From assembly GCA_030272155.1 (NCBI GenBank), contig CP126199.1:3770501-3834500 (forward strand): 64,000 nt of DNA. Direction: 5' to 3'. Under the pieces are notes generated by a model that was not told the origin of the DNA, ran no database searches, and saw only the letters and a program-made list of their open reading frames with translations. Both the position numbers and the translations under genes were made by a program. Numbering within the stretch: the stretch's first letter is position 1; the number at the start of each line of letters is the position of its first letter. Source of the stretch: Tetradesmus obliquus. Its lineage: Eukaryota; Chlorophyta; Chlorophyceae; Sphaeropleales; Scenedesmaceae. Shown piece after piece: positions 1 through 64,000 of the stretch.

Positions 1-729
1 CAGCAGCAGCAGCAGCAGCACAGGCAGGAGGTCAGGCAGTGGCACATGCAAATGGATGCTTGAACCGCACAGCAAAGCGGTACATACAGGAGCTAGCGCT
101 ACTCGGCTTGAGCCACATATAGCACTGCACCGCCCAAGTTGCGGATCAGCGGTGCCTCGGCTGCTGTGACATCTCACATCTGACATCTGCACAATATCGT
201 GGCTGCTGCAGTCGCTTGGTTGCTCTTGCTGGAAAAGCGTGTAATTGATAAAATGATTGATTGCAGTCGCTGTATGGACCTGCAATGGCACAACCAGCAG
301 GCCACGCCAGCTCACCCGACAGCTCGCCTTGCTGTGCGCACTTCAGCAGCAGCTGCTGCTGTTGTGTGCTGCAGCGGGCGCAGCTTTTGTGTCGCTGCAA
401 AGCCCACGAATATGTAGCCATCAGCTGCATAGCGCAGCAGCACTGCTGGGCTGGCCCTGCGGCTAGCTGCTGTCCTGCCTGCTGCTGCTTCTGGGTTGCC
501 TGCAGGCAGCAGTAGACACAAGCACATCAACACCCTAGCAGGACAGTAACTAGCCACAACAGCACAGTAATTGAAGAGTAACATGTAAAATGATGGCGAC
601 GTGCGTGGCACGCACAACAAGCACTCGCTGTGCTGCCCACTGCAACATTGCCTTCCCTGCATCGAGCCTGCTGGAAGGTCGCCCATAAGTCACGCACTCC
701 ACCCTGATCGTGCGTCGGCAAATTGAGAG
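1..729. other. left edge, no confident gene
   Basis: The window opens with a CAG run (1-20). Small overlapping open frames exist on both strands (for example minus 312-686), but none has family resemblance or splice support. The part next to 730 is probably 3' UTR of the minus-strand Kazal-like gene. A terminal exon of a gene lying to the left cannot be excluded. Confidence 0.4.
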
Positions 730-1004
730 TCACTCACCACCACGAACTATAGTTGCTCCATAGCACGCGGCCACGCAGGAGTTGAGGAAGACTTGCCCGT
801 CAGAAGCCGCGACGGGTGCAAAGGTGGTCACGCAGCCGTTCTCAGGACAACGATCGCCTCGCACAGAGTCAACTGCAGCAACATATCATTATATCAGACG
901 CTTGGTAGAGATCGGAGACACCTGTCATGGTGCCCGAGCAGCAGCAGCCGCTCACCAGCAAGCAAGACGATTGCAAAAAGCTTCCAGCTCCACCAACTGC
1001 TCAT
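730..1004 (-). CDS. small secreted Kazal-like peptide
   Basis: Two exons, 1004-956 and 872-730, joined by an 83-nt GT-AG intron in consistent phase, give about 63 residues. The N-terminus MSSWWSWKLFAIVLLA looks like a signal peptide (W/K start, then a hydrophobic core). The mature part carries four cysteines in the order C-P-E-N-G-C, then the F-A-P-V and S-D-G signature, then N-S-C-V-A-A-C-Y-G. This resembles the core of Kazal-type protease inhibitor domains (C..C...PV..SDG....N.C...C). The Cys after PV in classical Kazal domains is alanine here, so one disulphide is probably missing. A possible donor lies just before the stop, but the intron it would define is too short (34 nt), so the stop at 732-730 is taken as real. 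Inhibitory activity is inference only. Confidence 0.6.
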
Positions 1005-2630
1005 GAAGCATTCGATTCCAGTCTTATTGGGTGCGATCTACAGCTGAGTAGCCTGCTTCAGGCGAAAGCGGAAGTAGGAGCTTTCGGGGAAGTAGTGACG
1101 GTAAATTGACTGCAAAAACAGCTATTCCATTGCATTTTGGTGTATACAGCTTCTCGTCAGAATACTGGCTTCCCCGGCGCCCCAGCTGTCAAGTCATCGC
1201 AGGCTCACGTCCAAATCGCCCATTTGGCATCTCAGCTGTCAGCTGCACAGCTGTGCGCAAGGCTTCAGCGCACTAACCTGGTGTTTCAGCTTTTAAATGA
1301 TAAGAAAAACATAATACAGCGTCACGAACGCAGTCAGCCGCTCATCTAGCTAGGGGTCTTGACGAGCTCTTGGAAGAAGCTCGTCGGGAATGGCAGTCCA
1401 AGGCCTGCAAGCGGGCCGTTTCATACAAACAGGCAAAATCCAGAAGCTAAATGAAATAGTTGCACTTCTGATTCAAGGCGAAAACGTTGCATCCTGCCCA
1501 GGGCATTCTGGTCATGGGCACTGTCAAAAAGAAGTTCTCGCCGACCAGTTGCACTCGTGAAGGACGTCACACAAGGCGTTTGCGGCCATGTTAGCGAGCC
1601 ATTTCACTATCATCCACTCGTTTTCAGGCTGTACTTGACCGTGCACTTGCACACCCGAAACATGCACTGAGCTGCATGCTGACCGTCAGGCTCAGCCTGT
1701 ACTCTTGGGCATTGAAGAGGCTGCCTGTCGGCCCATGTTCTGACAGAGCTTGTGCTGAGCGCATTCGTTTCACTGGTGCTGATGTACTTTGGTTCTGATG
1801 GTGCTGCAGAGTCCCTGGATCATGAGCAGATGCCAGTAGAAGAGGCAGAGGTGCTGATGGTTAAAGTACCACGCTCCTGACATGCGGGTTCCCAAGCATA
1901 CCCAGAACTCCTGCCTAATTGACAGACCCTTCCCTTCCAAGGCACACTACTAGTACCCTCTAAGCACACCTGCCTGCCGCGTAAAGCGTCAACCCTGACA
2001 AAGGTAAGCCAAGGTCTGCCCCCAAAGCTGCACCAACAACGGAAGATGCACTGCAGCTGTCACATCAATCGCTGCTGCTGCTGCACAGTGCTTGTACACT
2101 GCTTGCTCAGCATCCGCAACAGATACAGACAGAGCGAAAACTGCAGGTCCAGAACAACCCTGTATACGTTGCGTAATGCAGAGCTGACACACAACACACC
2201 CTTGTGCATGATGCTGCACTGCCGCAGCTGCTGCACTGGCACTGAGGCCCGGCACTGCTCCGTGCAACTGCATATGGACAAAGGAACATGCCTGTGACAC
2301 TATTCCAGGCAGTGAGTTGCTGCTGCTGCTGCTGCTGCAGTTGCACAACACCAATAAAACAAAAGAGACAGAACACTCACTCTCGCAACACTCACCTTAC
2401 TGCACACGCAGCACGCAATCAGTGAGCCACACACTACCTCGCAATGAGGATGGCAGGCAAGCAGCCTAGGTCCCAATGCGTACTGCTGCTGCTGCTGTTC
2501 CCCTTGTCGCAAGGCTACCTGCACTCAATCACCACCAGGCGAGACCCGGTAATCGGGACCACCCGCTGCCGCTGCTGCTGCTGCCGCCGCTGCTGCTGAT
2601 CAAGCAAATCCTGGCCATGTAATCACATGA
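1005..2630. other. intergenic, one coding-like fragment
   Basis: No gene could be built here. A plus-strand stretch at about 1355-1450 reads as a coding-like helical fragment (LDELLEEARREWQSK) ending at a stop and contains an inverted repeat (GACGAGCT/AGCTCGTC at about 1358-1382). It has no flanking exon I can support and may be gene or transposon debris. The 2000-2600 part is rich in CTG/CAG and probably includes the 3' UTR of the minus-strand ChlI gene. Confidence 0.35.
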
Positions 2631-4030
2631 TTACTCCATGGCAAAGATCTGCTTGAACACCTGCCGCACCCTGTCACCGTTGTCAATGTCAGCCATGGGG
2701 TCCTTCCTCAGGCGGTGACGCAGGCACAGCGGGATGACCCTGCAGCACACACACAGCACACAATACAGCGTCAGTATCAGCAGCAGGAGCAGCCGAAGTA
2801 TGCCAAGCAATTTCTGAAAAGGCGCTGTCCCGCTAATATCGAAGCTGCTGCTTGACGCAGAACTGTCATGTGAACAACAGTGAAATCACTGCAGCACACC
2901 GCATCTAGCACACCTGTAGATGGCTTCTAACACCACAAGTATCGTGAAAACACGGAGATACAGCAACCATCAATTTAACTCCCGCAACTTTAATTATCAA
3001 CTTATGAAACCGCGCCCACCCTTAAATGTCCTCCACTGCCACCTCGTCCCTGCCCTCAAAGCTGGCCAGTGCCTTGCAGTACACACCATCTTAAACATCT
3101 GTGACTTTCTTCCCCCGCCACAAGTTTGACAAACACCGGACATACCGGCAACATATCATCGCAGCGTTCTGTGAAATCTCGCCCACCTGTAGATAATCTC
3201 CTCCATCACCAACTATCACAAACACCGGACATACAGCAACAACACGATAAAGCACATTTGCTAGCACGCCGCCCACCTGTAGATGTCCTCCACTGCCACC
3301 TCATCGCGTCCCTCAAAGCTGGCCAGTGCCTTGGCCGCCCTGTTGCTCACGATGTCGCCGCGGATGCCGTCCACGTTGAGCTCGGAGCAGATCGCACTGA
3401 TCTTCACTCGGAACTCATAGGGGATGGCCACCGTCTTGAGCCGCGTGCGCGCCTCCACGATGCGCTGCGTCAGGGCACCCTGTGGGGTGCACACACAACG
3501 ATGGCAGCACACCAGAGCGTGGGCTGGCATTCCAGACGACTAGCTGAGAGAGGAAGCGGCGCGCAGCAGTGTCGCTGCTGCTGCACGCGTAGCTTGCGAG
3601 GCCAGTGCTGGCAAATCGCAGTTTATTCAATGTATTGCTGCTGTCAGCGGCTGCAGACGCAGCCATCCCGTCCCACCTGCCTCTCTGCGTGCTCCTTGTG
3701 CAGCTCCACGCGGTACTGACCCAGCCGCTGTCACACACCAAACATGTGCATGCCCCCAACCCCAACGCGCCCGAGAGCACACAACTCCATATCCACATAC
3801 AAACCAGCAGATTAGGGACCCTGTCAATCACACCACAGCACGCCTCAAGCCCCCGGCCCACCTGCTTCTCTGCGTACTTCTTGTGGAACTCTGCAGGGTT
3901 CTCGTCGAATGTGCTGCGCTCGCTCACAATCTGCACGCGCAGCTCTGGGTCCTTCACTGTGCCGATCTGTGCGTGCATGCCGAAGCGGTCCAGCAGCTGA
4001 GGGCGCAGCTCACCCTCCTCGGGGTTGCCT

Positions 4031-4078
<48 letters not shown>

Positions 4079-7000
4079 AAAAGAGATGCTGAGCTTGAGA
4101 AGAGCAACACATGGCATGCGCTGGCGAGTATATGGCAGGGAGATGACGGCGGCACTAGGTCACCATACAGCGCGCACCTGCACTTCAGCGAAGGCCACCA
4201 GGCTTGCCCACTACTGCAGCTTACACAAGCAAAGCAAACAGACCGGCCACTAGCCCAGCTTGCAAGCAGCCTGAAAGAAGGCATACAACTCCCACCTGAG
4301 CCGACCAGGATGAAGCGAGCAGGGTGGGAGATGGAGATGCCCTCGCGCTCCACTGTGTTCCAGCCTGATGCGGCAGAGTCCAGCAGCACATCCACCAGGT
4401 GGTCGTCCAGCAGGTTGACCTCATCCACGTACAGGATGCCGCGGTTGGCCTTGGCCAGCAGCCCAGGCTCAAACGCCTTCACGCCTGCAGGCAGGGGGTT
4501 CATGCGCGGACAATTGTCGTTATATGCACGTGCAAGCACGTAACGCAGGCCGGCAGAGGGCTGATGGCAGCAGAAAATGCAGCAGGTTGGCCTGCAGTGA
4601 GACGCACTGGCTGGCACAAAGCTGGCACATGTGCGCTCAAAGCAAAGCACAGCTGTGACACAAACAGCTACTGCAACCTTCATCAGCTGCAAACTGCAAA
4701 CACATCGCCGCTGCTCACCCTCAGTCAGCGCCTTCTCGATGTCGATGGTGCCGCACACACTCAACAACATTTGCCACGCCAACTGCTTGCGCAACAACGA
4801 ACCAATCAGATCAGCTGCACGCTTGCTACTCACCCTCAGTCAGCGCCTTCTCGATGTCAATGGAGCCGCACACGCGGTCCTCCCTTGCGCCCAGTAAATT
4901 CCAACATATGAGCACACACGCATTGCCAGTCACAAACTGCCGTGCTGCTCACCCTCAGTCAGCGCCTTCTCAATGTCGATGGTGCCGCACACGCGGTCCT
5001 CAGCACCCACTCGATACACCAACACATTAGTATTGCTAATCACAAACAGCCACCCGCCTCACCCTCAGTCAGCGCCTTATCAATGTCGATGGTGCCGCAC
5101 ACGCGGTTCTCTATCGCGCCCAGTGAACACCAGCATATGAGCACACACGCATTGCCAGTCACAAACTGCCGCGCTGCTCACCCTCAGTCAGCGCCTCCTC
5201 AATGTCGATGGTGCCGCACACGCGGTCCTCAGTTGCGCTTGGTAATTACCAACATACAACCACACACGCATTGCCAGTTACAAACTGCCACCCGCCTCAC
5301 CCTCAGTCAGCGCCTTCTCGATGTCAATGGTGCCGCACACACGGTCCTCTGTGGCTCCCAGGGGCAGGTCCACCATGGGGATCTTCATGCTGCCCACGGG
5401 CAGCTCCTCGCCAGCCTTCAGCCGCTGGCGCACCTCCTCACTCATCAGCTCAGCATCAAAGGGGTCTGCGGGGCAGAATTCAAGTCAGTTTTAGTATGCT
5501 GCTATGCTTTGTTTGAGTGTGTGTGTGTGTGTGTCACTGCCACAGCTTCTGGGTAAGCCAGGCATCAGCTGCTGTTTCCCCTGCAGCCACTTCGAACCAA
5601 CAGCCTGCGCTGCATACACATAGTACAGCAGCACGGCCTATGACATCGCTATGCATGGTGATGCACCAACACCCTTGCCACAGACAGGCATGCTGTGCAC
5701 ACAATGCTGCACTACAGGCACCTCAGTTGATGGGGTCCTTGCCACCACATGCCTGCCAAAGTGCCACGTTGATTTGTTTCAGCTTCTATCTGGCATCTTC
5801 TGTCTGGGCAGGTGCAAGCCACGAATTCCAACCTAGACGCATGCACTGCACGAACAGGCAAGCCTCAATCACCTGAGTTGAAGGGGTCCTTTGCCACCAC
5901 TGGCACCTGTGGCAGCAGGTCAGCCAGTGCGCGGATGGTGGTGGTCTTGCCGGTGCCGCGGTCTCCCATGATCATGACACCTCCGATCTTGGGGTCGATC
6001 ACATTGAGGATGAGCGCGAGCTTCATCTCCTCCTGCCCAATAACGGCAGTGAAGGGGAAGATGGGGCGCGCCTGGCCTGCGGGGCGATCAGGGTGAGGCA
6101 ATTTCGCATGTTGAGTACGATGTGGGTGGATGTGTAAGAGAGTCAATTGGGCAAGGTTGTGATGTGTTAACGAGCAGCATAATGCGTGAAGGGGTTGATT
6201 GTGGGATGCAGCATGAGTGAGTTGCCTGAGAGGACATTGGAGCTGGCAGCAACTGGTGATTCATGCAGGCAAACATGTCTTGCTTGCTGACAGTATGTGG
6301 CGTCATGGCAGCGTCTGGATACAAGCAGCAGAAAGGCATGAATGCGGAAGGCTACAGCGGTGTGTGCATAATTTTGCACATGCAAGGAAACCACCATGTG
6401 CTAACAGCAGCATGCAGCGCCCACAACTGATTAAGCTGCAGGGATACGGCATTGCCAGCTGATGCCAGCTAAGCTCAAAGCTGCCCAAGCGCACAGCAGA
6501 TGGCTACTGCAGCGCTCACAATGCTTGCCAGCTTTCACTGTTGTCTGCTGTGGTGTGTGCTCCTGATGTGCTGCGGGTGCTGCTGTCCTGCTGCCACCTG
6601 CTGCATGCTGATTGCAGACAGTGTTCGCATGTCTGGGACGATGTATGGTATGCTGTATCTTGCACTTGCAGCATGAGCTGCTACGCTTCATGCTAGAAAG
6701 CAAGCTGCTGCTTGTTGAGTTTGCCTAGCACCGCCTTTCCGCTGCTTTGATGCCGCTGCAGTGCTGCTGTTGCTGCTGGTGCTGCCGATTGTTCATGTGT
6801 GCTTTGACACATGCACAGGCCAAGCTGCATGCCTGCTGAGGGCACATTGGTGATGCTGCATCCAATCCTGCTTCCAGGACCCCTAGCAGTAGCACACTCA
6901 CCCTCTGCTGCCTGCACTGCTGCTCCGTTCTCAGCCACAGCTGCCACTGCTTGCACTGCAGGTCGCCATCAGCACCAGGAGAACCGGGGGTTAGATCACT

Positions 7001-7216
7001 GCTAGATGAATTCACGTAATACATTCGTTTGTCGAAATCGATGTTTTCAAGCATATCGGGGAGCTTCTCACCACGCAGGTGCTTCCTGGAGAGAGGTGCG
7101 GCAGCCATTGCGTTGCGTGGGCAACGCATTGGTCCCAGCACAAGCCTCATGAAAGGCTTTGCTGCAGCATTCTTTGCTGTTGCAGCGCGAGCTGCACGCT
7201 GCTGTGCGAGTGCCAT
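2631..7216 (-). CDS. CHLI: magnesium chelatase subunit I
   Basis: AAA+ ATPase subunit of Mg-chelatase. With ChlD and ChlH it inserts Mg2+ into protoporphyrin IX in the plastid stroma, the first committed step to chlorophyll. Nine exons with consistent phases: 7216-7072, 6955-6902, 6076-5873, 5465-5301, 4484-4296, 4028-3862, 3727-3677, 3479-3277, 2739-2631; 428 residues. The N-terminus ([16 protein letters not shown]...) is an R/A-rich transit peptide, with a VQA/VAA site across the exon 1-2 junction. Visible motifs are Walker A GDRGTGKT in exon 3, Walker B region [13 protein letters not shown] in exon 5, the [17 protein letters not shown] block in exons 5-6, and a C-terminus ending VFKQIFAME. 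Exon 7 (51 nt) adds 17 residues relative to the Chlamydomonas protein as I recall it and looks like a duplicate of the end of exon 6. An ATG 33 nt upstream (7249) is in frame; 7216 was chosen because it best matches a transit peptide start. Confidence 0.97.
2995..3320 (-). repeat. copies of CHLI exon 8 end in intron 8
   Basis: The exon 8 end and its donor (3277 downward) recur at about 3187 as a short copy and at about 3009-3075 as a longer diverged copy of the block reading CTCAAAGCTGGCCAGTGCC on the plus strand. The intervening ACAAACACCGGACATAC segment is also repeated (about 3130 and 3222). Copies lie only on the intron side of the true junction. Confidence 0.75.
3677..3727 (-). other. 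duplicated cassette exon in CHLI
   Basis: This 51-nt phase-0 exon encodes [17 protein letters not shown]. Its last ten residues and following donor ([15 protein letters not shown]) mirror the end of exon 6 ([15 protein letters not shown]). Over 35 nt spanning the two junctions I count five differences. Both ends have acceptable splice sites, and both inclusion and skipping keep the frame. Skipping gives a 411-residue protein close to the usual family length. Confidence 0.75.
4705..5353 (-). repeat. tandem array of exon 4 end plus donor
   Basis: The 3' end of CHLI exon 4 with its donor (CTGACTGAGG|GTGAG, minus strand) is repeated five more times in intron 4. The last exon-like base of each unit is at 5301 (real), 5182, 5063, 4953, 4834 and 4719, so spacing is 119, 119, 110, 119 and 115 bp. 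About 50-60 nt of exon sequence is recognisable in each unit. Units differ by scattered substitutions, and all six keep the GT donor. Spacer sequence between units is also shared (ACACACGCATTGCCAGT type). Confidence 0.92.
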
Positions 7217-8151
7217 GCTGAATCGAACGTACTCAAATGTTCCGTTCAATCAGACGTGTGAAAAAGACGCAATTGAGGCTGGGCGTGGGGCCACAAGAGC
7301 ACATATCTCTGGAGGATCTCAGACCAGGCAGGAGTAACACACATGTAACACTTACGGGCTGAAAGACAGGTGCTCAGCCTGTCGTTGCATCAAGATTATC
7401 GTAAGCAGTACGCCGCAGAATTCTAGGAGTCTTCCAAGGGCATGTGACATGTTGCTGCTGCCTTAGGCGGCATGCTACCTTCCAGCACTGCTGCTGCCAT
7501 GCCAGGCTGTGTTGCCCAACACTGTCGTGCTGCTGCAGCATATGTGAGTGCAGTGCGCAAAGCCTCCTTGCGCAGAGCATATCAAAAATAATGTATCTCT
7601 TCGTTACAGCCACGGCAGTGCAGAGCACGTGGTTACAGTGCAAAATTTGCACTCCAGCCAGTGCACAGTGGTGCTCGCACTTTGTGCGCAAGCCTTGTCC
7701 CAACCACCAATCAACCAGCAGGCACGGGAATTTCACACTGTGGCTGCCAGTACCCAGGCTGCAGCCACACTCACAGAATTTGCAGCCATTTGATGCAGCA
7801 AAACATTGAACCCATTGACAAACTGCCTGCAGCCAACATCATCTGAAGCTACTACTGCAGCGACTGGATGGTGTTTGTTGAGCATAATTCATTCCCACAA
7901 GCCCACCCTGCCCAGCATACTGCGGATGGTCCAACAACTCACAGCTGAGAAGCGAAATTCGAAATTAACAGTGCACTACTGGGTTTGCAGTGCTTGGCAG
8001 TTGGTTGCAGAACTTGATTGTTCTGTATGCAGCCAGCAGGGACATCATCAAGCCAGTTGCTGGCGTTGCTATTCAAATGTAGGTGTGCATGGCTGGTTCA
8101 CCACTACAATGCTACGCCTGGCACGCTCTTGCAGGATCATTGAGTTTGTTC
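7217..8151. other. intergenic, CHLI 5' region
   Basis: This lies between the CHLI start and the stop of the next minus-strand gene. It should hold the 3' UTR of the Cys/Met-motif gene and the CHLI promoter. I see no clear TATA motif and no open frame with family resemblance. Confidence 0.4.
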
Positions 8152-8407
8152 TCAAACAAACAGCACAGTCGCCAGCACACACAGCACCAGCACAAAGGCC
8201 ACCTGTGCTGCTGCTGCCACCGACCCGCTCCTCGCTGCTGCAGCAGGGGCGGCAGCAGCAGTGGCATTGCCCGCTGCAGCTGACCGGCCATCCATTGCCA
8301 TTGGCTTGGGGGTTGCGCCGCCTGCTGCTGCCGGGTGTGTTGCGCATGCAAACAGGCTGGGGTCTGCTGTGCACATGGTGTCCCACTCCTTGCACTCAGG
8401 CATGTCT

Positions 8408-8449
<42 letters not shown>

Positions 8450-8638
8450 GCAGCAGTGGATGTGGAGAGTACACGTGCAACATGTGTGCTGCACAAAGCA
8501 CCGACATCTTTACATTTCACTCTGCATCTACAGGCAAGCTTTCGGCTAACGTATACCGTCTAACCCCCGCACCACCAGCAGGGGCAGCAGCCACTGCACA
8601 GGATTAACAGCAAGCACTTAGGGACCCAACCCAGCAGC

Positions 8639-8669
<31 letters not shown>

Positions 8670-10341
8670 CGCACCTGGCATCTCGCCGCAGACGCTGCCG
8701 TAGACCTTGAGTAGGTCGCAGTCGCCCCATGTGGCATTCTTCTGCCAGCTGGGCAGGCACAGCTCGCAGCCGGTGTGGGGCATGGACTCACATACCGCAC
8801 GCACCTGCAGGCGCAGATGCAGTACGCGCGGATGTGGTGCATTCACGTCTGGTGTACATTTGATTCTAGACAAGTGGTGTATGTTGCTGCTGTGTTGCGG
8901 TGAGGCCAGAGGTGACACATGCGACAGCCCAGCTTGCAGCAGATTGCTGCAAACTGGGCTATAAAGATGGACAGTCTAGCATGAACAATGCACAATTTGC
9001 GCACCTTCAAGCATTGCTACTCCTAGTGGGCTATGCCACCAGGCTACTGCTGATGAGATCTGTCACTGATCGATGTACGAGGGAGCACTACAAAAACTCC
9101 TGTGCTCCTTCAAAGGTGCGGCAGCCTGCTGTTGTGCTGTTGCATGTGCTCTGTTGCAACACCTTCGCACCTTTTCGTTGATGACCCTTGTTGGCGGCAG
9201 AGTGGTGATGCCTGTCACGTTTGCACACTGCGCGACCTTGCTGCCCTCAGCACACATGCTGTTGAAGTTCGTGCAGCCTGCGCACAATTACAGTCGGGTC
9301 AAATGGCCAGATCCGGCACTGTTGCAGTGTTCTACAGAGCCACACTGCTACAGCTGCAGCTGGCATACGCTACCTGAACACATCCAAACCCCCTGGTATG
9401 TATGGTTAAGACTGTGTGCAGTTCATACGCTGCTGACACATGGCAACCAATCCGCGTGCCTCTGCAAAACACACATCTTCCACCAACTAGCTGCCTTGCA
9501 GCACTTGTGCCTCAGGTTTTCAGCTCTGTAATCACTGTGTATAGATTCAGGTGATAAATCTGTCCTTTTGTATGCGCGTCACCTTTCATTTTGCTCATGC
9601 CTGTGTCCAGCTTGCATATGGTGGCCAGGTGGTTGAGGGGGCTGCAGATGGCAGGGTCCTGTGCACTCACATTGGCTGCACCAGGCGCTGCAGGAACACC
9701 AGGCAGCAGCAGCAGCAGCAACGGATGCAAGAGCAGCCGTCAGCAAGCGTTGTTGTGCGGGTGCAGCGGACCACATTGGGGATGCGGCAGCGCATCTGGC
9801 TTGCTGAAGCATTGATGGCATGGTGTGCAGCAGGGGCTGATGACAGCACGTCAAGTGCCAGTCCTAGTACTGCATCTGCTGCTTTGCTGCTGTGCCGAGT
9901 GGTGCACACGGAGATCACCGCGTACTTGTTCAACTGCAACTGCTCCACCAGACATGCTGCCATCTGTCATTTTTCAAAGCAGACGGCTGAGCTGCAATGT
10001 AACAATAGCATTGAAACTTTGGACGCTGCTTTGTTGCCACATACGTGCTTACCAGTGGGGCTGGTGGGTCCTGCGCCAGAGGCGTTGCATGCTGCAGCCA
10101 CGCTGCAGCCAGCCATGAAAGGCATGGCCGTGCACAGGCTCTTCACGTCTGCTGCTGCGCTAGTCACTGGGTACTTGAAGTTTGTGCAATTGGCGAGGGT
10201 GGGTGTGGTCACACAAGCATCCGGGAGAGGCATGCTGCTACTGTTCATGGGCATACTGTGACCCATATGCATGTCACCCATGCCCATCTGCCCGCTGACC
10301 GCAGCGATCCCGCAAACAAAGAGAGCGATAGCGAGCTTCAT
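8152..10341 (-). CDS. secreted Cys/Met-motif protein, CTR-like
   Basis: Six exons in consistent phase: 10341-10053, 9956-9919, 9658-9583, 9277-9186, 8804-8675, 8405-8152; 292 residues. It starts with a signal peptide (MKLAIALFVCGIAAVSG) followed by a Met/His segment (QMGMGDMHMGHSMPM). Cysteine-rich units follow; CTAMPFMAGC and CGEMPDMPEC both match C-x2-M-P-x-M-x2-C, with weaker variants CESMPHTGC and CKLDTGMSKMKGC. The C-terminal tail (AAQVAFVLVLCVLATVLFV) is hydrophobic, either a single membrane anchor or a GPI signal. A Cys-Met motif of this general kind is known from algal CTR copper transporters of Chlamydomonas. The usual CTR transmembrane core (MxxxM, GxxxG) is absent, so a periplasmic copper-binding or CTR3-like role is inference. 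Exon 2 is only 38 nt, and the exon 2 and exon 4 donors (GTGATC, GTCATC) are weak, so these joins are the least certain. Confidence 0.75.
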
Positions 10342-12347
10342 GTTCGAATGAGTGCCTGGCAGCAGCTTCGCAACAGGAGCTGGACAGGACGGGTGAGATC
10401 GTCGAAACTTGACCAGGGGGCACTGCGGCCCTGGATCCTAGTCTATGTGTAGATGTTATTGCGGAGCACTAACAAGAGCCGCAACCACAAGACTATCGAT
10501 GCCATTGATTAGCTAACAGCAGCCGCAGCTGTCACATGGTTTGTTGTGGTAGGGTGCAGCGGTAAGCTGTACACAGGGCTGTAGCAATGTCTGATTCTGC
10601 CGCTGGCTGTTCTCCACCAAGTGGTTTATGGGAAGTGTGCTCACTTCATTCGCAAACTAGTCCTGAAACCGCTAGGAGGAGCCGTTATGTAGTGCAGGCA
10701 ATTTGATTGCAGGTGACAGACATGTGGCAAACTTTGAACAAGGTTGAACAAGGTCAGGCATGATTGAAGCCCCCACCCATGCTGCTATATGGTAAGGATG
10801 CAAGTGCGGTCTTCAAAAGCCTGGCTGTACTGGAGCTGGAGGCCCTGACACACAGTGAAGGGTCCCTGGCACACCCTCAGGCTGGCTCAGACTGACTGTC
10901 AGGATGATTCTGGCAGCTCGAGGTACCTGAGAACAAGAACCACTGCGCGCAAAACATGATTTTAAGAATGCAGTACCCACGTCGAGCTTTGCAGGCGCCC
11001 TTCAGTGCCTGAAAACCTTTAGGCCAGCAGCTACAACGACACTCAAAGTGCCGACTCGGCGGTACCCTTGCAGTGTGGTAGCTTGTTCAAGCCTTGTGTT
11101 CTGACACCTTGAAGGGTGCCGACTCCGCACAGTGTGCCGCACTCAGCGCCAGTGGCAGTAAGAGGCACAGCATTGCTGAGCATTTCTTCTCCATGTGGTT
11201 GCTGTGTCCGGCTGGTTCGTACACAAAGAGGCCATCAAACGCCTTAGGTTACCCATTTAAATGAGATATATGTGCATCTGGGCGTTTACGTCTCATCGGT
11301 TCCGCCGAATGAGCCCGGTATTCACGTGATTGAAGTGGCCAGCTGACTCCCTGATTTCAGCGCATGCTTTCCCAGGCAGAAATGCGAGTGCATCGTATCA
11401 TACTTTAAAAAATAAATCCAAACATTTACGACCCATGGATGCGCGTCGTATGCGCCTGTCATCATTTTGAACCCCGCTACCCTAGTAGCGACGCGGTGTT
11501 TACGCAAGAAGCAAGAAGGCTCTTGCCACAACTTTACTGGTTGAACGACGATAGAAACGCTAATTGGCAAGTAACATAGTCCATAATGTTGTAGCACAGC
11601 CCCCGGAGTGCTGCACTGGCCTGTTGTACACGGTAACTTGCCTTTTACGAGCCCAACGATAGACAACCGGCAGTCAAAAGGTTATATTAAACAGCCAGAA
11701 AGGTTTTAAAGTGATTTAATTGCTGAAGGATTGACGTCCATTGCTGCTGGTAAGCCCATCGGTGCGGTGATCTTCGTCCGGGCACGTCATATAGCGCTGC
11801 AAGAAAATGATTGATTTGTGTGTCTTGCAGATTAAAACTGCCAGCGCGTAGCGATGTGCCGGCCAGCAGGGAGGGAAGATTACGAAGAGGGAGGCACTGC
11901 TACCGCCAGGGACGCATGCACCTCCAATGAGGAGGAGCTGCATACCAACAAAAGCGGAACCGGATTCTTCATGCCCCGAGTTGCAGCGACGGCCCCCAGG
12001 TGATTGCGCAACGCACTAGGTCGGTGGGTTGACTCCGTTGACGCCCCAACTCAACATTGGCATTTGTCCGGCGCCCTGCAGCATGTGCAGCTCCACCGTC
12101 AACAATAGCATACCGGGTTGTATGGGCCTTTTGCGTGCATGTAGGAAGCAGAGGGATAGTCTCGTAATCCACAAGCCATTACACAACATGCATCAACTTG
12201 AATTGAATGCACAGTCATGTCTGTACTTGCCACATGTGCAGGCCCAGCTGGGCTGAAGGGCCCTGCAAAGAGCTGCCTTGCCGCAACGGCCACAGGCGCT
12301 TCCGCCCTATAGGCCGCAGCTTCAGCAGCAGGCGGCTGCAAGCAACA
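10342..12347. other. divergent intergenic region
   Basis: Two kilobases lie between the divergent starts of the Cys/Met-motif gene (-) and the Q/A-rich gene (+). The sequence is less CAG-rich and more AT-rich than its neighbours. Open frames such as minus 11322-11666 have no recognisable domains. A plus-strand frame open upstream of 12348 (from about 12207) suggests an unresolved 5' exon of the next gene. Confidence 0.4.
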
Positions 12348-12685
12348 ATGGCCGCAGCCGAGGCAGAGCAGCAGCAGCAGCAACTGGCAGCAGCCGGCGG
12401 ACTAGCAGCAGCAGCAGAGGCGGTGTGTGTTGATGGCTGCAGGGTGTTGAGTGCCAACCCTGATCCAGGCATGATGATGCGCACACTGGCTGCGCTGCAG
12501 CAGGACAGTGCGGCACAGGAGAGGCTGCACGCCCTGCGGGGCTGTGCAGCACCCCCAGCAACATGTGAGCAGCGGCAGCAGCAGCAGCAGCAGCTTGCTG
12601 GCAGCACATGCAGCAGCAGTGCACAGTATACTGGTGGAGCATATGCCATAAACACCAGCAACTTTGGCTACCAGGCCAGCCCCAA

Positions 12686-12721
<36 letters not shown>

Positions 12722-14258
12722 CTGTGCTGCTGGCACTGGCTTGCCTGGCACCCCAGCAGCAGCAGCAGCAGCAGCAGATCTCATCTTTGGCGGCAGCAGC
12801 AGCAGCGGCGCTGCTTTCAGCGCGCCAACGGCACAGCTGCAGGACATGTCCTTGGTGCCTTGGTTCAACCCTGCATCAACAGCAGCAGCAGCAGAGCAGG
12901 CTGCAGCACCAGCAGCCCTGTGCAATCACACAACATACAGCACAGCTGACAGCTTCAGTGCTGCATATGACACAGGAGCGAGCATGTTTGGCAGTACAGG
13001 CGTGTTCAACAGCTATGATGCGTGCTGGGCAGCCGGCAATGGGCTGCCAAGCCGCACTCTGGATGAGTTGTGTGTGGCAGCCGGCAGCTGCTCCTTTGCA
13101 TCTGCAGCAAACCCCGCTGACTGGCAGCAGCAGCAGCAGATACAGCAGATACAGCTGCAGCTGCAGGAGCTGGCAGCCCTTCCTGGCAGTGGAGCTGCAC
13201 AGATGATGCAGCAGCAGCAGCTGCAGCTGCAGCTGCAATGGCAGGTGTCCCCAGCGTCTGTCAGCACCAGCATGCAGGCAGGTGCAGTGCCAAGCAGCGT
13301 GCCGCTGCTGCCTGCTGCGAGTGGAGCCGTGTTTGACAGCTACCGCCCGCCAGCAGCAAACCTGGCAGCTGCCAACACACCCATCAATGTTGGCGCCTCT
13401 GCTGAGTTTGGTGCCCACATTGCTGCAGGCTGCGGCCAAGTGCAGCTGCAGGACAGTGCGGATGTGGATGCAATGGCAGCGATTGACGAAGCAATCAACC
13501 AGCAGCTCTGCAAGCTGCTTGCTGTGCGCAGGAGCATGGCTGCTGAGTGCAGCAGCAGCAGCAGCAGCAGCCCAAACATCAGCTCCTGCCCTGCATCAAC
13601 AGCAGCAGCAGGAATGACAGGCCTGCCAGCTGCAGGGCCAGCCAGGTATCAGCCACAACAGGAGCCGGGCAATGCTGCTGCTGCTGTTGCCCCTGATGCT
13701 GTGCATGTGCCTCGAGCACTGTTAGCTGCACAAGCAGCGCTGAGAGCAGCGGGCTATGATGATGGCAGCCATGTTGTGAGGCGTCAGGTGCCTGTCGACA
13801 TGCAGCAGGCTGGCTTGCAAGTCCCGCTGCAGCAGCCACTGGCAGGGGGTGGTGCTGCTGCAGCCTCTCATCGGCTCGGCACTGGTGGTGTGCTGCTGGA
13901 TGGCCCAATTGCGGGCAGCATTCAGGTTGGTGGTGGTGTACAGGGTGGTGTGCTGCTGACTGGCCCAATTGCGGGTAGCATTCAGGTTGGTGGTGGTGTG
14001 CAGGGTGGTGTGCAGGGTGGTGTGCAGGGTTGTGTGCTGCTGGATGGCCCAATCGCGGGTAGCTTTCAGGTTGGTGGTGGTGTGCAGGGTGGTATGCAGG
14101 GTGGTGTGCAGGGTGGTGTTCAGTGTGGTGTGCTGGGTGCTGCGCCGCAGGGCCAGCAGCTGCTTGATCCTGCAGGCCATAACAACCTGCAGCAGCTGCT
14201 GGCGCTGCAGCAGCAGGAGCTCTACCTGCAGCAGCAGATGGGCCATTTGGGGCTGTGA
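12348..14258 (+). CDS. low-complexity Q/A-rich protein with GV repeats
   Basis: A single long exon encodes about 636 residues from ATG 12348 (context CAACAATGG). The same frame is open upstream to about 12207, so the true start may lie in another exon. Composition is dominated by Gln, Ala and Ser tracts. Short non-repetitive islands include PDPGMMMRTLAALQQDSAAQERL near residue 35 and IDEAINQQLCKLLAVRRSM in the middle. Near the C-terminus (13881-14132) three copies of VLLDGPIAGSIQVGGGVQGG occur, the later ones expanded by extra VQGG units. The protein ends with a Q/L-rich segment (LLALQQQELYLQQQMGHLGL). I do not recognise a family; a nuclear regulatory role would be a guess from composition. 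Confidence 0.6.
13881..14132 (+). repeat. coding minisatellite, about 63-nt unit
   Basis: Three in-frame copies of a unit encoding (V/C)LL(D/T)GPIAGS(I/F)QVGGGVQGG, followed by nested 12-nt GTGCAGGGTGGT sub-repeats. The reading frame is kept throughout. Confidence 0.85.
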
Positions 14259-17200
14259 ACAAACGTGAGTTGGACTGCCATGTGTGTTGGTAACAACACA
14301 TCCTATGGCACAAGACAGATGAGTGCTTGCCACCGTGGTGATTGTGCAAAGGTGTGATGCAGTATGGTGTTGTGGCGTGGAAACAAACTTTGGACGTCTG
14401 TGTGCCAGAACCTGCACACTTTCTTTTGGGCTGTCTGCAGATCAACAGCTGCGAGTGTGCTGGGTTGTCAGCTCCTGGGTTGTCAGCTCCTGGGTGCTGT
14501 GAGTTTCACACAACGTGGCACCAGCATCAGCGGAGGCTCATCTGCTGCAGGTGCATGATGTGGCACGTATCAGGCGATTGGCTGTTTGGAACACCACACA
14601 TGGTTTTAGCGTTGTAGAACTGAGGAGGTTTTGCCGACATATGTATGAGGTTTACTTGCACGCACATGGTGATGCCCTGCACTGATGTCCGTTGTGCCGA
14701 CTTGGTTTCTGCGGACTGCGGCTGAGCAGGACGCCGCCTTGCATGCAGCACCACACGTGCTGTGACAGCTCTGCTGTGGTGCTGCATGTCACAGCTGGGG
14801 TTGGCGCTTGCCGAGCATCATGCAGAATGATTCTGCTAGCTAAAGCTACTGGGAACCAAGTACTCCAGGAGCCGGGAATGAAATGTGCCGTGCTTTCAAT
14901 CATGTGCGCGGGGTTCTTTCAGCATGGCGGCGTATTAGGATTGAGGTATGTTGCTTGCTTGCATGCGCAGTGCTGGAAGTCATGTGCGAGTGGGGAACTC
15001 GGCTGAGGTGGCATGCTAGGGTTGAGGTGTGTTGTTGACTTGGTTGACTTGCCTGTTCCCAGCTTTGATCAGGGTATGGGCGAGGTCATAATTGCTAGAT
15101 AATCTTACGATGCTGTTGCGTTGGCGGGTGATGTTTCAAGGCAAAGGTGGTGTGGTCCTGTGGTGTCGCCTGCATGCTGTTTTAGGATTTGCGGAGTGGG
15201 TGGTGCATGCAGAACATGCAGGTGAATGTGGCAGCTGGTGTAGAATGAAGGTGGCACGGTGGCAGAAATCTGTCCACACCGCAGCCATTTCAAGAAAGCA
15301 ACCATCCACTACGTGCATCACAAACGGTTGCATGAGCTGTGTGGCGGCAGACCTTTCATAATCATTATGGTTATTATGGCATCTGTGTCGATTCTAAGCA
15401 GTGGAGACTGGGCTCGCATATCCCCAGAAACTTGTTCCTGTGGGAGTGCTGCCTTCTCGAGGTCGCCATAGCTTCTGGCCCTACTGTTTATAAGCTTGCA
15501 TGGTAGCAGCCATGTATGCTGTGTAAAGTCGCACACAGCTGGGCTACCCACAGTCAGAAGGTCTGCTTGTGACGCTGCAGGGAGAGTGTGTGTGGGTTCC
15601 TGAAAGCGCTGTGGCCTGTCATCTGCCGCATGCATAAAGCTACACAGCCCTACTTTCTGGGTTGGCATTGCGTCAACACAATACAGCGGTGTGGCAAGAC
15701 GAGCGCCGGCACCTGGTGGTTGGTGGGTGGTGAACCTGCGCCTGCAGCAGGGTATGTGGGGTGAGCTGATTTGCAGGGCTCTGCACGAGGGCATGCTGCA
15801 CACAGCTGCCTTTGACATGGTTTTACAGAACCGTTGCTGATCAACTTTCCTGTCTGTGCTCATTAGCAGCAGCAGGAGAATGCGTGAAGCAGCGTGCCGC
15901 AGCTGGGAGTTATGTTTGCATTTGAAACCAGCAAGTGCTGCTCTTGGGAAGCTGCACGGCACAGACACTGTGCCATCTTAAAGGTGGTGTGAATGGAAGT
16001 GCATGCAGCCCATCTACTGCACAACCTTGAGTATGTCACCTCTGCCAGTGATGCTTTGTGGTGTGCATGCGTGTATGGAAAGCGGACATTCGAGGTATGC
16101 AGCCTTTGCCTGCTGTGTTGCGGCTGCTGTGTGACGCCTTGTGCATCGAAGTGTGCACTTTTGCTGCCACATGGATGAGCTATACAACACGGTGCACTGC
16201 CGCTGCTGCGCAAGTTAGACCAGACACTGTTATGCTGTTGTATCCTGTGACGTCAGCGTGCTGTGTTGCACGCCAATGGCCTCTACTACAGTGGTGGGCA
16301 GTGGCAACCGCATGTTTGGGGCATATCGAGTCATGCAGTTGATTACATTCCAGTCGGCTCAGCAGCTGAACCAACAGGCAGTGCTCTTGCTGCTGACTGC
16401 TACTGCCACACCTAGCCAATGAAACTGCTGGACACCAGCGGACCATAGTTTAAGCAGCACCACGGCCAGTGCCGCTTGGTGCTGCAGCCTGCTGCATCCT
16501 GCCTCTGTCTCGTTGTGTGGCGTTTAGTATGGATTCACAGCCACTGTGCATTTGTGTTTATACTTGAGCTGCCCCTGTTGCCATAACATCTTTCAGCACG
16601 CATTGCAGCTAGCCTGGAGGTCTTGGGCAGTGCGTGCCGTTAGCATCTGAGACACCAGTAGTGACCTGGGTGCATGTTGTCACACGTGTTGCTTTGAGTG
16701 CACATTTGTTTGTATACCCACACGGCCGATTCTGGCTCCTGGGTGCTACCAGTTACCAATGAAAGTGCATCAGCTGAACGCCAGCTTTGCACCTGGCAGC
16801 TGCCTTCCATGTGCCTAGAATGCACAGTGTGCTCCACCCCACATGCACATGTGCTCACGCGAATTTACTGCGACTTGAAGCTGCGGTCCTGGTGGGCAAC
16901 TTACGCCTGCCAGCGCCGCAGTATCTGCACTTGCAGACCTTGAATTCTGTGTGCCTGGTTGCTGGTGAACTGCCAGTTCGGCAGTGCCGACTGAACTTCA
17001 TGGCGCAAGTGCCTATGCAGAGTATTTGCTGGTCAGACACGCCTATCAGGCCGCCGTTCAGTCAAACAGGCGCACCTGAACTGCATGCTTTGCTGAAGGT
17101 TAATCTGCGCTTACATCAGAACGGTGTCGAATGATGATTCCTCGTTGCCAGTGTGTGCTGTTGCCATGTATGTGTGTGTGTCTCATGACGCGGCCTGAAG

Positions 17201-18420
17201 CGTTGGCTGCATCATGGGGGCTTGCTGGAAGCACAGTGCAGACTTGCTGAACTGTGTGTGCTGTGGTATTGTCAGTGTGTGTAGCAGGCCAGTCCTTGGT
17301 TGAAATGCATCTTGCTGTGCAGCTCAGGTGTTTCTACAAGCTGCACCACCAGCACTCCTGCAGGTTCATACTGAGCCACCATCGACAGTATGATGTACTG
17401 GCTGTGGTAGTCTCCTTGGTTACAAGGAACAGCATGGCAGGCGCGTTTATCTCTTCGTACTGCTGCATGGCTGAACTGTACCCCACTGGCACTTGTTGAA
17501 GCCCGTGTGACAGTAGCAGGTCGGGTCGTACAATGCAGTGCTTCTGCTGTGCGTGGCACCGTTGGATCATTTACATCTCTTTAGAGGTTGCCGTTGCTGT
17601 AACGTATGCGCCCTCATCGTGGTCAGCGTTGCATGTATCGACTGTGATGAGTTTTATCTCTTGTAGACGCACAGAGCACATGCTGTGGGTGCGATGCTGT
17701 GTTTGAGGCATTTGCCAGGTGGATGAAGCATGCAGCTGATAGCCATGTCTGCTGTGGTGGCGCCTATGTGCTCTGCGAACTGTCCGCTGTCACAGCGCCA
17801 CAGTGTGGTGGTGACGGGGCGGCAGTACTGCACTATTGGTGCACTAGTGGTTGTGTATGTACTTGAAGTTGCTGCACCTTGTGCTGCTCAGCAGCCCAGA
17901 ATCTGTGCGACTTGGTGCTGCAAGGCTTGGCGGTGGGATGCTGCAAGCAGCGACGGTGCTGTTGCATTGAAGACCTGACATCGGCTGCTGCCAGCCAACT
18001 GGGCCAGCCTGGCAGGCCGCCTGCCTCAGGCTGAGCGGCGACTCGCCGGATCGGATGTGCGGCCGTTGCTGATGGCTTGGGTACCAAGCAAGCGTTGCTT
18101 ACAAGCTGTGCAGCCAAGCTGTCACTTGTTATCAGAATTGTCTCGTATCAGTCCCCTGGTTCGTGAGTTGCACGTTACTTGTGAGCCTGACGAAGCCATC
18201 ACATTTGAATATTTGTAACATCATGCAGAACCCCAGTTGAGCTGTAGAACTGGTCATGCACGTTGCCACGCCGTGACATCGTTGTACACCAGCAACTAAT
18301 GCTTCTAGTGGCGTCGCGCTGAAGATAGGCACGTGATGCGATCTTCAAAACACGGAGGGGGTTCGTTCATGTCGACGAGAGCCTTTCAACGGGTGTATTC
18401 ATAAGGCACTCAAAAGCATC
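14259..18420. other. 4-kb T/G-rich stretch, no gene found
   Basis: No exon with family resemblance was found on either strand, although small frames abound (for example minus 15318-15968). The plus strand is rich in TGTGTG- and TGCTG-type words, like the 3' UTRs of other plus-strand genes here. TGTAA signals occur at 15522, 17599 and 18214. It could be a very long 3' UTR, a noncoding transcript or an unrecognised gene. Confidence 0.5.
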
Positions 18421-21131
18421 ATGGAAGGTAAATGAACCATTTCGATGCAGCGTCTGTAACTGTTGGCCTTGACACTGCACCACCAACGTCACAACCAACG
18501 CACTACTGTCCTCGTGGCTTGATCTTCTGGCAGGTACCTCGTTTCTGGCCCGCTGCCCCCATTTTGCAGCAGCTGCTTGGGCACAACAATTGCTGGGGCA
18601 GCAGCTGCTTGCTGCTGTGGACAGCTATGTCCAGTCAGAGCACCCCAGCCTGCACCACGCAGCACCCCACAAGCCAAAGCAACAACCAGGCAGCAACCAT
18701 CATCAGCACCATGTGATTGCCAAACAGCTGCCCTGGCAGCAGACGCAGCTTATGGACACATCCAGCAGACGCAGAGGAGTGCTGCCTTGGCTGGGCTCGC
18801 ATGCTGCTGGCATGGTCAACAGTTGCAGCAGCACTGCTAGCCTGCGGCAATTCCAACGGCACTACGTCCGCCCTTGCAGCGAAGCAGTGGAAGATGAGCT
18901 TGCAGCAGCAGCAGCAACAGCAGCAGCAACGGCTGAAGCAGCATCCCCCAGTCGCAGAAGGCGCAGCAGAGCAACCTACAGCAGCGATGCTGCTGCTCCT
19001 GCAGCACCTGCAGCTGCTCAAGCTGCTGCTGCTGCAGCTGCTGATGTTGATAGTGGTGGTGAGGATGCAGCACCTGTTACACAAGGAGCAGCAGATTCAA
19101 CAGCTGACGCGGCTGCGCCTTCACGCAGAAGGGGCACAACCGAAAGCAGGGCGCTACTGAGGCGCACGACAGTGAGTGCCGGGCTGCTGCTGCAGCCGCA
19201 TAAGGCACATCAGCAACATGACGCACTTGAAGTACATGTGCCTGCAGTAAAATGTAGGGCATTGCTCATGCTATCTCTGCTGTTTCCTGCTGCTGCTGCT
19301 GGCTGTGGCTTGCAGGAAAGCCGCGCTGCAATTGAGGATGTGGCAGTGATGAGCAAGAGCCAGTTGATGAGGAGGAACAAAGTGGGTTGTTGTTGCTGCT
19401 TTGCTGCTACTCCCGCTAGCTCTCAAAGAGTGCTGAGGCTGAGCCATCTGCAAGTGAGCTTGCTTGCATTCTGACTTGCTTGCTGCTCCATTCCCTTGCG
19501 CTGGCTACGGCTTGCACCTGCATCGCGGATCCTCACTTTGCTGTGCTGCTGATCCCAGTCCAGTTTCCTTCTTTTTTGCGTCTTCTTTGCGGCTTGCAGG
19601 CCTGGCTGCAGCATGAGTGCTGGTCCAGGAAGCTGCAGTATGATGGCCTGAAGCCGCATCTGGTGCAGCACCTTCTGGACTGGCAGCAGACTGATGCTGG
19701 CAAGGAGTCAGCAGCTGCTGCACTGGCAACAGCAGAAGCAGCAGTAGCAGCAGCCGCAGGAGAGACTCAGCAGCAGCAGCAGCAGGGCGCTGCCCAGCAG
19801 CCCACCGCAGAGGTTGGCAGCATTGACAGCAGCAGCAGCAGCAGCAGCGAAAGCAGGAGGCAACGCCGCAGCACCAACAGTGCAGCGGTCAGCAGCAGCA
19901 GCAGCTCTAGCGTTGCAGAGGAAGTTCAAGCGCCCGCTGGTGAGGCAGTGGCTGCTGTCCCTGGCGCCTATGCAGAGCAGCCGCAGCAGCCGCCAAGAAA
20001 TGCAGCAGCTGCTGCGGCTGACTCGCTGACTGCGCTGCTGCAGCAGCTGCAGGAGCAGCCTGACAATGCGGCGCTTCTGGCTGTAGCACGCAACTCTCTG
20101 GAGGTGCACGTCAAGAGCCTGCTAAGCAACAGCAGCAGCAGTAGCAGCAACAGCAGCAGCTATCAGGCTGCTGCTGGCAGCAGAGGCTGGGGTAGCGCTT
20201 CTGCTGCTGCTGCAGCAGCAGCAGCAGCAACACATGCTGCAGCCTTGCAGGAAGCTGCCGCTGACCTGGCGGCCCGCATCCAAGCCTGCAGCTCTCCTGC
20301 AAGCATTGCCGCACTTGCGACCGCCTGCTACAGCCGTGAAGTGCAGAGCCCTGTGCTGGCTGCAGCCATGTCGGAGGCTGTAGCAGCAGTTGCGCCGCAG
20401 CTAGGCCCGCAGGAAGTGTACAGGGTGCTGCGGCTGCTGGTAGAGCATCTGGATGCAGCGCCAGATGCTTCTGGCGCGGCAGGCCACGCTGCTGCAGCTG
20501 CAGCTGGCTGGGTAGGTGGCGAGGGCAGCAGCACGCTGCGCAAGGGCTTCCGGGTGCTTGCGCAGGCGCTGATTGGCTGCTGCGGGGCGCTGGCACCGAT
20601 GCAGCTGGCAGAGGCTGTGGCGCTGCTGGCGCGGCACCAGTACGACGATGCCTGGGGGTGAGTGCGCAGCAGCACGCCTAAAGCTGGGCACACAGCTTGA
20701 TGTACGAAGCATGTCCATAGGTTGATATACACTTGCGTCGCTGCTTGCCTGCTTTGCATCCGTCCTGGAGGCCAACCCTCCCATAGATACCCTGTTACTA
20801 CTCAACCCCGAGTTAGTCATATCAATTGCTTCACTGGTACTGCCAGTGGTGAATGACACGTTGGTCAACTAGCTGGTGTGCCTGCTGTTCCTGCCCATTC
20901 ACACGCAGGCTATGGCTGATCAGCAAGGAAGCTGCAGACCGCTTGGCGGAGTTTGAGCCGTGTGACATGGTGCTGCTGCTGGAGGCGGTGGCTGGCATGT
21001 GTGTGGCAGACGATGCGTTGTGCAGGGGCGTTGCAGAGGCTGTGGCGGCCAAGCGTGGCGCATACAGTGCTGCGCAGCTGGCTGAGGTCGGCAGCGCACT
21101 GCAGCGCATGGGGTATGCGGGCGAGGTGTGA
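18421..21131 (+). CDS. SAP-domain helical-repeat protein
   Basis: Five exons in consistent phase: 18421-18427, 18534-19171, 19316-19381, 19600-20657, 20909-21131; about 663 residues. Exon 1 is only ATGGAAG before a GTAAATG donor. The N-terminus (MEGTSFLARCPHFAAAAW...) could be an organelle transit peptide. A basic RRRRSR patch and Ala-rich spacers follow. Across exons 3-4, WLQHECWSRKLQYDGLKPHL fits a SAP helix-extended-helix motif (..C..RGL..DG.K..L), known to bind nucleic acid. After Q/S/A tracts, the C-terminal 200 residues contain Ala/Leu-rich helical units (SPASIAALATACYSREV, QEVYRVLRLLVEHL, APMQLAEAVALLARHQYD, EPCDMVLLLEAVAGM, SAAQLAEVGSALQRMGY). These recall the helical repeats of organelle RNA-binding proteins such as FASTK/OPR-type families. 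No RAP domain is visible. An organelle RNA role is inference. Confidence 0.78.
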
Positions 21132-22139
21132 GGGAGGGTGCCGGCAGCATCAGTGTGTTAAGTGTTGGGTTTGCTGTCACCTGCGAAGCTTGCGGTCTGG
21201 CGTTACACAGCTAGCCGTCGGAGGAGAGTGTGTGTGAGGGTTGGTCGGAGGAGGAATGAGTTATCGTGTTGGTTGTGTGTGACTTTGTGTTTTCAAAAGG
21301 ACGAATTGATGTTGAGCGAGTTGCTCAGGTGATCATCACTGTGTAGGGCGCCTGCTGTTGCCCGACAGTTTGCTGTGTACTATAATCATCAGCTCAAGCT
21401 CTGATGCTGCTAACTTTGCCAGGGGTAAACCGCTTGGTTGTGTCCTGTGCATCAACGGCATGCTTGCACGCCCCTCAAGGACATGGTTTGTCAGGTTCCG
21501 TTGTTGCAACAATGCGATTTCAGGCGACGTAACTGTTGGCAAGTCTCACTGCAGCTCAGGTCATTGGATATGTTGTCAAATGCTGTTGCTGCAATTTTTG
21601 TGCATCAGCTGCTTTGCAGGGGCACCACCCGGCTTGCCGCAGTGTACTGGTGCCAGTAACGGTGGCATCAGGCTGGAGTTGCTTTCAGTGCGTGGTGACT
21701 GCAGGACACATTGCACGGCTGTGTCTCCCACACTGGTGCCCATCATGCGTTCTTTGAATGAGCTAGCATGGCACCCCAGGAGCCTGCTCCTGCAGAGACC
21801 CGCGTGTTGTTGCGGCCTGTCAGTGACAGTCAGTGACAGTTAGGCCTGGCCAGGCAGTGTTTCCAAGAGTGTTTCAGGAAGTGTGACCCTGGCAGCAACT
21901 TGTTCTTCATTGATATAACCGGAGGAAGATGGTTTTACATTGTGCTTCTCGTGCAAGGCCTGCCAGCACGTCTTCACCCATTCAACATCACACTGCTTGG
22001 GAACCTTGTTTGCTGCCGTCGACTAGAGTCCTTACTTCAATTGACACATCATCTCAAACATTTTGAAATGCTGTAGGCGGGCTGGATCATCAGCTGAACA
22101 CGCTTTCGCATCTCGTGCACTAGCAGCAGTAGCAGCAGC
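21132..22139. other. intergenic, 3' UTR plus promoter
   Basis: T/G-rich sequence after the SAP gene stop, then the 5' region of the sulfate permease gene. No open frame with family resemblance was found. A short direct repeat (CAGTGACAGT, twice) lies at about 21820-21840. Confidence 0.4.
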
Positions 22140-22747
22140 ATGGAGGCCCTCAGCTCCTCCTCATTGCTGCAACGGCGAGCAAGTGGCTTAATAGCATCGA
22201 CGCGACCATGCCTGTGCTGCCAGCATACCGTCAGCAGCCCTAGCTCACTGCGGCGAAACATGGAATCCCGATCCACGCAGCGAGTGCAGCCGGCAGCAGC
22301 AAGCCGACGAGCAGTGCAGTTACAATCTCCATCGAACAGCAGGGGACGGCTTGTCATACGGGCGTCGGGTCCTGCTGGTGGCATGGGTGCACATGGAGGG
22401 GGCAGAGGGGAACCTGTGAGTGCTGCTTTGCACAGCAATCAGTTGCTTCACTGATTGACATGATGTCAACTGCTCAGTGGAGATGCTCGGCAGCTGCATC
22501 TATGTGCGTGGGAGTCCTGGCAGAGCAGTGCTGCGGTCCAACAGCCAGCCTGCTGCAGCTGCGCCAGTGAGCGAGCATACTGGTGAACAACAGCAGCAAG
22601 CGCAGCGCTGCAGGACCTTCAACTGATGCACCTGTCCACTCTTGCTGCAAGCATTGCATGTGCAGCAGCAGCCTAAACGGTCAGGCCTAGCCAACAACTT
22701 ACAACCTGGTGTGCGGCATGCTGACGGATGCAGCCTGCTGTGTCTCT

Positions 22748-22780
<33 letters not shown>

Positions 22781-23002
22781 GTAATTTGCAGAGCCTTAGC
22801 ACACGGTCTACTATATGCATACGCTGGCGTTGGCTGACTTGTGGTGCATTTTCCTTCCGTGCTGTGTTTGTAGGTGGACACCTGGCAAAAGAAAACTATC
22901 CTAGGTGTGGCCATTACCTACATCCTGCTAACGGTGATACTGCCGTTCATCAACGTGTTCATTCAGGTATGAACACTTGCTTGACGGCTGCAGCATCTGC
23001 AG

Positions 23003-23043
<41 letters not shown>

Positions 23044-23318
23044 CAGCAGCTGTCGGCTGCGCGGCCATATCACACAGTTGCAGCGCTTGCTCCAGCAAGT
23101 CGGCTATGAACAGTATGGGAGCATGAGGTGACATTTTTGTTGGTTTACACACCCCAGGCTCTGCAGCAGCTTCAACAAACACGGGTAATCACGAAGCTGG
23201 CCCAGCAATGCTAGGTAGTAGTGTTGTGTAGTAGCTTGCGAAGATGTAACGATCAGCACACCAGCGTTGCCGTGCTGCACAGTGCCTGCTTCCCCTCCCT
23301 GCTGCTGCTGCTGGTGCA

Positions 23319-23350
<32 letters not shown>

Positions 23351-23959
23351 GCCAGGCCTTTGCGAAGCATCTTTGCCCCTTCCTGGAGGCCGTCACCAAC
23401 CACTCCTTCATCTTGCAACACAGCTCATGCTGATATCGCTGTTGCCACTGCTGCTGCTGCTGCTGCCGCTCAGGCTTTTGCCAAGGGCCTGGGTCCCTTC
23501 CTAGAGGCAGTGATGGAGCACGACTTCATCCATGCCACCAAGCTCACGCTGATGCTGGCTGCCATCACGGTGCCACTCAACACGCTGTTTGGCACAGTGG
23601 CTGCCATCCTTATCACGCGCAACGAGTTTCCGGGCAAGGTGCGGGCAGCAGTTGTTGCAATGCAGCGCTTGTGTTATGTTGCAGTTGCCTTATTGTGTGG
23701 GTGAGTGTTGGTTTTGGCATCTCGCCCAACGAGTTCCCCGGCAAGGTGCGGGCAGCAGTCATTGCAATGCAGCTGTTGTGTATGATGTTGCAGATGCTGC
23801 TGTTGTGTAGGTGATGGTCAGCTTCATGCTGCGGCTGCAAGCCGGTGTTGGGTATCACATGCAGCGAGATTCAGGGTGAGGTGCAGGGTACAGCTCTAGT
23901 TGCGCTGCTGCAGTTGTGTTGTCACCCTCCATGTCCGTCTGCAGCATAAGACATCCGCC

Positions 23960-23992
<33 letters not shown>

Positions 23993-26304
23993 CGTCAGGT
24001 GCTGCTGCTGTCGCTGCTGGACCTTCCCTTCAGCATCTCCCCCGTGGTGACGGGGCTCATGCTGATGCTGCTGTACGGCCGCGCCGGCTGGTTTGCCACA
24101 GCGCTGGCAGACGGAGGGCTCAAGGTGGTCTTCGCCTTCTCAGGTGGGCTGCGCTTGCTGCTGGTGTTACAAGTTTGTCATTTTGTTACTTTTGCGTGCT
24201 GCAGCGCAGCGAGCTGTGCATTGGGCGGTGTGAGGTCGGGCCGGGTGGCTGCATCGGCGGCCATATCGCGCTGCAAATGCCGCCATCACTGCTCCCTCCG
24301 CAGCGGCAGCCTTAAACGTATGTTTGACTGGGATGCGCTGCGCTGCAGACGTTGGTGGCTGTGCATGCAGTGCTGTCGTGTGGTGCATGAGCAAGCAGGT
24401 ATGCTGCCCCCGACGCTGTCTGTGATGCTGCCCTTCTTCACCGCGTATTTCTGCAGCAGCCTGCCCACTGCGTATGTCCAAACAGCAACACACAACTCGC
24501 AGTCACTATGTCATTATCATTGGTTGTCCTGTCTTGCCTTGTGCCGCAGGCATGCTGCTGGCCACGCTGTTTGTCACGCTGCCCTTCATCAACATATCAT
24601 TTGTGAATTTGTATGTTCAATCAGCAACACATAACACTGGTGCATTGTGCCGCATTGTGCCGCAGGCATGCTGCTGGCCACGCTGTTTGTCACGCTGCCC
24701 TTCATCGTGCGTGAGCTCATCCCCACGCTGGAGCAGATGGACCTGGCGCAGGAGGAGGCAGCACGCTCCCTGGGCGCCAACCCTCTGCAGGTGCGTGGAT
24801 ATGTGGGTGGGTGGGTGGGTGGGTCGCTGGGTGGGTGGTGGTGCCCTGTTAAGCTGCCATGCACAATGTTTGTGGTGCAAAAAAGCGGCGCGCTCGCTGG
24901 GCGCCAACCCGCTGCAGGTGCGTGGGCATGTTGGTGGCTGGGTGGGTGGTGGTTCGATGGCCAGGTGCCATTCAAAGTGTTTGTGGTGCAAACAAAGTAT
25001 TTGTGGTGCAAAAAAGCGGCGCAATTGCTCAGCGCAAACCCGCTGCAGGTGGGTGGCTGGGGTGGGCTGCTGCCATGGCCAGCTGCCTCGCAAAATGGTG
25101 TGTTTGGTGTATGATAGTTTTACGGCAGATGGACCTGGCGCAAGAAGAAGCAGCGCGCTCGCTGGGCGCCAACCAGCTGCAGGTGGGTGGGCGTGTGGGT
25201 GGGTGGGTGGGTGGTGGTGCCATTCTAAGCTGCCATGCAATTGTTTTGCGAAAAAGCGGTGCGCTCATTGGGCGCCAACCCGCTTCAGGTGGGTGGCTGG
25301 AGTGGGCTGCTGCCATGGCCAGCTGCCTCGCAGGTGTATTTGGTGTATGATAGTTGTACGGCAGATGGACCTGGCGCAAGAAGAAGCAGCACGCTCGCTG
25401 GGTGCCAACCCCCTGCAGGTGCTTGGGCATGTTGGTGGCTGGGTGGGTGGTGGTTCGATGGCCAGGTGCCATTCAAAGTGTTTGTGGTGCAGACAAGCGG
25501 TTCGCTTGCTCGCTGAAACCCGCTGCAGGTCGGTGGGTGTGGCAGCCGCTTGCCATGGCCAGATGTATTGCAAAAACAAAACCACTTTGTGTGCTTAGCT
25601 GCGGTTGCCGTGTGTCAGCCCAAATGCACTGCCAGCTGGCTGTTTTCCTGGACAGCCTTGCCGCAAGATTATTTGTGCAGCTCAGCAGTTGCGACATATG
25701 CTGGGCTTGGGTGGTCAGAGCTGGCATGGCGTCTCACACAACCGTCTGGTCACGTTTGTCACGTGCGCGGCTGTGGCTGCAGGTATTCTGGCATGTGACG
25801 CTGCCCAACATCCGCTGGGGGCTGCTGTATGGCGTCATCCTGACCAATGCACGCGCCATGGGCGAGTTCGGCGCAGTCAGCGTAATCTCAGGTGGGCTCA
25901 GCAAATTGATTCAATCTTCTTTACGTTGCCAAATAGTGAAACAGGCACATAGGTGCCCAAATGGCTACAGCTATGTAGATGTACAGGTGCGGCGCTGGTG
26001 GCAGTGGCAGCTGTGCTGTACAAATGGACTCAGGATCTCTGCGCTGCACAAAGGAAATGATTCACTGTCCACTCAGCGGCTCTTGGGTGCGAGCTTTACA
26101 TGTACACTGTGTTTATCTGGAAAGGGCGTGTCCTGCAAGCCGCTGGCGATTGAGCATTCTACAAACGGCTGTCGAAGTATGGGCGCTGCCTGTGACATGT
26201 GTGATTGCGTCCTGCGTGACACGCACAGTACATGTGACTGCGTGCTGCACTCACCGACACTGCTGCTGCATGTGACTGCGTGCTGCACTCACCAACACTG
26301 CTGC

Positions 26305-26373
<69 letters not shown>

Positions 26374-26548
26374 AGGAAACATCATTGGGCGCACGCAGAC
26401 GCTGACGCTGTTTGTGGAGTCAGCCTACAAGGAGTACAACAGTGAGGCAGCCTTTGCTGCTGCAGTGCTGCTGTCCTGCCTGGCACTGGGCACGCTGTGG
26501 GTCAAGGACAAAGTGGAGCAGGCTGCAGCAGCAGAGGCCGCCAAGTGA
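22140..26548 (+). CDS. SULP: plastid sulfate permease, CysT/SulP type
   Basis: Membrane subunit of the ABC sulfate importer in the chloroplast envelope, cyanobacterial CysT type and nuclear-encoded in chlorophytes such as Chlamydomonas (SULP1). Seven exons in phase: 22140-22415, 22874-22966, 23474-23638, 23999-24143, 24666-24790, 25783-25891, 26376-26548; 361 residues. Exon 1 is a Ser/Arg-rich transit peptide. Hydrophobic segments follow in exon 2 ([20 protein letters not shown]), exon 3 ([20 protein letters not shown]), exon 4 ([17 protein letters not shown]) and exon 5 ([15 protein letters not shown]). The ABC-permease EAA loop is [21 protein letters not shown], crossing the exon 5-6 junction. 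The protein ends [22 protein letters not shown] then an Ala/Glu tail. Introns 2-5 carry many degenerate copies of flanking exon edges (listed separately). Confidence 0.96.
23345..23445 (+). repeat. degenerate copy of SULP exon 3 start
   Basis: After a CTG tract, about 90 nt resemble the start of exon 3. CAGGCCTTTGCGAAG followed by CCCTTCCTGGAGGCCGTCACC mirrors CAGGCTTTTGCCAAG and CCCTTCCTAGAGGCAGTGATG at 23471 onward. The acceptor CAG is preserved. The copy diverges after ACTCCTTCATC. It lies in intron 2, about 120 nt upstream of the real exon. Confidence 0.85.
23715..23815 (+). repeat. copy of SULP exon 3 end plus donor
   Basis: AACGAGTTCCCCGGCAAGGTGCGGGCAGCAG repeats the real junction AACGAGTTTCCGGGCAAG|GTGCGGGCAGCAG (23621-23650), and similarity runs on into the intron. 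The GT donor is preserved. One unit is copied, about 100 nt into intron 3. Confidence 0.85.
24400..24715 (+). repeat. three acceptor-side copies of SULP exon 5
   Basis: The block CCGCAGGCATGCTGCTGGCC...CTGCCCTTCATC occurs at about 24546-24593 and again at the real exon (24660-24707), nearly identical over about 48 nt. A more diverged copy lies at about 24398-24443 (GCAGGTATGCTGCCCCCGACG). The downstream TATGTTCAATCAGCAACACA-type segment is duplicated too (about 24473 and 24610). The real exon is the last copy. Confidence 0.88.
24725..25545 (+). repeat. seven-copy donor array in SULP intron 5
   Basis: The end of exon 5 plus donor (CTGGGCGCCAACCC.CTGCAG|GTG) occurs seven times. The last exon-like base is at 24790 (real), 24917, 25048, 25182, 25288, 25418 and 25528; spacing 127, 131, 134, 106, 130 and 110 bp. 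Two decoys (ending 25182 and 25418) extend back through CAGATGGACCTGGCGCAAGA, about 55 nt of exon. The others keep about 35 nt preceded by an AAAAAAGCGG-like sequence. Every copy keeps AG|GT. Downstream GGTGGGTGGGTGG and CCATGGCCAG spacers repeat with the units. Confidence 0.93.
26297..26375 (+). repeat. long CTG tract at SULP acceptor
   Basis: More than 20 near-perfect CTG triplets end directly in TGCAG, the acceptor of exon 7. It is the longest triplet run in the window. The last part forms the 3' splice site itself. Confidence 0.9.
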
Positions 26549-27480
26549 TGCAGCAGCGCGACAGATTGATAGCTGCAAGTACGGTTTAGCTAGGCGTAGG
26601 GGTGTGATAGAATGTGCAGAAGCTGGCAGCAGCAGGATGGGTTTGGGCAGGCCACCGCTCAGCCAAGTTGAGTTGTTGTGAGGTGGGTTTTGAGGGAGCA
26701 GTGTCAGCAGGTCGCCCTGCTGTGATATGGACAGAACACATGGTGATACACTTGCAAATGGCAGTCAGCTTGAGGCAGGAACTGCCAGTGTATTATGCCA
26801 TCGGGTATTGCTTGTTTGAGGTGTGTGCAGCCCCTGCTGTACATGCGACATCACACAGTAGTGCTGTGGCAGCATTGCTCCTGCTTCATGCAGTTGTTGC
26901 ACTTTCGTTGTAACGATGGTGTGCTGATATGGACAGTTTGCACGTTAATGCTCTTTATACAGTTTGGAGTTTGGGGCAAGTTTTGATGGGGTGTCCTGCT
27001 GCCATGGCAACTGAAGACCCAGGTTGATCATCCAGCAGGCAGTGTTTGCAGCATGGTGGCAGCACTGTTCTATAAAAAGGCGTATTCGGTAACCAAGGCT
27101 GGCTTCCAAGCACCTGGGCCAATGATGTCAAGGGCAGACGCTTGCAAACGTGCAGTGCTCTGGTCAAGCTAAAGGAGGAGTGTTGACTGTTCAAGGCTCC
27201 GTCATACTACAGCGCCCCCAGCTGCAACAGCTGCCCGTAAACCTTTACTGCGCTTCAAAATACCCAATGATACCAGGCTCAGGTGGCACTGCTCTTGCTA
27301 TCGCTTGCTACGGACACTTAAGCGAGGTTTAGTGGCCTTCGGTCCAATCCACGGTGAAAGAATGATCTGTGCAGCGCACGTGGCGTGAAGTTGATAGCTT
27401 GTGTTAGTGAAGCTTGCTCCGCTTGTGAAAGGTGCATTCGCTCAGATCACTGGCAGCAGGGGGAGGGAGCAGCACATTGA
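26549..27480. other. SULP 3' UTR and intergenic
   Basis: T/G-rich 3' UTR to about 26930, then about 500 nt that should contain the carbonic anhydrase promoter. A TATAAAAA word at about 27071 is the only core-promoter-like motif, about 460 nt before the proposed 5' exon end. No open frame of note. Confidence 0.4.
26909..26913 (+). terminator. TGTAA poly(A)-type signal
   Basis: TGTAA lies about 360 nt after the SULP stop codon, in T/G-rich sequence, matching the usual green-algal polyadenylation word. Confidence 0.45.
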
Positions 27481-27533
27481 ACTCACTCCCCCGACAGTAG
27501 TGCTCAGGAGAAACACAATATAGCACAGGCACA

Positions 27534-28282
27534 AGTAAGAGAAATTCCGCTTTGTGCAGGCTCTGCACCAAACGGACTGCAGCCTTCCTAACACGCTTGC
27601 TCTGGCCTGCGCGCAGTGCCGTTCACGGTGGTGCACCTTGGGCGCCACCCTAAGCCAAAGGACCTCATTGGCAAGGCTATGTACGCGCTGGGCGGCATGA
27701 TGCGCGGCCTAGGCACAGCACTAGACAGCATAGGGGTGGTGGTGCAGGGCCCATACGCCAGGCACGACCACCGTGAGTGGCAAACGCTGCTATGGAAGCC
27801 GTTTGTATATCAGTTCCAAATGGGCAGTGCAGCAGCTGCTGATCAGGAGCTCTGGCAGTGCTTGCAGCTGCACCAACAGCACCAACAGCAGCAGCAGCGG
27901 AGCTGACGCAACTAGCGCCGACTGGCACTGCAACAGCTCTGTCGCTACTGGGCATTATGAGGGGCACCTGAAAGCAGCCACGGCCATCTGCAGCGGCAAT
28001 GCTCTCTGTTGCAACAGGCAGCAGTGCTTGTGCCCGCAGGTATTAGCAAGAATGGAGTCGTAGCTCAGCGCACTGCACATTCTGTTGAACACAACACAAG
28101 CAATCCCACTGCATGTTCTGTTTGCAAACATGGCTCAAGGTTGTCCCCTGCTTCATCTGCCTGTGTATGCAGTGGTGCCAAACACAGCCTGGATGCCTTT
28201 TGAGGCAAACGCAGACATCAAGCCCGCAGCAGGCGCGCAGCAGCAGGTGCGGCCAGTGGGCATGCGCCCCGCGTGCGTATAT

Positions 28283-28317
<35 letters not shown>

Positions 28318-31118
28318 GCGGCCATTACTGGCGGAGTGCCGGCTGTGGAACTCCAGCTATGAACCTGGCAGGCATGACGCAGCACTCCTGCACACTGCCG
28401 TCAAGGCAATTGCAACATTGTTGCAGCAACTGCATTGGCAGCGTAACATAGTCAAGGATGCAGCCACCGAGCAAGGCAACCGGTTGAACAAGCAGCAGCA
28501 GCGGCAACAGCACAGCAGCAGCAGCAGCAGCTGGTTTGCAGTCTTTGATCTGCCCAACACACAGCTTGCAGCATGCCTGAGCTTGGTGGTGTGGATGGAT
28601 TGGTGCTGATGGCTCTGCAGTGACAACTGCTGCTCCACCTCCGCAGTGCTCTTTGCAGCAGCAGCAGCAAGTGCTAATACAATAACAGCAGCAGGCATCC
28701 GCTGCCGCCACTGTGGCCGTCTGGGCTGGCCGCAGCGCTGCTTCACCCACCAGCCACACAGCCACACCACTCGCGCTAATGTCTCTAACACGTTATGCCA
28801 CGTGCCTGCTGCCAGGTGCCTTTCAACCCGCGGCTGCGTGAGTCGCCGGCTCTGGATATTGTGGCACCGCTCAAGAAGGGCAGCGCTGGCTTTGTTGCGC
28901 CCAATGCCAAGGTCATTGGCAATGTGTCACTCGGCAGCCAGGTGTCCATCTGGTACGGCGCAGTGCTGCGAGGTGAGCAGTGTTTTGGAGCTGAGTGCCG
29001 CAAAGCACAGGGTGGCACATGAGTAGTGCACAGGGTGGCAGATGATCATGTGGCTGGTAGCGCAATGCTGCGAGGTGAGTTGTTTCTGGGGATTGCTGAT
29101 GTCAGGCTGTGTTACGAAACCAGGGTGGCACCTGATGACATGTGTGGTGTCCATCCAGTGTCCAGAGAGTCGTGTTGAGATGCATGGTGCATGTGCTGGT
29201 GTTGTTTGGCTGTACCCTGTTGCTCTGCAAGTTGCTGGTGTTATAAAGCACAGCTCGGTGGGTTGATCACAGGCGTTGCTCACCACGGAGATATCACTCT
29301 GCTGCACGCGACATCATTGCCATCACGAGATCACACAGCACAGCCCGGCGTTTGCTACTCACCATGGTGTTATTAACAACTCGTATTATTGTTGCGCACC
29401 GGGTGCAGGCGACATCAACGCCATCACTGTCGGCGACAAGACCAACATCCAGGACAACGTGGTGGTGCATGTGGCGCGCCACAGCCTCACCTCTGCACCG
29501 GCAGGCGGCCCCAAGCCCACCGTGATCGGCTCAGCAGTGACCATCGGCCACGGCGCAACGCTGCACGCATGCACCATCGGCGACGGCTGCCTGGTGCGTG
29601 CTTTACGTGTTGTGCTATATGCTGTTGATGTGCTTCTGCAGCTTGGTGTCTGGTGGTTGAGAGGCAATCCTGCACGGCCGGGCGTATGTGTTGTCGCACT
29701 GTCGCAGCATTAGGTGGAGCCACATGGCTGCGCAACAGCCGCATTCGCAACGCAACTGATCAGCGGCACGTGCTGTGGCTGCTGACTGGCACCCGCTAGT
29801 GTGCAGATGGGGCTTGTCAACTGTATATGGTTAGAACAAGTGTATATGGTCAGAACACATCACCCCCTAGTGTGCAGATGGGGCTTGTCAACTGTATATG
29901 GTCAGAACAAGTGTCTTTGCAGCTGAGCCAGAGCTCCTTGCACCTCACAGTCTTGTCGCTGTCTCCTTATCTATGCAGGTGGGCATGGGCGCGACGCTGC
30001 TGGATGGCGTGGTGCTGGAGCCAGGCAGCATTGTGGGAGCAGGCGCAGTGGTGCCGCCAGGTGAGGCCCGGCCAGAGATCCACCTTCTGCCAGTAGATCC
30101 ACCAGAGATCCACCTTCTGCCAGAGATCCACCTTCTGCCAGTGGAGGAGGACATGCATGTACCCAATTTATGTAGCCATGTCATGCACCCATGTCATGTC
30201 TCGTGTCGTGTCATGGCATAGCATGAGGTTTTGTTTTGCCAAGGATCCACCTGCTGCCTGTAGAGGACGACAGTCATGTGGTCATTCATGTCTGCAGTGG
30301 GACTGTGCTGTTGGCGTTGTGCAGCTTGCAGTTGCTGTGCGGCAGCTGGCGTGGTGGTGTGGCGCGTGGTGGTGACATGACACTGCGATCTGCCAGAGCT
30401 GTTGCTCCTGGACTCAGGTTTGCGCAAAGGCATTCGATGTAGCGGAAGTTGGTGCATGCTAGGACAGCAGCTGTGTGCACCAAACTTGCTGTGCAATGTG
30501 AATTGGACAGCGAGCTTGATGCAGACAGCTGCTGCCCATCGAGAATTCACAAGCAGCGGCCAAGTCATGCTGCACGCTACAGCTGCAATACCAACCGGCA
30601 ACCTCTTTCTAACCTGCGTGTTTGTACTTTCCAACCTGCCTGTTGCGTCCGTGTGCTGCGCGCTGCCGCAGACGCTGCCGTGAAGAGCGGCGAGGTCTGG
30701 GTGGGGTACCCTATACTGTGCCACACATCAGGCATGAGTCTCATTGACCTCATTGTTGCCCTTTTCTCTTTTCGCTGACTGATATCGCTGTGCTGCTTGC
30801 CGCCTGCCCCTGCTGCTGCCACAGGCGCTGTCGTGAAGAGCGGCGAGATCTGGGCTGGCGCTCCCGCCAAGCTGCTGCGCAAGCTGTCAGCGGAGGAGAA
30901 GGGCTTCGTGGCGGCCTCAGCAGACAACTACGCCAAGCTGGCCACAGAGCACAGGTGCGACGGCTGCATGTCTTGACGTTGGTGTTATAGATAGGGTGAC
31001 ATGTGTGGCCTTGGGCAGCAGTAGGGGCTCGTAGCAGTGTGCAGGGGTCTTCCACAGCCCAGCACTGGAGCTGCTGTCACTGGCATGCTGCTGTTTCCGC
31101 TGCTGCCGCCGCCGCCGC

Positions 31119-31153
<35 letters not shown>

Positions 31154-31452
31154 TAGGATTGAAAATGAACAGCTGTTTGAGGAGGTGTACCTTGACTGAC
31201 CATATTCCCAAATCATTTCCAATTTCTCTCGCCTCATGTCATGTTCTTATTAATTCATTTCATTCCTTCTGCTGCTGCTGCTGCTGCCGCTGCCACCGCT
31301 GCAGGATTGAGAACGGCAAGCTGTTTGAGGAGGTGTTCCTGGACGCGGCCATTGCGGAGGAGCGCGAGTGGCGCTCCCTCACCGACATCGACCTGCACAT
31401 GGGCATTGCACGCGACGACCAGACGCAGCTGGTGCTGGCCACACGCGGCTAG
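27534..31452 (+). CDS. gamma-type carbonic anhydrase
   Basis: Left-handed beta-helix protein of the gamma-CA family, known in plants and green algae as part of mitochondrial complex I. Exons: 27617-27804, 28816-28972, 29409-29593, 29979-30060, 30825-30954, 31305-31452. Hexapeptide-repeat blocks are clear: GFVAPNAKVIGNVSLGSQVS, IWYGAVLRGDINAITVGDKT, NIQDNVVVHVARH, VIGSAVTIGHGATLHACTIG, VGMGATLLDGVVLEPGSIVG and SGEIWAGAPAKLLRKLSAEE. Zinc-site histidines are visible as VVHVARH and TIGHGATLHAC. The N-terminus (MYALGGMMRGLGTALDSIGV) matches the amphipathic start of plant gamma-CAs. No in-frame ATG begins the first exon. If spliced from a GTAAGA donor at 27534/27535, the ATG is split as A|TG (27534 plus 27617-27618). 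An internal ATG at 27679 is the alternative. The exon 1 donor (27804, GTATAT) is the weakest join. Confidence 0.92.
29792..29915 (+). repeat. 71-bp direct repeat in carbonic anhydrase intron
   Basis: CTAGTGTGCAGATGGGGCTT followed by GTCAACTGTATATGG occurs at 29796 and again at 29867, with a shorter TGTATATGGT(C/T)AGAACA sub-repeat between them. It lies just before exon 5 and does not copy exon sequence. Confidence 0.8.
30063..30150 (+). repeat. short tandem repeat after exon 5
   Basis: AGAGATCCACCTTCTGCC occurs three times between 30073 and 30140, with a shortened AGATCCACC copy between them. A diverged copy (AAGGATCCACCTGCTGCC) lies at about 30241. Confidence 0.8.
30660..30720 (+). repeat. 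copy of exon 6 start (carbonic anhydrase)
   Basis: CGCAGACGCTGCCGTGAAGAGCGGCGAGGTCTGGG mirrors the real exon 6 start ACAGGCGCTGTCGTGAAGAGCGGCGAGATCTGGG at 30821. The AG is preserved and similarity stops after about 40 nt. The copy is upstream of the real exon. Confidence 0.85.
31150..31200 (+). repeat. copy of exon 7 start (carbonic anhydrase)
   Basis: After a CTG tract and CATAG, GATTGAAAATGAACAGCTGT then TTGAGGAGGTGTACCTTGAC mirrors the real exon 7 start at 31305. The acceptor AG is preserved. The copy soon reaches an in-frame stop. Confidence 0.85.
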
Positions 31453-31695
31453 ACGCCGCTGTCGCTTGCTGCAGCTGCTGCAGGTCGGGGAGTTGTGTCC
31501 CCTGCAACAGCAGTGTCGTACAACAAATGTAGCTGGTGCTGGCCACGCGCGGCTCGACGCTGCTGCTGGCTGCTGCAGCTGGTGCAGCTGGTGTTTTGAT
31601 TCAGTTACACAGTTGCGTCTACTGCAACAGCAGCATTGTTGTACGGCGGGCGCAACTGGTGCTGGCCATGCCTGGTTGGACGTCACTGTCTGCTG
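31425..31695 (+). repeat. three copies of the last-exon end
   Basis: CAGCTGGTGCTGGCCACACG and its stop-codon context (real, about 31426-31460) recur at about 31529-31560 and 31650-31685 in the 3' UTR. Spacing is roughly 100-120 bp, with CTGCTG and GCAACAGCAG spacers. These copies lie beyond the stop codon and cannot be splice-site decoys in the normal sense. Confidence 0.82.
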
Positions 31696-32346
31696 CAAAG
31701 GATCATAACAAGAGCCATCCAGCATGCGATGGTTTGATGTGCAGCACCGCACACTAGCAGCTGCGCTGCCGTGAATGGGGTGGGGCGGCAGTTGCTGTTG
31801 GCTACGCTGTCGCGCCACATGTGGCATGTGGCATGTGCTAGGACACTTATGCTTGTGGGTTCAGGGGGGCTTGGCAAATGGTGGGCCTGGCAGGTAGGCC
31901 ACAGGCACAATTGGTCGATCACAATAGGGGGCATGCCAGGCGCATGCAGATGAAGAAGGTGCTTTGACAGTAATGTCACAGCATGCCGTGCATTGGTGTG
32001 GCTTTTTATGCATAATGCAGCTCAGCAGAGCTGCAGTTGGTGACACAGCTTTGCTTTATGCAGGTGGACGGAAGTTGTGCTCAGCGTGCCCTGCTTGCAA
32101 GCTGTGTTTTGTGGTGGTTTCGGAGCAGCATCGCTCAATCAGCGGTGGCTGCTGGCTTGTTAACAGGTAGTGTTTGGGTGTTGCATGATAATCTGGTTCA
32201 TCTTGTGGCCAGCTGCACACTGGTTGGTGTGCATGAACTTGAGGTGCCACCGCGGCACACGAGGCATGTTTTGCAATTGAGGTGCGCCTTCTGGGGAAGG
32301 TGCAGCTCAGCTGCGAAGCTGGCAACCGAAAGTAGGACGGGAGTGA

Positions 32347-32351
32347 TGTAA
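32347..32351 (+). terminator. TGTAA poly(A)-type signal
   Basis: TGTAA about 900 nt after the carbonic anhydrase stop. It would imply a long 3' UTR; other ends are possible. Confidence 0.3.
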
Positions 32352-32617
32352 AGGAATATTTACGGCTCCTGTCGTCTGTGTTGATTTTGATGGCAACTGT
32401 GGTCAAACTTGTCATATGCACAGTGCAGGAACGGGTTTGAACAAATCAAGAACATCAGGTACCTCAGACTACAAAGGACCAGAAGACCGTCAGTGCTCGT
32501 TCCCCCTAGTCATCGTGGCTGCTGCGGGAACAGCACTGACCAGGTTTCATTTTGATTGCAGGTAATACTGAGAACAAGTAATAGCAGGAGGAGCAGCACA
32601 TCAGAATATATGAAGTT

Positions 32618-32723
32618 GAAGACAGCAGCCATGGTGGCAGGGGGCGCCTCCTAGATGCGTGAGTGAGCAACATGTTGCATTCAGCTATTGCAAACTGTGT
32701 TTACATGCCAATGCAAGCTTTTT
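32618..32723 (+). repeat. 106-bp dispersed repeat, copy 1
   Basis: From GAAGACAGCAGCCATGGTGG to GCCAATGCAAGCTTTTT, this segment is the reverse complement of 49376-49481 with a single difference that I can see. Sequence outside these limits diverges at once. Confidence 0.9.
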
Positions 32724-33543
32724 ACAGGTAGAAGCAAGTATTCTGCTGCTGGTACCAACACCGACACTCTTCACGTGACCACATGCTTGTACTGCTGTGG
32801 GGATCATCCGTGAACACGGCATGCACCAGTGAATGTTTGCAAGCAGAGAAAACGGCAGCAGCATGGGGCAGTGGAGCTCGAGCAAGCAAGCCAGAGGCAT
32901 CTTCTGGTGTGACTGTGAGCTGTCAAGCTAGCTCCCCGTGCTGGATGATGAGTGTATTGGCAAAATCGAGTAGGCGGCTGTGCATCTACCTACATTTTTA
33001 CACAGCTACACCGTCTAATACACGCCCTGAGCTGTTCATTAGAGTACGAGGGTAGTCCAACACCAAATCAGGAGCTTCGCTTACCAGGTCACGTCATCAA
33101 CCGGCATAAGACGCGTGCCATCCAAAATCACCGTAAATGTTGCTGTCGTTATCAGTGCTGCTGGTGCTGTAGGCCACGCTACTGGTCTCGTACATCAGTT
33201 TCGGAGCAGAAGGACAGGCTATGGTGAGCTGTGCGTTGTAGAGTCCATCTAAAACACGAATTCCAAAACTGCTCATCCTGCTCGTTGTCGGTGCAGTGTG
33301 AGCCTTGTTGCTTGACCAGTTCACGTGAGATGACTGAAGCTTTTTCTTCCTGTGGCTATTCAAAGCGGCGGCAAACACTTCATATACATCAAATACCACC
33401 TGCTGAATGAATTATATGCAGCATAAGCCGATTAGACGTGCGCAAAAGCAAAGATCTCAGTTTCATCATGACATGTTACTGTTACAGTACACGTAGTCTT
33501 TCTACGCAGCATGTGGCAGCACACCAAAATCTTTGATAATGCA

Positions 33544-33549
33544 TATATA
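33544..33549 (+). promoter_or_regulatory. possible TATA box of CPOX
   Basis: TATATA within GCATATATAG, about 165 nt upstream of the CPOX start codon. The position is reasonable given a short 5' UTR; otherwise unsupported. Confidence 0.35.
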
Positions 33550-33711
33550 GTTGACCTGTAGCTCCGAGTCACACAGTCACCCTCGTGGTCGAGCTACTAA
33601 ACCTGTGCAGGAGTGCTTTCGCCACTGCACACCCTCATTCAACACCTGGTGCATTTCCCTGGTACCTCATCTCACTTTGTGCAGCCAGATCTGGTGCGAG
33701 ACAGTCGCAGC

Positions 33712-36700
33712 ATGGCACTCACAGCCAAGGCCCCAGCAGCCTGCACTGCAAGGTCCGTGAAGGTTGGCAGCAGGACCGCTACCGTCATGCGTGTTGCTGC
33801 AGTGGAGAAGGTAGGATTACAGCTGGAATCGAGGCTGGGTGGAAGATATGGAGGTCACCCAGCTTTGATCACTACTGTCCATACTTGCAGCTCGCTCCTC
33901 ACGCATTGCTTCTGAAATTACACGATTCTTTGCGATACAATCATTACACAGCCACATCTTGTTCCATGATAGCTTTGGGGCACCCACACCTAGCAGCAGT
34001 AGCTGGTGACGTGCGCCCACAGTTTTGTGTCGGACCCGCAAGCATCTTTCACCGAGGACGTACAGTATACCTTGTCGCATCACAGATGTATTCCAGCCTG
34101 CTGCGTAGCATGCCAGGTCCGTATGCACCTTGCACCAGCTTTATATGTTGCTGCTACAGGGGCAGTAAGCATTGCATAAGCTTCACTCCAGCAGCTGGGC
34201 TTCAGGGGTGCCTCCACTCTCACACCTGCTGTGCCTCCTGCTGCTACTCTGCTGCTGGCCTGCTGCTGTCTGACCGTGCAGCCCACCAACTGGACTGAGA
34301 ACTACATCAAGGAGGTGCCAGTCAGCCTGCTGCGCCCTGGCGTGGACACTGAGAACACGTGAGGGCCTGCTGCTGCTGCTGCTAGCCCTGCTGCTGCTTC
34401 TGTGTACATTTAGTTCCTTAATGGCACCTGCTTCTTTGAGGCTGGATTGGTTACTGCGCGCTCAGCTATGTCGCTATGCACGCAGTTGTTCTGTGCAGTG
34501 AACCGATGGAACAGCGCGCACACCGAATGCTTGCATGCCTGCTCACGACAGAAACATTCACCTCCAGCTGTACATTGAGTCAAAGCATGCATGCAGTTGA
34601 AGCCGTACAACACACTAGTCTCCTTTACGCCCCCTCTTCAAAACTGTCACCCAACCCTCATCCTGCCGTCGTTCATCTGCCACACTCAATGCGTTGTCCG
34701 CGCAGCATCCGCGTCAAGTTTGAGAAGGTCATCCGCGATGCTCAGGACTCCATCTGCGCCGCCATCAGCGAGATCGACGGCAAGCCCTTCCACCAAGATG
34801 CATGGACCCGGGAGGATGGAGGCGGCGGCATCACACGCGTGCTGGCTGACGGCAACGTGTGGGAGAAGGCGGGAGTGAACGTGTCTGTGGTGTATGGCAG
34901 CATGCCGCCTGAGGCATACAGGTGAGCCTGTCGCTGCTGCTGCTGTATGTCGTGGCATGGAAGTGTCTGTGGGGTATGGCAGCATGCCGCCTGAGGCCTA
35001 CAGGAGAGCCTGTCGCTGCTGCTGCTGCATGTTGCGGTGTCCCTGCAGACCATCTTGCTGTGTCTTTGAGTTTGCTTGCATTCTGTGCATCATCACTGCT
35101 GTGTTGCGCAATGCTTTGGGCAGCCTGCACGCAGATGTTTGCATGCTTGCTGGCATGCATGCCAGCGCCATGTTGTGCAGTGCGCTCATGCCTGCTTACT
35201 GCAACGTCTGCCGTACCTCGTACGCCCTGTGATGGTTCGTGGACAGCACAAACCACATGGTTCCTTGCTGACCCTGACTGTCTGCTGCCGTGCTGCTTGA
35301 AACACTTGGCATGCTGCAGGGCTGCTACCGGCACTGCTCCCGCAGACCTGGAGAAGGCCAAGGCTGCTGGCGGCCGCGTGCCCTTCTTCGCTGCAGGCAT
35401 CAGCAGCGTCATGCACCCGCGCAACCCCCACTGCCCAACCATGCACTTCAACTACAGGTAAGACTCGCAACCAGCTGATGCCATGCCTGCCTGTCCCAAA
35501 GCTGTCTTTGACTCTGCAGCAGTTGTTGATTTTGGCAATGGCTGTGAACCAGTGCTGTCAGAGACAGGGAGTACTTGCAGCGCTGGTTGCTGAGCCGTGC
35601 ATGCACAGCAGGGTTGTCCCAGAGCCTTTTGAAATCAAACTGCCTCCGCCGTGCAGCACAACTCATCATTGTCTGTGTGAAACTCGCTGTTCCATCCCCG
35701 CAGGTTCTTCCAGACAGAGGACTGGAACGGCATCCCTGGCCAGTGGTGGTTTGGCGGCGGCACTGACATCACCCCCTGCTATGTTGTTGAGGAGGACCTG
35801 AAGCACTTTCACGGCACCTACAAGGCAGTGTGCGACAGGCACGACCCCGCATACTTCCCCAAGTTCAAGAAGTGGTGCGACGAGTACTTCCTGATCGGGC
35901 ACCGCAAGGAGACGCGCGGCCTGGGCGGCATCTTCTTCGACGACCTGAACGACAGGTGGGTTTGAACTTGAAATCATAACATATGCAACACGTGCCAGTG
36001 GAGAAGCTTCGCGTCCTGTGGCATGTGCTGTTCATGGGAAGGTTGAAGCAGGCACAGAGCAGGTGATCTGCAGTCGTCAGGATGTACTTGCAAAAACTAG
36101 CGCGCTGTTGCTGCAGACTTGTACCATTGCTCACTACCCTGTGTCTCTCGCCGCTGCTGCCCTGTGACGCTGCTCCGATCTGTATCTTTGAATTATTCTC
36201 GCTGCAGGCCCGCCGAGGAGATCCTGGCCTTCAGCAAGGACGCAGTCAACCACGTGGTGGAGGCGTACTGCCCCATCGTCAAGAAGCACATGAACGACAG
36301 CTTCACTGAGGAGCAGAAGCAGTGGCAGCAGATCAGGCGCGGCAGGTGCGTGTGTTGACATCTGTGGGGTGATTGCCGCCTTTGCAGTGTGACGCATGCT
36401 GTATCAGGGCGTTGTTCTGTTGGACCCGTGTGTGAAGGTAGCAAATGCTGTGCTGTCGCTGGTTCTGCAGCAGCTGATGAATCGTGGGTGGATCACGTGC
36501 TCTGCCCGTGGGAAGTTCTTAGTGTCTGCTCACTGCGCTGCTCTCAACATCAACCCACATCAGTGCTTGCCGCTTGTCTGAATTTAACTTTCCACTCCAC
36601 ACAGGTACGTGGAGTTCAACCTCGTGTATGACCGCGGCACCACCTTTGGCCTCAAGACCGGCGGCCGCATTGAGTCCATCCTCATGAGCATGCCGCTGAC

Positions 36701-36791
36701 CAGCCGCTGGGAGTACTGCCACGAGCCAGCAGCAGGCACACCAGAGGCCGAGTTCATGGACGCAGCCCGCCACCCCCGCAACTGGGTGTAA
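33712..36791 (+). CDS. CPX1: coproporphyrinogen III oxidase
   Basis: Oxygen-dependent plastid enzyme that decarboxylates coproporphyrinogen III to protoporphyrinogen IX, for both heme and chlorophyll. Seven exons in phase: 33712-33810, 34282-34358, 34706-34921, 35320-35457, 35704-35955, 36208-36345, 36605-36791; 368 residues. Exon 1 is a transit peptide ([20 protein letters not shown], cleavage probably near VMRVAAVEK). Family signatures: [60 protein letters not shown], the [14 protein letters not shown] block, [33 protein letters not shown] and [15 protein letters not shown]. The [16 protein letters not shown] and GGGTDITP segments carry conserved substrate-binding residues. Exon 2 ([20 protein letters not shown]) is a linker not in the Chlamydomonas sequence as I recall it. 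The end (HPRNWV) matches the family terminus. Confidence 0.97.
34955..35030 (+). repeat. decoy copy of CPOX exon 3 end
   Basis: GTATGGCAGCATGCCGCCTG followed by AGGCCTACAG repeats the real exon end (34892-34921) about 80 nt downstream, together with the following GAGCCTGTCGCTGCTGCTGC. In the copy the donor GT has become GA (CTACAGGAGAGCC), so it is a dead decoy. Confidence 0.88.
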
Positions 36792-38673
36792 GCTGCTGCG
36801 CAATCGCTAGTCTGGAAGTTGCATATGTTAGGTAGCATGTTTGCGGTGTGCGGAGACGTGCATGTTGGGGGTGCGCTGTCAGCTGTGTGTGCTCAACGCA
36901 GCCTGCTTGTGCACAGAGCGGGCTGCCGAGTGGACTGCATCTGCTGGGAGCGCCCTGGCGTGTGCTTGGGATGTGAGGAGTTGCCCTGTGCTGCATGCTG
37001 GGCGTGAATTCATGCTCAGCTGCAGCGATACAAACTTGTGTTCTGCTGTTCAGCAGGCAGCCAGCAGGGCTTCAAGGGCATGCAGGGTCACGGCAGTGAA
37101 ACGCCTGCTGGCGGGCTGTGGTTTGCCATTGCTGCGCTGCAGCAGAGGTGTAGCACTAGTGCACCGCTGCTGCTGGGTGCGGCAGTGATGCGCGTTCGCT
37201 GCAGCAGCGAGGTTGTTCTGCAGCTGTAGCTACAGGCAGACATGTAGGCTGGCAGTCTCAGTTGCAGTGTGTACTTCAGCTCATAGTTCACCACTTTGAT
37301 GGGGTGCGACTGGCAGGAGTGGCACTTTGGGCTGCATGTGCACCAGTCGGGGTTCCTGCAAGCAGTTTCCTGCAAGGTGTTACTACACACCCGTCAGCAG
37401 CTGCATCGTTTTGTGCGGGGTAGTTGCGGGTGCAGTGCGTCCACGTGTGGGGCATGTTGCTAAGCAGTTGGCAGTGGTCAGCAGCTGCAGGAGTTGTGGT
37501 GGGCACCTGTGTCTATGCATCATGTGTGGGTTATGTCATCAGCAATTCCTGCTTGCTCAAAGTCAATGGGTTCAAACCACTGTCTGGTGTACACCTTCCT
37601 GGTGTGCGCAAGTTGCTGCTGCGCAGTGACACACCCACAGCACTCCACCAAGCCACAATTTTGTTGTCATGGGTGCGAGTGTACTACATTTGTGACGGGG
37701 ATCAGATCTTTCTTTCTTTTGTGTTTGAGCGTCGTGTGTATTCTGTCCTGCAGGTTTCCTCTTGACACTGTGTATTGTTTTAGGTGCGGGGCGACCAACT
37801 GTACAGCCTGCCAACCTCGACCACGCAGCTGGAATAGTGCTCAAGTGGTGTGTAAGCAAGGAAGCAGACTCATTACTTGTACCTGTAGGATTGTAGCACA
37901 CCAGAATGTCAGCTGACTTGCATGGCTTCAAGCAAGTTGCGCCTCCGGGACATCCTTGAGCTGTGGACAGCAGGGTCCGTGGCGGCATGCATCCGCCTTC
38001 ATATGGTGCCTGCATGATGCAGCCTTCAGCTGCGTCAGTACACGTGCAGGTGTCCAGGAGTGTTGGCAAATTAGGCCTCAGTTGATCGTGTACATGTGCC
38101 GGCCCAAGCGTTCACGTGTAACAGACATGACAAGCTGCAACACGATTGTGTCGCTGCTGGAGTAATCGATGGCGACGGTGATCCGGCTACAGACGCTCTT
38201 GACATACATATCAAGATTTACATGTGATATAACTTCAGCTTGACGGTTGGATATAATCGTGGGAATCCATCTCCACGGCTCCCGCGCAACGCACACCCCT
38301 TGCACGTGAATGGGTGCATCCTCAAAACGTGGTTCTCAGCAACATTTAAATTTGATGAATCTTTGAATGCATGACCAACACTACCACGCTGCCGCAGAAG
38401 AGAACACTCAACCTGTCCCGTCAGGATATGGTCTGCAACTCAGAGTGAAGAACCAAGGCGCAGCAGTCTGTTACCTGTGAGGTGCTGGAGCAAGCTGAAC
38501 CCGGTGTCTGGTACACAGCACTTGGGAGTGAACCACATTGGTCATAGAAGAGGCTGCATTTCAAGCAATGGCACGCCGCCCCACGTGGTACGGCAAGCAG
38601 CCCCAAATGTAGATCGGCACATGACCCAGAACGTCCGTGTACTGTGCATCACGCCTGCTGCCACAATAACACG
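36792..38673. other. convergent 3' region
   Basis: T/G-rich CPOX 3' UTR to about 37.87 kb, then the 3' region of the minus-strand MYND gene. Small frames only; none has family resemblance. Confidence 0.45.
37851..37855 (+). terminator. TGTAA poly(A)-type signal
   Basis: TGTAA about 1.06 kb after the CPOX stop, at the end of the T/G-rich stretch typical of 3' UTRs here. Confidence 0.35.
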
Positions 38674-38959
38674 CTACTCCTTCTGCTGGCCCTTGCGTGC
38701 TGCGGCAATGCGCTTGCACACCGGGGCGTGCTGCCCTTTCCAGCACTGCTGCTGGCAGGACTTGCTGCAGAAGCGCGCAGTGGCGCAGCCAGAGCACCTG
38801 CTGCCCTTGCGGGACACCAGCTCAAGCTCGCTGCACTCCGCCACGTTGCTGCAGGCGGGGTTGCAACAACAGTAAGGCACGGGCAGCTGCAGGCAGATGG
38901 CGTCACCAAACTGCTGCAGCTCCTGGGCCAGCTGCTCAGCCTGCTGGCCTTGAAAGGGC

Positions 38960-39016
<57 letters not shown>

Positions 39017-41344
39017 GTTTTATTCTGCTGCAGTGTTTCCTCCACCTGCTCACAATCTTGCGTGCAGCTGGCACTGACTCAAGCCTCATTGCTGCTACAG
39101 CACCCGGGTGGCTGTGCGTCGCTGTGCTGCTGCTTGTGCTGCTGTTCCTGTCGCATATGTTCCTGATCTGTCTGCTGCTGAAGCTGCTGCATGCTGCTGC
39201 CAGAGCCTCTGCTGCTGTTAAGATCTTGCTCCAGTGCACTGCTTCCTTGCTGCTGCTGCTGCTGCTGTGCCTGCTGCTGTTCACGCTGCTGTGCCTGCTG
39301 TGGCAGGCCAAGGTATGGCTGCAGCAGCTGCTGCAGTGCCTGTCCCTGCTGCTGCAGCTGTGCTGATGCCTTCGCAGCAGCTGCTGCATCACCCGGCAGC
39401 TGCAAGCCTGCAGCAGCCAAGTTCGTGATGCATGCACCAACTGTCGACTGCAGGAAAGGAGCTAAGGCTTGTAGTTGCTGGCTGGCTACTGCTGCTACAT
39501 CTGCTGCCGTCTCTTGACTGCAACCCTGCTGCTCAGCTGCTGCAGTCTGCATCGTTGCCGTGTAACGCTGCCCGAGCATCGCATTATTTGCAAGTTGTGA
39601 CACACAACGGGCCTGCAGCAGCAACTGCAGCTGGCCTTCAACATGCTGGCAGGCACCCAGCACCACGAAGCATAGTTGCTGGCTAGCCACACGATCACCC
39701 AAGGCCTTCAGATCGTCCTTAATGTCCCTGTCAGAGCTGCAGCCGCCGCCATCACCATTGCTGCTGATGCTGCTGCTGATGCCAAGCCGCTTGCTGGCAG
39801 CTTTCAAGCACGACACCAGCAGCGAAAACAGCTGCTTGGCTGCAGGGCCGCTCACAGGTGGCCCCACACTGCTGCTGCTGCTGCTGTCAGGCTTGGTGCA
39901 CACACAAGTGCATGCTGCATTGACGAGCTGGGAGATCCTGTCAGCCCCATCTTGCCAACTGTGCTGCGCCTGCAGCGTGAAGCGCAGCGCTGCCTCCAAG
40001 CTGCGGCACACCTGCTGCGGGTGGCTGCTATATGTTGCATGCAGATGTGCTGCAGCAGCGCCTGCGAACGAAAACCCACAGTTGCCGCACAGTACCCGTC
40101 AGGCGTTCCGTGACAAGGGACAACAGCACTGAAGCTGAAATGCCAGCGATGCCATTCAACACAGCGGTGCCATTGAACACAAAGCAGTGCTGCATGCATG
40201 TGTGCTTGATACTCGCTACAGCCATGCTACTCGATCCATGCTACACTGCCAGCAACGTATGGTGCATGTAGGGCACAAGCAAGTCATTGCAGGAAGCGAT
40301 GGCCACAGCTACAGCAAGCATGGTGGCATTGTCGCCCGCACAGCAACACAGACCCACACTGTCTGGCGTGGGTGAGAGGTGTTGTGTTTGTGTGCGTGCC
40401 CACCTGTTCCAAGCAGCACATGCAGAGCTCCTGCTACATACACCAGGCATGGCACATGCTCAGCCTTCGTAGGCTCCTGCGGTAATCCTCCGTCGCCGGC
40501 TGCTGCCGCATCGTCCGTTTGCTGTGCAGGCACCGGCAGCTGCTGTGCCGCAGCATCACTGCTACCGGCTGCTGCTTGCGCTGCAGCCTTCGTTGCTGTG
40601 ATGCTTGCTGGCAGCAGCTGTGTGAGGACCGGCTGCAGCAGCACAGCTGCTGCTGCCTCACGCGCTGAAAGATCAAGTCCAACGAGGAAGCTTTCCAGCA
40701 GGCATGCCATGCCTTCGGTCCATTCAGAGCTACAGCTAGCTCCCACCAACAGCGCAGCCTGCAGCAGCGTCAGCAGCGCTGCCACTTCTACATTGCTGCA
40801 AATGCTGCTGCTGCTGCTGTTGCCGGTCACAGCAGCTGCGCAAGAGGAGGAGCGTGATGGCACAGCCGTGCAGCAGCTGCTGCTACTGCTGTTGCGGCTG
40901 GGTGTGCTGCTGCCAGCATCCAAACCACCCCCTGCTGCCGCCTTGTTCATATGGTGACGCAGCGCGACAGCTGCTGCGCCAATGTCCTGTACGGATGTTG
41001 TCGTGCGCGTCCACACAGTACTGCGCTCCGGCCACTCCACGCCCAGCTCCTGCAGCAGCAGCCTGTGGTGCTGCTCCGGCAGCAGCAGCTGCTCACTGCT
41101 GCTCTTTGCTGCTACCTTGCGCTGCAATGCCTGGGTGTGCAGGGCCAGGTTAAGCAGCAGCAGGCAGTACAGAGCATCGCTGGCTGCAGCATCTGCCAGC
41201 CGCGGAAACTCCTTGGCTTCGTGCATTGCGAAGGTGCTTGCCTGCTGCTTAGCCAAGCTCTCAACCAGATTCAGCGCTGCCATGGTTGCGCCTTCAAACA
41301 CAGCCTTGGCATTCTCATCTGCACTGCTGCGTGTGCTGCTGCTG

Positions 41345-41390
<46 letters not shown>

Positions 41391-41618
41391 GGGCCTCCTC
41401 CCAGCGCAGCACTGCCCAGGCCAGCCGCACACACAATTGCATGTGGGCTGCCAGCGGGCCTGTCAGCACCTCGTCATGGTTACCGCAGCTCTCAGCAAGC
41501 GCCAAAAACATGCTGAGGTACGTACCAATCCTTGTACATGCTGCTGCATCTGCCTGCGCTGCACTTAGGCTGCTTGGATCTTGCTGCTGCTTCTTCGGTG
41601 CCTGCTTCTTTGCCCCTG

Positions 41619-41652
<34 letters not shown>

Positions 41653-42008
41653 GCGCTGCTGCCTGGTGTGCTGCAGCAGCAGCTGCTCCTCTAGCCAAGC
41701 TGTATCCCGCTCACATGCTGCTAAGGACGTCTGTAACATGTCTGCAAACAGTGGACATCACAGCCAAAGGCAAGGGCACAGGGCAGTTACAGGGAAGCTG
41801 CTGCTCAAATGAAGATTCAGTTGCTGGCAGCACGCAGTGCCTGACTCCACTGGAACAGCATTGCTCAGCAAGTGACATTTGAGTAAGTAAGCCAGCGGCG
41901 GCGAGCACATCAGTACAGCACGGTTCAGTGAAGTCAGCCAACCAAGCAAGCTGCCATTGAGTCTGCTGTTCACCTGTTTGTTGCAGCTGCTGCAGGACAA
42001 GCTGCTTC

Positions 42009-42055
<47 letters not shown>

Positions 42056-42654
42056 CTCGTCTAGTGCTGCTTCCTCTGATGCCTCGTCAGCACTGCAGCA
42101 GTTCCAGGCAAAGATGAACAGTGGCATCAGCATCTGCAGCTGCACAAAGCTCTTGAGCAGCGCGGGTTTGGCCCTTTCCTTGCTGGTGGCTCTCGACAGC
42201 AGCTGCAGCGCCCTGCTGCTGGCCTGTGCCAGCAGCTTGAAGATACTGTGCTGGTGCACAAGCTCCTGCAATGCAGGCCAGGTGCAGAACACGCAGATCC
42301 TTTGCGGCTGGTTGTCAAATGGCTGCGGTATCCTGTCAGCAATACAATGCCTTGACTGTGCTCGCAAGACAAAGGCAGTAGGTAGGGCACATGAGCTGCT
42401 GTCAGTATGTGGGCAGCATGTGACGGCACCAGAATGGTGCAGTATTCTACCTGCACTGTTGCTTGTATGATGCTGTTGACAGGTTGATACCTTCCAGCTC
42501 TAAAAAACATCTGCAGCATTCTGATTTCAGGCATGGCATCTTTCAGATATGCCAGATCTGGAGCTGTGATGAGCCTCTGCAGCAGCTGCACCAGTTCCTC
42601 TGCACTATATACCATGGCGCTGATGTGCGCTTGTTGCTGCTGCTGCTCCTGCTG

Positions 42655-42705
<51 letters not shown>

Positions 42706-42830
42706 CTGCCGCTGCTGGGGTGCTGGTGCTGCTGTGCCTGCCCTCGTTTCTGGTGGTGGTGGTGATGGTGCTGCTGCTGCTGCTCGCGATCCAGTGCCGT
42801 CTTTCTGGTATGGTGCTGTGCCTTGTCAAG
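38674..42830 (-). CDS. MYND zinc-finger protein, copy 1
   Basis: Supported exons: about 42827-42451 (5' limit unsure), 42265-41974, 41741-40404 and 40061-38674, in consistent phase and parallel to the 44-48 kb paralogue. The N-terminal part contains a long Gln tract and AEELVQLLQRLITAPDLAYL. The large middle exon is Ala/Leu-rich helical sequence broken by Q and S runs. The last exon starts with AAAAHLHATYSSHPQQVCRSLEA and ends with the MYND finger (CNPACSNVAECSELELV, then CSGCATARFCSKSC, QQQCWKGQHAPVC), with the full Cys/His ligand set of this protein-interaction domain. An in-frame TGA at 39081-39079 lies between the helical part and the finger, where the paralogue is open. I found no in-phase intron removing it, so the normal product may stop there and lack the finger. 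The finger itself shows no decay. Function unknown; MYND proteins usually act in transcriptional or chromatin complexes. Confidence 0.75.
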
Positions 42831-44428
42831 CTGTGGCTGGATGTGCTGAGACGTGCATGTGCCAGCTATGACATGCTGATACAACCAGACTGCTTGGATA
42901 CCGTGCAGGCAAGCAGGTGCTACAGAATGTGCTGGCGACGGCGCTCTCTTTCGGCTGCAAATGCAGGGCGATGACGCACGAAAACCCTACTGTTACTGTT
43001 CCGTTCACGTAACATTCATGCTGCCTAACTTCTGCTGACTTCAGCGTAGCCATTCAGTTGCTTTGCTCTGATCACCAGTCATTCAGTGTTTGGTTTGCCA
43101 GGTATGGTGCATGATGATGGATAGACGGCCTGTGGCGTCGTTGCTCCCGGTGCACGTGTGTCTCGCCATGTACAACGGCATTGGTGGTGAAGCGCACTCT
43201 TACGGGCAGCTGATAAATAAGCTTGCCGTCCACAATTGGTACGTAGGCCGCAGCAGGGGCTTCCGCTTGCCTGAAGCATTGCCCCTGTCACAGTGGTTGA
43301 CCAAACAGTTCACTGTGAAACAGTTGTTAGCTGTCAACGTTGACCAGCCACAGGGTGACACCTTGTGCACAGATCACCGTCACGCTGCACTGCAATGGAT
43401 CCAGCCTCTATGTCTGGAGGCCTGTGAAAAGTGCAAAATCTTTGCCAGCTCTCATGGTTCCTGGTATCTGACAACCTGAGGCCATCAGCTCATCTGCAAG
43501 GTGAGGCCCTGCCAGGGCTCATTGAGCCTAGATGCACAGGCCTGTCACAGGCATATGCATGTCATCAGGTGATCACCTTTCATGGAGATCGTCATCCGCG
43601 CCAAGCAAGAGTTCACTAACTGCAAAAAGGACATGGAGGAATCCAGATGTTCCCTGGCGCATTCAAACCCCTGACAAAGCCCGCCTGCTGATATCTGTTT
43701 ACACAGCAAGTGAGGTGCGTGTGGTAGCTTCATCCGGCCGTCCCATGTACAGGTATATGGGGACTGTGCGGCACTGCCTCCGCTTGCAAGAAACACGCGT
43801 AACACCCCTGACAGCAGCACTAATTTTGCACTGCATGGCAAAGTCTGAGCACTGCCGCCAGTCATGTGTACATGCGGCGCCGGCTCCTCCCTTCGTGCAT
43901 TGCTTGTAGTTTGTAACAATGGTGCGTAGTTATACCCCGGGTATACCCCAAGGCTTGGCAATGACCTCGGATTCTAGGAGCTGTGCAGATTCGTCCTGTT
44001 ACAAAGGTTGGGCGTGCATATGCACAACGCCAGCTTTAGCCCACTGCTTACACATTGAGAGAGGATAGTTACATGTGGGTCCTGGCACCATCTTGGATGG
44101 TATGAGCCACAACAGGTTGAACACAAGGTCTGAGACCAGAATTGTAAACTGTAAACACTCCCTTCACAACCTTGCTGCATATGCATGCCGCATGCCGCGG
44201 CCACCTGCACAGCTGGCAGGCGGTGCTGCTCAGGAGGGTGCTGCCACAGCCTGCAGTATTTTTTCCCCAAAAAGAAAAAAGGAAGAGAGAATCAATTTTT
44301 TGTTGTTTTTTCACATCTCGGCAGACACTCGCTGTGGCACAGCAGGGGTTTCCCAGACATATGCGACCCTGGCATAATCTGGTATGCCTGCTATGCAGCA
44401 GGCATGCTGCCATGTCCATGTCCATGCG
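42831..44428. other. between MYND paralogues, orphan plus ORFs
   Basis: Two plus-strand frames have coding-like composition: 43090-43479 (YNGIGGEAHSYGQLINKLAV, NWYVGRSRGFRLPEALPLSQ) and 43532-43909 (LLISVYTASEVRVVASSGRP). They may be exons of one gene lost between the duplicated MYND genes, or remnants of a mobile element. I recognise no family and cannot join them. A near-palindrome TATACCCCGGGTATA lies at about 43932-43946. Confidence 0.35.
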
Positions 44429-44712
44429 CTACTCCTTGCGCTGCCCCTTGCGTGCTGCGGCGATGCGCTTGCACACTGGCGCGTGCTGCCCTTTCCAGCT
44501 CTGCTGCTGGCAGGACTTGCTGCAGAAGCGCGCAGTTGCGCAGCCAGAGCACCTGCTGCCCTTGCCGGACACCAGCTCAAGCTCGCTGAACTCTGCCACG
44601 TTGCTGCAGGCGGGGTTGCAGCACCAGTAGGGCACAGGCAGCTGCAGGCAGATGTCATGCCCAAACTGCAACAGCGCCTGGGCCAGCTGCTCAGCTTGCC
44701 GGCCTTGAAAAG

Positions 44713-44750
<38 letters not shown>

Positions 44751-47700
44751 CTGTCACTCTGCTGTTGTTCCACGAGCTTTTGACACCCCTGCATGCTAGG
44801 GCCACTGCCTGGACCAACACTGCTGCTGACGATGCTGCATCCCAGCTGCTGTGAGCTGTTTTCCTGCTGCTTGTGCTGCTCCTCATCTCGCTTCTGCTGC
44901 TGGTCTGTCTGCTGCTCGCTGCTGCCAGGGACGTCACTGCTGCTGCCACTGAGGTCCAATGCATCATCTGCTTGCTGTGGCTGTGGCTCTTGCTGTGGCA
45001 GGCCTGTGTACGGCCGCAGCTGCTGCAGCAGCGCCTGTCCCTGCTGCTGCAGCTTTGCTGATGCCTTTGCAGCAGCTGCTGCGTCACCCGGCAGCTGCAA
45101 GCCCGCAGCAGTCAAAGTGGCTGTGCATGCACCAACTGCATCTTGCAGAGATGCAGGCACATCTTCCAGGAGCTTGCTGGCATCTGCTGCAAGCGCTGTT
45201 GCATCTGCAGCTCCTTCTTCATCATGACCCTGCTGCTCAACTGATGCTGCCCCTGGTGCAACAGCCTGGCGCTGCATCAGCAGCACAGCCTTAGCTAGCA
45301 GTGACAGGCAACGGCCCTGCAGCAGCAAATGCAGCTGACCTTCAAGATGTTGGCAGGCATTGAGGATATCCAAGCATAGTGTCTGGCTCGCCAGAGTAAG
45401 CGCCAACACAGTCCAGCAGCTCTCAGCACCACTGCTGCTACTGCTGTCCCTGCTGCTGCTGCTGCTGCTGATGTTGCTGCTAATGCTTTCAAGCTGCTGG
45501 CCAGTGCGTTTCAGGCACGTCACTAGCAGCGAGAACAGCTGCTTGGCTGCAGCGCCGCTGACAGGCGCCCCCACACTCCTGCTGCTGCTGCTGCTGCTGC
45601 TGCTGTCAGGCTTCCTCACACAGGTTTGCACTGCGTCAACAAGTGTGGCTATCCTGTCACAGCTGCCCTGCAAGGTGTGCTGCGCTTGCAGCGTGCAGCG
45701 CAGCGCTGCCTCCAAGCTGCGGCACACCTGCTGCGGGTTGCTGCTGTATGCTTGTTGCAGCTGGGCTGCGGCTGTGCCTTCAAGCACACCTGGACAGCCC
45801 CGCATGGCAATCACCAGGGAGTACATTATATGGCGCAGGGGCAGTGAACCGCCAGCGATGCGGGTGGCAAGGATGTTGCATAGAGTGTGCATCGGCTATG
45901 CTGTGACCGTGGACGCACAAAGGCTGTTACAAACCACTACATACCATACATACACATCACCATTGCCAGACACTGCAAGCGCGGCATGCTGCAAGCATAT
46001 CGCATACCTGGTCCAGCTTTGCTTAAAGGTGCGCAGCTATGCAGTGTTTGGGACTTTCAAGTGTAGGAGCAGCCAAACATTGTCATTCTGCATACCAGTC
46101 TAGACTCCAAGGAGTGCTGGTCAAGCAGCAGTTGCAAGCAAGGCGGCGCCATGCAAGGCAGCATAGGCCAACACTGCATGTTTGATTCATGCAGTGCTGC
46201 TGGTCACCTAACAAGCCCGTGTCGACCTAGTACCAATTCTGAGGATGTCCGGAATGATTACAAAACAGCGTGTAATTGTAAGTGAGTGCTGCTGGTGCCC
46301 ACCTGTGCAGAGCAGTCCATGCAGAGCATATGTCACATTGTCCAGGCATGGCGCAAGCTCAGCTGATGTCTGCTGTGGTGCCCCAGCGCTGGCTGCTGCC
46401 ACATGTTCAGCTCCTGTCTGCCCTGCAGATGCCTGAAGCCGCTGCCGCGCAGCATTGCTGATGCCGCCTGCCGGTTGTGAAGCTGCTTCTGCAGCCGCAA
46501 TGCTTGCTGGCAGCAGCTGCGTCAGGAACGGCTGCAGCAGCACAGCTGCTGCTGCCTCGCGAGCTGGCCACTCGAGACATGCGATAAAGCCCGCCACAAT
46601 GCCGGCCTTGGCTTCAAACCAGTCAAATTCATGTCCAGCTGCCCGCAGCAAGGTAGCCTGCAGCAGCGTCAGCAATGCCGCTTCCTCCAAAGCGCTACAG
46701 CTGCTGTTGTCGCTGCTTGCAGCTGCTGCCTCTGCACCTGATGATGTGGGGGCTGTCAGCCCATTTGTGCTGCTGCTGCACTTTCCCCAGCCGCCGCTGC
46801 AGCTGCCGCCATCAGCGCATCGTGCTGCTGCCGCCATGTTCATGTGATGCCTAAGCACCACGACTGCTGCAGCAACGTCCCCAGTAGACGTCGATGGGCG
46901 CTCCCGCAGGTCACTGCGCTCCAGCCAATCAACGTCCAGCTCCTGCAGCAGAACCCTGTGGTGCTGCTCCGGAAGGGCCTTCTGCCTGCCGCTCTGCTCT
47001 GCTGCACTCTCGTGCGCTGCCATGGCATGCAGTGCCAAGTTCAGCAGCAGCAGGCGGTATAGGGCATCGCTGGCTGCAGCGTCTGCCAGCTGCGGAAACT
47101 CTGCGCCAAGATCACAGTTTCCCGACACCTGCTCAGCCATGATTGTCATCACGCCCAGTGCTGAAGCGGCCGCTTGTGACAGCATGGCCCTGGCATACTC
47201 CCCTGCACTGGTGCGTGTGGTAGTGGTGGCGCTGCTGCTGCTGCTGCTACTGCTGCTGCTGCTGCTGTGGGCCTCCTCGCAGCGCAGCACTGCCCAAGCA
47301 AGCCGCAGGCACAGCTCCATGTGGGGGGCCAGCGGGCCAGCCAGCAAGTCATAGCCACAGCAATCAGCCAGCACTGGAAGGGTGTTGAGGTACACGCTAA
47401 TCCTCACACAGGCAGCTGCATCTGCCAGGGATGCAGTGAGGCTGCCTGGCGCCTGCTGCTGCTTCTTGGCTGCTTGCTTCTTTCCCCTTGGCTGCTGCTG
47501 CTGCTGTTGCTGGTGGTCCTGCTGTCGCTGCTGCCTGGCGTGCTGCTGCAGCAGCTGCTGCTCTAGCCAAGCCGTGTCACGCCCATATGCTGGTAGGAAT
47601 GTTTGCAGGAAGTCTGCAAGTGGTGCAGGAAACAGCTGAAGGCATCAGCATAGGACAGCTGGAACATGCTGCAATGCAGCTCTGGTTGGTGGCAGTGCTA

Positions 47701-48651
47701 GTCTATGCAGTGCATCTCTCTCAGCAATACACATCATTGACATGAGCATGCGATCAGCCAACGAAGCAAGCAAATCTGTTGTAAAGTCTGCTCCTCACCT
47801 GTTTCTGACAGCTGCTGCAGGACAAGCTGCTTTTCTGCTTCTTCTTCTTCTGCCCCATGGCCAGTCATGCAGCACTTCCAGGTATTGACAAAAGCCATCA
47901 GCAGCATCGGCACAATTGCAAAGCACCAGAGCAGCACGGGCGTGTTCTGTTCCTTGTCAGTGGCTCCCAGCAGCAGCTGCAGCGCTCTGCTGCTTGCCTG
48001 GCCCAGCAGCTTGAAGACGCTGTGCTGGTGCACAAGCTCCTGCAAGGCAATGCAGGGGCAAACCGGCTTGTGCTGCTGCTGTGCACACGAGACTGCGGCA
48101 TCCTGCCAGCAGCAGGCTCTGATGAGTACTAGCACAAATTTTCAGTGCTTACATGCAAGCTGCATTACTGTCAAGAACATGCAGGGCATGTGTGCTGCTG
48201 CCAGGATGCAGGTAGGATTGCAGGCGCAACAGCAGGCCTGATGAGCCGCTGCCTACCTGCATAATTGTTTGTGTGTTTATGCTGACAAGCCCTGAGTCTG
48301 ACTGTAGGGCAAATCCTTCCAGCCTAGCTATTTTCGCTCGATTTCTCTTAGAAAAGCCAGGTCTGGAGCTGAGATGAGCATCTGCAGCTGCTCCACCATT
48401 TGGCGTGCAGTGCTGCATACTTCGGAACTCATCTCCACAGCACTAGCACTGTTCCTCCTGCTGCTGCCGCTGCTGATGCTGCTGCTGTTGCTGCTGCTAC
48501 CCTGTTGATCTGGTGCTGTTCCTGCTGAACGTAGCCTAGGCTGGTTGTGCCTGCATGCACATGTGCAAAGAGCAGCAAACCGAGCACCTGCAGTGCTCAC
48601 AGCTATTTGCTGTGCTGAAGGCAAGCAACGACGTTTTGATGATGGCTGCAA
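44429..48651 (-). CDS. MYND zinc-finger protein, copy 2
   Basis: Tandem paralogue of the 38.7-42.8 kb gene, same strand and exon plan. Supported exons: 48039-47799, 47613-46303 and 45777-44429; a further 5' exon ends at 48257 and the 5' limit is near 48651. Matching blocks include QELVHQHS.FKLL.QASSRA, SRKxx-like S runs, AWAVLR.EEAHSSSS, LADAAASDALY.LLLLNLAL, REAAAAVLLQPFLTQLLPAS, SNPQQVCRSLEAALRC and the C-terminal finger (CSGCATARFCSKSC, QQQSWKGQHAPVC). The last exon is open from 45777 to the stop, so the finger is in frame here. Near 48340 the 5' exon changes frame relative to copy 1 (PDLAFLREIERK then stop, against PGFSKRNRAKIARLEG), so the 5' part is either spliced differently or damaged. 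Confidence 0.75.
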
Positions 48652-49375
48652 GGGAAAGGGGTTGCTGCACGATCATCCTTCTGTTCACTGGTTCCAGTCA
48701 ATGACAAGTCAACATGCCGCCGAGCAGATGCTTCCCGGTTCCGGGACCCCATCCGGTCACTTGTGCATCCGGTAGTATAAACCCTTTCGAATCGATCGCC
48801 CAGGAAACAACCACAATTGAATCCGTATCAACTCACCAGTAGGTGTGTATGAAATACACAGAGTGACAACTGCTACGGTAACGATGAGATGACCAGCGGG
48901 CCGAGCATGCGGTCATTCTGGCCGGCCAGCAGGCGAAAGCTTTGGTGTGAAAGGGACGAAGCTTTGAAGGTGAATTCTTGATTGCCCATTGTCGAGAGTG
49001 ACGAGCCTTGATCCACATCTGCGTGTGCGCACATGTTGTACACATGGCCTCAGGCCAAGCATTTCATCGTGCAGAATCAGCAACCCAGATTGTTACACCA
49101 ACGTACCCCTGGACGTGATCAGGCACGATATCTACCTTGAACATCACCCTGATGGGAGCATCAGCTGCAGGCGTATGCATAGTCACACTCCACCAAAGCC
49201 GCCGTTGCCGTCTCTCAAGACCTGACGTTCTCACAACTTGGAGTAAAAAGAAATGCAGGATAGACAGAGTGGAGTGCAGCCCGCTCCCGCCCCAGTTCTC
49301 GTTGGATGCACCAGATCCTGACACAGCCTTAAATGCATTGAGGATCTTCAGGTTACCAAAGAAACCAGCAGCAGC

Positions 49376-49481
49376 AAAAAGCTTGCATTGGCATGTAAAC
49401 ACAGTTTGCAATAGCTGAATGCAACATGCTGCTCACTCACGCATCTAGGAGGCGCCCCCTGCCACCATGGCTGCTGTCTTC
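49376..49481 (-). repeat. 106-bp dispersed repeat, copy 2
   Basis: Inverted relative to 32618-32723, nearly identical (one visible difference), 16.7 kb away. The two copies have unrelated flanks. Confidence 0.9.
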
Positions 49482-49589
49482 AGCAGCATCAATTGCAGAC
49501 CGCACATACCAGCCGGCTACACAGCGCTCTCAAACAAGCCAGCCTGGAGAAACCCCACTTGGCTAACTCAGCTTGCAAACTGTTGGCGT

Positions 49590-49905
49590 CCACAATCACC
49601 GTGATGGCGTCATGAAGCAGCGCGGCGGGGCAGCAGCCTTCTGCACGCTGCGAAACGCTGCATGCACTAAGTGCTCACAGCAAACCCTGGACCCAGCGCG
49701 CCCTCCTCAATGACTGACCACATGTGTACACACACGTGTACAGCGACTGTTGTTTGACAGCAACAGTCCATCCTTGCAACTGTCGCAAAGCGCAGTTGCA
49801 ACGGAACGTGCCACTCACGCCGGCCTCCACACGCCCCTGTTGGCCTCAGCCACCTCAGCCTGGGCCTTGCTGCTGTCCACGATGGCCTATATGGCAAACC
49901 AACAA
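49590..49905 (-). repeat. downstream copies of EF-hand gene last exon
   Basis: The terminal coding block of the EF-hand gene (50041-50120, reading GCCGGCCTCCACACGCCCCT then GTTGGCC on the plus strand) recurs at about 49820-49890. A shorter, more diverged copy (TCCACAATCACCGTGATGGC then GTC) lies at about 49588-49625. Both are beyond the stop codon. Confidence 0.83.
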
Positions 49906-50040
49906 TGATGACAAGCTGATGAGTCACCAGCTCGATGCCAGGTCACCATGCCCCAATCTGCACAGCACGCGGCTACAAACGTACAAAGTTTATGCAAATC
50001 CCTCAAGCGACTCCGTCACAGCTGTACACAGCGCTGCCAC

Positions 50041-51067
50041 TCAAGCCGGCCTCCACACGCCCCTGTTGGCCTTGGCCACCTCGGCCTGTGCCTTGCTGCT
50101 GTCCACGATGGCCTTGATGGCGTCGTACAGCAGCGCAGCGGGCCGGCTGATGAGCTGCGGCCGCAGCATCAGCACGCCCACCAGCACCACCTGCAGCCAG
50201 GCACAGCAGCACAGCCACAGCAAGTGTCACAAACTGTCAATTGCTGATGTGGCGGCAGATTACTTGCAAGCATTTACACACTCGTAGCTGCTTCCTTTTG
50301 CATAGTTAAGCGCCCGCATCGCATGCAAAAGCTTTTGGCTGAAATGACGTAGCGCGCCCGCTGTCACCTTGAGCACAACGTCCAGGAAGGCTGCCCGCAT
50401 CGCAGGCACAAGCTGTCTGCAAAAAAAAACAACATAACATAGCGTGCCGGGTGCCATGTCACCTTGAGCATGACGTCCAGGAAGGGTGCCTGCAGGATGA
50501 AGAAGATGGCTGCAGTGTTGATGGCCATGATGAGCATGTTCTTGCCGATGGGCTTGGGCTTGGCGTAGCTGACCAGGAACTCCTCAAAGCTGATCAGGCC
50601 GTCATCGTCTGCAGGCATGACACAGCATGAACACGTCATCAGCTGCGACATCCTGCATTGCTCATAGCTGATCAGGCCGTCGTCCACCGTGGCAGCAGTA
50701 GCAGTCACGATGCAGCATGAAGAAGAAGCAAGGTAGCAGCAGCAGCAGTAGTAGCACGACATCAGCTGCTGCATGACCAGGAACTCCTCAAAGCTGATGA
50801 GGCCGTCATCGTCTGCAAGCATGACGCGGCAGGGATGTATGGACAAACTGTGGTGTCAGGTGCGACATTAGGCAGCCGTTGGGCATGCAAGTACCAAGGC
50901 AGCAGAAACTGGCTTCTTTATGATGATATGTGAAGCACGAGGCCGTGATGATGCACATTCTGCGCTCACCTGCGTCTGCATCCTCGATCTTGTCCTCATA
51001 CACGTACGCCTCAATGCCCTGTGCAGCCTTGTACATGCTGAGCGCCACCTTGCCTGCAGTTGACGGC

Positions 51068-51100
<33 letters not shown>

Positions 51101-53143
51101 GCGGCATGAGTGATCACTGTTACATCAACAGCCATTGCTCCAATGCTCAGCATACAGGCAGTTGCAGTACACTCCCCCAAATACTGAAGGGAATTGGCAA
51201 ACCAAAGCAAGCATCGGCTGGTCACCTGCAAGACAACAAAAACTAGTGCTCCTCGACTGCTGCGCGGTAAGCGCAATGCGACGCATCCGCACTCACCGTC
51301 GTTTTCAAAGTCCAGCAGCCCGAACACCTACTTGCCCGCAGCCAGCTCGGTTTTGACAGTTGCAGCCGACTGTGCAGCATCCCAGGCACCCACACTCACG
51401 TGACACAACACACAGATGCATTACCAGTGTACAGACATGGCAAGCACACTCACCCCGTACTATGTTGCACGGAGGCTGCTGGCTAAAGCAGACACTGCTG
51501 GCGCTGCAGATAAAAACAAAAGAGCTCTGGAGCCCTGAGCGCCCAGCCGTCCCCCGGCATCATACACTTGCACCCACCGTCATTGTCAAAGTCCAGCAGG
51601 CCAAACACCCACTTGGCCGCAGCCAGCTCCGTCTTGTTGAGGCTCATCTGCGCCTGCAGCCGCGCCGCCTCATCCGGCCGCATCATGCTGCCCGTGTAAG
51701 CAGCACTGGTGGACACCGCGTGCACCTGGCAGGCAGAGAGTGGCGACATTCGACAATAGCACGGAGCATGCAGCAGCAGCAGCAGCAGCAGCAGCGATGT
51801 TTTGGTGTGCAAAAGGTAGGAAGCGCTGGCTTAAGCTGTGCCCACTGTGCCGCAGCCGCAACGGCTCATGATCACAGCATCCGTGGATCTTCCATGCATT
51901 GGGGTGGCAGAGGCACCAACACTGTCAGCAAAAGGCACAAAAACAAGCACAGGGGGCGGAGCCTACACCTGCCCCACATTTTGGAAGATGCTATGCATGG
52001 AAGATGCTATGCATGGCACAAAGCAAGCACATGACATGCACGCATCATCACGTGCTGTGCTGTTGCTGTGTTTCTGATAATCAAGCAAGTCTTCCCACAT
52101 ACAGCACTGCTGGTCACCTGTGATCGGATGATGCGCACAAACTGCTCCCTGCTGCAGCCAGTCTGTGCAAGGCTTGCCCAGCTGCTGGTGACACCCGCCA
52201 GCACCTCAGACAGCCCAGGTGACCAGGACACCTGGCGGCGGCACAACACAACACACATCATGTCGGCGCACGAGGCAGGCTTGCCCAGCTGTTAGTGACA
52301 CCCACCAGCACCTCAGACCTGGTGACCAAGACACCTGGCGATACACGCCAGCACCACACAAGGCAAACCATGTCAGCGCACGAGGCACATGTTCAGCAGC
52401 AGCAACCAGGCAAGCAGTGAACAAGGCAAATCAGGGGTTACAAACTGCCTACTGCAGAACTTAAGTGCGACAAGCTGGTGTCCGAGGCCTGCTGAACACA
52501 CGCAAAAGTATGTAGCAGCACAGGCGGTGTCACATGTGTTCACTCCTGATGTGGCTCCATGCAGTCTCAGTCTGCAGCTGCAACACAACCATGCAAAAGC
52601 GCTGCAAGCTGCCAACACCACACTTGCAGTAGCAGCGCAGTCAAACCAGCGAGGCAAGTCGTAACTGCATGTTATTACTGCCACCAACGCGCGGCTGACG
52701 CGACCATCTATACACACAGCACATGCCCCCATGCATCATTCCGCAACTGCACAGATTGTGTCTCAGAGCCCTGCCCTAGCTTGACTATCAAGCTGCTTCA
52801 GGCGCCTTATCCCTGCGCGACAGTGTGCATGGTGCATGCCATCAAACATGTGTAGGTGCATGTGTGCAGCCCACGCGCAGCTGTCCGTGGTGCTGAATCC
52901 ACCACTCCACGCCACACCCGCACCTTGCGCGTGCACCAGGTGAAGAACTGTCCCAGCTGCTCGCCTGACAGGCGGCCGCTGCTGCTGCTGTCCCAGTGGT
53001 CAAACATAAGCAGCGCCTGGTAGCGCAGCCGGTCAATGGGCTCAGTGCTGGTCAACACTGACAGGCTGTCAATGCTGCTGCTGGCTGCGGCAGCTGCTGC
53101 AGCTCCGTCTGCTGCTGCTGCTGCTGTTGCTGCTGCAGGGTCC

Positions 53144-53174
<31 letters not shown>

Positions 53175-53217
53175 CCTCTGGCCTGCTGCTTGTGCCTGCA
53201 GCTGGCGCATCCTGCAT
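50041..53217 (-). CDS. EF-hand protein with C-terminal membrane segments
   Basis: Six exons in phase: 53217-52924, 52231-52118, 51725-51578, 51053-50970, 50608-50463, 50190-50041; 311 residues. After an Ala-rich N-terminus comes a degenerate EF-hand (FDHWDSSSSGRLSGEQLGQF). A linker follows (WSPGLSEVLAGVTSSW, REQFVRIIRSQ), then EF-hand loop DFDNDGKVALSM split by intron 3, and loop DADDDGLISFEE split by intron 4. Both good loops have the D-x-D-x-D-G pattern. Next come KPIGKNMLIMAINTAAIFFI with LQAPFLDVML and VVLVGVLML, probably one or two membrane spans, and an Ala/Lys-rich helical tail ending RGVWRPA. This suggests a calcium-responsive membrane protein; I do not recognise the family, and organelle location is unknown. 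Every splice junction neighbourhood examined from exon 2 to the end has local duplicates. Confidence 0.8.
50360..50815 (-). repeat. exon 5 edge copies in EF-hand gene
   Basis: The acceptor and start of exon 5 (plus-strand CAAAGCTGATCAGGCCGTCA with TCGTCTGC) recur at about 50785-50815, nearly identical for about 45 nt, and in shorter form at about 50660-50690. On the other side, the exon 5 end and donor (GTCACCTTGAGCATGACGTC then CAGGAAGGGTGCC) recur at about 50364-50405 with GTAGCGCGCC-type flanks. True junctions are nearest the exon in each case. Confidence 0.85.
51285..51350 (-). repeat. copy of EF-hand gene exon 3 end
   Basis: Plus-strand CACCGTCGTTTTCAAAGTCC then AGCAGCCCGAACACC repeats the real exon 3 end and donor (51575-51640, CACCGTCATTGTCAAAGTCC then AGCAGGCCAAACACC). 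It lies in intron 3, about 275 nt downstream in gene orientation. The donor is preserved. Confidence 0.88.
52258..52350 (-). repeat. copy of EF-hand gene exon 2 start
   Basis: Plus-strand GGCTTGCCCAGCTGTTAGTG then ACACCCACCAGCACCTCAGA mirrors exon 2 (52172-52235), including the acceptor end CACCTGGCG. The copy is upstream of the real exon in gene orientation, and a short internal segment is missing. Confidence 0.85.
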
Positions 53218-55063
53218 GTATAGCGGCCAACAAGGGTGATTGTTTGATGTCCGAGCGCTACCGCACGGTGTTCATGTAAATGTAACGAAGACTTTGACTG
53301 CTTGACATCGTCGCAAGGTGTGCAATACAAACAACGCTGAAGACTTCAGCGGGCAGCGAGAGCAGGAGCAGCAGCAGCTGTACCAGTAGCAGGCCTCAAC
53401 TAATGCGCATGTACACCGCATCGCAGACTGCAGCAAAAAGGCAGGTCTAGGGATCGTCATAACACAGCAGGGCATTGCTGGTGAGCAATTGAGCGTGTCT
53501 TAGGTGCTGTCTGCAACTGTAACCCACCTCTGCTGCGTTAGGGCGTGTGCGCAGGTCCCTCTGGCGGCCGGCCACGAGCAGCTGCGCGTGATTAAAGACT
53601 ACAACGATTCGGGTGTGACTGTGCACTGCTCGATGGCGGCCCGAACTTCTGCATGCTGCGGGTGTGTGTTGTAGTGACCCGCCCCGGTGTGCTATCTGCA
53701 TCCTCCCCATGAGCGCGTTCATTGCCAATGAGTGCTATTGCTATGAGCAAAAATGTCACTTTAGTACGTGCACGAATATGTAAGCCTGGCAGGGGAGTAC
53801 GAGAAGCAGCAGACACCAACAAGGAACAACAACTGGAGCAGCAGCGCTCACGGTGCTCTGAAGCTTTGATGAATGAAAAAAACACAGATGCTAGCCCTGC
53901 ATGCAGCAGTTGTGCGCTGTCAGGGTTCTGGGAGCCAACCCAGGGTTTGCTGCTGGCAAACCTGCCAGGCAAACCTGCCAGGCAAACCTGCCAGGCAGAC
54001 TAGGCGCATGATAACACAGCTTCAAACGGGAGAAAGCAAGATAGACATCTTCAAGCTTGTTTTGTGTGAAAAACTAATCCCACCATAACGACAGATACAA
54101 CAAAAACACAGCTTTAGCAAAGGTGCTGGAAGTACGCCAGACTTGGGCGATCAAAGCAGAAGAGATGCACCAGGTACAGGAGAAGGCATAGCTTTGTACA
54201 CATTCATGGGCATAGGCATGTTTCCTGCGTCATTTGTTGCTGCTAATGCAATTGCATGCTTGCAAGCATCGCAAGGTGTGCCAGCAGTTCAACTGAGTCT
54301 GGTACAGTGCCCCAGGGACATACCAGGTGTGCTGAATGGTGATTGGATGACCAGTGGTCCAAAATAGGAAAAAGTCACACATAAACTATGATACCAGTTG
54401 TGCTTTGACAGCCAACAAGTCCTATTCGGATCGTCTCGAACTGAAACGTGCGACAAAACAAGACACGAGTTTAAGCGTGCAGCACAGCCTTCTGCACGCG
54501 CAAAACGCTTTACAATCCAAGTGATTTTCTTTTGTTGCAAAATTTATGCATACATCCACTGATGAGGGAGGGTGGGCGCTGAACCATGAACCCTGCTGAA
54601 CCCCAGACACAGATATCCATCGCCGTTTCTTGCGGGATGGCAACTGTTGGCTGGAGGAGAACCCTGTAGCTGCAGAAACATCCTGTGTCTGAGGCTTCAA
54701 TATGTCAGCACGGCGGGTCTACATCGCGCGTTTCGCCAGTTTGCAAAGAGACTTGGACCAGCACGTGAGGCCCTGGGCCGCTCAACCCACACAGACTTTC
54801 TTGTATTCATCCTTGTTCTTTGTGACTATGTAGGGTGGTCCGTCGGTGGCCCCTGTGCTCTTCTCACGCTCTGCTTATTGTAAGCAGGCAGGCGAGCCGA
54901 GTCCGCCAATAGCAGCCCAAGTTATAGTAGCTAAACCTTCGAAAGAAACCTTCGGCTTTAAAGCCTGTTTTTTGGTCGGGCCAGAGAACCTGCTTCCGAC
55001 AGGGGCTTGGACAGGCACAAGCCCTGGTGTTATACAAGGAGGTGAAGCATCTCGTACTGGTTG
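53218..55063. other. divergent intergenic region
   Basis: Between the EF-hand gene start (-) and the Q-rich gene start (+). It contains a short tandem repeat at 53957-54000. A plus-strand frame from ATG 54701 (MSARRVYIARFASLQRDLDQ, then H and a GTGAGG donor-like site) could be a small 5' exon, but I cannot connect it in phase. Confidence 0.4.
53957..54000 (+). repeat. 13-bp tandem repeat
   Basis: Three adjacent copies of CAAACCTGCCAGG, the last trailing into CAGAC. Confidence 0.85.
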
Positions 55064-55380
55064 ATGCAACGCATGGCCACAACCATTCAGACCGCTGGAG
55101 GCAGTCAGCAGTCAGCGGTGCTGCTGGTACCTGCCTCACTGGCGTCAGCTGCAGCTGCAGCGCAGGCAGGGCTTGGGGGTGCACCCAGGGTTCTTGCACA
55201 ACCGCTGCCAGGTGCTATCTTGGCAGCGCCAGCCAGTCACAACAACAGACGCAGCACCACACCACAGCCATTGGGGCCAACAGCAGCAGCTGCACCAAAG
55301 CCGCTGGCGCCATGGCTGCAGCACTACCCACGTCTGCAGGCACTGCAGCAACAGTCGCAAACAGCGCAAGCGCTGCGCGC

Positions 55381-55444
<64 letters not shown>

Positions 55445-57072
55445 GCAGCGTCTCAGCAACAGCAGCAACAGCTGCAAACGCCTGCGCCTGCTGTCATCTG
55501 GACACGCAAGCAACCGCAGACGCTGCAGGTCAGAGGGGTGACTGTGACTGTGCGCACCCTGCAGCAACAACAGCAGCAGGCGCAGCACCAGGGCCAGCAG
55601 CAGACAACACAGCAGCAGCAGCAGCAGCAGCAGTCAACACAGCAGGAGACGTCGCAGCTGCCAGCTCAAGCACCGGCCCAGCTGCCACAGCAGCAGGTGC
55701 AGCAAACGGCCATGCACATCCTCATGCCACAGCTCTCACATCAGCAGCAGCCGACTGCAGTAGCAACAGGTGAAACAGCAGGCTCAGCAGCTGCTGCAGC
55801 CACTGCTGCTGCTGCTGCTGCAGCTGCTGTCAGCACACCTCGGCCACAAGTGACAACACAGGGGCCACTGGCAGTGCCTGGGCTGTCTCCATCATCAGAT
55901 GCCAAGCAGCAGCAGCAGCTGGCTGCAGCACAGCTGCAAGCGCTGCTGAAAAAGGCTACTGCGCCACCCAAGACCAACCCTAGGCAGCGGCAACCGCAGC
56001 ACATCCAGCAGCAGCAGCAGCAGCCGCCGTTGCTGCGCCCCATCACTGCATTGCAGCAGCTGCAGCAGCGGGTGCAGGGCGCATGCACCCCGCCGCTGCA
56101 GCAGAAGCAGGCGGTTGTTGCAGCGGCGGCAGCAGCAGGCGCAGGGCGCAGGCAGCAGCCGCTGCCCCAGATTGTCCTGGCTGTGCCTAGAGGTGCTGCT
56201 GCTGCTGCTGCTGCTGCTGTGCCAGCTTTGCAACAGCAGCTGCAGCAGCTGCAGCCAGCAGCAGCAGCAGCACCCTCAACTGCACTGAATCAGCTGCCTC
56301 AGAAGCGTGCCTTTGCCCAGCTGCAGCAGCAGCAAGCAGCGGCTGCTGCTGCTCAGGCACAGTCGCAGGTGGTGCTGGTGAACCGTGCCATGCTGCTGCA
56401 GCAACAGCTGCAGCAGCTGCAGCAGCGCTTGGGCCTGCCTGGCAGCAGTCAGGCGCTGGTGGGTAGTACGCAGGGCCTGACCCTGAGCAGCAGCAGCAAC
56501 AGCCCAAGCAGTCAACTGCCGCTGGCTGCTGGCAGTGCAGCACTCGCTGATTCAGCAGCCAAGCGACTGAAGATTGCGCCTACAGCAGCAGCAGCAGCAG
56601 CAGCAGCAGCACTTAGACAGCCGCTGCAGCTGCAGCTGCCTCAGGGGCTGACAGCTGGCATGCTGCTGACATCCCAGCTGCCTAGCAGCGCCAAGCTGTC
56701 ACCGCCACAAAGTATTGTGCTGCAGCAGCAGCAGCAGGAACAGCAGAAGGTGCAGGTGCAAGTCAGTCCTGCCACTGTTGTGGCTGCAGCAGGCCATCAA
56801 GCAGTAGCGGACTCTCAGGTAGTCAGTGCCAGTGCTGCTCCCAAGCCAGCACCGCACGTTGCTGCTAGCAGTATGGCAGTAGGCAGTGGTGCTGCTGCAG
56901 CACAGGCTGCCAACTCAGCTGTTGCTGCCGCTGATGCAGTGCAGGCTGCAATGCAGTCGGCAGCGGCTGTTGCTGCCCCTGCTGCAGCGGCTGGCGTGCC
57001 GCAGGCAGCGCACCATAAGCAGCAGCAGCAGCAGCCATCTCCTCAGGCTACAGCTGCTGGCCCCACTGCACT

Positions 57073-57107
<35 letters not shown>

Positions 57108-57664
57108 TGGCTCTTGAAGCAGCAGAGTCAGGCGGCCGCAGCACAGCCATTGATGCGATCAGGAAGCGGCTGCAGCAGCAGGTGCCTGTCAGCAGCCCCG
57201 AAGCCTCTGCAAGCACTGCACTGCACAGCCCTGGTGCGTCACCCCCTGCTGCTGAGACGCCTGCCAGTGCTGCTGCTGGCACCTCGTTCAGTGAGCGCCT
57301 GCAGCAGGCTGTAGCTACTGCAGCAGCAGCGAAGCAGCAGGCAGCCCAGCCTGCAGCAGCAGGCGGCAAGGTGGATGCGGCAGCATCAGCTGCAACCTCA
57401 CCTTTAGTTGCAGCCCTAGCATCACCTGTGCCCCAGCAGGCGGCAGCAGCAGCAGCAGCAGCAGACAATGTAGCAAGCTCATCCGCAAGTGCACCTGCCA
57501 ATGTGAGTAGCACGCCTGCTGCTGCAGCCACAGCCGCACTGCAGGGTCAGCAGCAGCGGTGGGTTGTGTCAGCAGCGTCACCTGGCGCCCCTCGGCTGCA
57601 GCAGCCTGTGCAGCAGTGGATCCTGAACACCAAGAACGGCATGATCCTGCTGCAACAGCCGCAG

Positions 57665-57695
<31 letters not shown>

Positions 57696-57800
57696 CCATG
57701 CTGCTCAATGTTGGGCAGGGCCAGCAGCTGCAGCAGCTCATTGCAGCACAGGCAGCAGCAGCACGTGGCTTCCAACTTCAACAACAGCTCAATGCACTGC

Positions 57801-57840
<40 letters not shown>

Positions 57841-58779
57841 ACAGCCGTTGCAGGCTGCATCACCTCAGCAGCAGATGCAAGCACAGGTTGCTGCTGCATA
57901 CTCGTGGCTCCAGAAGATGGGCGGTGCTTCTGCTGCTGCTGCTAGCGGTGGTACTGCTAGTGCACATGCGCCTCTGCTGCTGCAGGCAGCGGCATTGCAG
58001 CAGCGGCAGCAGCAGCAGCTATGGCTTGCGGGTGGTGCGTGTGGGCTGGCACGCAGGGCAGCCGGCAGCAGCAGCAGCAGCTGGCCGGCGCTGCTGCAGG
58101 CTGCTGAGCAGCGGCAGCATGATGAGGAGGAGGATCTGGTGATGGATGAAGCCTCTGAGCTTGAGGCAGTTGCAGGTCGGTGCTGCGCTGCTCGCACTGT
58201 TTGAGGCAGAATCTGGATGTCTACGCGTGATTGCTGGCTCATTGTGTGGTTGTGTTTGCTGGCTGCTTACCTGCCCTGCGCCGTGATCTGTTGCTGCTAC
58301 CATACCACGACCCCATGATGTAATCACCTGATCTCTGTTGCATGTTATGTTATGTGTCATGTGCAGGCTTGATGGAGCTGGCACAGCCCAATGCAGAAGA
58401 CGGCAGCGCAGCTGCAGCAGCACCACTGGCAGCAGCTACAGCAGCAGCAGCAACAGCAACAGCAGCTGCAGCGGCACCTCTCTCAGCTGTGGCAGCAGCA
58501 ACAGCAGCTGCGGCAGTACCACTGGCAGCGGTGGCAGCAGCACCAGCAGCAACTGCAGCTGTACCAGCAGCACCAGCAGCTGCAGCTGCACCAGCAGCAC
58601 CAGCAGCAACTGCAGCTGTACCAGCGGCACCAGCAGCAGCTGCAGCTGCACCAGCAGCACCAACAACACCAGCAGCAACTGCAGCCGCAACAGCTCTAGC
58701 AGCGCAACCCAGCACCATCACCCTGCAAGCCACCCTGCAGGAGGTGGCACACCTCTCAGGCCTGTGCAGCAGCTGCTGA
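55064..58779 (+). CDS. glutamine/alanine-rich protein, about 1170 residues
   Basis: Two exons, 55064-58175 and 58367-58779, joined in phase through a 191-nt GT-AG intron. Start choices are ATG 55064 or 55073 (MQRMATTIQTAGGSQQSAVL). Frame choice rests on continuity: one frame stays open for 3.1 kb, and the splice restores it into an acidic stretch (DEEEDLVMDEASELEAVAGL, MELAQPNAED). Ordered islands between Q/A runs include APWLQHYPRLQALQQQSQTA, APAVIWTRKQPQTLQVRGVT (with VTVRTLQ), STAIDAIRKRLQQQVP, VQQWILNTKNGMILLQQPQ and AAAYSWLQKMGG. The C-terminal exon encodes an Ala/Pro-rich repeat and ends TITLQATLQEVAHLSGLCSS. I recognise no domain. Composition resembles Q-rich transcriptional coactivators, but that is not evidence of function. 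Confidence 0.72.
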
Positions 58780-60050
58780 GCAGCAGCAGCAGCAGTGTGG
58801 CAAGGCGCACGCATGTGAGCCTGGCTGCCTTGCCACCGGCGCAGTTAACGTTCCCTGCGATGAATGAAGCTTTGTGACTACAGCATTGTACATGTGTGTG
58901 TGTGTGTGTGTGGGTGGGTGTGTGGGTGTTCTGTTGCTGGGTGTTGGATCGTTTATGACTGGAGAGCGTTGACTGGCAGTTGGTGTTGCAGCAGGGTTGC
59001 TGGGGTGTTACCGTAGCATGGGCTTGGTGTTTTGCAGCAGGTGTGCTTGGTTGCAGAATGGGCATGGCCGTATGCAAAGCTTGCATTGTGTACTCCTCCT
59101 GTGTTGGAATTGTGTGATTTGGTGTCAGCTGGTTTGTAATCCTAGGGTTGATTGCTGCGTCAGCAGTTGCGCAGCGCCTGGCATACCAGTGCTGTGGGCG
59201 GAGTGTGTACAACAGCAGAGTTTCATCTGTCATCCTCTGTTTGCAGCAAGGCATTGTGCAGTTGTGTTGGCGTACAACAGTGTGGGTTCTATTACTGCAA
59301 CAAGCAGGCGACGTTCCCAGTGGCAAGCAATCAGTGCACTGAAGTAGGTTTATATATGTGTTTCCAGATGTTCTGGCTGTTGTGACCAATGTGGGTGCTG
59401 CATCGATGCACCAAGATTGGCGGTGCAGTATTGTTGGTGGCACGTTTGACCCACACTTTATGATGGCCCTGAGTGTGGTGCCATAGTGTTTTGGTACGCT
59501 GTCAAACATGCCTGTTTATCGACAGAAGTTTTGGCATGCCAGCCTGAGCAAACTTGGCACGACGGCTGCTGGCAACGGCCAGTGCAGGGCAGAATTTGAT
59601 GGAACACGGTGTTGTACACACGGCACCTGCATTCGGTGGTTGTACTTCACCGCCTTGACTTAGATGCAGTTAGCGCCTACGGCTGGCTTGACTGCCGTCA
59701 ATGTAACTGTGCCCGAGGTGGGTTCAGTCCCATACTTTGGTATTGGTATTGGTACTGGTAACGCTAGCAGCGTGCTGCACTACTCTCAAGACTGCAGCCT
59801 CTGTCGGGTTACACCACAAGGCATAGCTCAAGTCTGTTTTGTGCTTGCCTATGTCAACCAATCTGCCAGTTGACTGGCATTGTTGCCAGCACAGCAGGCT
59901 CAATGGGCAACCGCTTGATGCATCAATCAGCATGTGTCATGTTACCAAATAAGCCAAGCCGTACTTGAAGCAAACCAGTGTCAGAAGAGCAGTAATACTT
60001 TCATCTGACACTTCAGTCGGATCAGACATCAGCTATAGCATAGCTGTGTG
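58780..60050. other. convergent 3' region
   Basis: T/G-rich 3' UTR of the Q-rich gene, including a (TG)n run at about 58892-58912, then the 3' region of the minus-strand gene. No open frame of note. Confidence 0.45.
59135..59139 (+). terminator. TGTAA poly(A)-type signal
   Basis: TGTAA about 360 nt after the Q-rich gene stop; a second lies near 59703. Confidence 0.4.
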
Positions 60051-62429
60051 TCACTCCTGCCGGTCCTCGTGGCCCCACAGCTTGATCAGCAGTGCCACAA
60101 TGTAACACATGTCAAACAGGAACAGCCCGCCCACCATCGGCAGCACAATCTGCCAACAGTCGTCATTCTGCCAGCCGAACAGCAGCTTGGGCACAAAAAA
60201 TGCACTCGCAATGGCCAAGCCCAGCTTGTTGAGTGTGTCCTGGCGCTCCTCGGGTAACGCCGCAGGGTACTCGTACACGGCGTCCTCACGGATCAGTAGC
60301 TGCACAAATGCGTTGTACAGCGGCCACGCCTGCGGCGGCGGCAGCAGCAGCAGCAGCAGTCCTATGAGCAGCGGCTTGAGCGGCAGTTAGGCGGCAGCAG
60401 AGTCCGCTCACAGCTAGAGATGCAGCAGAGAGCATTCCAAGCACACCAACCATCGGACATTACTGCAGGCGACACCAGCGTCGCCAGTGCCAATAATAAC
60501 ACAGCGTCACCAGCATCATAGGCATGTCACTTGTGTCACTAGTGTCACCACTGGCTCACCAGTGTCACTGCATGCCTCGCCAGTGCTAAGTCTTTATGCC
60601 CAGCCGCAGGAAGTAGCCCCGTGCAGGGCAGACCGCCACGCGGAAGGCGTCACCCGCATCATGTGCATGCCACTAGTGTCACGGCTGACTCACCCGTGTC
60701 ACCGCGTGACTCACCAGGGTCTCAATCTTGATGCCCAGCCGCAGGAAGTAGCCCAGTGCAGGGCACCCTACCGCCCGAAAGGCGTCACCCGCATTATGTG
60801 CATGTCACTAGCGTCACCAGAAGTACCAGCGTCACCAGAAGTACCAGCGTCACCGCGTGACTCACCAGGGTCTTGATCCTTGATGCCCAGCCGCAGGAAG
60901 TAGCCGAGTGCCAGGCCGCCCACCGCCCTGAAGGCGTCACCCGCATAATGTGCATGTCACCAGCGTCACCGCCGACTCGCCAGCGTCACCGCGTGACTCA
61001 CCAGGGTCTCAATCTTGATGCCCAGCCACAGGAAGTAGCCCAGTGCAGGGCACCCCACCGCCCTGAAGGCGTCACCCGCATCATGTGCACGTCACTAGTG
61101 TCACCGCTGACTCACCCATGTCACCGCGTGACTCACCAGGGTCTCAATCTTGATGCCCAGCCGCAGGAAGTAGCCCAGTGCCAGGCCGCCCACCGCCCTG
61201 AAGGCGTCACCCGCATCCAGCCCCAGCCCCAGCTCACTGCCATAGAACACGAGCGCTGCGGAGCCCAGCTGCAGGCCCAGCGCCAGCTTGAACATGTCCA
61301 GGAAGAAGGCATATGGGTCGTCGCTGATGCCCATCATCTGCAAATGCATCATGGCCAGGGTGAGAGTGTGTTGAGTATGTGAGATGAGGCTGCAGGGCAA
61401 CCGCCAGCTTGAACATGTCCAGGAAGAAGGCATACGGGTCGTCGCTGATGCCCATCATCTGCGGAAATACAGAGCTAACAGTGTTTCGAGTTGTGTGGGA
61501 TCCCAGTGCGACAAGTGCTTACATCAGCTGTAGGCGCCGTGATCTGAACGCAGTGACTTGTCTGCGAGCTTTGCAGAAAAAAAACAGGGCGATGGCAGGA
61601 AGCAATAGAGTGGATTGCTGCGAGTTTCACATTTGCACCTGCTTGGTTGCTGGCTTACAGCAGACTGTGTCCCGCCAGCAGCAGACCTGACACTGTACGC
61701 TATACAGCTCGCAGCCATGCATCATAGTGTAGGTACTGCAATCTCACCAGTTCTCGCTGGCCAGCACACACACCTGCAAGATGGGGCCCAGCTGCTGCTC
61801 TGCGATGTCCCTGAACACCTTGTCGGTCTGGATGTCAGACACGTTCCAGCTGTCAATCATGGCGGCCTGCAGGCAAGCGGCAGCCCATGCACACCGTTCA
61901 GCCGCATATGGCAAATGAACATCATCTGCTGCACCTGGCTTCACCACTGCACATGCATGCATGCTGCACGGGCGACATTCCCCGCTGACAGTACAAGCTG
62001 CAAATTGCCAGCCGGCTGTGCGCAGGACGACTCCTCTACCCATGTGGAGTGCCTTGCCAGCTTACCACATCGAATCTCCGCCAGCTGACCACAAGTCCTG
62101 CCGACGTTCTTGCTGCTGCATTCACCGTTCACGCAGCTGCTGCTGCTGCTGTTGCTGCCGAGTTCAAGCACCAAGCAGCATCCACAACCTGCTGCCAGGC
62201 CATGCATGCAGCTGCTGCAATAACAGCAGTGCCACACGCAACACTTCGTCCTGCTGCTCATTGTCCCGCGCACCTGCTCGGGTGACATCTCTTTCTTCAG
62301 GTCCCTCTTCAGCTCCTGCCACGTCTTGTCCAGCAGCTTGTCGACAACAGCATCCACATCAACATCACCTTCAGCAGCACCCGAGCTGGAGACGGGCTGC
62401 TGCTGCTGCTGCTGCTGCTGCTCTGAGCC

Positions 62430-62465
<36 letters not shown>

Positions 62466-62590
62466 ACTGCCTGCAGTGTCACTTGGTGGTGCTCCAGAGG
62501 CAGCTGGGGGTTCTGGTGCTGGCCTGTCCTTGCTGCTGCTGCTGCCTCCTTCCTGTTGCTTGGCAAGCTGTGGTCGACTGCTGCCGCCGC

Positions 62591-62628
<38 letters not shown>

Positions 62629-63264
62629 GTGAAGATCGTTGGTGACAGTGCATGCTGCGGCGGCGTCAGCACTCCCGGCCCAAGTGGCGGTTGCTGCTGT
62701 TGCTGCTGCTTGCTACGCTGCCACTGCTGCCGCTGCTGCTGCTCCTCTGACAGCTCCAGTCTGTGACAGGAGGAAAAGCAGAGCAAAGATAGTGCTCATC
62801 ATCAATTGTAGATGTTACTGAACAAACCTGCTCGACCAAGACCACATGCAGACAGCTCAGTAATAGTAGCAGTTGCATTCAGGTCACTAGCCGAAGCTGC
62901 AAGCACCTTCAAAGTGTCTGTGGAGCACCATCATCCATTGTGGCTCTCACCTGGTTTGTGAACGGTCAGGCAAACCATCGTGCTCAATGTGGCACTGGCA
63001 CACAGCGTGTCGGCTTTTGCCTGGCAAGCTATATAGGTGCACTCTGCTGCTGCTACTGCTGCTGCCAGCACATCTGATGCTGGACACGTCGCTGCATGGA
63101 AGCGTGCGCTGCGACACGCTGCTCCAGTACATCTTTTGCGTTTGTTGCAGGAGCATGTGAGCTGAGCTTGGGCGTATGCAGCAGGTGGTGCAACGCAACA
63201 ATGGGTGAGTAGGCCCGTACGCACTGCGTGCTCCTGGCCTAGATGTGCAACGCTCGCGAAACAA
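60051..63264 (-). CDS. probable plastid membrane protein, family not recognised
   Basis: Five exons in phase: 63264-62951, 62760-62274, 61866-61774, 61337-61137, 60329-60051; 457 residues. The R/S/C-rich N-terminus looks like an organelle transit peptide; an alternative frame from 63284 does not lead into the next exon. Exon 2 is Q/S-rich, then VDAVVDKLLDKTWQELKRDL and KKEMSPEQ. Exon 3 encodes AAMIDSWNVSDIQTDKVFRD and IAEQQLGPILQ. Exon 4 encodes MMGISDDPYAFFLDMFKLAL, then hydrophobic GLQLGSAALVFYGSEL and VGGLALGYFLRLGIKIETL. Exon 5 encodes AWPLYNAFVQLLIREDAVYE, then hydrophobic LGLAIASAFFVPKLLFGW and IVLPMVGGLFLFDMCYIVAL, ending WGHEDRQE. That is about four membrane segments. The non-repetitive body is well formed and likely conserved in green algae, but I cannot name it. 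Confidence 0.75.
60570..61215 (-). repeat. five-unit donor array, 60-kb gene intron 4
   Basis: The end of exon 4 plus donor (plus strand GACTCACCAGGGTCTCAATC then TTGATGCCCAGCCGCAGG) recurs through intron 4. The last exon-like base is at 61137 (real), 61002, 60866, 60715 and about 60582; spacing 135, 136, 151 and about 133 bp. Each unit carries about 80-90 nt of exon (through CACCGCCCTGAAGGCGTCAC) plus a GTCACCAGCGTCACC-type spacer. The farthest copy has lost the consensus donor (GC in place of GT). Confidence 0.93.
61310..61462 (-). repeat. duplicate acceptor and exon 4 start
   Basis: The first about 60 nt of exon 4 with its CAG acceptor (plus strand AGCTTGAACATGTCCAGGAA ... GATGCCCATCATCTGC) occur at about 61408-61460 and at the real exon (61287-61341). 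Apart from a T/C change the shared part is identical. The outer copy ends in a different 3' sequence (GTTGCCCTGCAGCC on the minus strand). Confidence 0.92.
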
Positions 63265-64000
63265 CGTAGTTCGAACTTCGACAATTGCAGCCGATCCAGC
63301 TGTATGCAGCCAAGATCGGCTGTCAGCGCTGAAGTAGTGAAGTAGTGTAACAGGGTGAGCAGCGTTAGGAGTGAGTGTGAGGGCGAAGGTGTGTACAGCA
63401 GTACTCTGCGATGACCCAGCTTGTCACGTTTTGCTTGCTTTTACATGCAAATTATGATACAATAATGACAACCATAGTGTGCTGGTGTGTACCACTGTGT
63501 CGCCATGTATACAAACTGTCCGTCCAATGTACAAGCATGCCAACACCAAGCACGGCAAAGTACAGTGAGGCCGCCTAAACCCAACAACGCACACTATGAT
63601 GTTATTCTAGTGCCTGGCCGCGTCCACAGCACCAAGTATGGCATGCAGCGTTGAAGGCAGCCTGGGCAACAGGTCGCAGGGCTTTGTGGGTGCACCCACG
63701 CGTCATGTGACAGCATCAGACCCACCAACCTCCATACACCTGTGAGCTGCCTGCCACCTACAGAATTTGGAAGTATGTTCACAGCTTCAGGTTAAACATC
63801 TTTGTGCAGCTGCTGCCTGCGGCCCTGTTCTAAGGATGAACGGAACTTGATCACCCGATGTGACCTGCAACCGCAGCTATTTTATTTTGATCCGAAAAAG
63901 TTATGGGTACATCTGGCAAATCCAATGCATCTTATGCTGAGCAGCAGAGCAGCAGAGCAGAGCAGCAAGAGGACCGGCCTTCAGAGCAACTGAAGAACGC
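63265..64000. other. right edge, no confident gene
   Basis: Promoter side of the 60-kb gene, then unassigned sequence. The frame at 63802-63993 reaches the window edge and ends in a repeated AGCAGAGC segment. Nothing recognisable. Confidence 0.4.

Follow-up and report, generated by a model that had tools for sequence, protein, structure and literature searches.

The 64,000-nt window analyzed here (positions 3,770,501-3,834,500 of the Tetradesmus obliquus chromosome CP126199.1, assembly GCA_030272155.1) raises the question of why the introns of unrelated genes contain copies of the edges of their own exons, splice site included, and of which process may generate and preserve them.

Junction copies in the introns of six genes

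The copies, which a preliminary description had reported in CHLI, SULP, a carbonic anhydrase, CPOX, an EF-hand gene, and a gene called the 60-kb gene, are present at the places named in all six, and the copying of a gene's own exon edge and splice site into its introns is confirmed as a real phenomenon. In CHLI (minus strand), the real donor edge at 5301..5361 (CTGACTGAGG/GTGAG, the slash marking the junction; the intron starts at 5300) precedes a donor-type array of five anchored copies at 4709..5300 (junctions 5181, 5062, 4952, 4833, and 4718), giving six versions of one junction, across which homologous proteins read without insert. Two further real donor edges of CHLI are copied in the same way, namely 3277..3333 (GACATCTACAG/GTGGGCG) at 3020..3076, with 88% identity over 57 nt, and 3862..3891 (GAGAAGCAG/GTGGGC), where homologous proteins are continuous, at 3677..3706; the donor at 5873 has a weak intron match only (19/25).

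In SULP (plus strand), the real donor edge at 24733..24790 (AACCCTCTGCAG/GTGCGTGG) is followed by a donor-type array at 24791..25575 (copy junctions 24917, 25182, 25288, and 25418), resulting in five versions of the junction, and the product assembled without the copies matches PF00528 in a single stretch. The real acceptor edge at 24666..24706 (TGCCGCAG/GCATGCTG) has an acceptor-type copy at 24550..24590 that is identical at 41/41 exon nt, despite which its intron flank is hardly alignable (flank test, p 0.013). Moreover, the real donor edge at 23612..23638 (GGCAAG/GTGCGG) is copied at 23719..23745, and a diverged array 5' of an exon, at 23332..23553 (period 118, 76%), lies outside the curated set and is read as acceptor-type from TRF only.

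The gamma-carbonic anhydrase gene (plus strand), whose product contains hexapeptide domains, carries acceptor-type copies of its acceptor edges 30825..30854 and 31305..31344 at 30672..30701 and 31157..31196, respectively. In CPOX (plus strand), the donor edge at 34881..34921 (ATACAG/GTGAGC), spanned by PF01218 in one stretch, is copied at 34963..35003 with a change of GT to GA. On the minus strand, the EF-hand gene holds copies of the donor edges 50463..50514 (at 50368..50419, end approximate) and 51578..51636 (at 51297..51355), and of the acceptor edge 50570..50608 (acceptor-type, at 50774..50812, 38/39 identical). The 60-kb gene, also on the minus strand and with zero Pfam matches in its product, combines a donor-type array at 60504..61136 (copy junctions near 61001, 60866, 60714, and 60580), derived from a real donor edge at 61137..61217 with a hand-set junction (GAGACCCTG/GTGAGTC), with an acceptor-type copy at 61389..61458 (94% over 70 nt) of the real acceptor edge at 61268..61337 (TTTGCAG/ATGATGGG).

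The junction in use

The exon-proximal junction agrees with homologous and annotated proteins and with Pfam continuity (CHLI, FBPase, SULP, and CPOX), and homologous proteins concur wherever checked with the earlier proposal that the working junction is the outermost unit on the exon side. For several junctions, these comparisons support the view that the spliceosome probably keeps using the exon-proximal site and that the copies leave with the intron. The annotated T. obliquus protein OEZ86_001867, from another assembly, does include a CHLI copy translated as coding sequence and absent from five aligned homologs; it probably stems from the other haplotype of the strain, and it warns annotators that a junction copy can enter an annotated protein.

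The recurrence, the own-exon specificity, and the two types of copy that had been described all stand, while the splice-anchored process invoked to explain the polarity appears unnecessary, because only spliced-out copies would be tolerated and selection of this kind would suffice to leave the working junction outermost on the exon side.

Frequency and own-exon specificity

Exon/intron junctions were predicted with a purpose-built HMM gene finder, some positions being approximate, in the window and in ten 20-kb samples (362 junctions, 184 donors and 178 acceptors). Intron copies of the own edge with its splice site were found at 26/184 donors and 19/178 acceptors, against 12/793 and 2/819 for foreign exon edges put through the same anchored test, all counts being uncurated; copying thus recurs across unrelated genes and is enriched for the own exon. 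During curation, low complexity, a register mismatch, or other doubts led to the removal of 8/45 positive junctions (window 23998, 61104, and 50056; R13 11498, R15 13883, R9 18565, R27 10476, and R23 2868) and one was added by hand (window 61136, the donor of the 60-kb gene), leaving 38 junctions, 21 donors and 17 acceptors, with 62 copies. On re-reading, two of the curated junctions, R27 17348 and 17444, resemble copies and not real exon ends.

The curated rate amounts to 14/70 junctions in the window (about one in five) and 23/296 in the samples (7.8%, about one in thirteen; region bootstrap 1.1-18.9%), with a strong unevenness between regions, the sample rate being 9/265 once region R27 is removed. 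The median unit measures about 135 nt and the median intron about 235 nt. GT or AG is intact in 56/62 curated copies, in keeping with the statement that most retain it; the four window copies lacking an in-register GT/AG are at CPOX 35003, EF-hand 50686, and, in the 60-kb gene, 60866 (one-base shift) and 60580. No reverse-complement match was found among 17,758 windows in the single region tested.

Divergence of the exon and intron parts

The resemblance of a copy to its exon often breaks off at the splice consensus, and the introns are far more diverged than the exon parts. Over the 62 copies, which were detected via their exon part in a search consequently biased towards high exon identity, ungapped identity is 0.84-0.92 across 30 nt of exon and falls from 0.92 (nt 1-3) to 0.56 (nt 7-9) and 0.44 (nt 13-15) on the intron side. 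The copies also differ from each other, as had been noticed, with an identity between copies of 0.88 in the exon part and 0.71 in the intron part (exon higher in 40/44 pairs), although near-identical units (98-100%) exist in R19. Indels number 15 per 246 substitutions in the exon part versus 85 per 249 in the intron part, a contrast to which the ungapped search itself contributes.

At 11/38 loci the intron match ends within 10 nt of the junction. Neutral tandem-duplication simulations gave maxima of 2, 6, and 9 such loci (age factors 1, 1.5, and 2; 60 runs each) and, with higher indel rates, of 5, 10, and 6 (25 runs each), so that the observed 11 was never reached and the neutral model mismatches in all six settings. 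Intron-flank homology is detectable in 26/41 pairs and in 8/16 sharp cases (direct intron match of at most 10 nt), figures inflated by array flanks that contain other copies; about half of the sharp cases therefore look like old full units.

The differences between exon and copy comprise 180 synonymous and 131 nonsynonymous changes, with 86 synonymous expected under neutrality (59 of the 62 copies, three being too short; 171 instead of 180 when R27 17348 and 17444 are subtracted). Much of the excess stems from R27 (best copies, 67:25); the remainder (54:52) approximates the synonymous share of 0.41-0.44 expected for neutral copies and a synonymously evolving exon; copy-to-copy differences are less biased (75:116, 53.6 synonymous expected). 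In a four-gamete test for exchange among the copies of seven arrays, P was 0.017, 0.056, and 0.129 at three and 1.0 at four.

Relation to known systems

The claim that no standard description of such structures exists does not hold, since they match the mirages of amphioxus. Mirages are known in the genes Adh3, the globins BflGb6 and BflGb9, TnC, and PGBD5, and consist of tandem direct duplications over an exon-intron boundary, 5' or 3', with AG/GT in many units; regular splicing is undisturbed, haplotypes differ in copy number, and evolution is concerted within a cluster (PMC3087553, PMC3902484). Similarly, the algal copies are tandem direct duplications across donor and acceptor boundaries that keep AG/GT in many units. 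They differ in that they occur in a green alga, in many unrelated genes, and at a measured rate, being known here from DNA and proteins, and in that their similarity is often limited to the exon part and the splice consensus, with a measured synonymous bias. A search of one literature collection found no algal report of such repeats.

Other systems share some of these features. When introns are gained because AG/GT proto-splice sites are duplicated in tandem, a duplication within an exon makes a new intron (PMC2891723). This is likewise a local duplication carrying splice signals, but the algal intron pre-exists and fills with copies, which sit in introns whose real junctions fit homologous proteins (CHLI and FBPase); no AGGT was noticed at those variable copy ends that were inspected by eye. 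Internal tandem repeats described in humans also place minisatellite units at the borders of exons and introns, but their units average 30 bp, lie in segmental duplications, and alter exon or intron structure (PMC2812944). Ordinary intronic minisatellites share the periods near 115-135 and the unequal array sizes, but not the enrichment at exon edges or the often exon-limited similarity. Finally, whereas introners are related sequences dispersed genome-wide, the two algal copies searched against their own genome matched only their own locus among the best candidates scored.

A phenomenon known from a few lancelet genes is thereby extended to a distant lineage and made countable, so that several questions become testable: why the spliceosome bypasses nearby competitors of the real sites, by what route introns grow longer, and whether copies within introns are homogenised by exon sequence; the green alga also offers a new setting for studying the origin of such copies and a possible disturbance of splicing.

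Origin and maintenance of the copies

The best explanation, and the one towards which we lean, is that mirage-type duplications across junctions have had their exon part refreshed by recombination. A local direct duplication across the boundary would repeat the exon edge, the splice site, and the adjoining intron within the intron, and would be tolerated as long as the exon-proximal site is used and the copies are removed with the intron. Arrays may subsequently expand and contract as minisatellites. In many copies, short-tract recombination with the coding exon, be it gene conversion or unequal exchange and with a partner on either of the two diverged haplotypes, would keep the exon part similar to that exon, and the intron part, devoid of a constrained partner, would diverge. 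The strain is reported to be a phased, highly heterozygous diploid with diverged haplotypes. With the exon part refreshed and the intron part free, similarity would end at the splice consensus and the exon differences would lean synonymous. The comparison lies within T. obliquus, the lineages of real junctions and copies being unpolarized. As the maker of the collapsed class of loci, inter-haplotype exchange was rejected, the predicted difference in synonymous share between collapsed and fully tandem loci being absent (0.60 vs 0.62), and the SULP 24666 copy is also hard to reconcile with plain haplotype exchange.

A more tentative reading, possible but not one we would expect, is that coding exons serve as lasting templates from which the intron copies of their own edges are overwritten or seeded anew, including from the diverged second haplotype. 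If so, the introns of a hybrid-like diploid would store one allelic version of the exon edges after another, and mirages would be a signature of extreme heterozygosity common to amphioxus, which has high polymorphism, and this alga.

Plain duplication, that is, ordinary minisatellites lying over exon edges and decaying neutrally with the exon part unrefreshed, would account for the polarity, both types of copy, the arrays with periods near 100-250, the fully tandem loci (15/37 classed), and the near-neutral synonymous share outside R27, and, from the unit and intron lengths, a junction should be crossed by some 70% of the duplications that are tolerated. Nevertheless, it is unlikely in view of the abrupt loss of intron similarity, the indel-poor exon part, and the overall synonymous excess. 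Since that loss exceeds neutral simulation, something beyond the decay of ordinary minisatellites seems to be at work, as had been proposed, but recombinational refreshing of the exon part fits the data at least as well as splice-anchored copying. Splice-anchored copying, by R-loop repair or template switching, would place the exon edge and about 6 nt of intron 100-250 nt inward, and is consistent with an intron-side end at 3-8 nt in most collapsed donors and with highly similar copies lacking significant flank homology (R11 1479, 98%, p 0.16; EF-hand 50608, 97%, p 0.12). It is nonetheless improbable: R27 13506 and EF-hand 51578 do show flank homology (p 0.004), the fixed end would have to be the opposite one in donor and in acceptor copies, many loci consist of ordinary tandem units, and the similarity limit coincides with the end of constrained sequence, so that constraint explains it equally well.

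We regard as very doubtful that the copies have a function under selection, such as tuning splicing through competition between sites. The intact GT/AG exceed the roughly 50 expected at a per-site identity of about 0.90, 31/37 donor copies outscore the lowest tenth of strong donors, and the exon-copy differences are synonymously biased; against this, in-frame stops occur in 3/59 copies and an inserted base in an R9 copy, the lags have no multiple-of-three bias (25, 18, and 19 for remainders 0, 1, and 2), and, judged by eye on unaligned sequences, the copies of CHLI and its paralog seem to lie at different junctions. An assembly artefact joining alternative haplotypes end to end, conceivable in so heterozygous a strain, is hardly credible with more than two versions per junction in CHLI and SULP, with no frame-breaking exon-internal repeats noticed among the repeat clusters (the gene finder might mask one), with a genome described as gapless and phased, and with a copy included in OEZ86_001867, an annotated protein of another assembly.

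Copies of exon edges in the introns

The arrays of exon-edge copies are visible in the window by self-comparison, TRF, and direct reading. Junctions were predicted with an HMM gene finder written for this work, which was seeded with the hand-read exons of CHLI, SULP, and the 60-kb gene and self-trained on the window and ten spaced 20-kb regions. In the window, long CTG/CAG tracts (e.g., 4031-4075 and 26298-26373; read as ..CTGCTGCTGCAG|) abut some acceptors on their upstream side, and they distorted the acceptor matrix that the gene finder had learned.

The window holds 14 clusters of local repeat pairs, and nine of the ten sample regions together hold 29; in many of them one member crosses a predicted junction. 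Over 152 introns with strong exons, a local direct copy exists for about 0.11 of the 30-nt windows in the last 30 exon nucleotides at donors and for 0.09-0.10 of those in the first 30 at acceptors; the share is mostly 0.03-0.06 (range 0.007-0.098) in intron interiors and 0.01-0.05 more than 45 nt deep in the exon. In a test anchored at the junction, own-edge copies were sought within 900 nt, with foreign exon edges as the control. Before curation, such copies occurred at 26 of the 184 donors and at 19 of the 178 acceptors, against 12/793 and 2/819 foreign-edge matches (window and ten sample regions). Of 366 strong junctions, 70 lie in the window, 14 of them with copies, and 296 in the sample, 23 of them with copies; the 23 derive from five of the ten regions, 14 of them from a single one. 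Copies are also seen by eye at about five junctions of a CHLI paralog (L029:1945-5179, in C1:9964001-9971000), which was picked through homology and not at random. These are apparently other junctions than those copied in the CHLI of the window.

Anatomy of the copies and junction use

Curation dropped eight junctions and added one, leaving 38 junctions with 62 copies. The exon part spans 27-134 nt in 37 of the 38 loci (300 at one doubtful junction), with 246 substitutions and 15 indels over 2,548 aligned sites, and extends to the far end of the exon in 2 of 37 loci, both doubtful junctions of sample region R27, where chance predicts 1.4. Copies lie at least 82 nt from the real edge (median 207 for all copies, 135 nt for the nearest), with no frame preference in these distances, and intron-side identity drops where the splice consensus ends. 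GT or AG is intact in 56 of the 62 copies, in line with the earlier claim that most retain it; copies score 4.63 vs 6.34 for real donors and 3.54 vs 5.32 for real acceptors, and 31 of 37 donor copies outscore the lowest tenth of strong donors.

The functional junction had been described as the outermost exon-side unit, the product of a polarised process. The CHLI and FBPase homologs support its position: the CHLI homologs P0002, P0003, P0004, P0009, and P0014 join TEG|VKAF without an insert, and the copied FBPase junctions lack inserts in the annotated FBPase of OEZ86 (another T. obliquus assembly) and in the homologs aligned with it. The annotated OEZ86 CHLI protein contains an in-frame copy at TEG|VKAF, and P0003, transcript-derived to judge by its name, carries another insert, at an intron farther upstream. 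Pfam domains run in single stretches through the SULP, COX15, TruB, and CPOX proteins assembled with exon-proximal junctions, a matter of consistency only, since the copies were omitted in assembling them. Polarity would then need no splice-anchored process: a junction-crossing duplication should be tolerated only where splicing keeps to the outermost exon-side site and removes the copies.

Origin of the copies

Under plain neutral tandem duplication, the exon and intron parts of one copy would have the same age, and intron pairs would show roughly twice the divergence. In simulations conditioned on the observed exon divergence (38 loci, 60 runs), an intron match of at most 10 nt arose at a mean of 0.5 and a maximum of 2 loci, against 11 of 38 observed, and a match of at most 25 nt at a mean of 1.6 and a maximum of 4, against 20. 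Raising the age 1.5- or 2-fold brought the maxima of the shorter class to 6 and 9, and higher indel rates to 5, 10, and 6; the observed sharp ends exceed them all, and only still more extreme rates could rescue the model.

This failure, the similarity of exon parts, the synonymous lean, and the flank homology together lead us to favour junction-spanning duplication with recombinational refreshing of the exon part. Duplication across junctions would come first, the exon part of the copy would then be refreshed by recombination, and diverged haplotypes may contribute. When copies, themselves selected through exon similarity, are compared with each other (44 pairs, 11 loci), the exon part is the better conserved of the two in 40 pairs. 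Exon and copy differ at 180 synonymous and 131 other positions, with 86 synonymous expected under neutrality, and copies differ from each other at 75:116 (53.6 synonymous expected); the synonymous share reaches 0.60-0.62 in the best copies, where 0.41-0.44 is expected with the exon itself evolving synonymously. Differences are nearly all synonymous in several FBPase, TruB, and SULP copies (7:0, 4:0, 14:3, 6:0) but not in other copies of these genes (6:3, 2:3) or in some copies elsewhere (0:5, 3:8, 1:8). Flank homology is detectable in 26 of the 41 pairs; among the 16 sharp pairs it is detectable in 8, which makes roughly half of the sharp loci resemble full units of the past. The synonymous share is equal in collapsed and fully tandem classes, which does not back the haplotype contribution, and four-gamete evidence for exchange among copies is weak.

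Haplotype background and relation to mirages

The window occupies C9:3770501-3834500 of a genome that measures 104.66 Mb in 17 contigs, and the best match of the window CHLI protein is T. obliquus OEZ86_001867. A gapless phased diploid genome was reportedly presented by Biondi et al. in 2024, to go by a title in reference lists. The genome of strain DOE0152z has 208 Mb vs about 109 Mb for UTEX 393 (PMC5552973); passages of PMC7955037 make UTEX 3031 a subclone of DOE0152z and call a related Scenedesmus likely diploid, and a passage of PMC12899622 gives UTEX 3031 two alleles. PMC12636532 describes a diploid T. obliquus that is extensively heterozygous, has a single chromosome homozygous throughout, and may have arisen with hybridisation. 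The OEZ86 FBPase is on a contig exactly as long as C13 of the present genome (5,023,913 bases), and the OEZ86 CHLI on one of 5,903,853 bases, against 5,902,500 here. From these lengths, the present genome would be one of the two haplotypes and OEZ86 its counterpart, and contig C13 (stretches L027 and L028) is consistent with being the homozygous chromosome.

The phenomenon had been thought to lack a standard description, a view that mirages, the duplications spanning exon-intron boundaries in amphioxus, overturn: all of their structural features tested recur in the alga. In the amphioxus globin BflGb6, their copy number varies between haplotypes and they evolve in concert, according to passages of PMC3087553 and PMC3902484. 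An algal report of such copies was not found in the literature searched, which is not proof of absence.

Other repeats were also seen. At 38672-48000, the window holds two related stretches in tandem, some 5.8 kb apart, both rich in CAG/CTG tracts and read as genes on the minus strand; one of them has a zf-MYND match. Elsewhere, an array with copies about 99 bases apart lies outside predicted genes (L020:8690-10000, in C5:3310001-3320000), and a local array of 98% identical copies with a 118-base shift lies at the edge of a predicted gene (L010:8546-9859, in C1:1010001-1020000).
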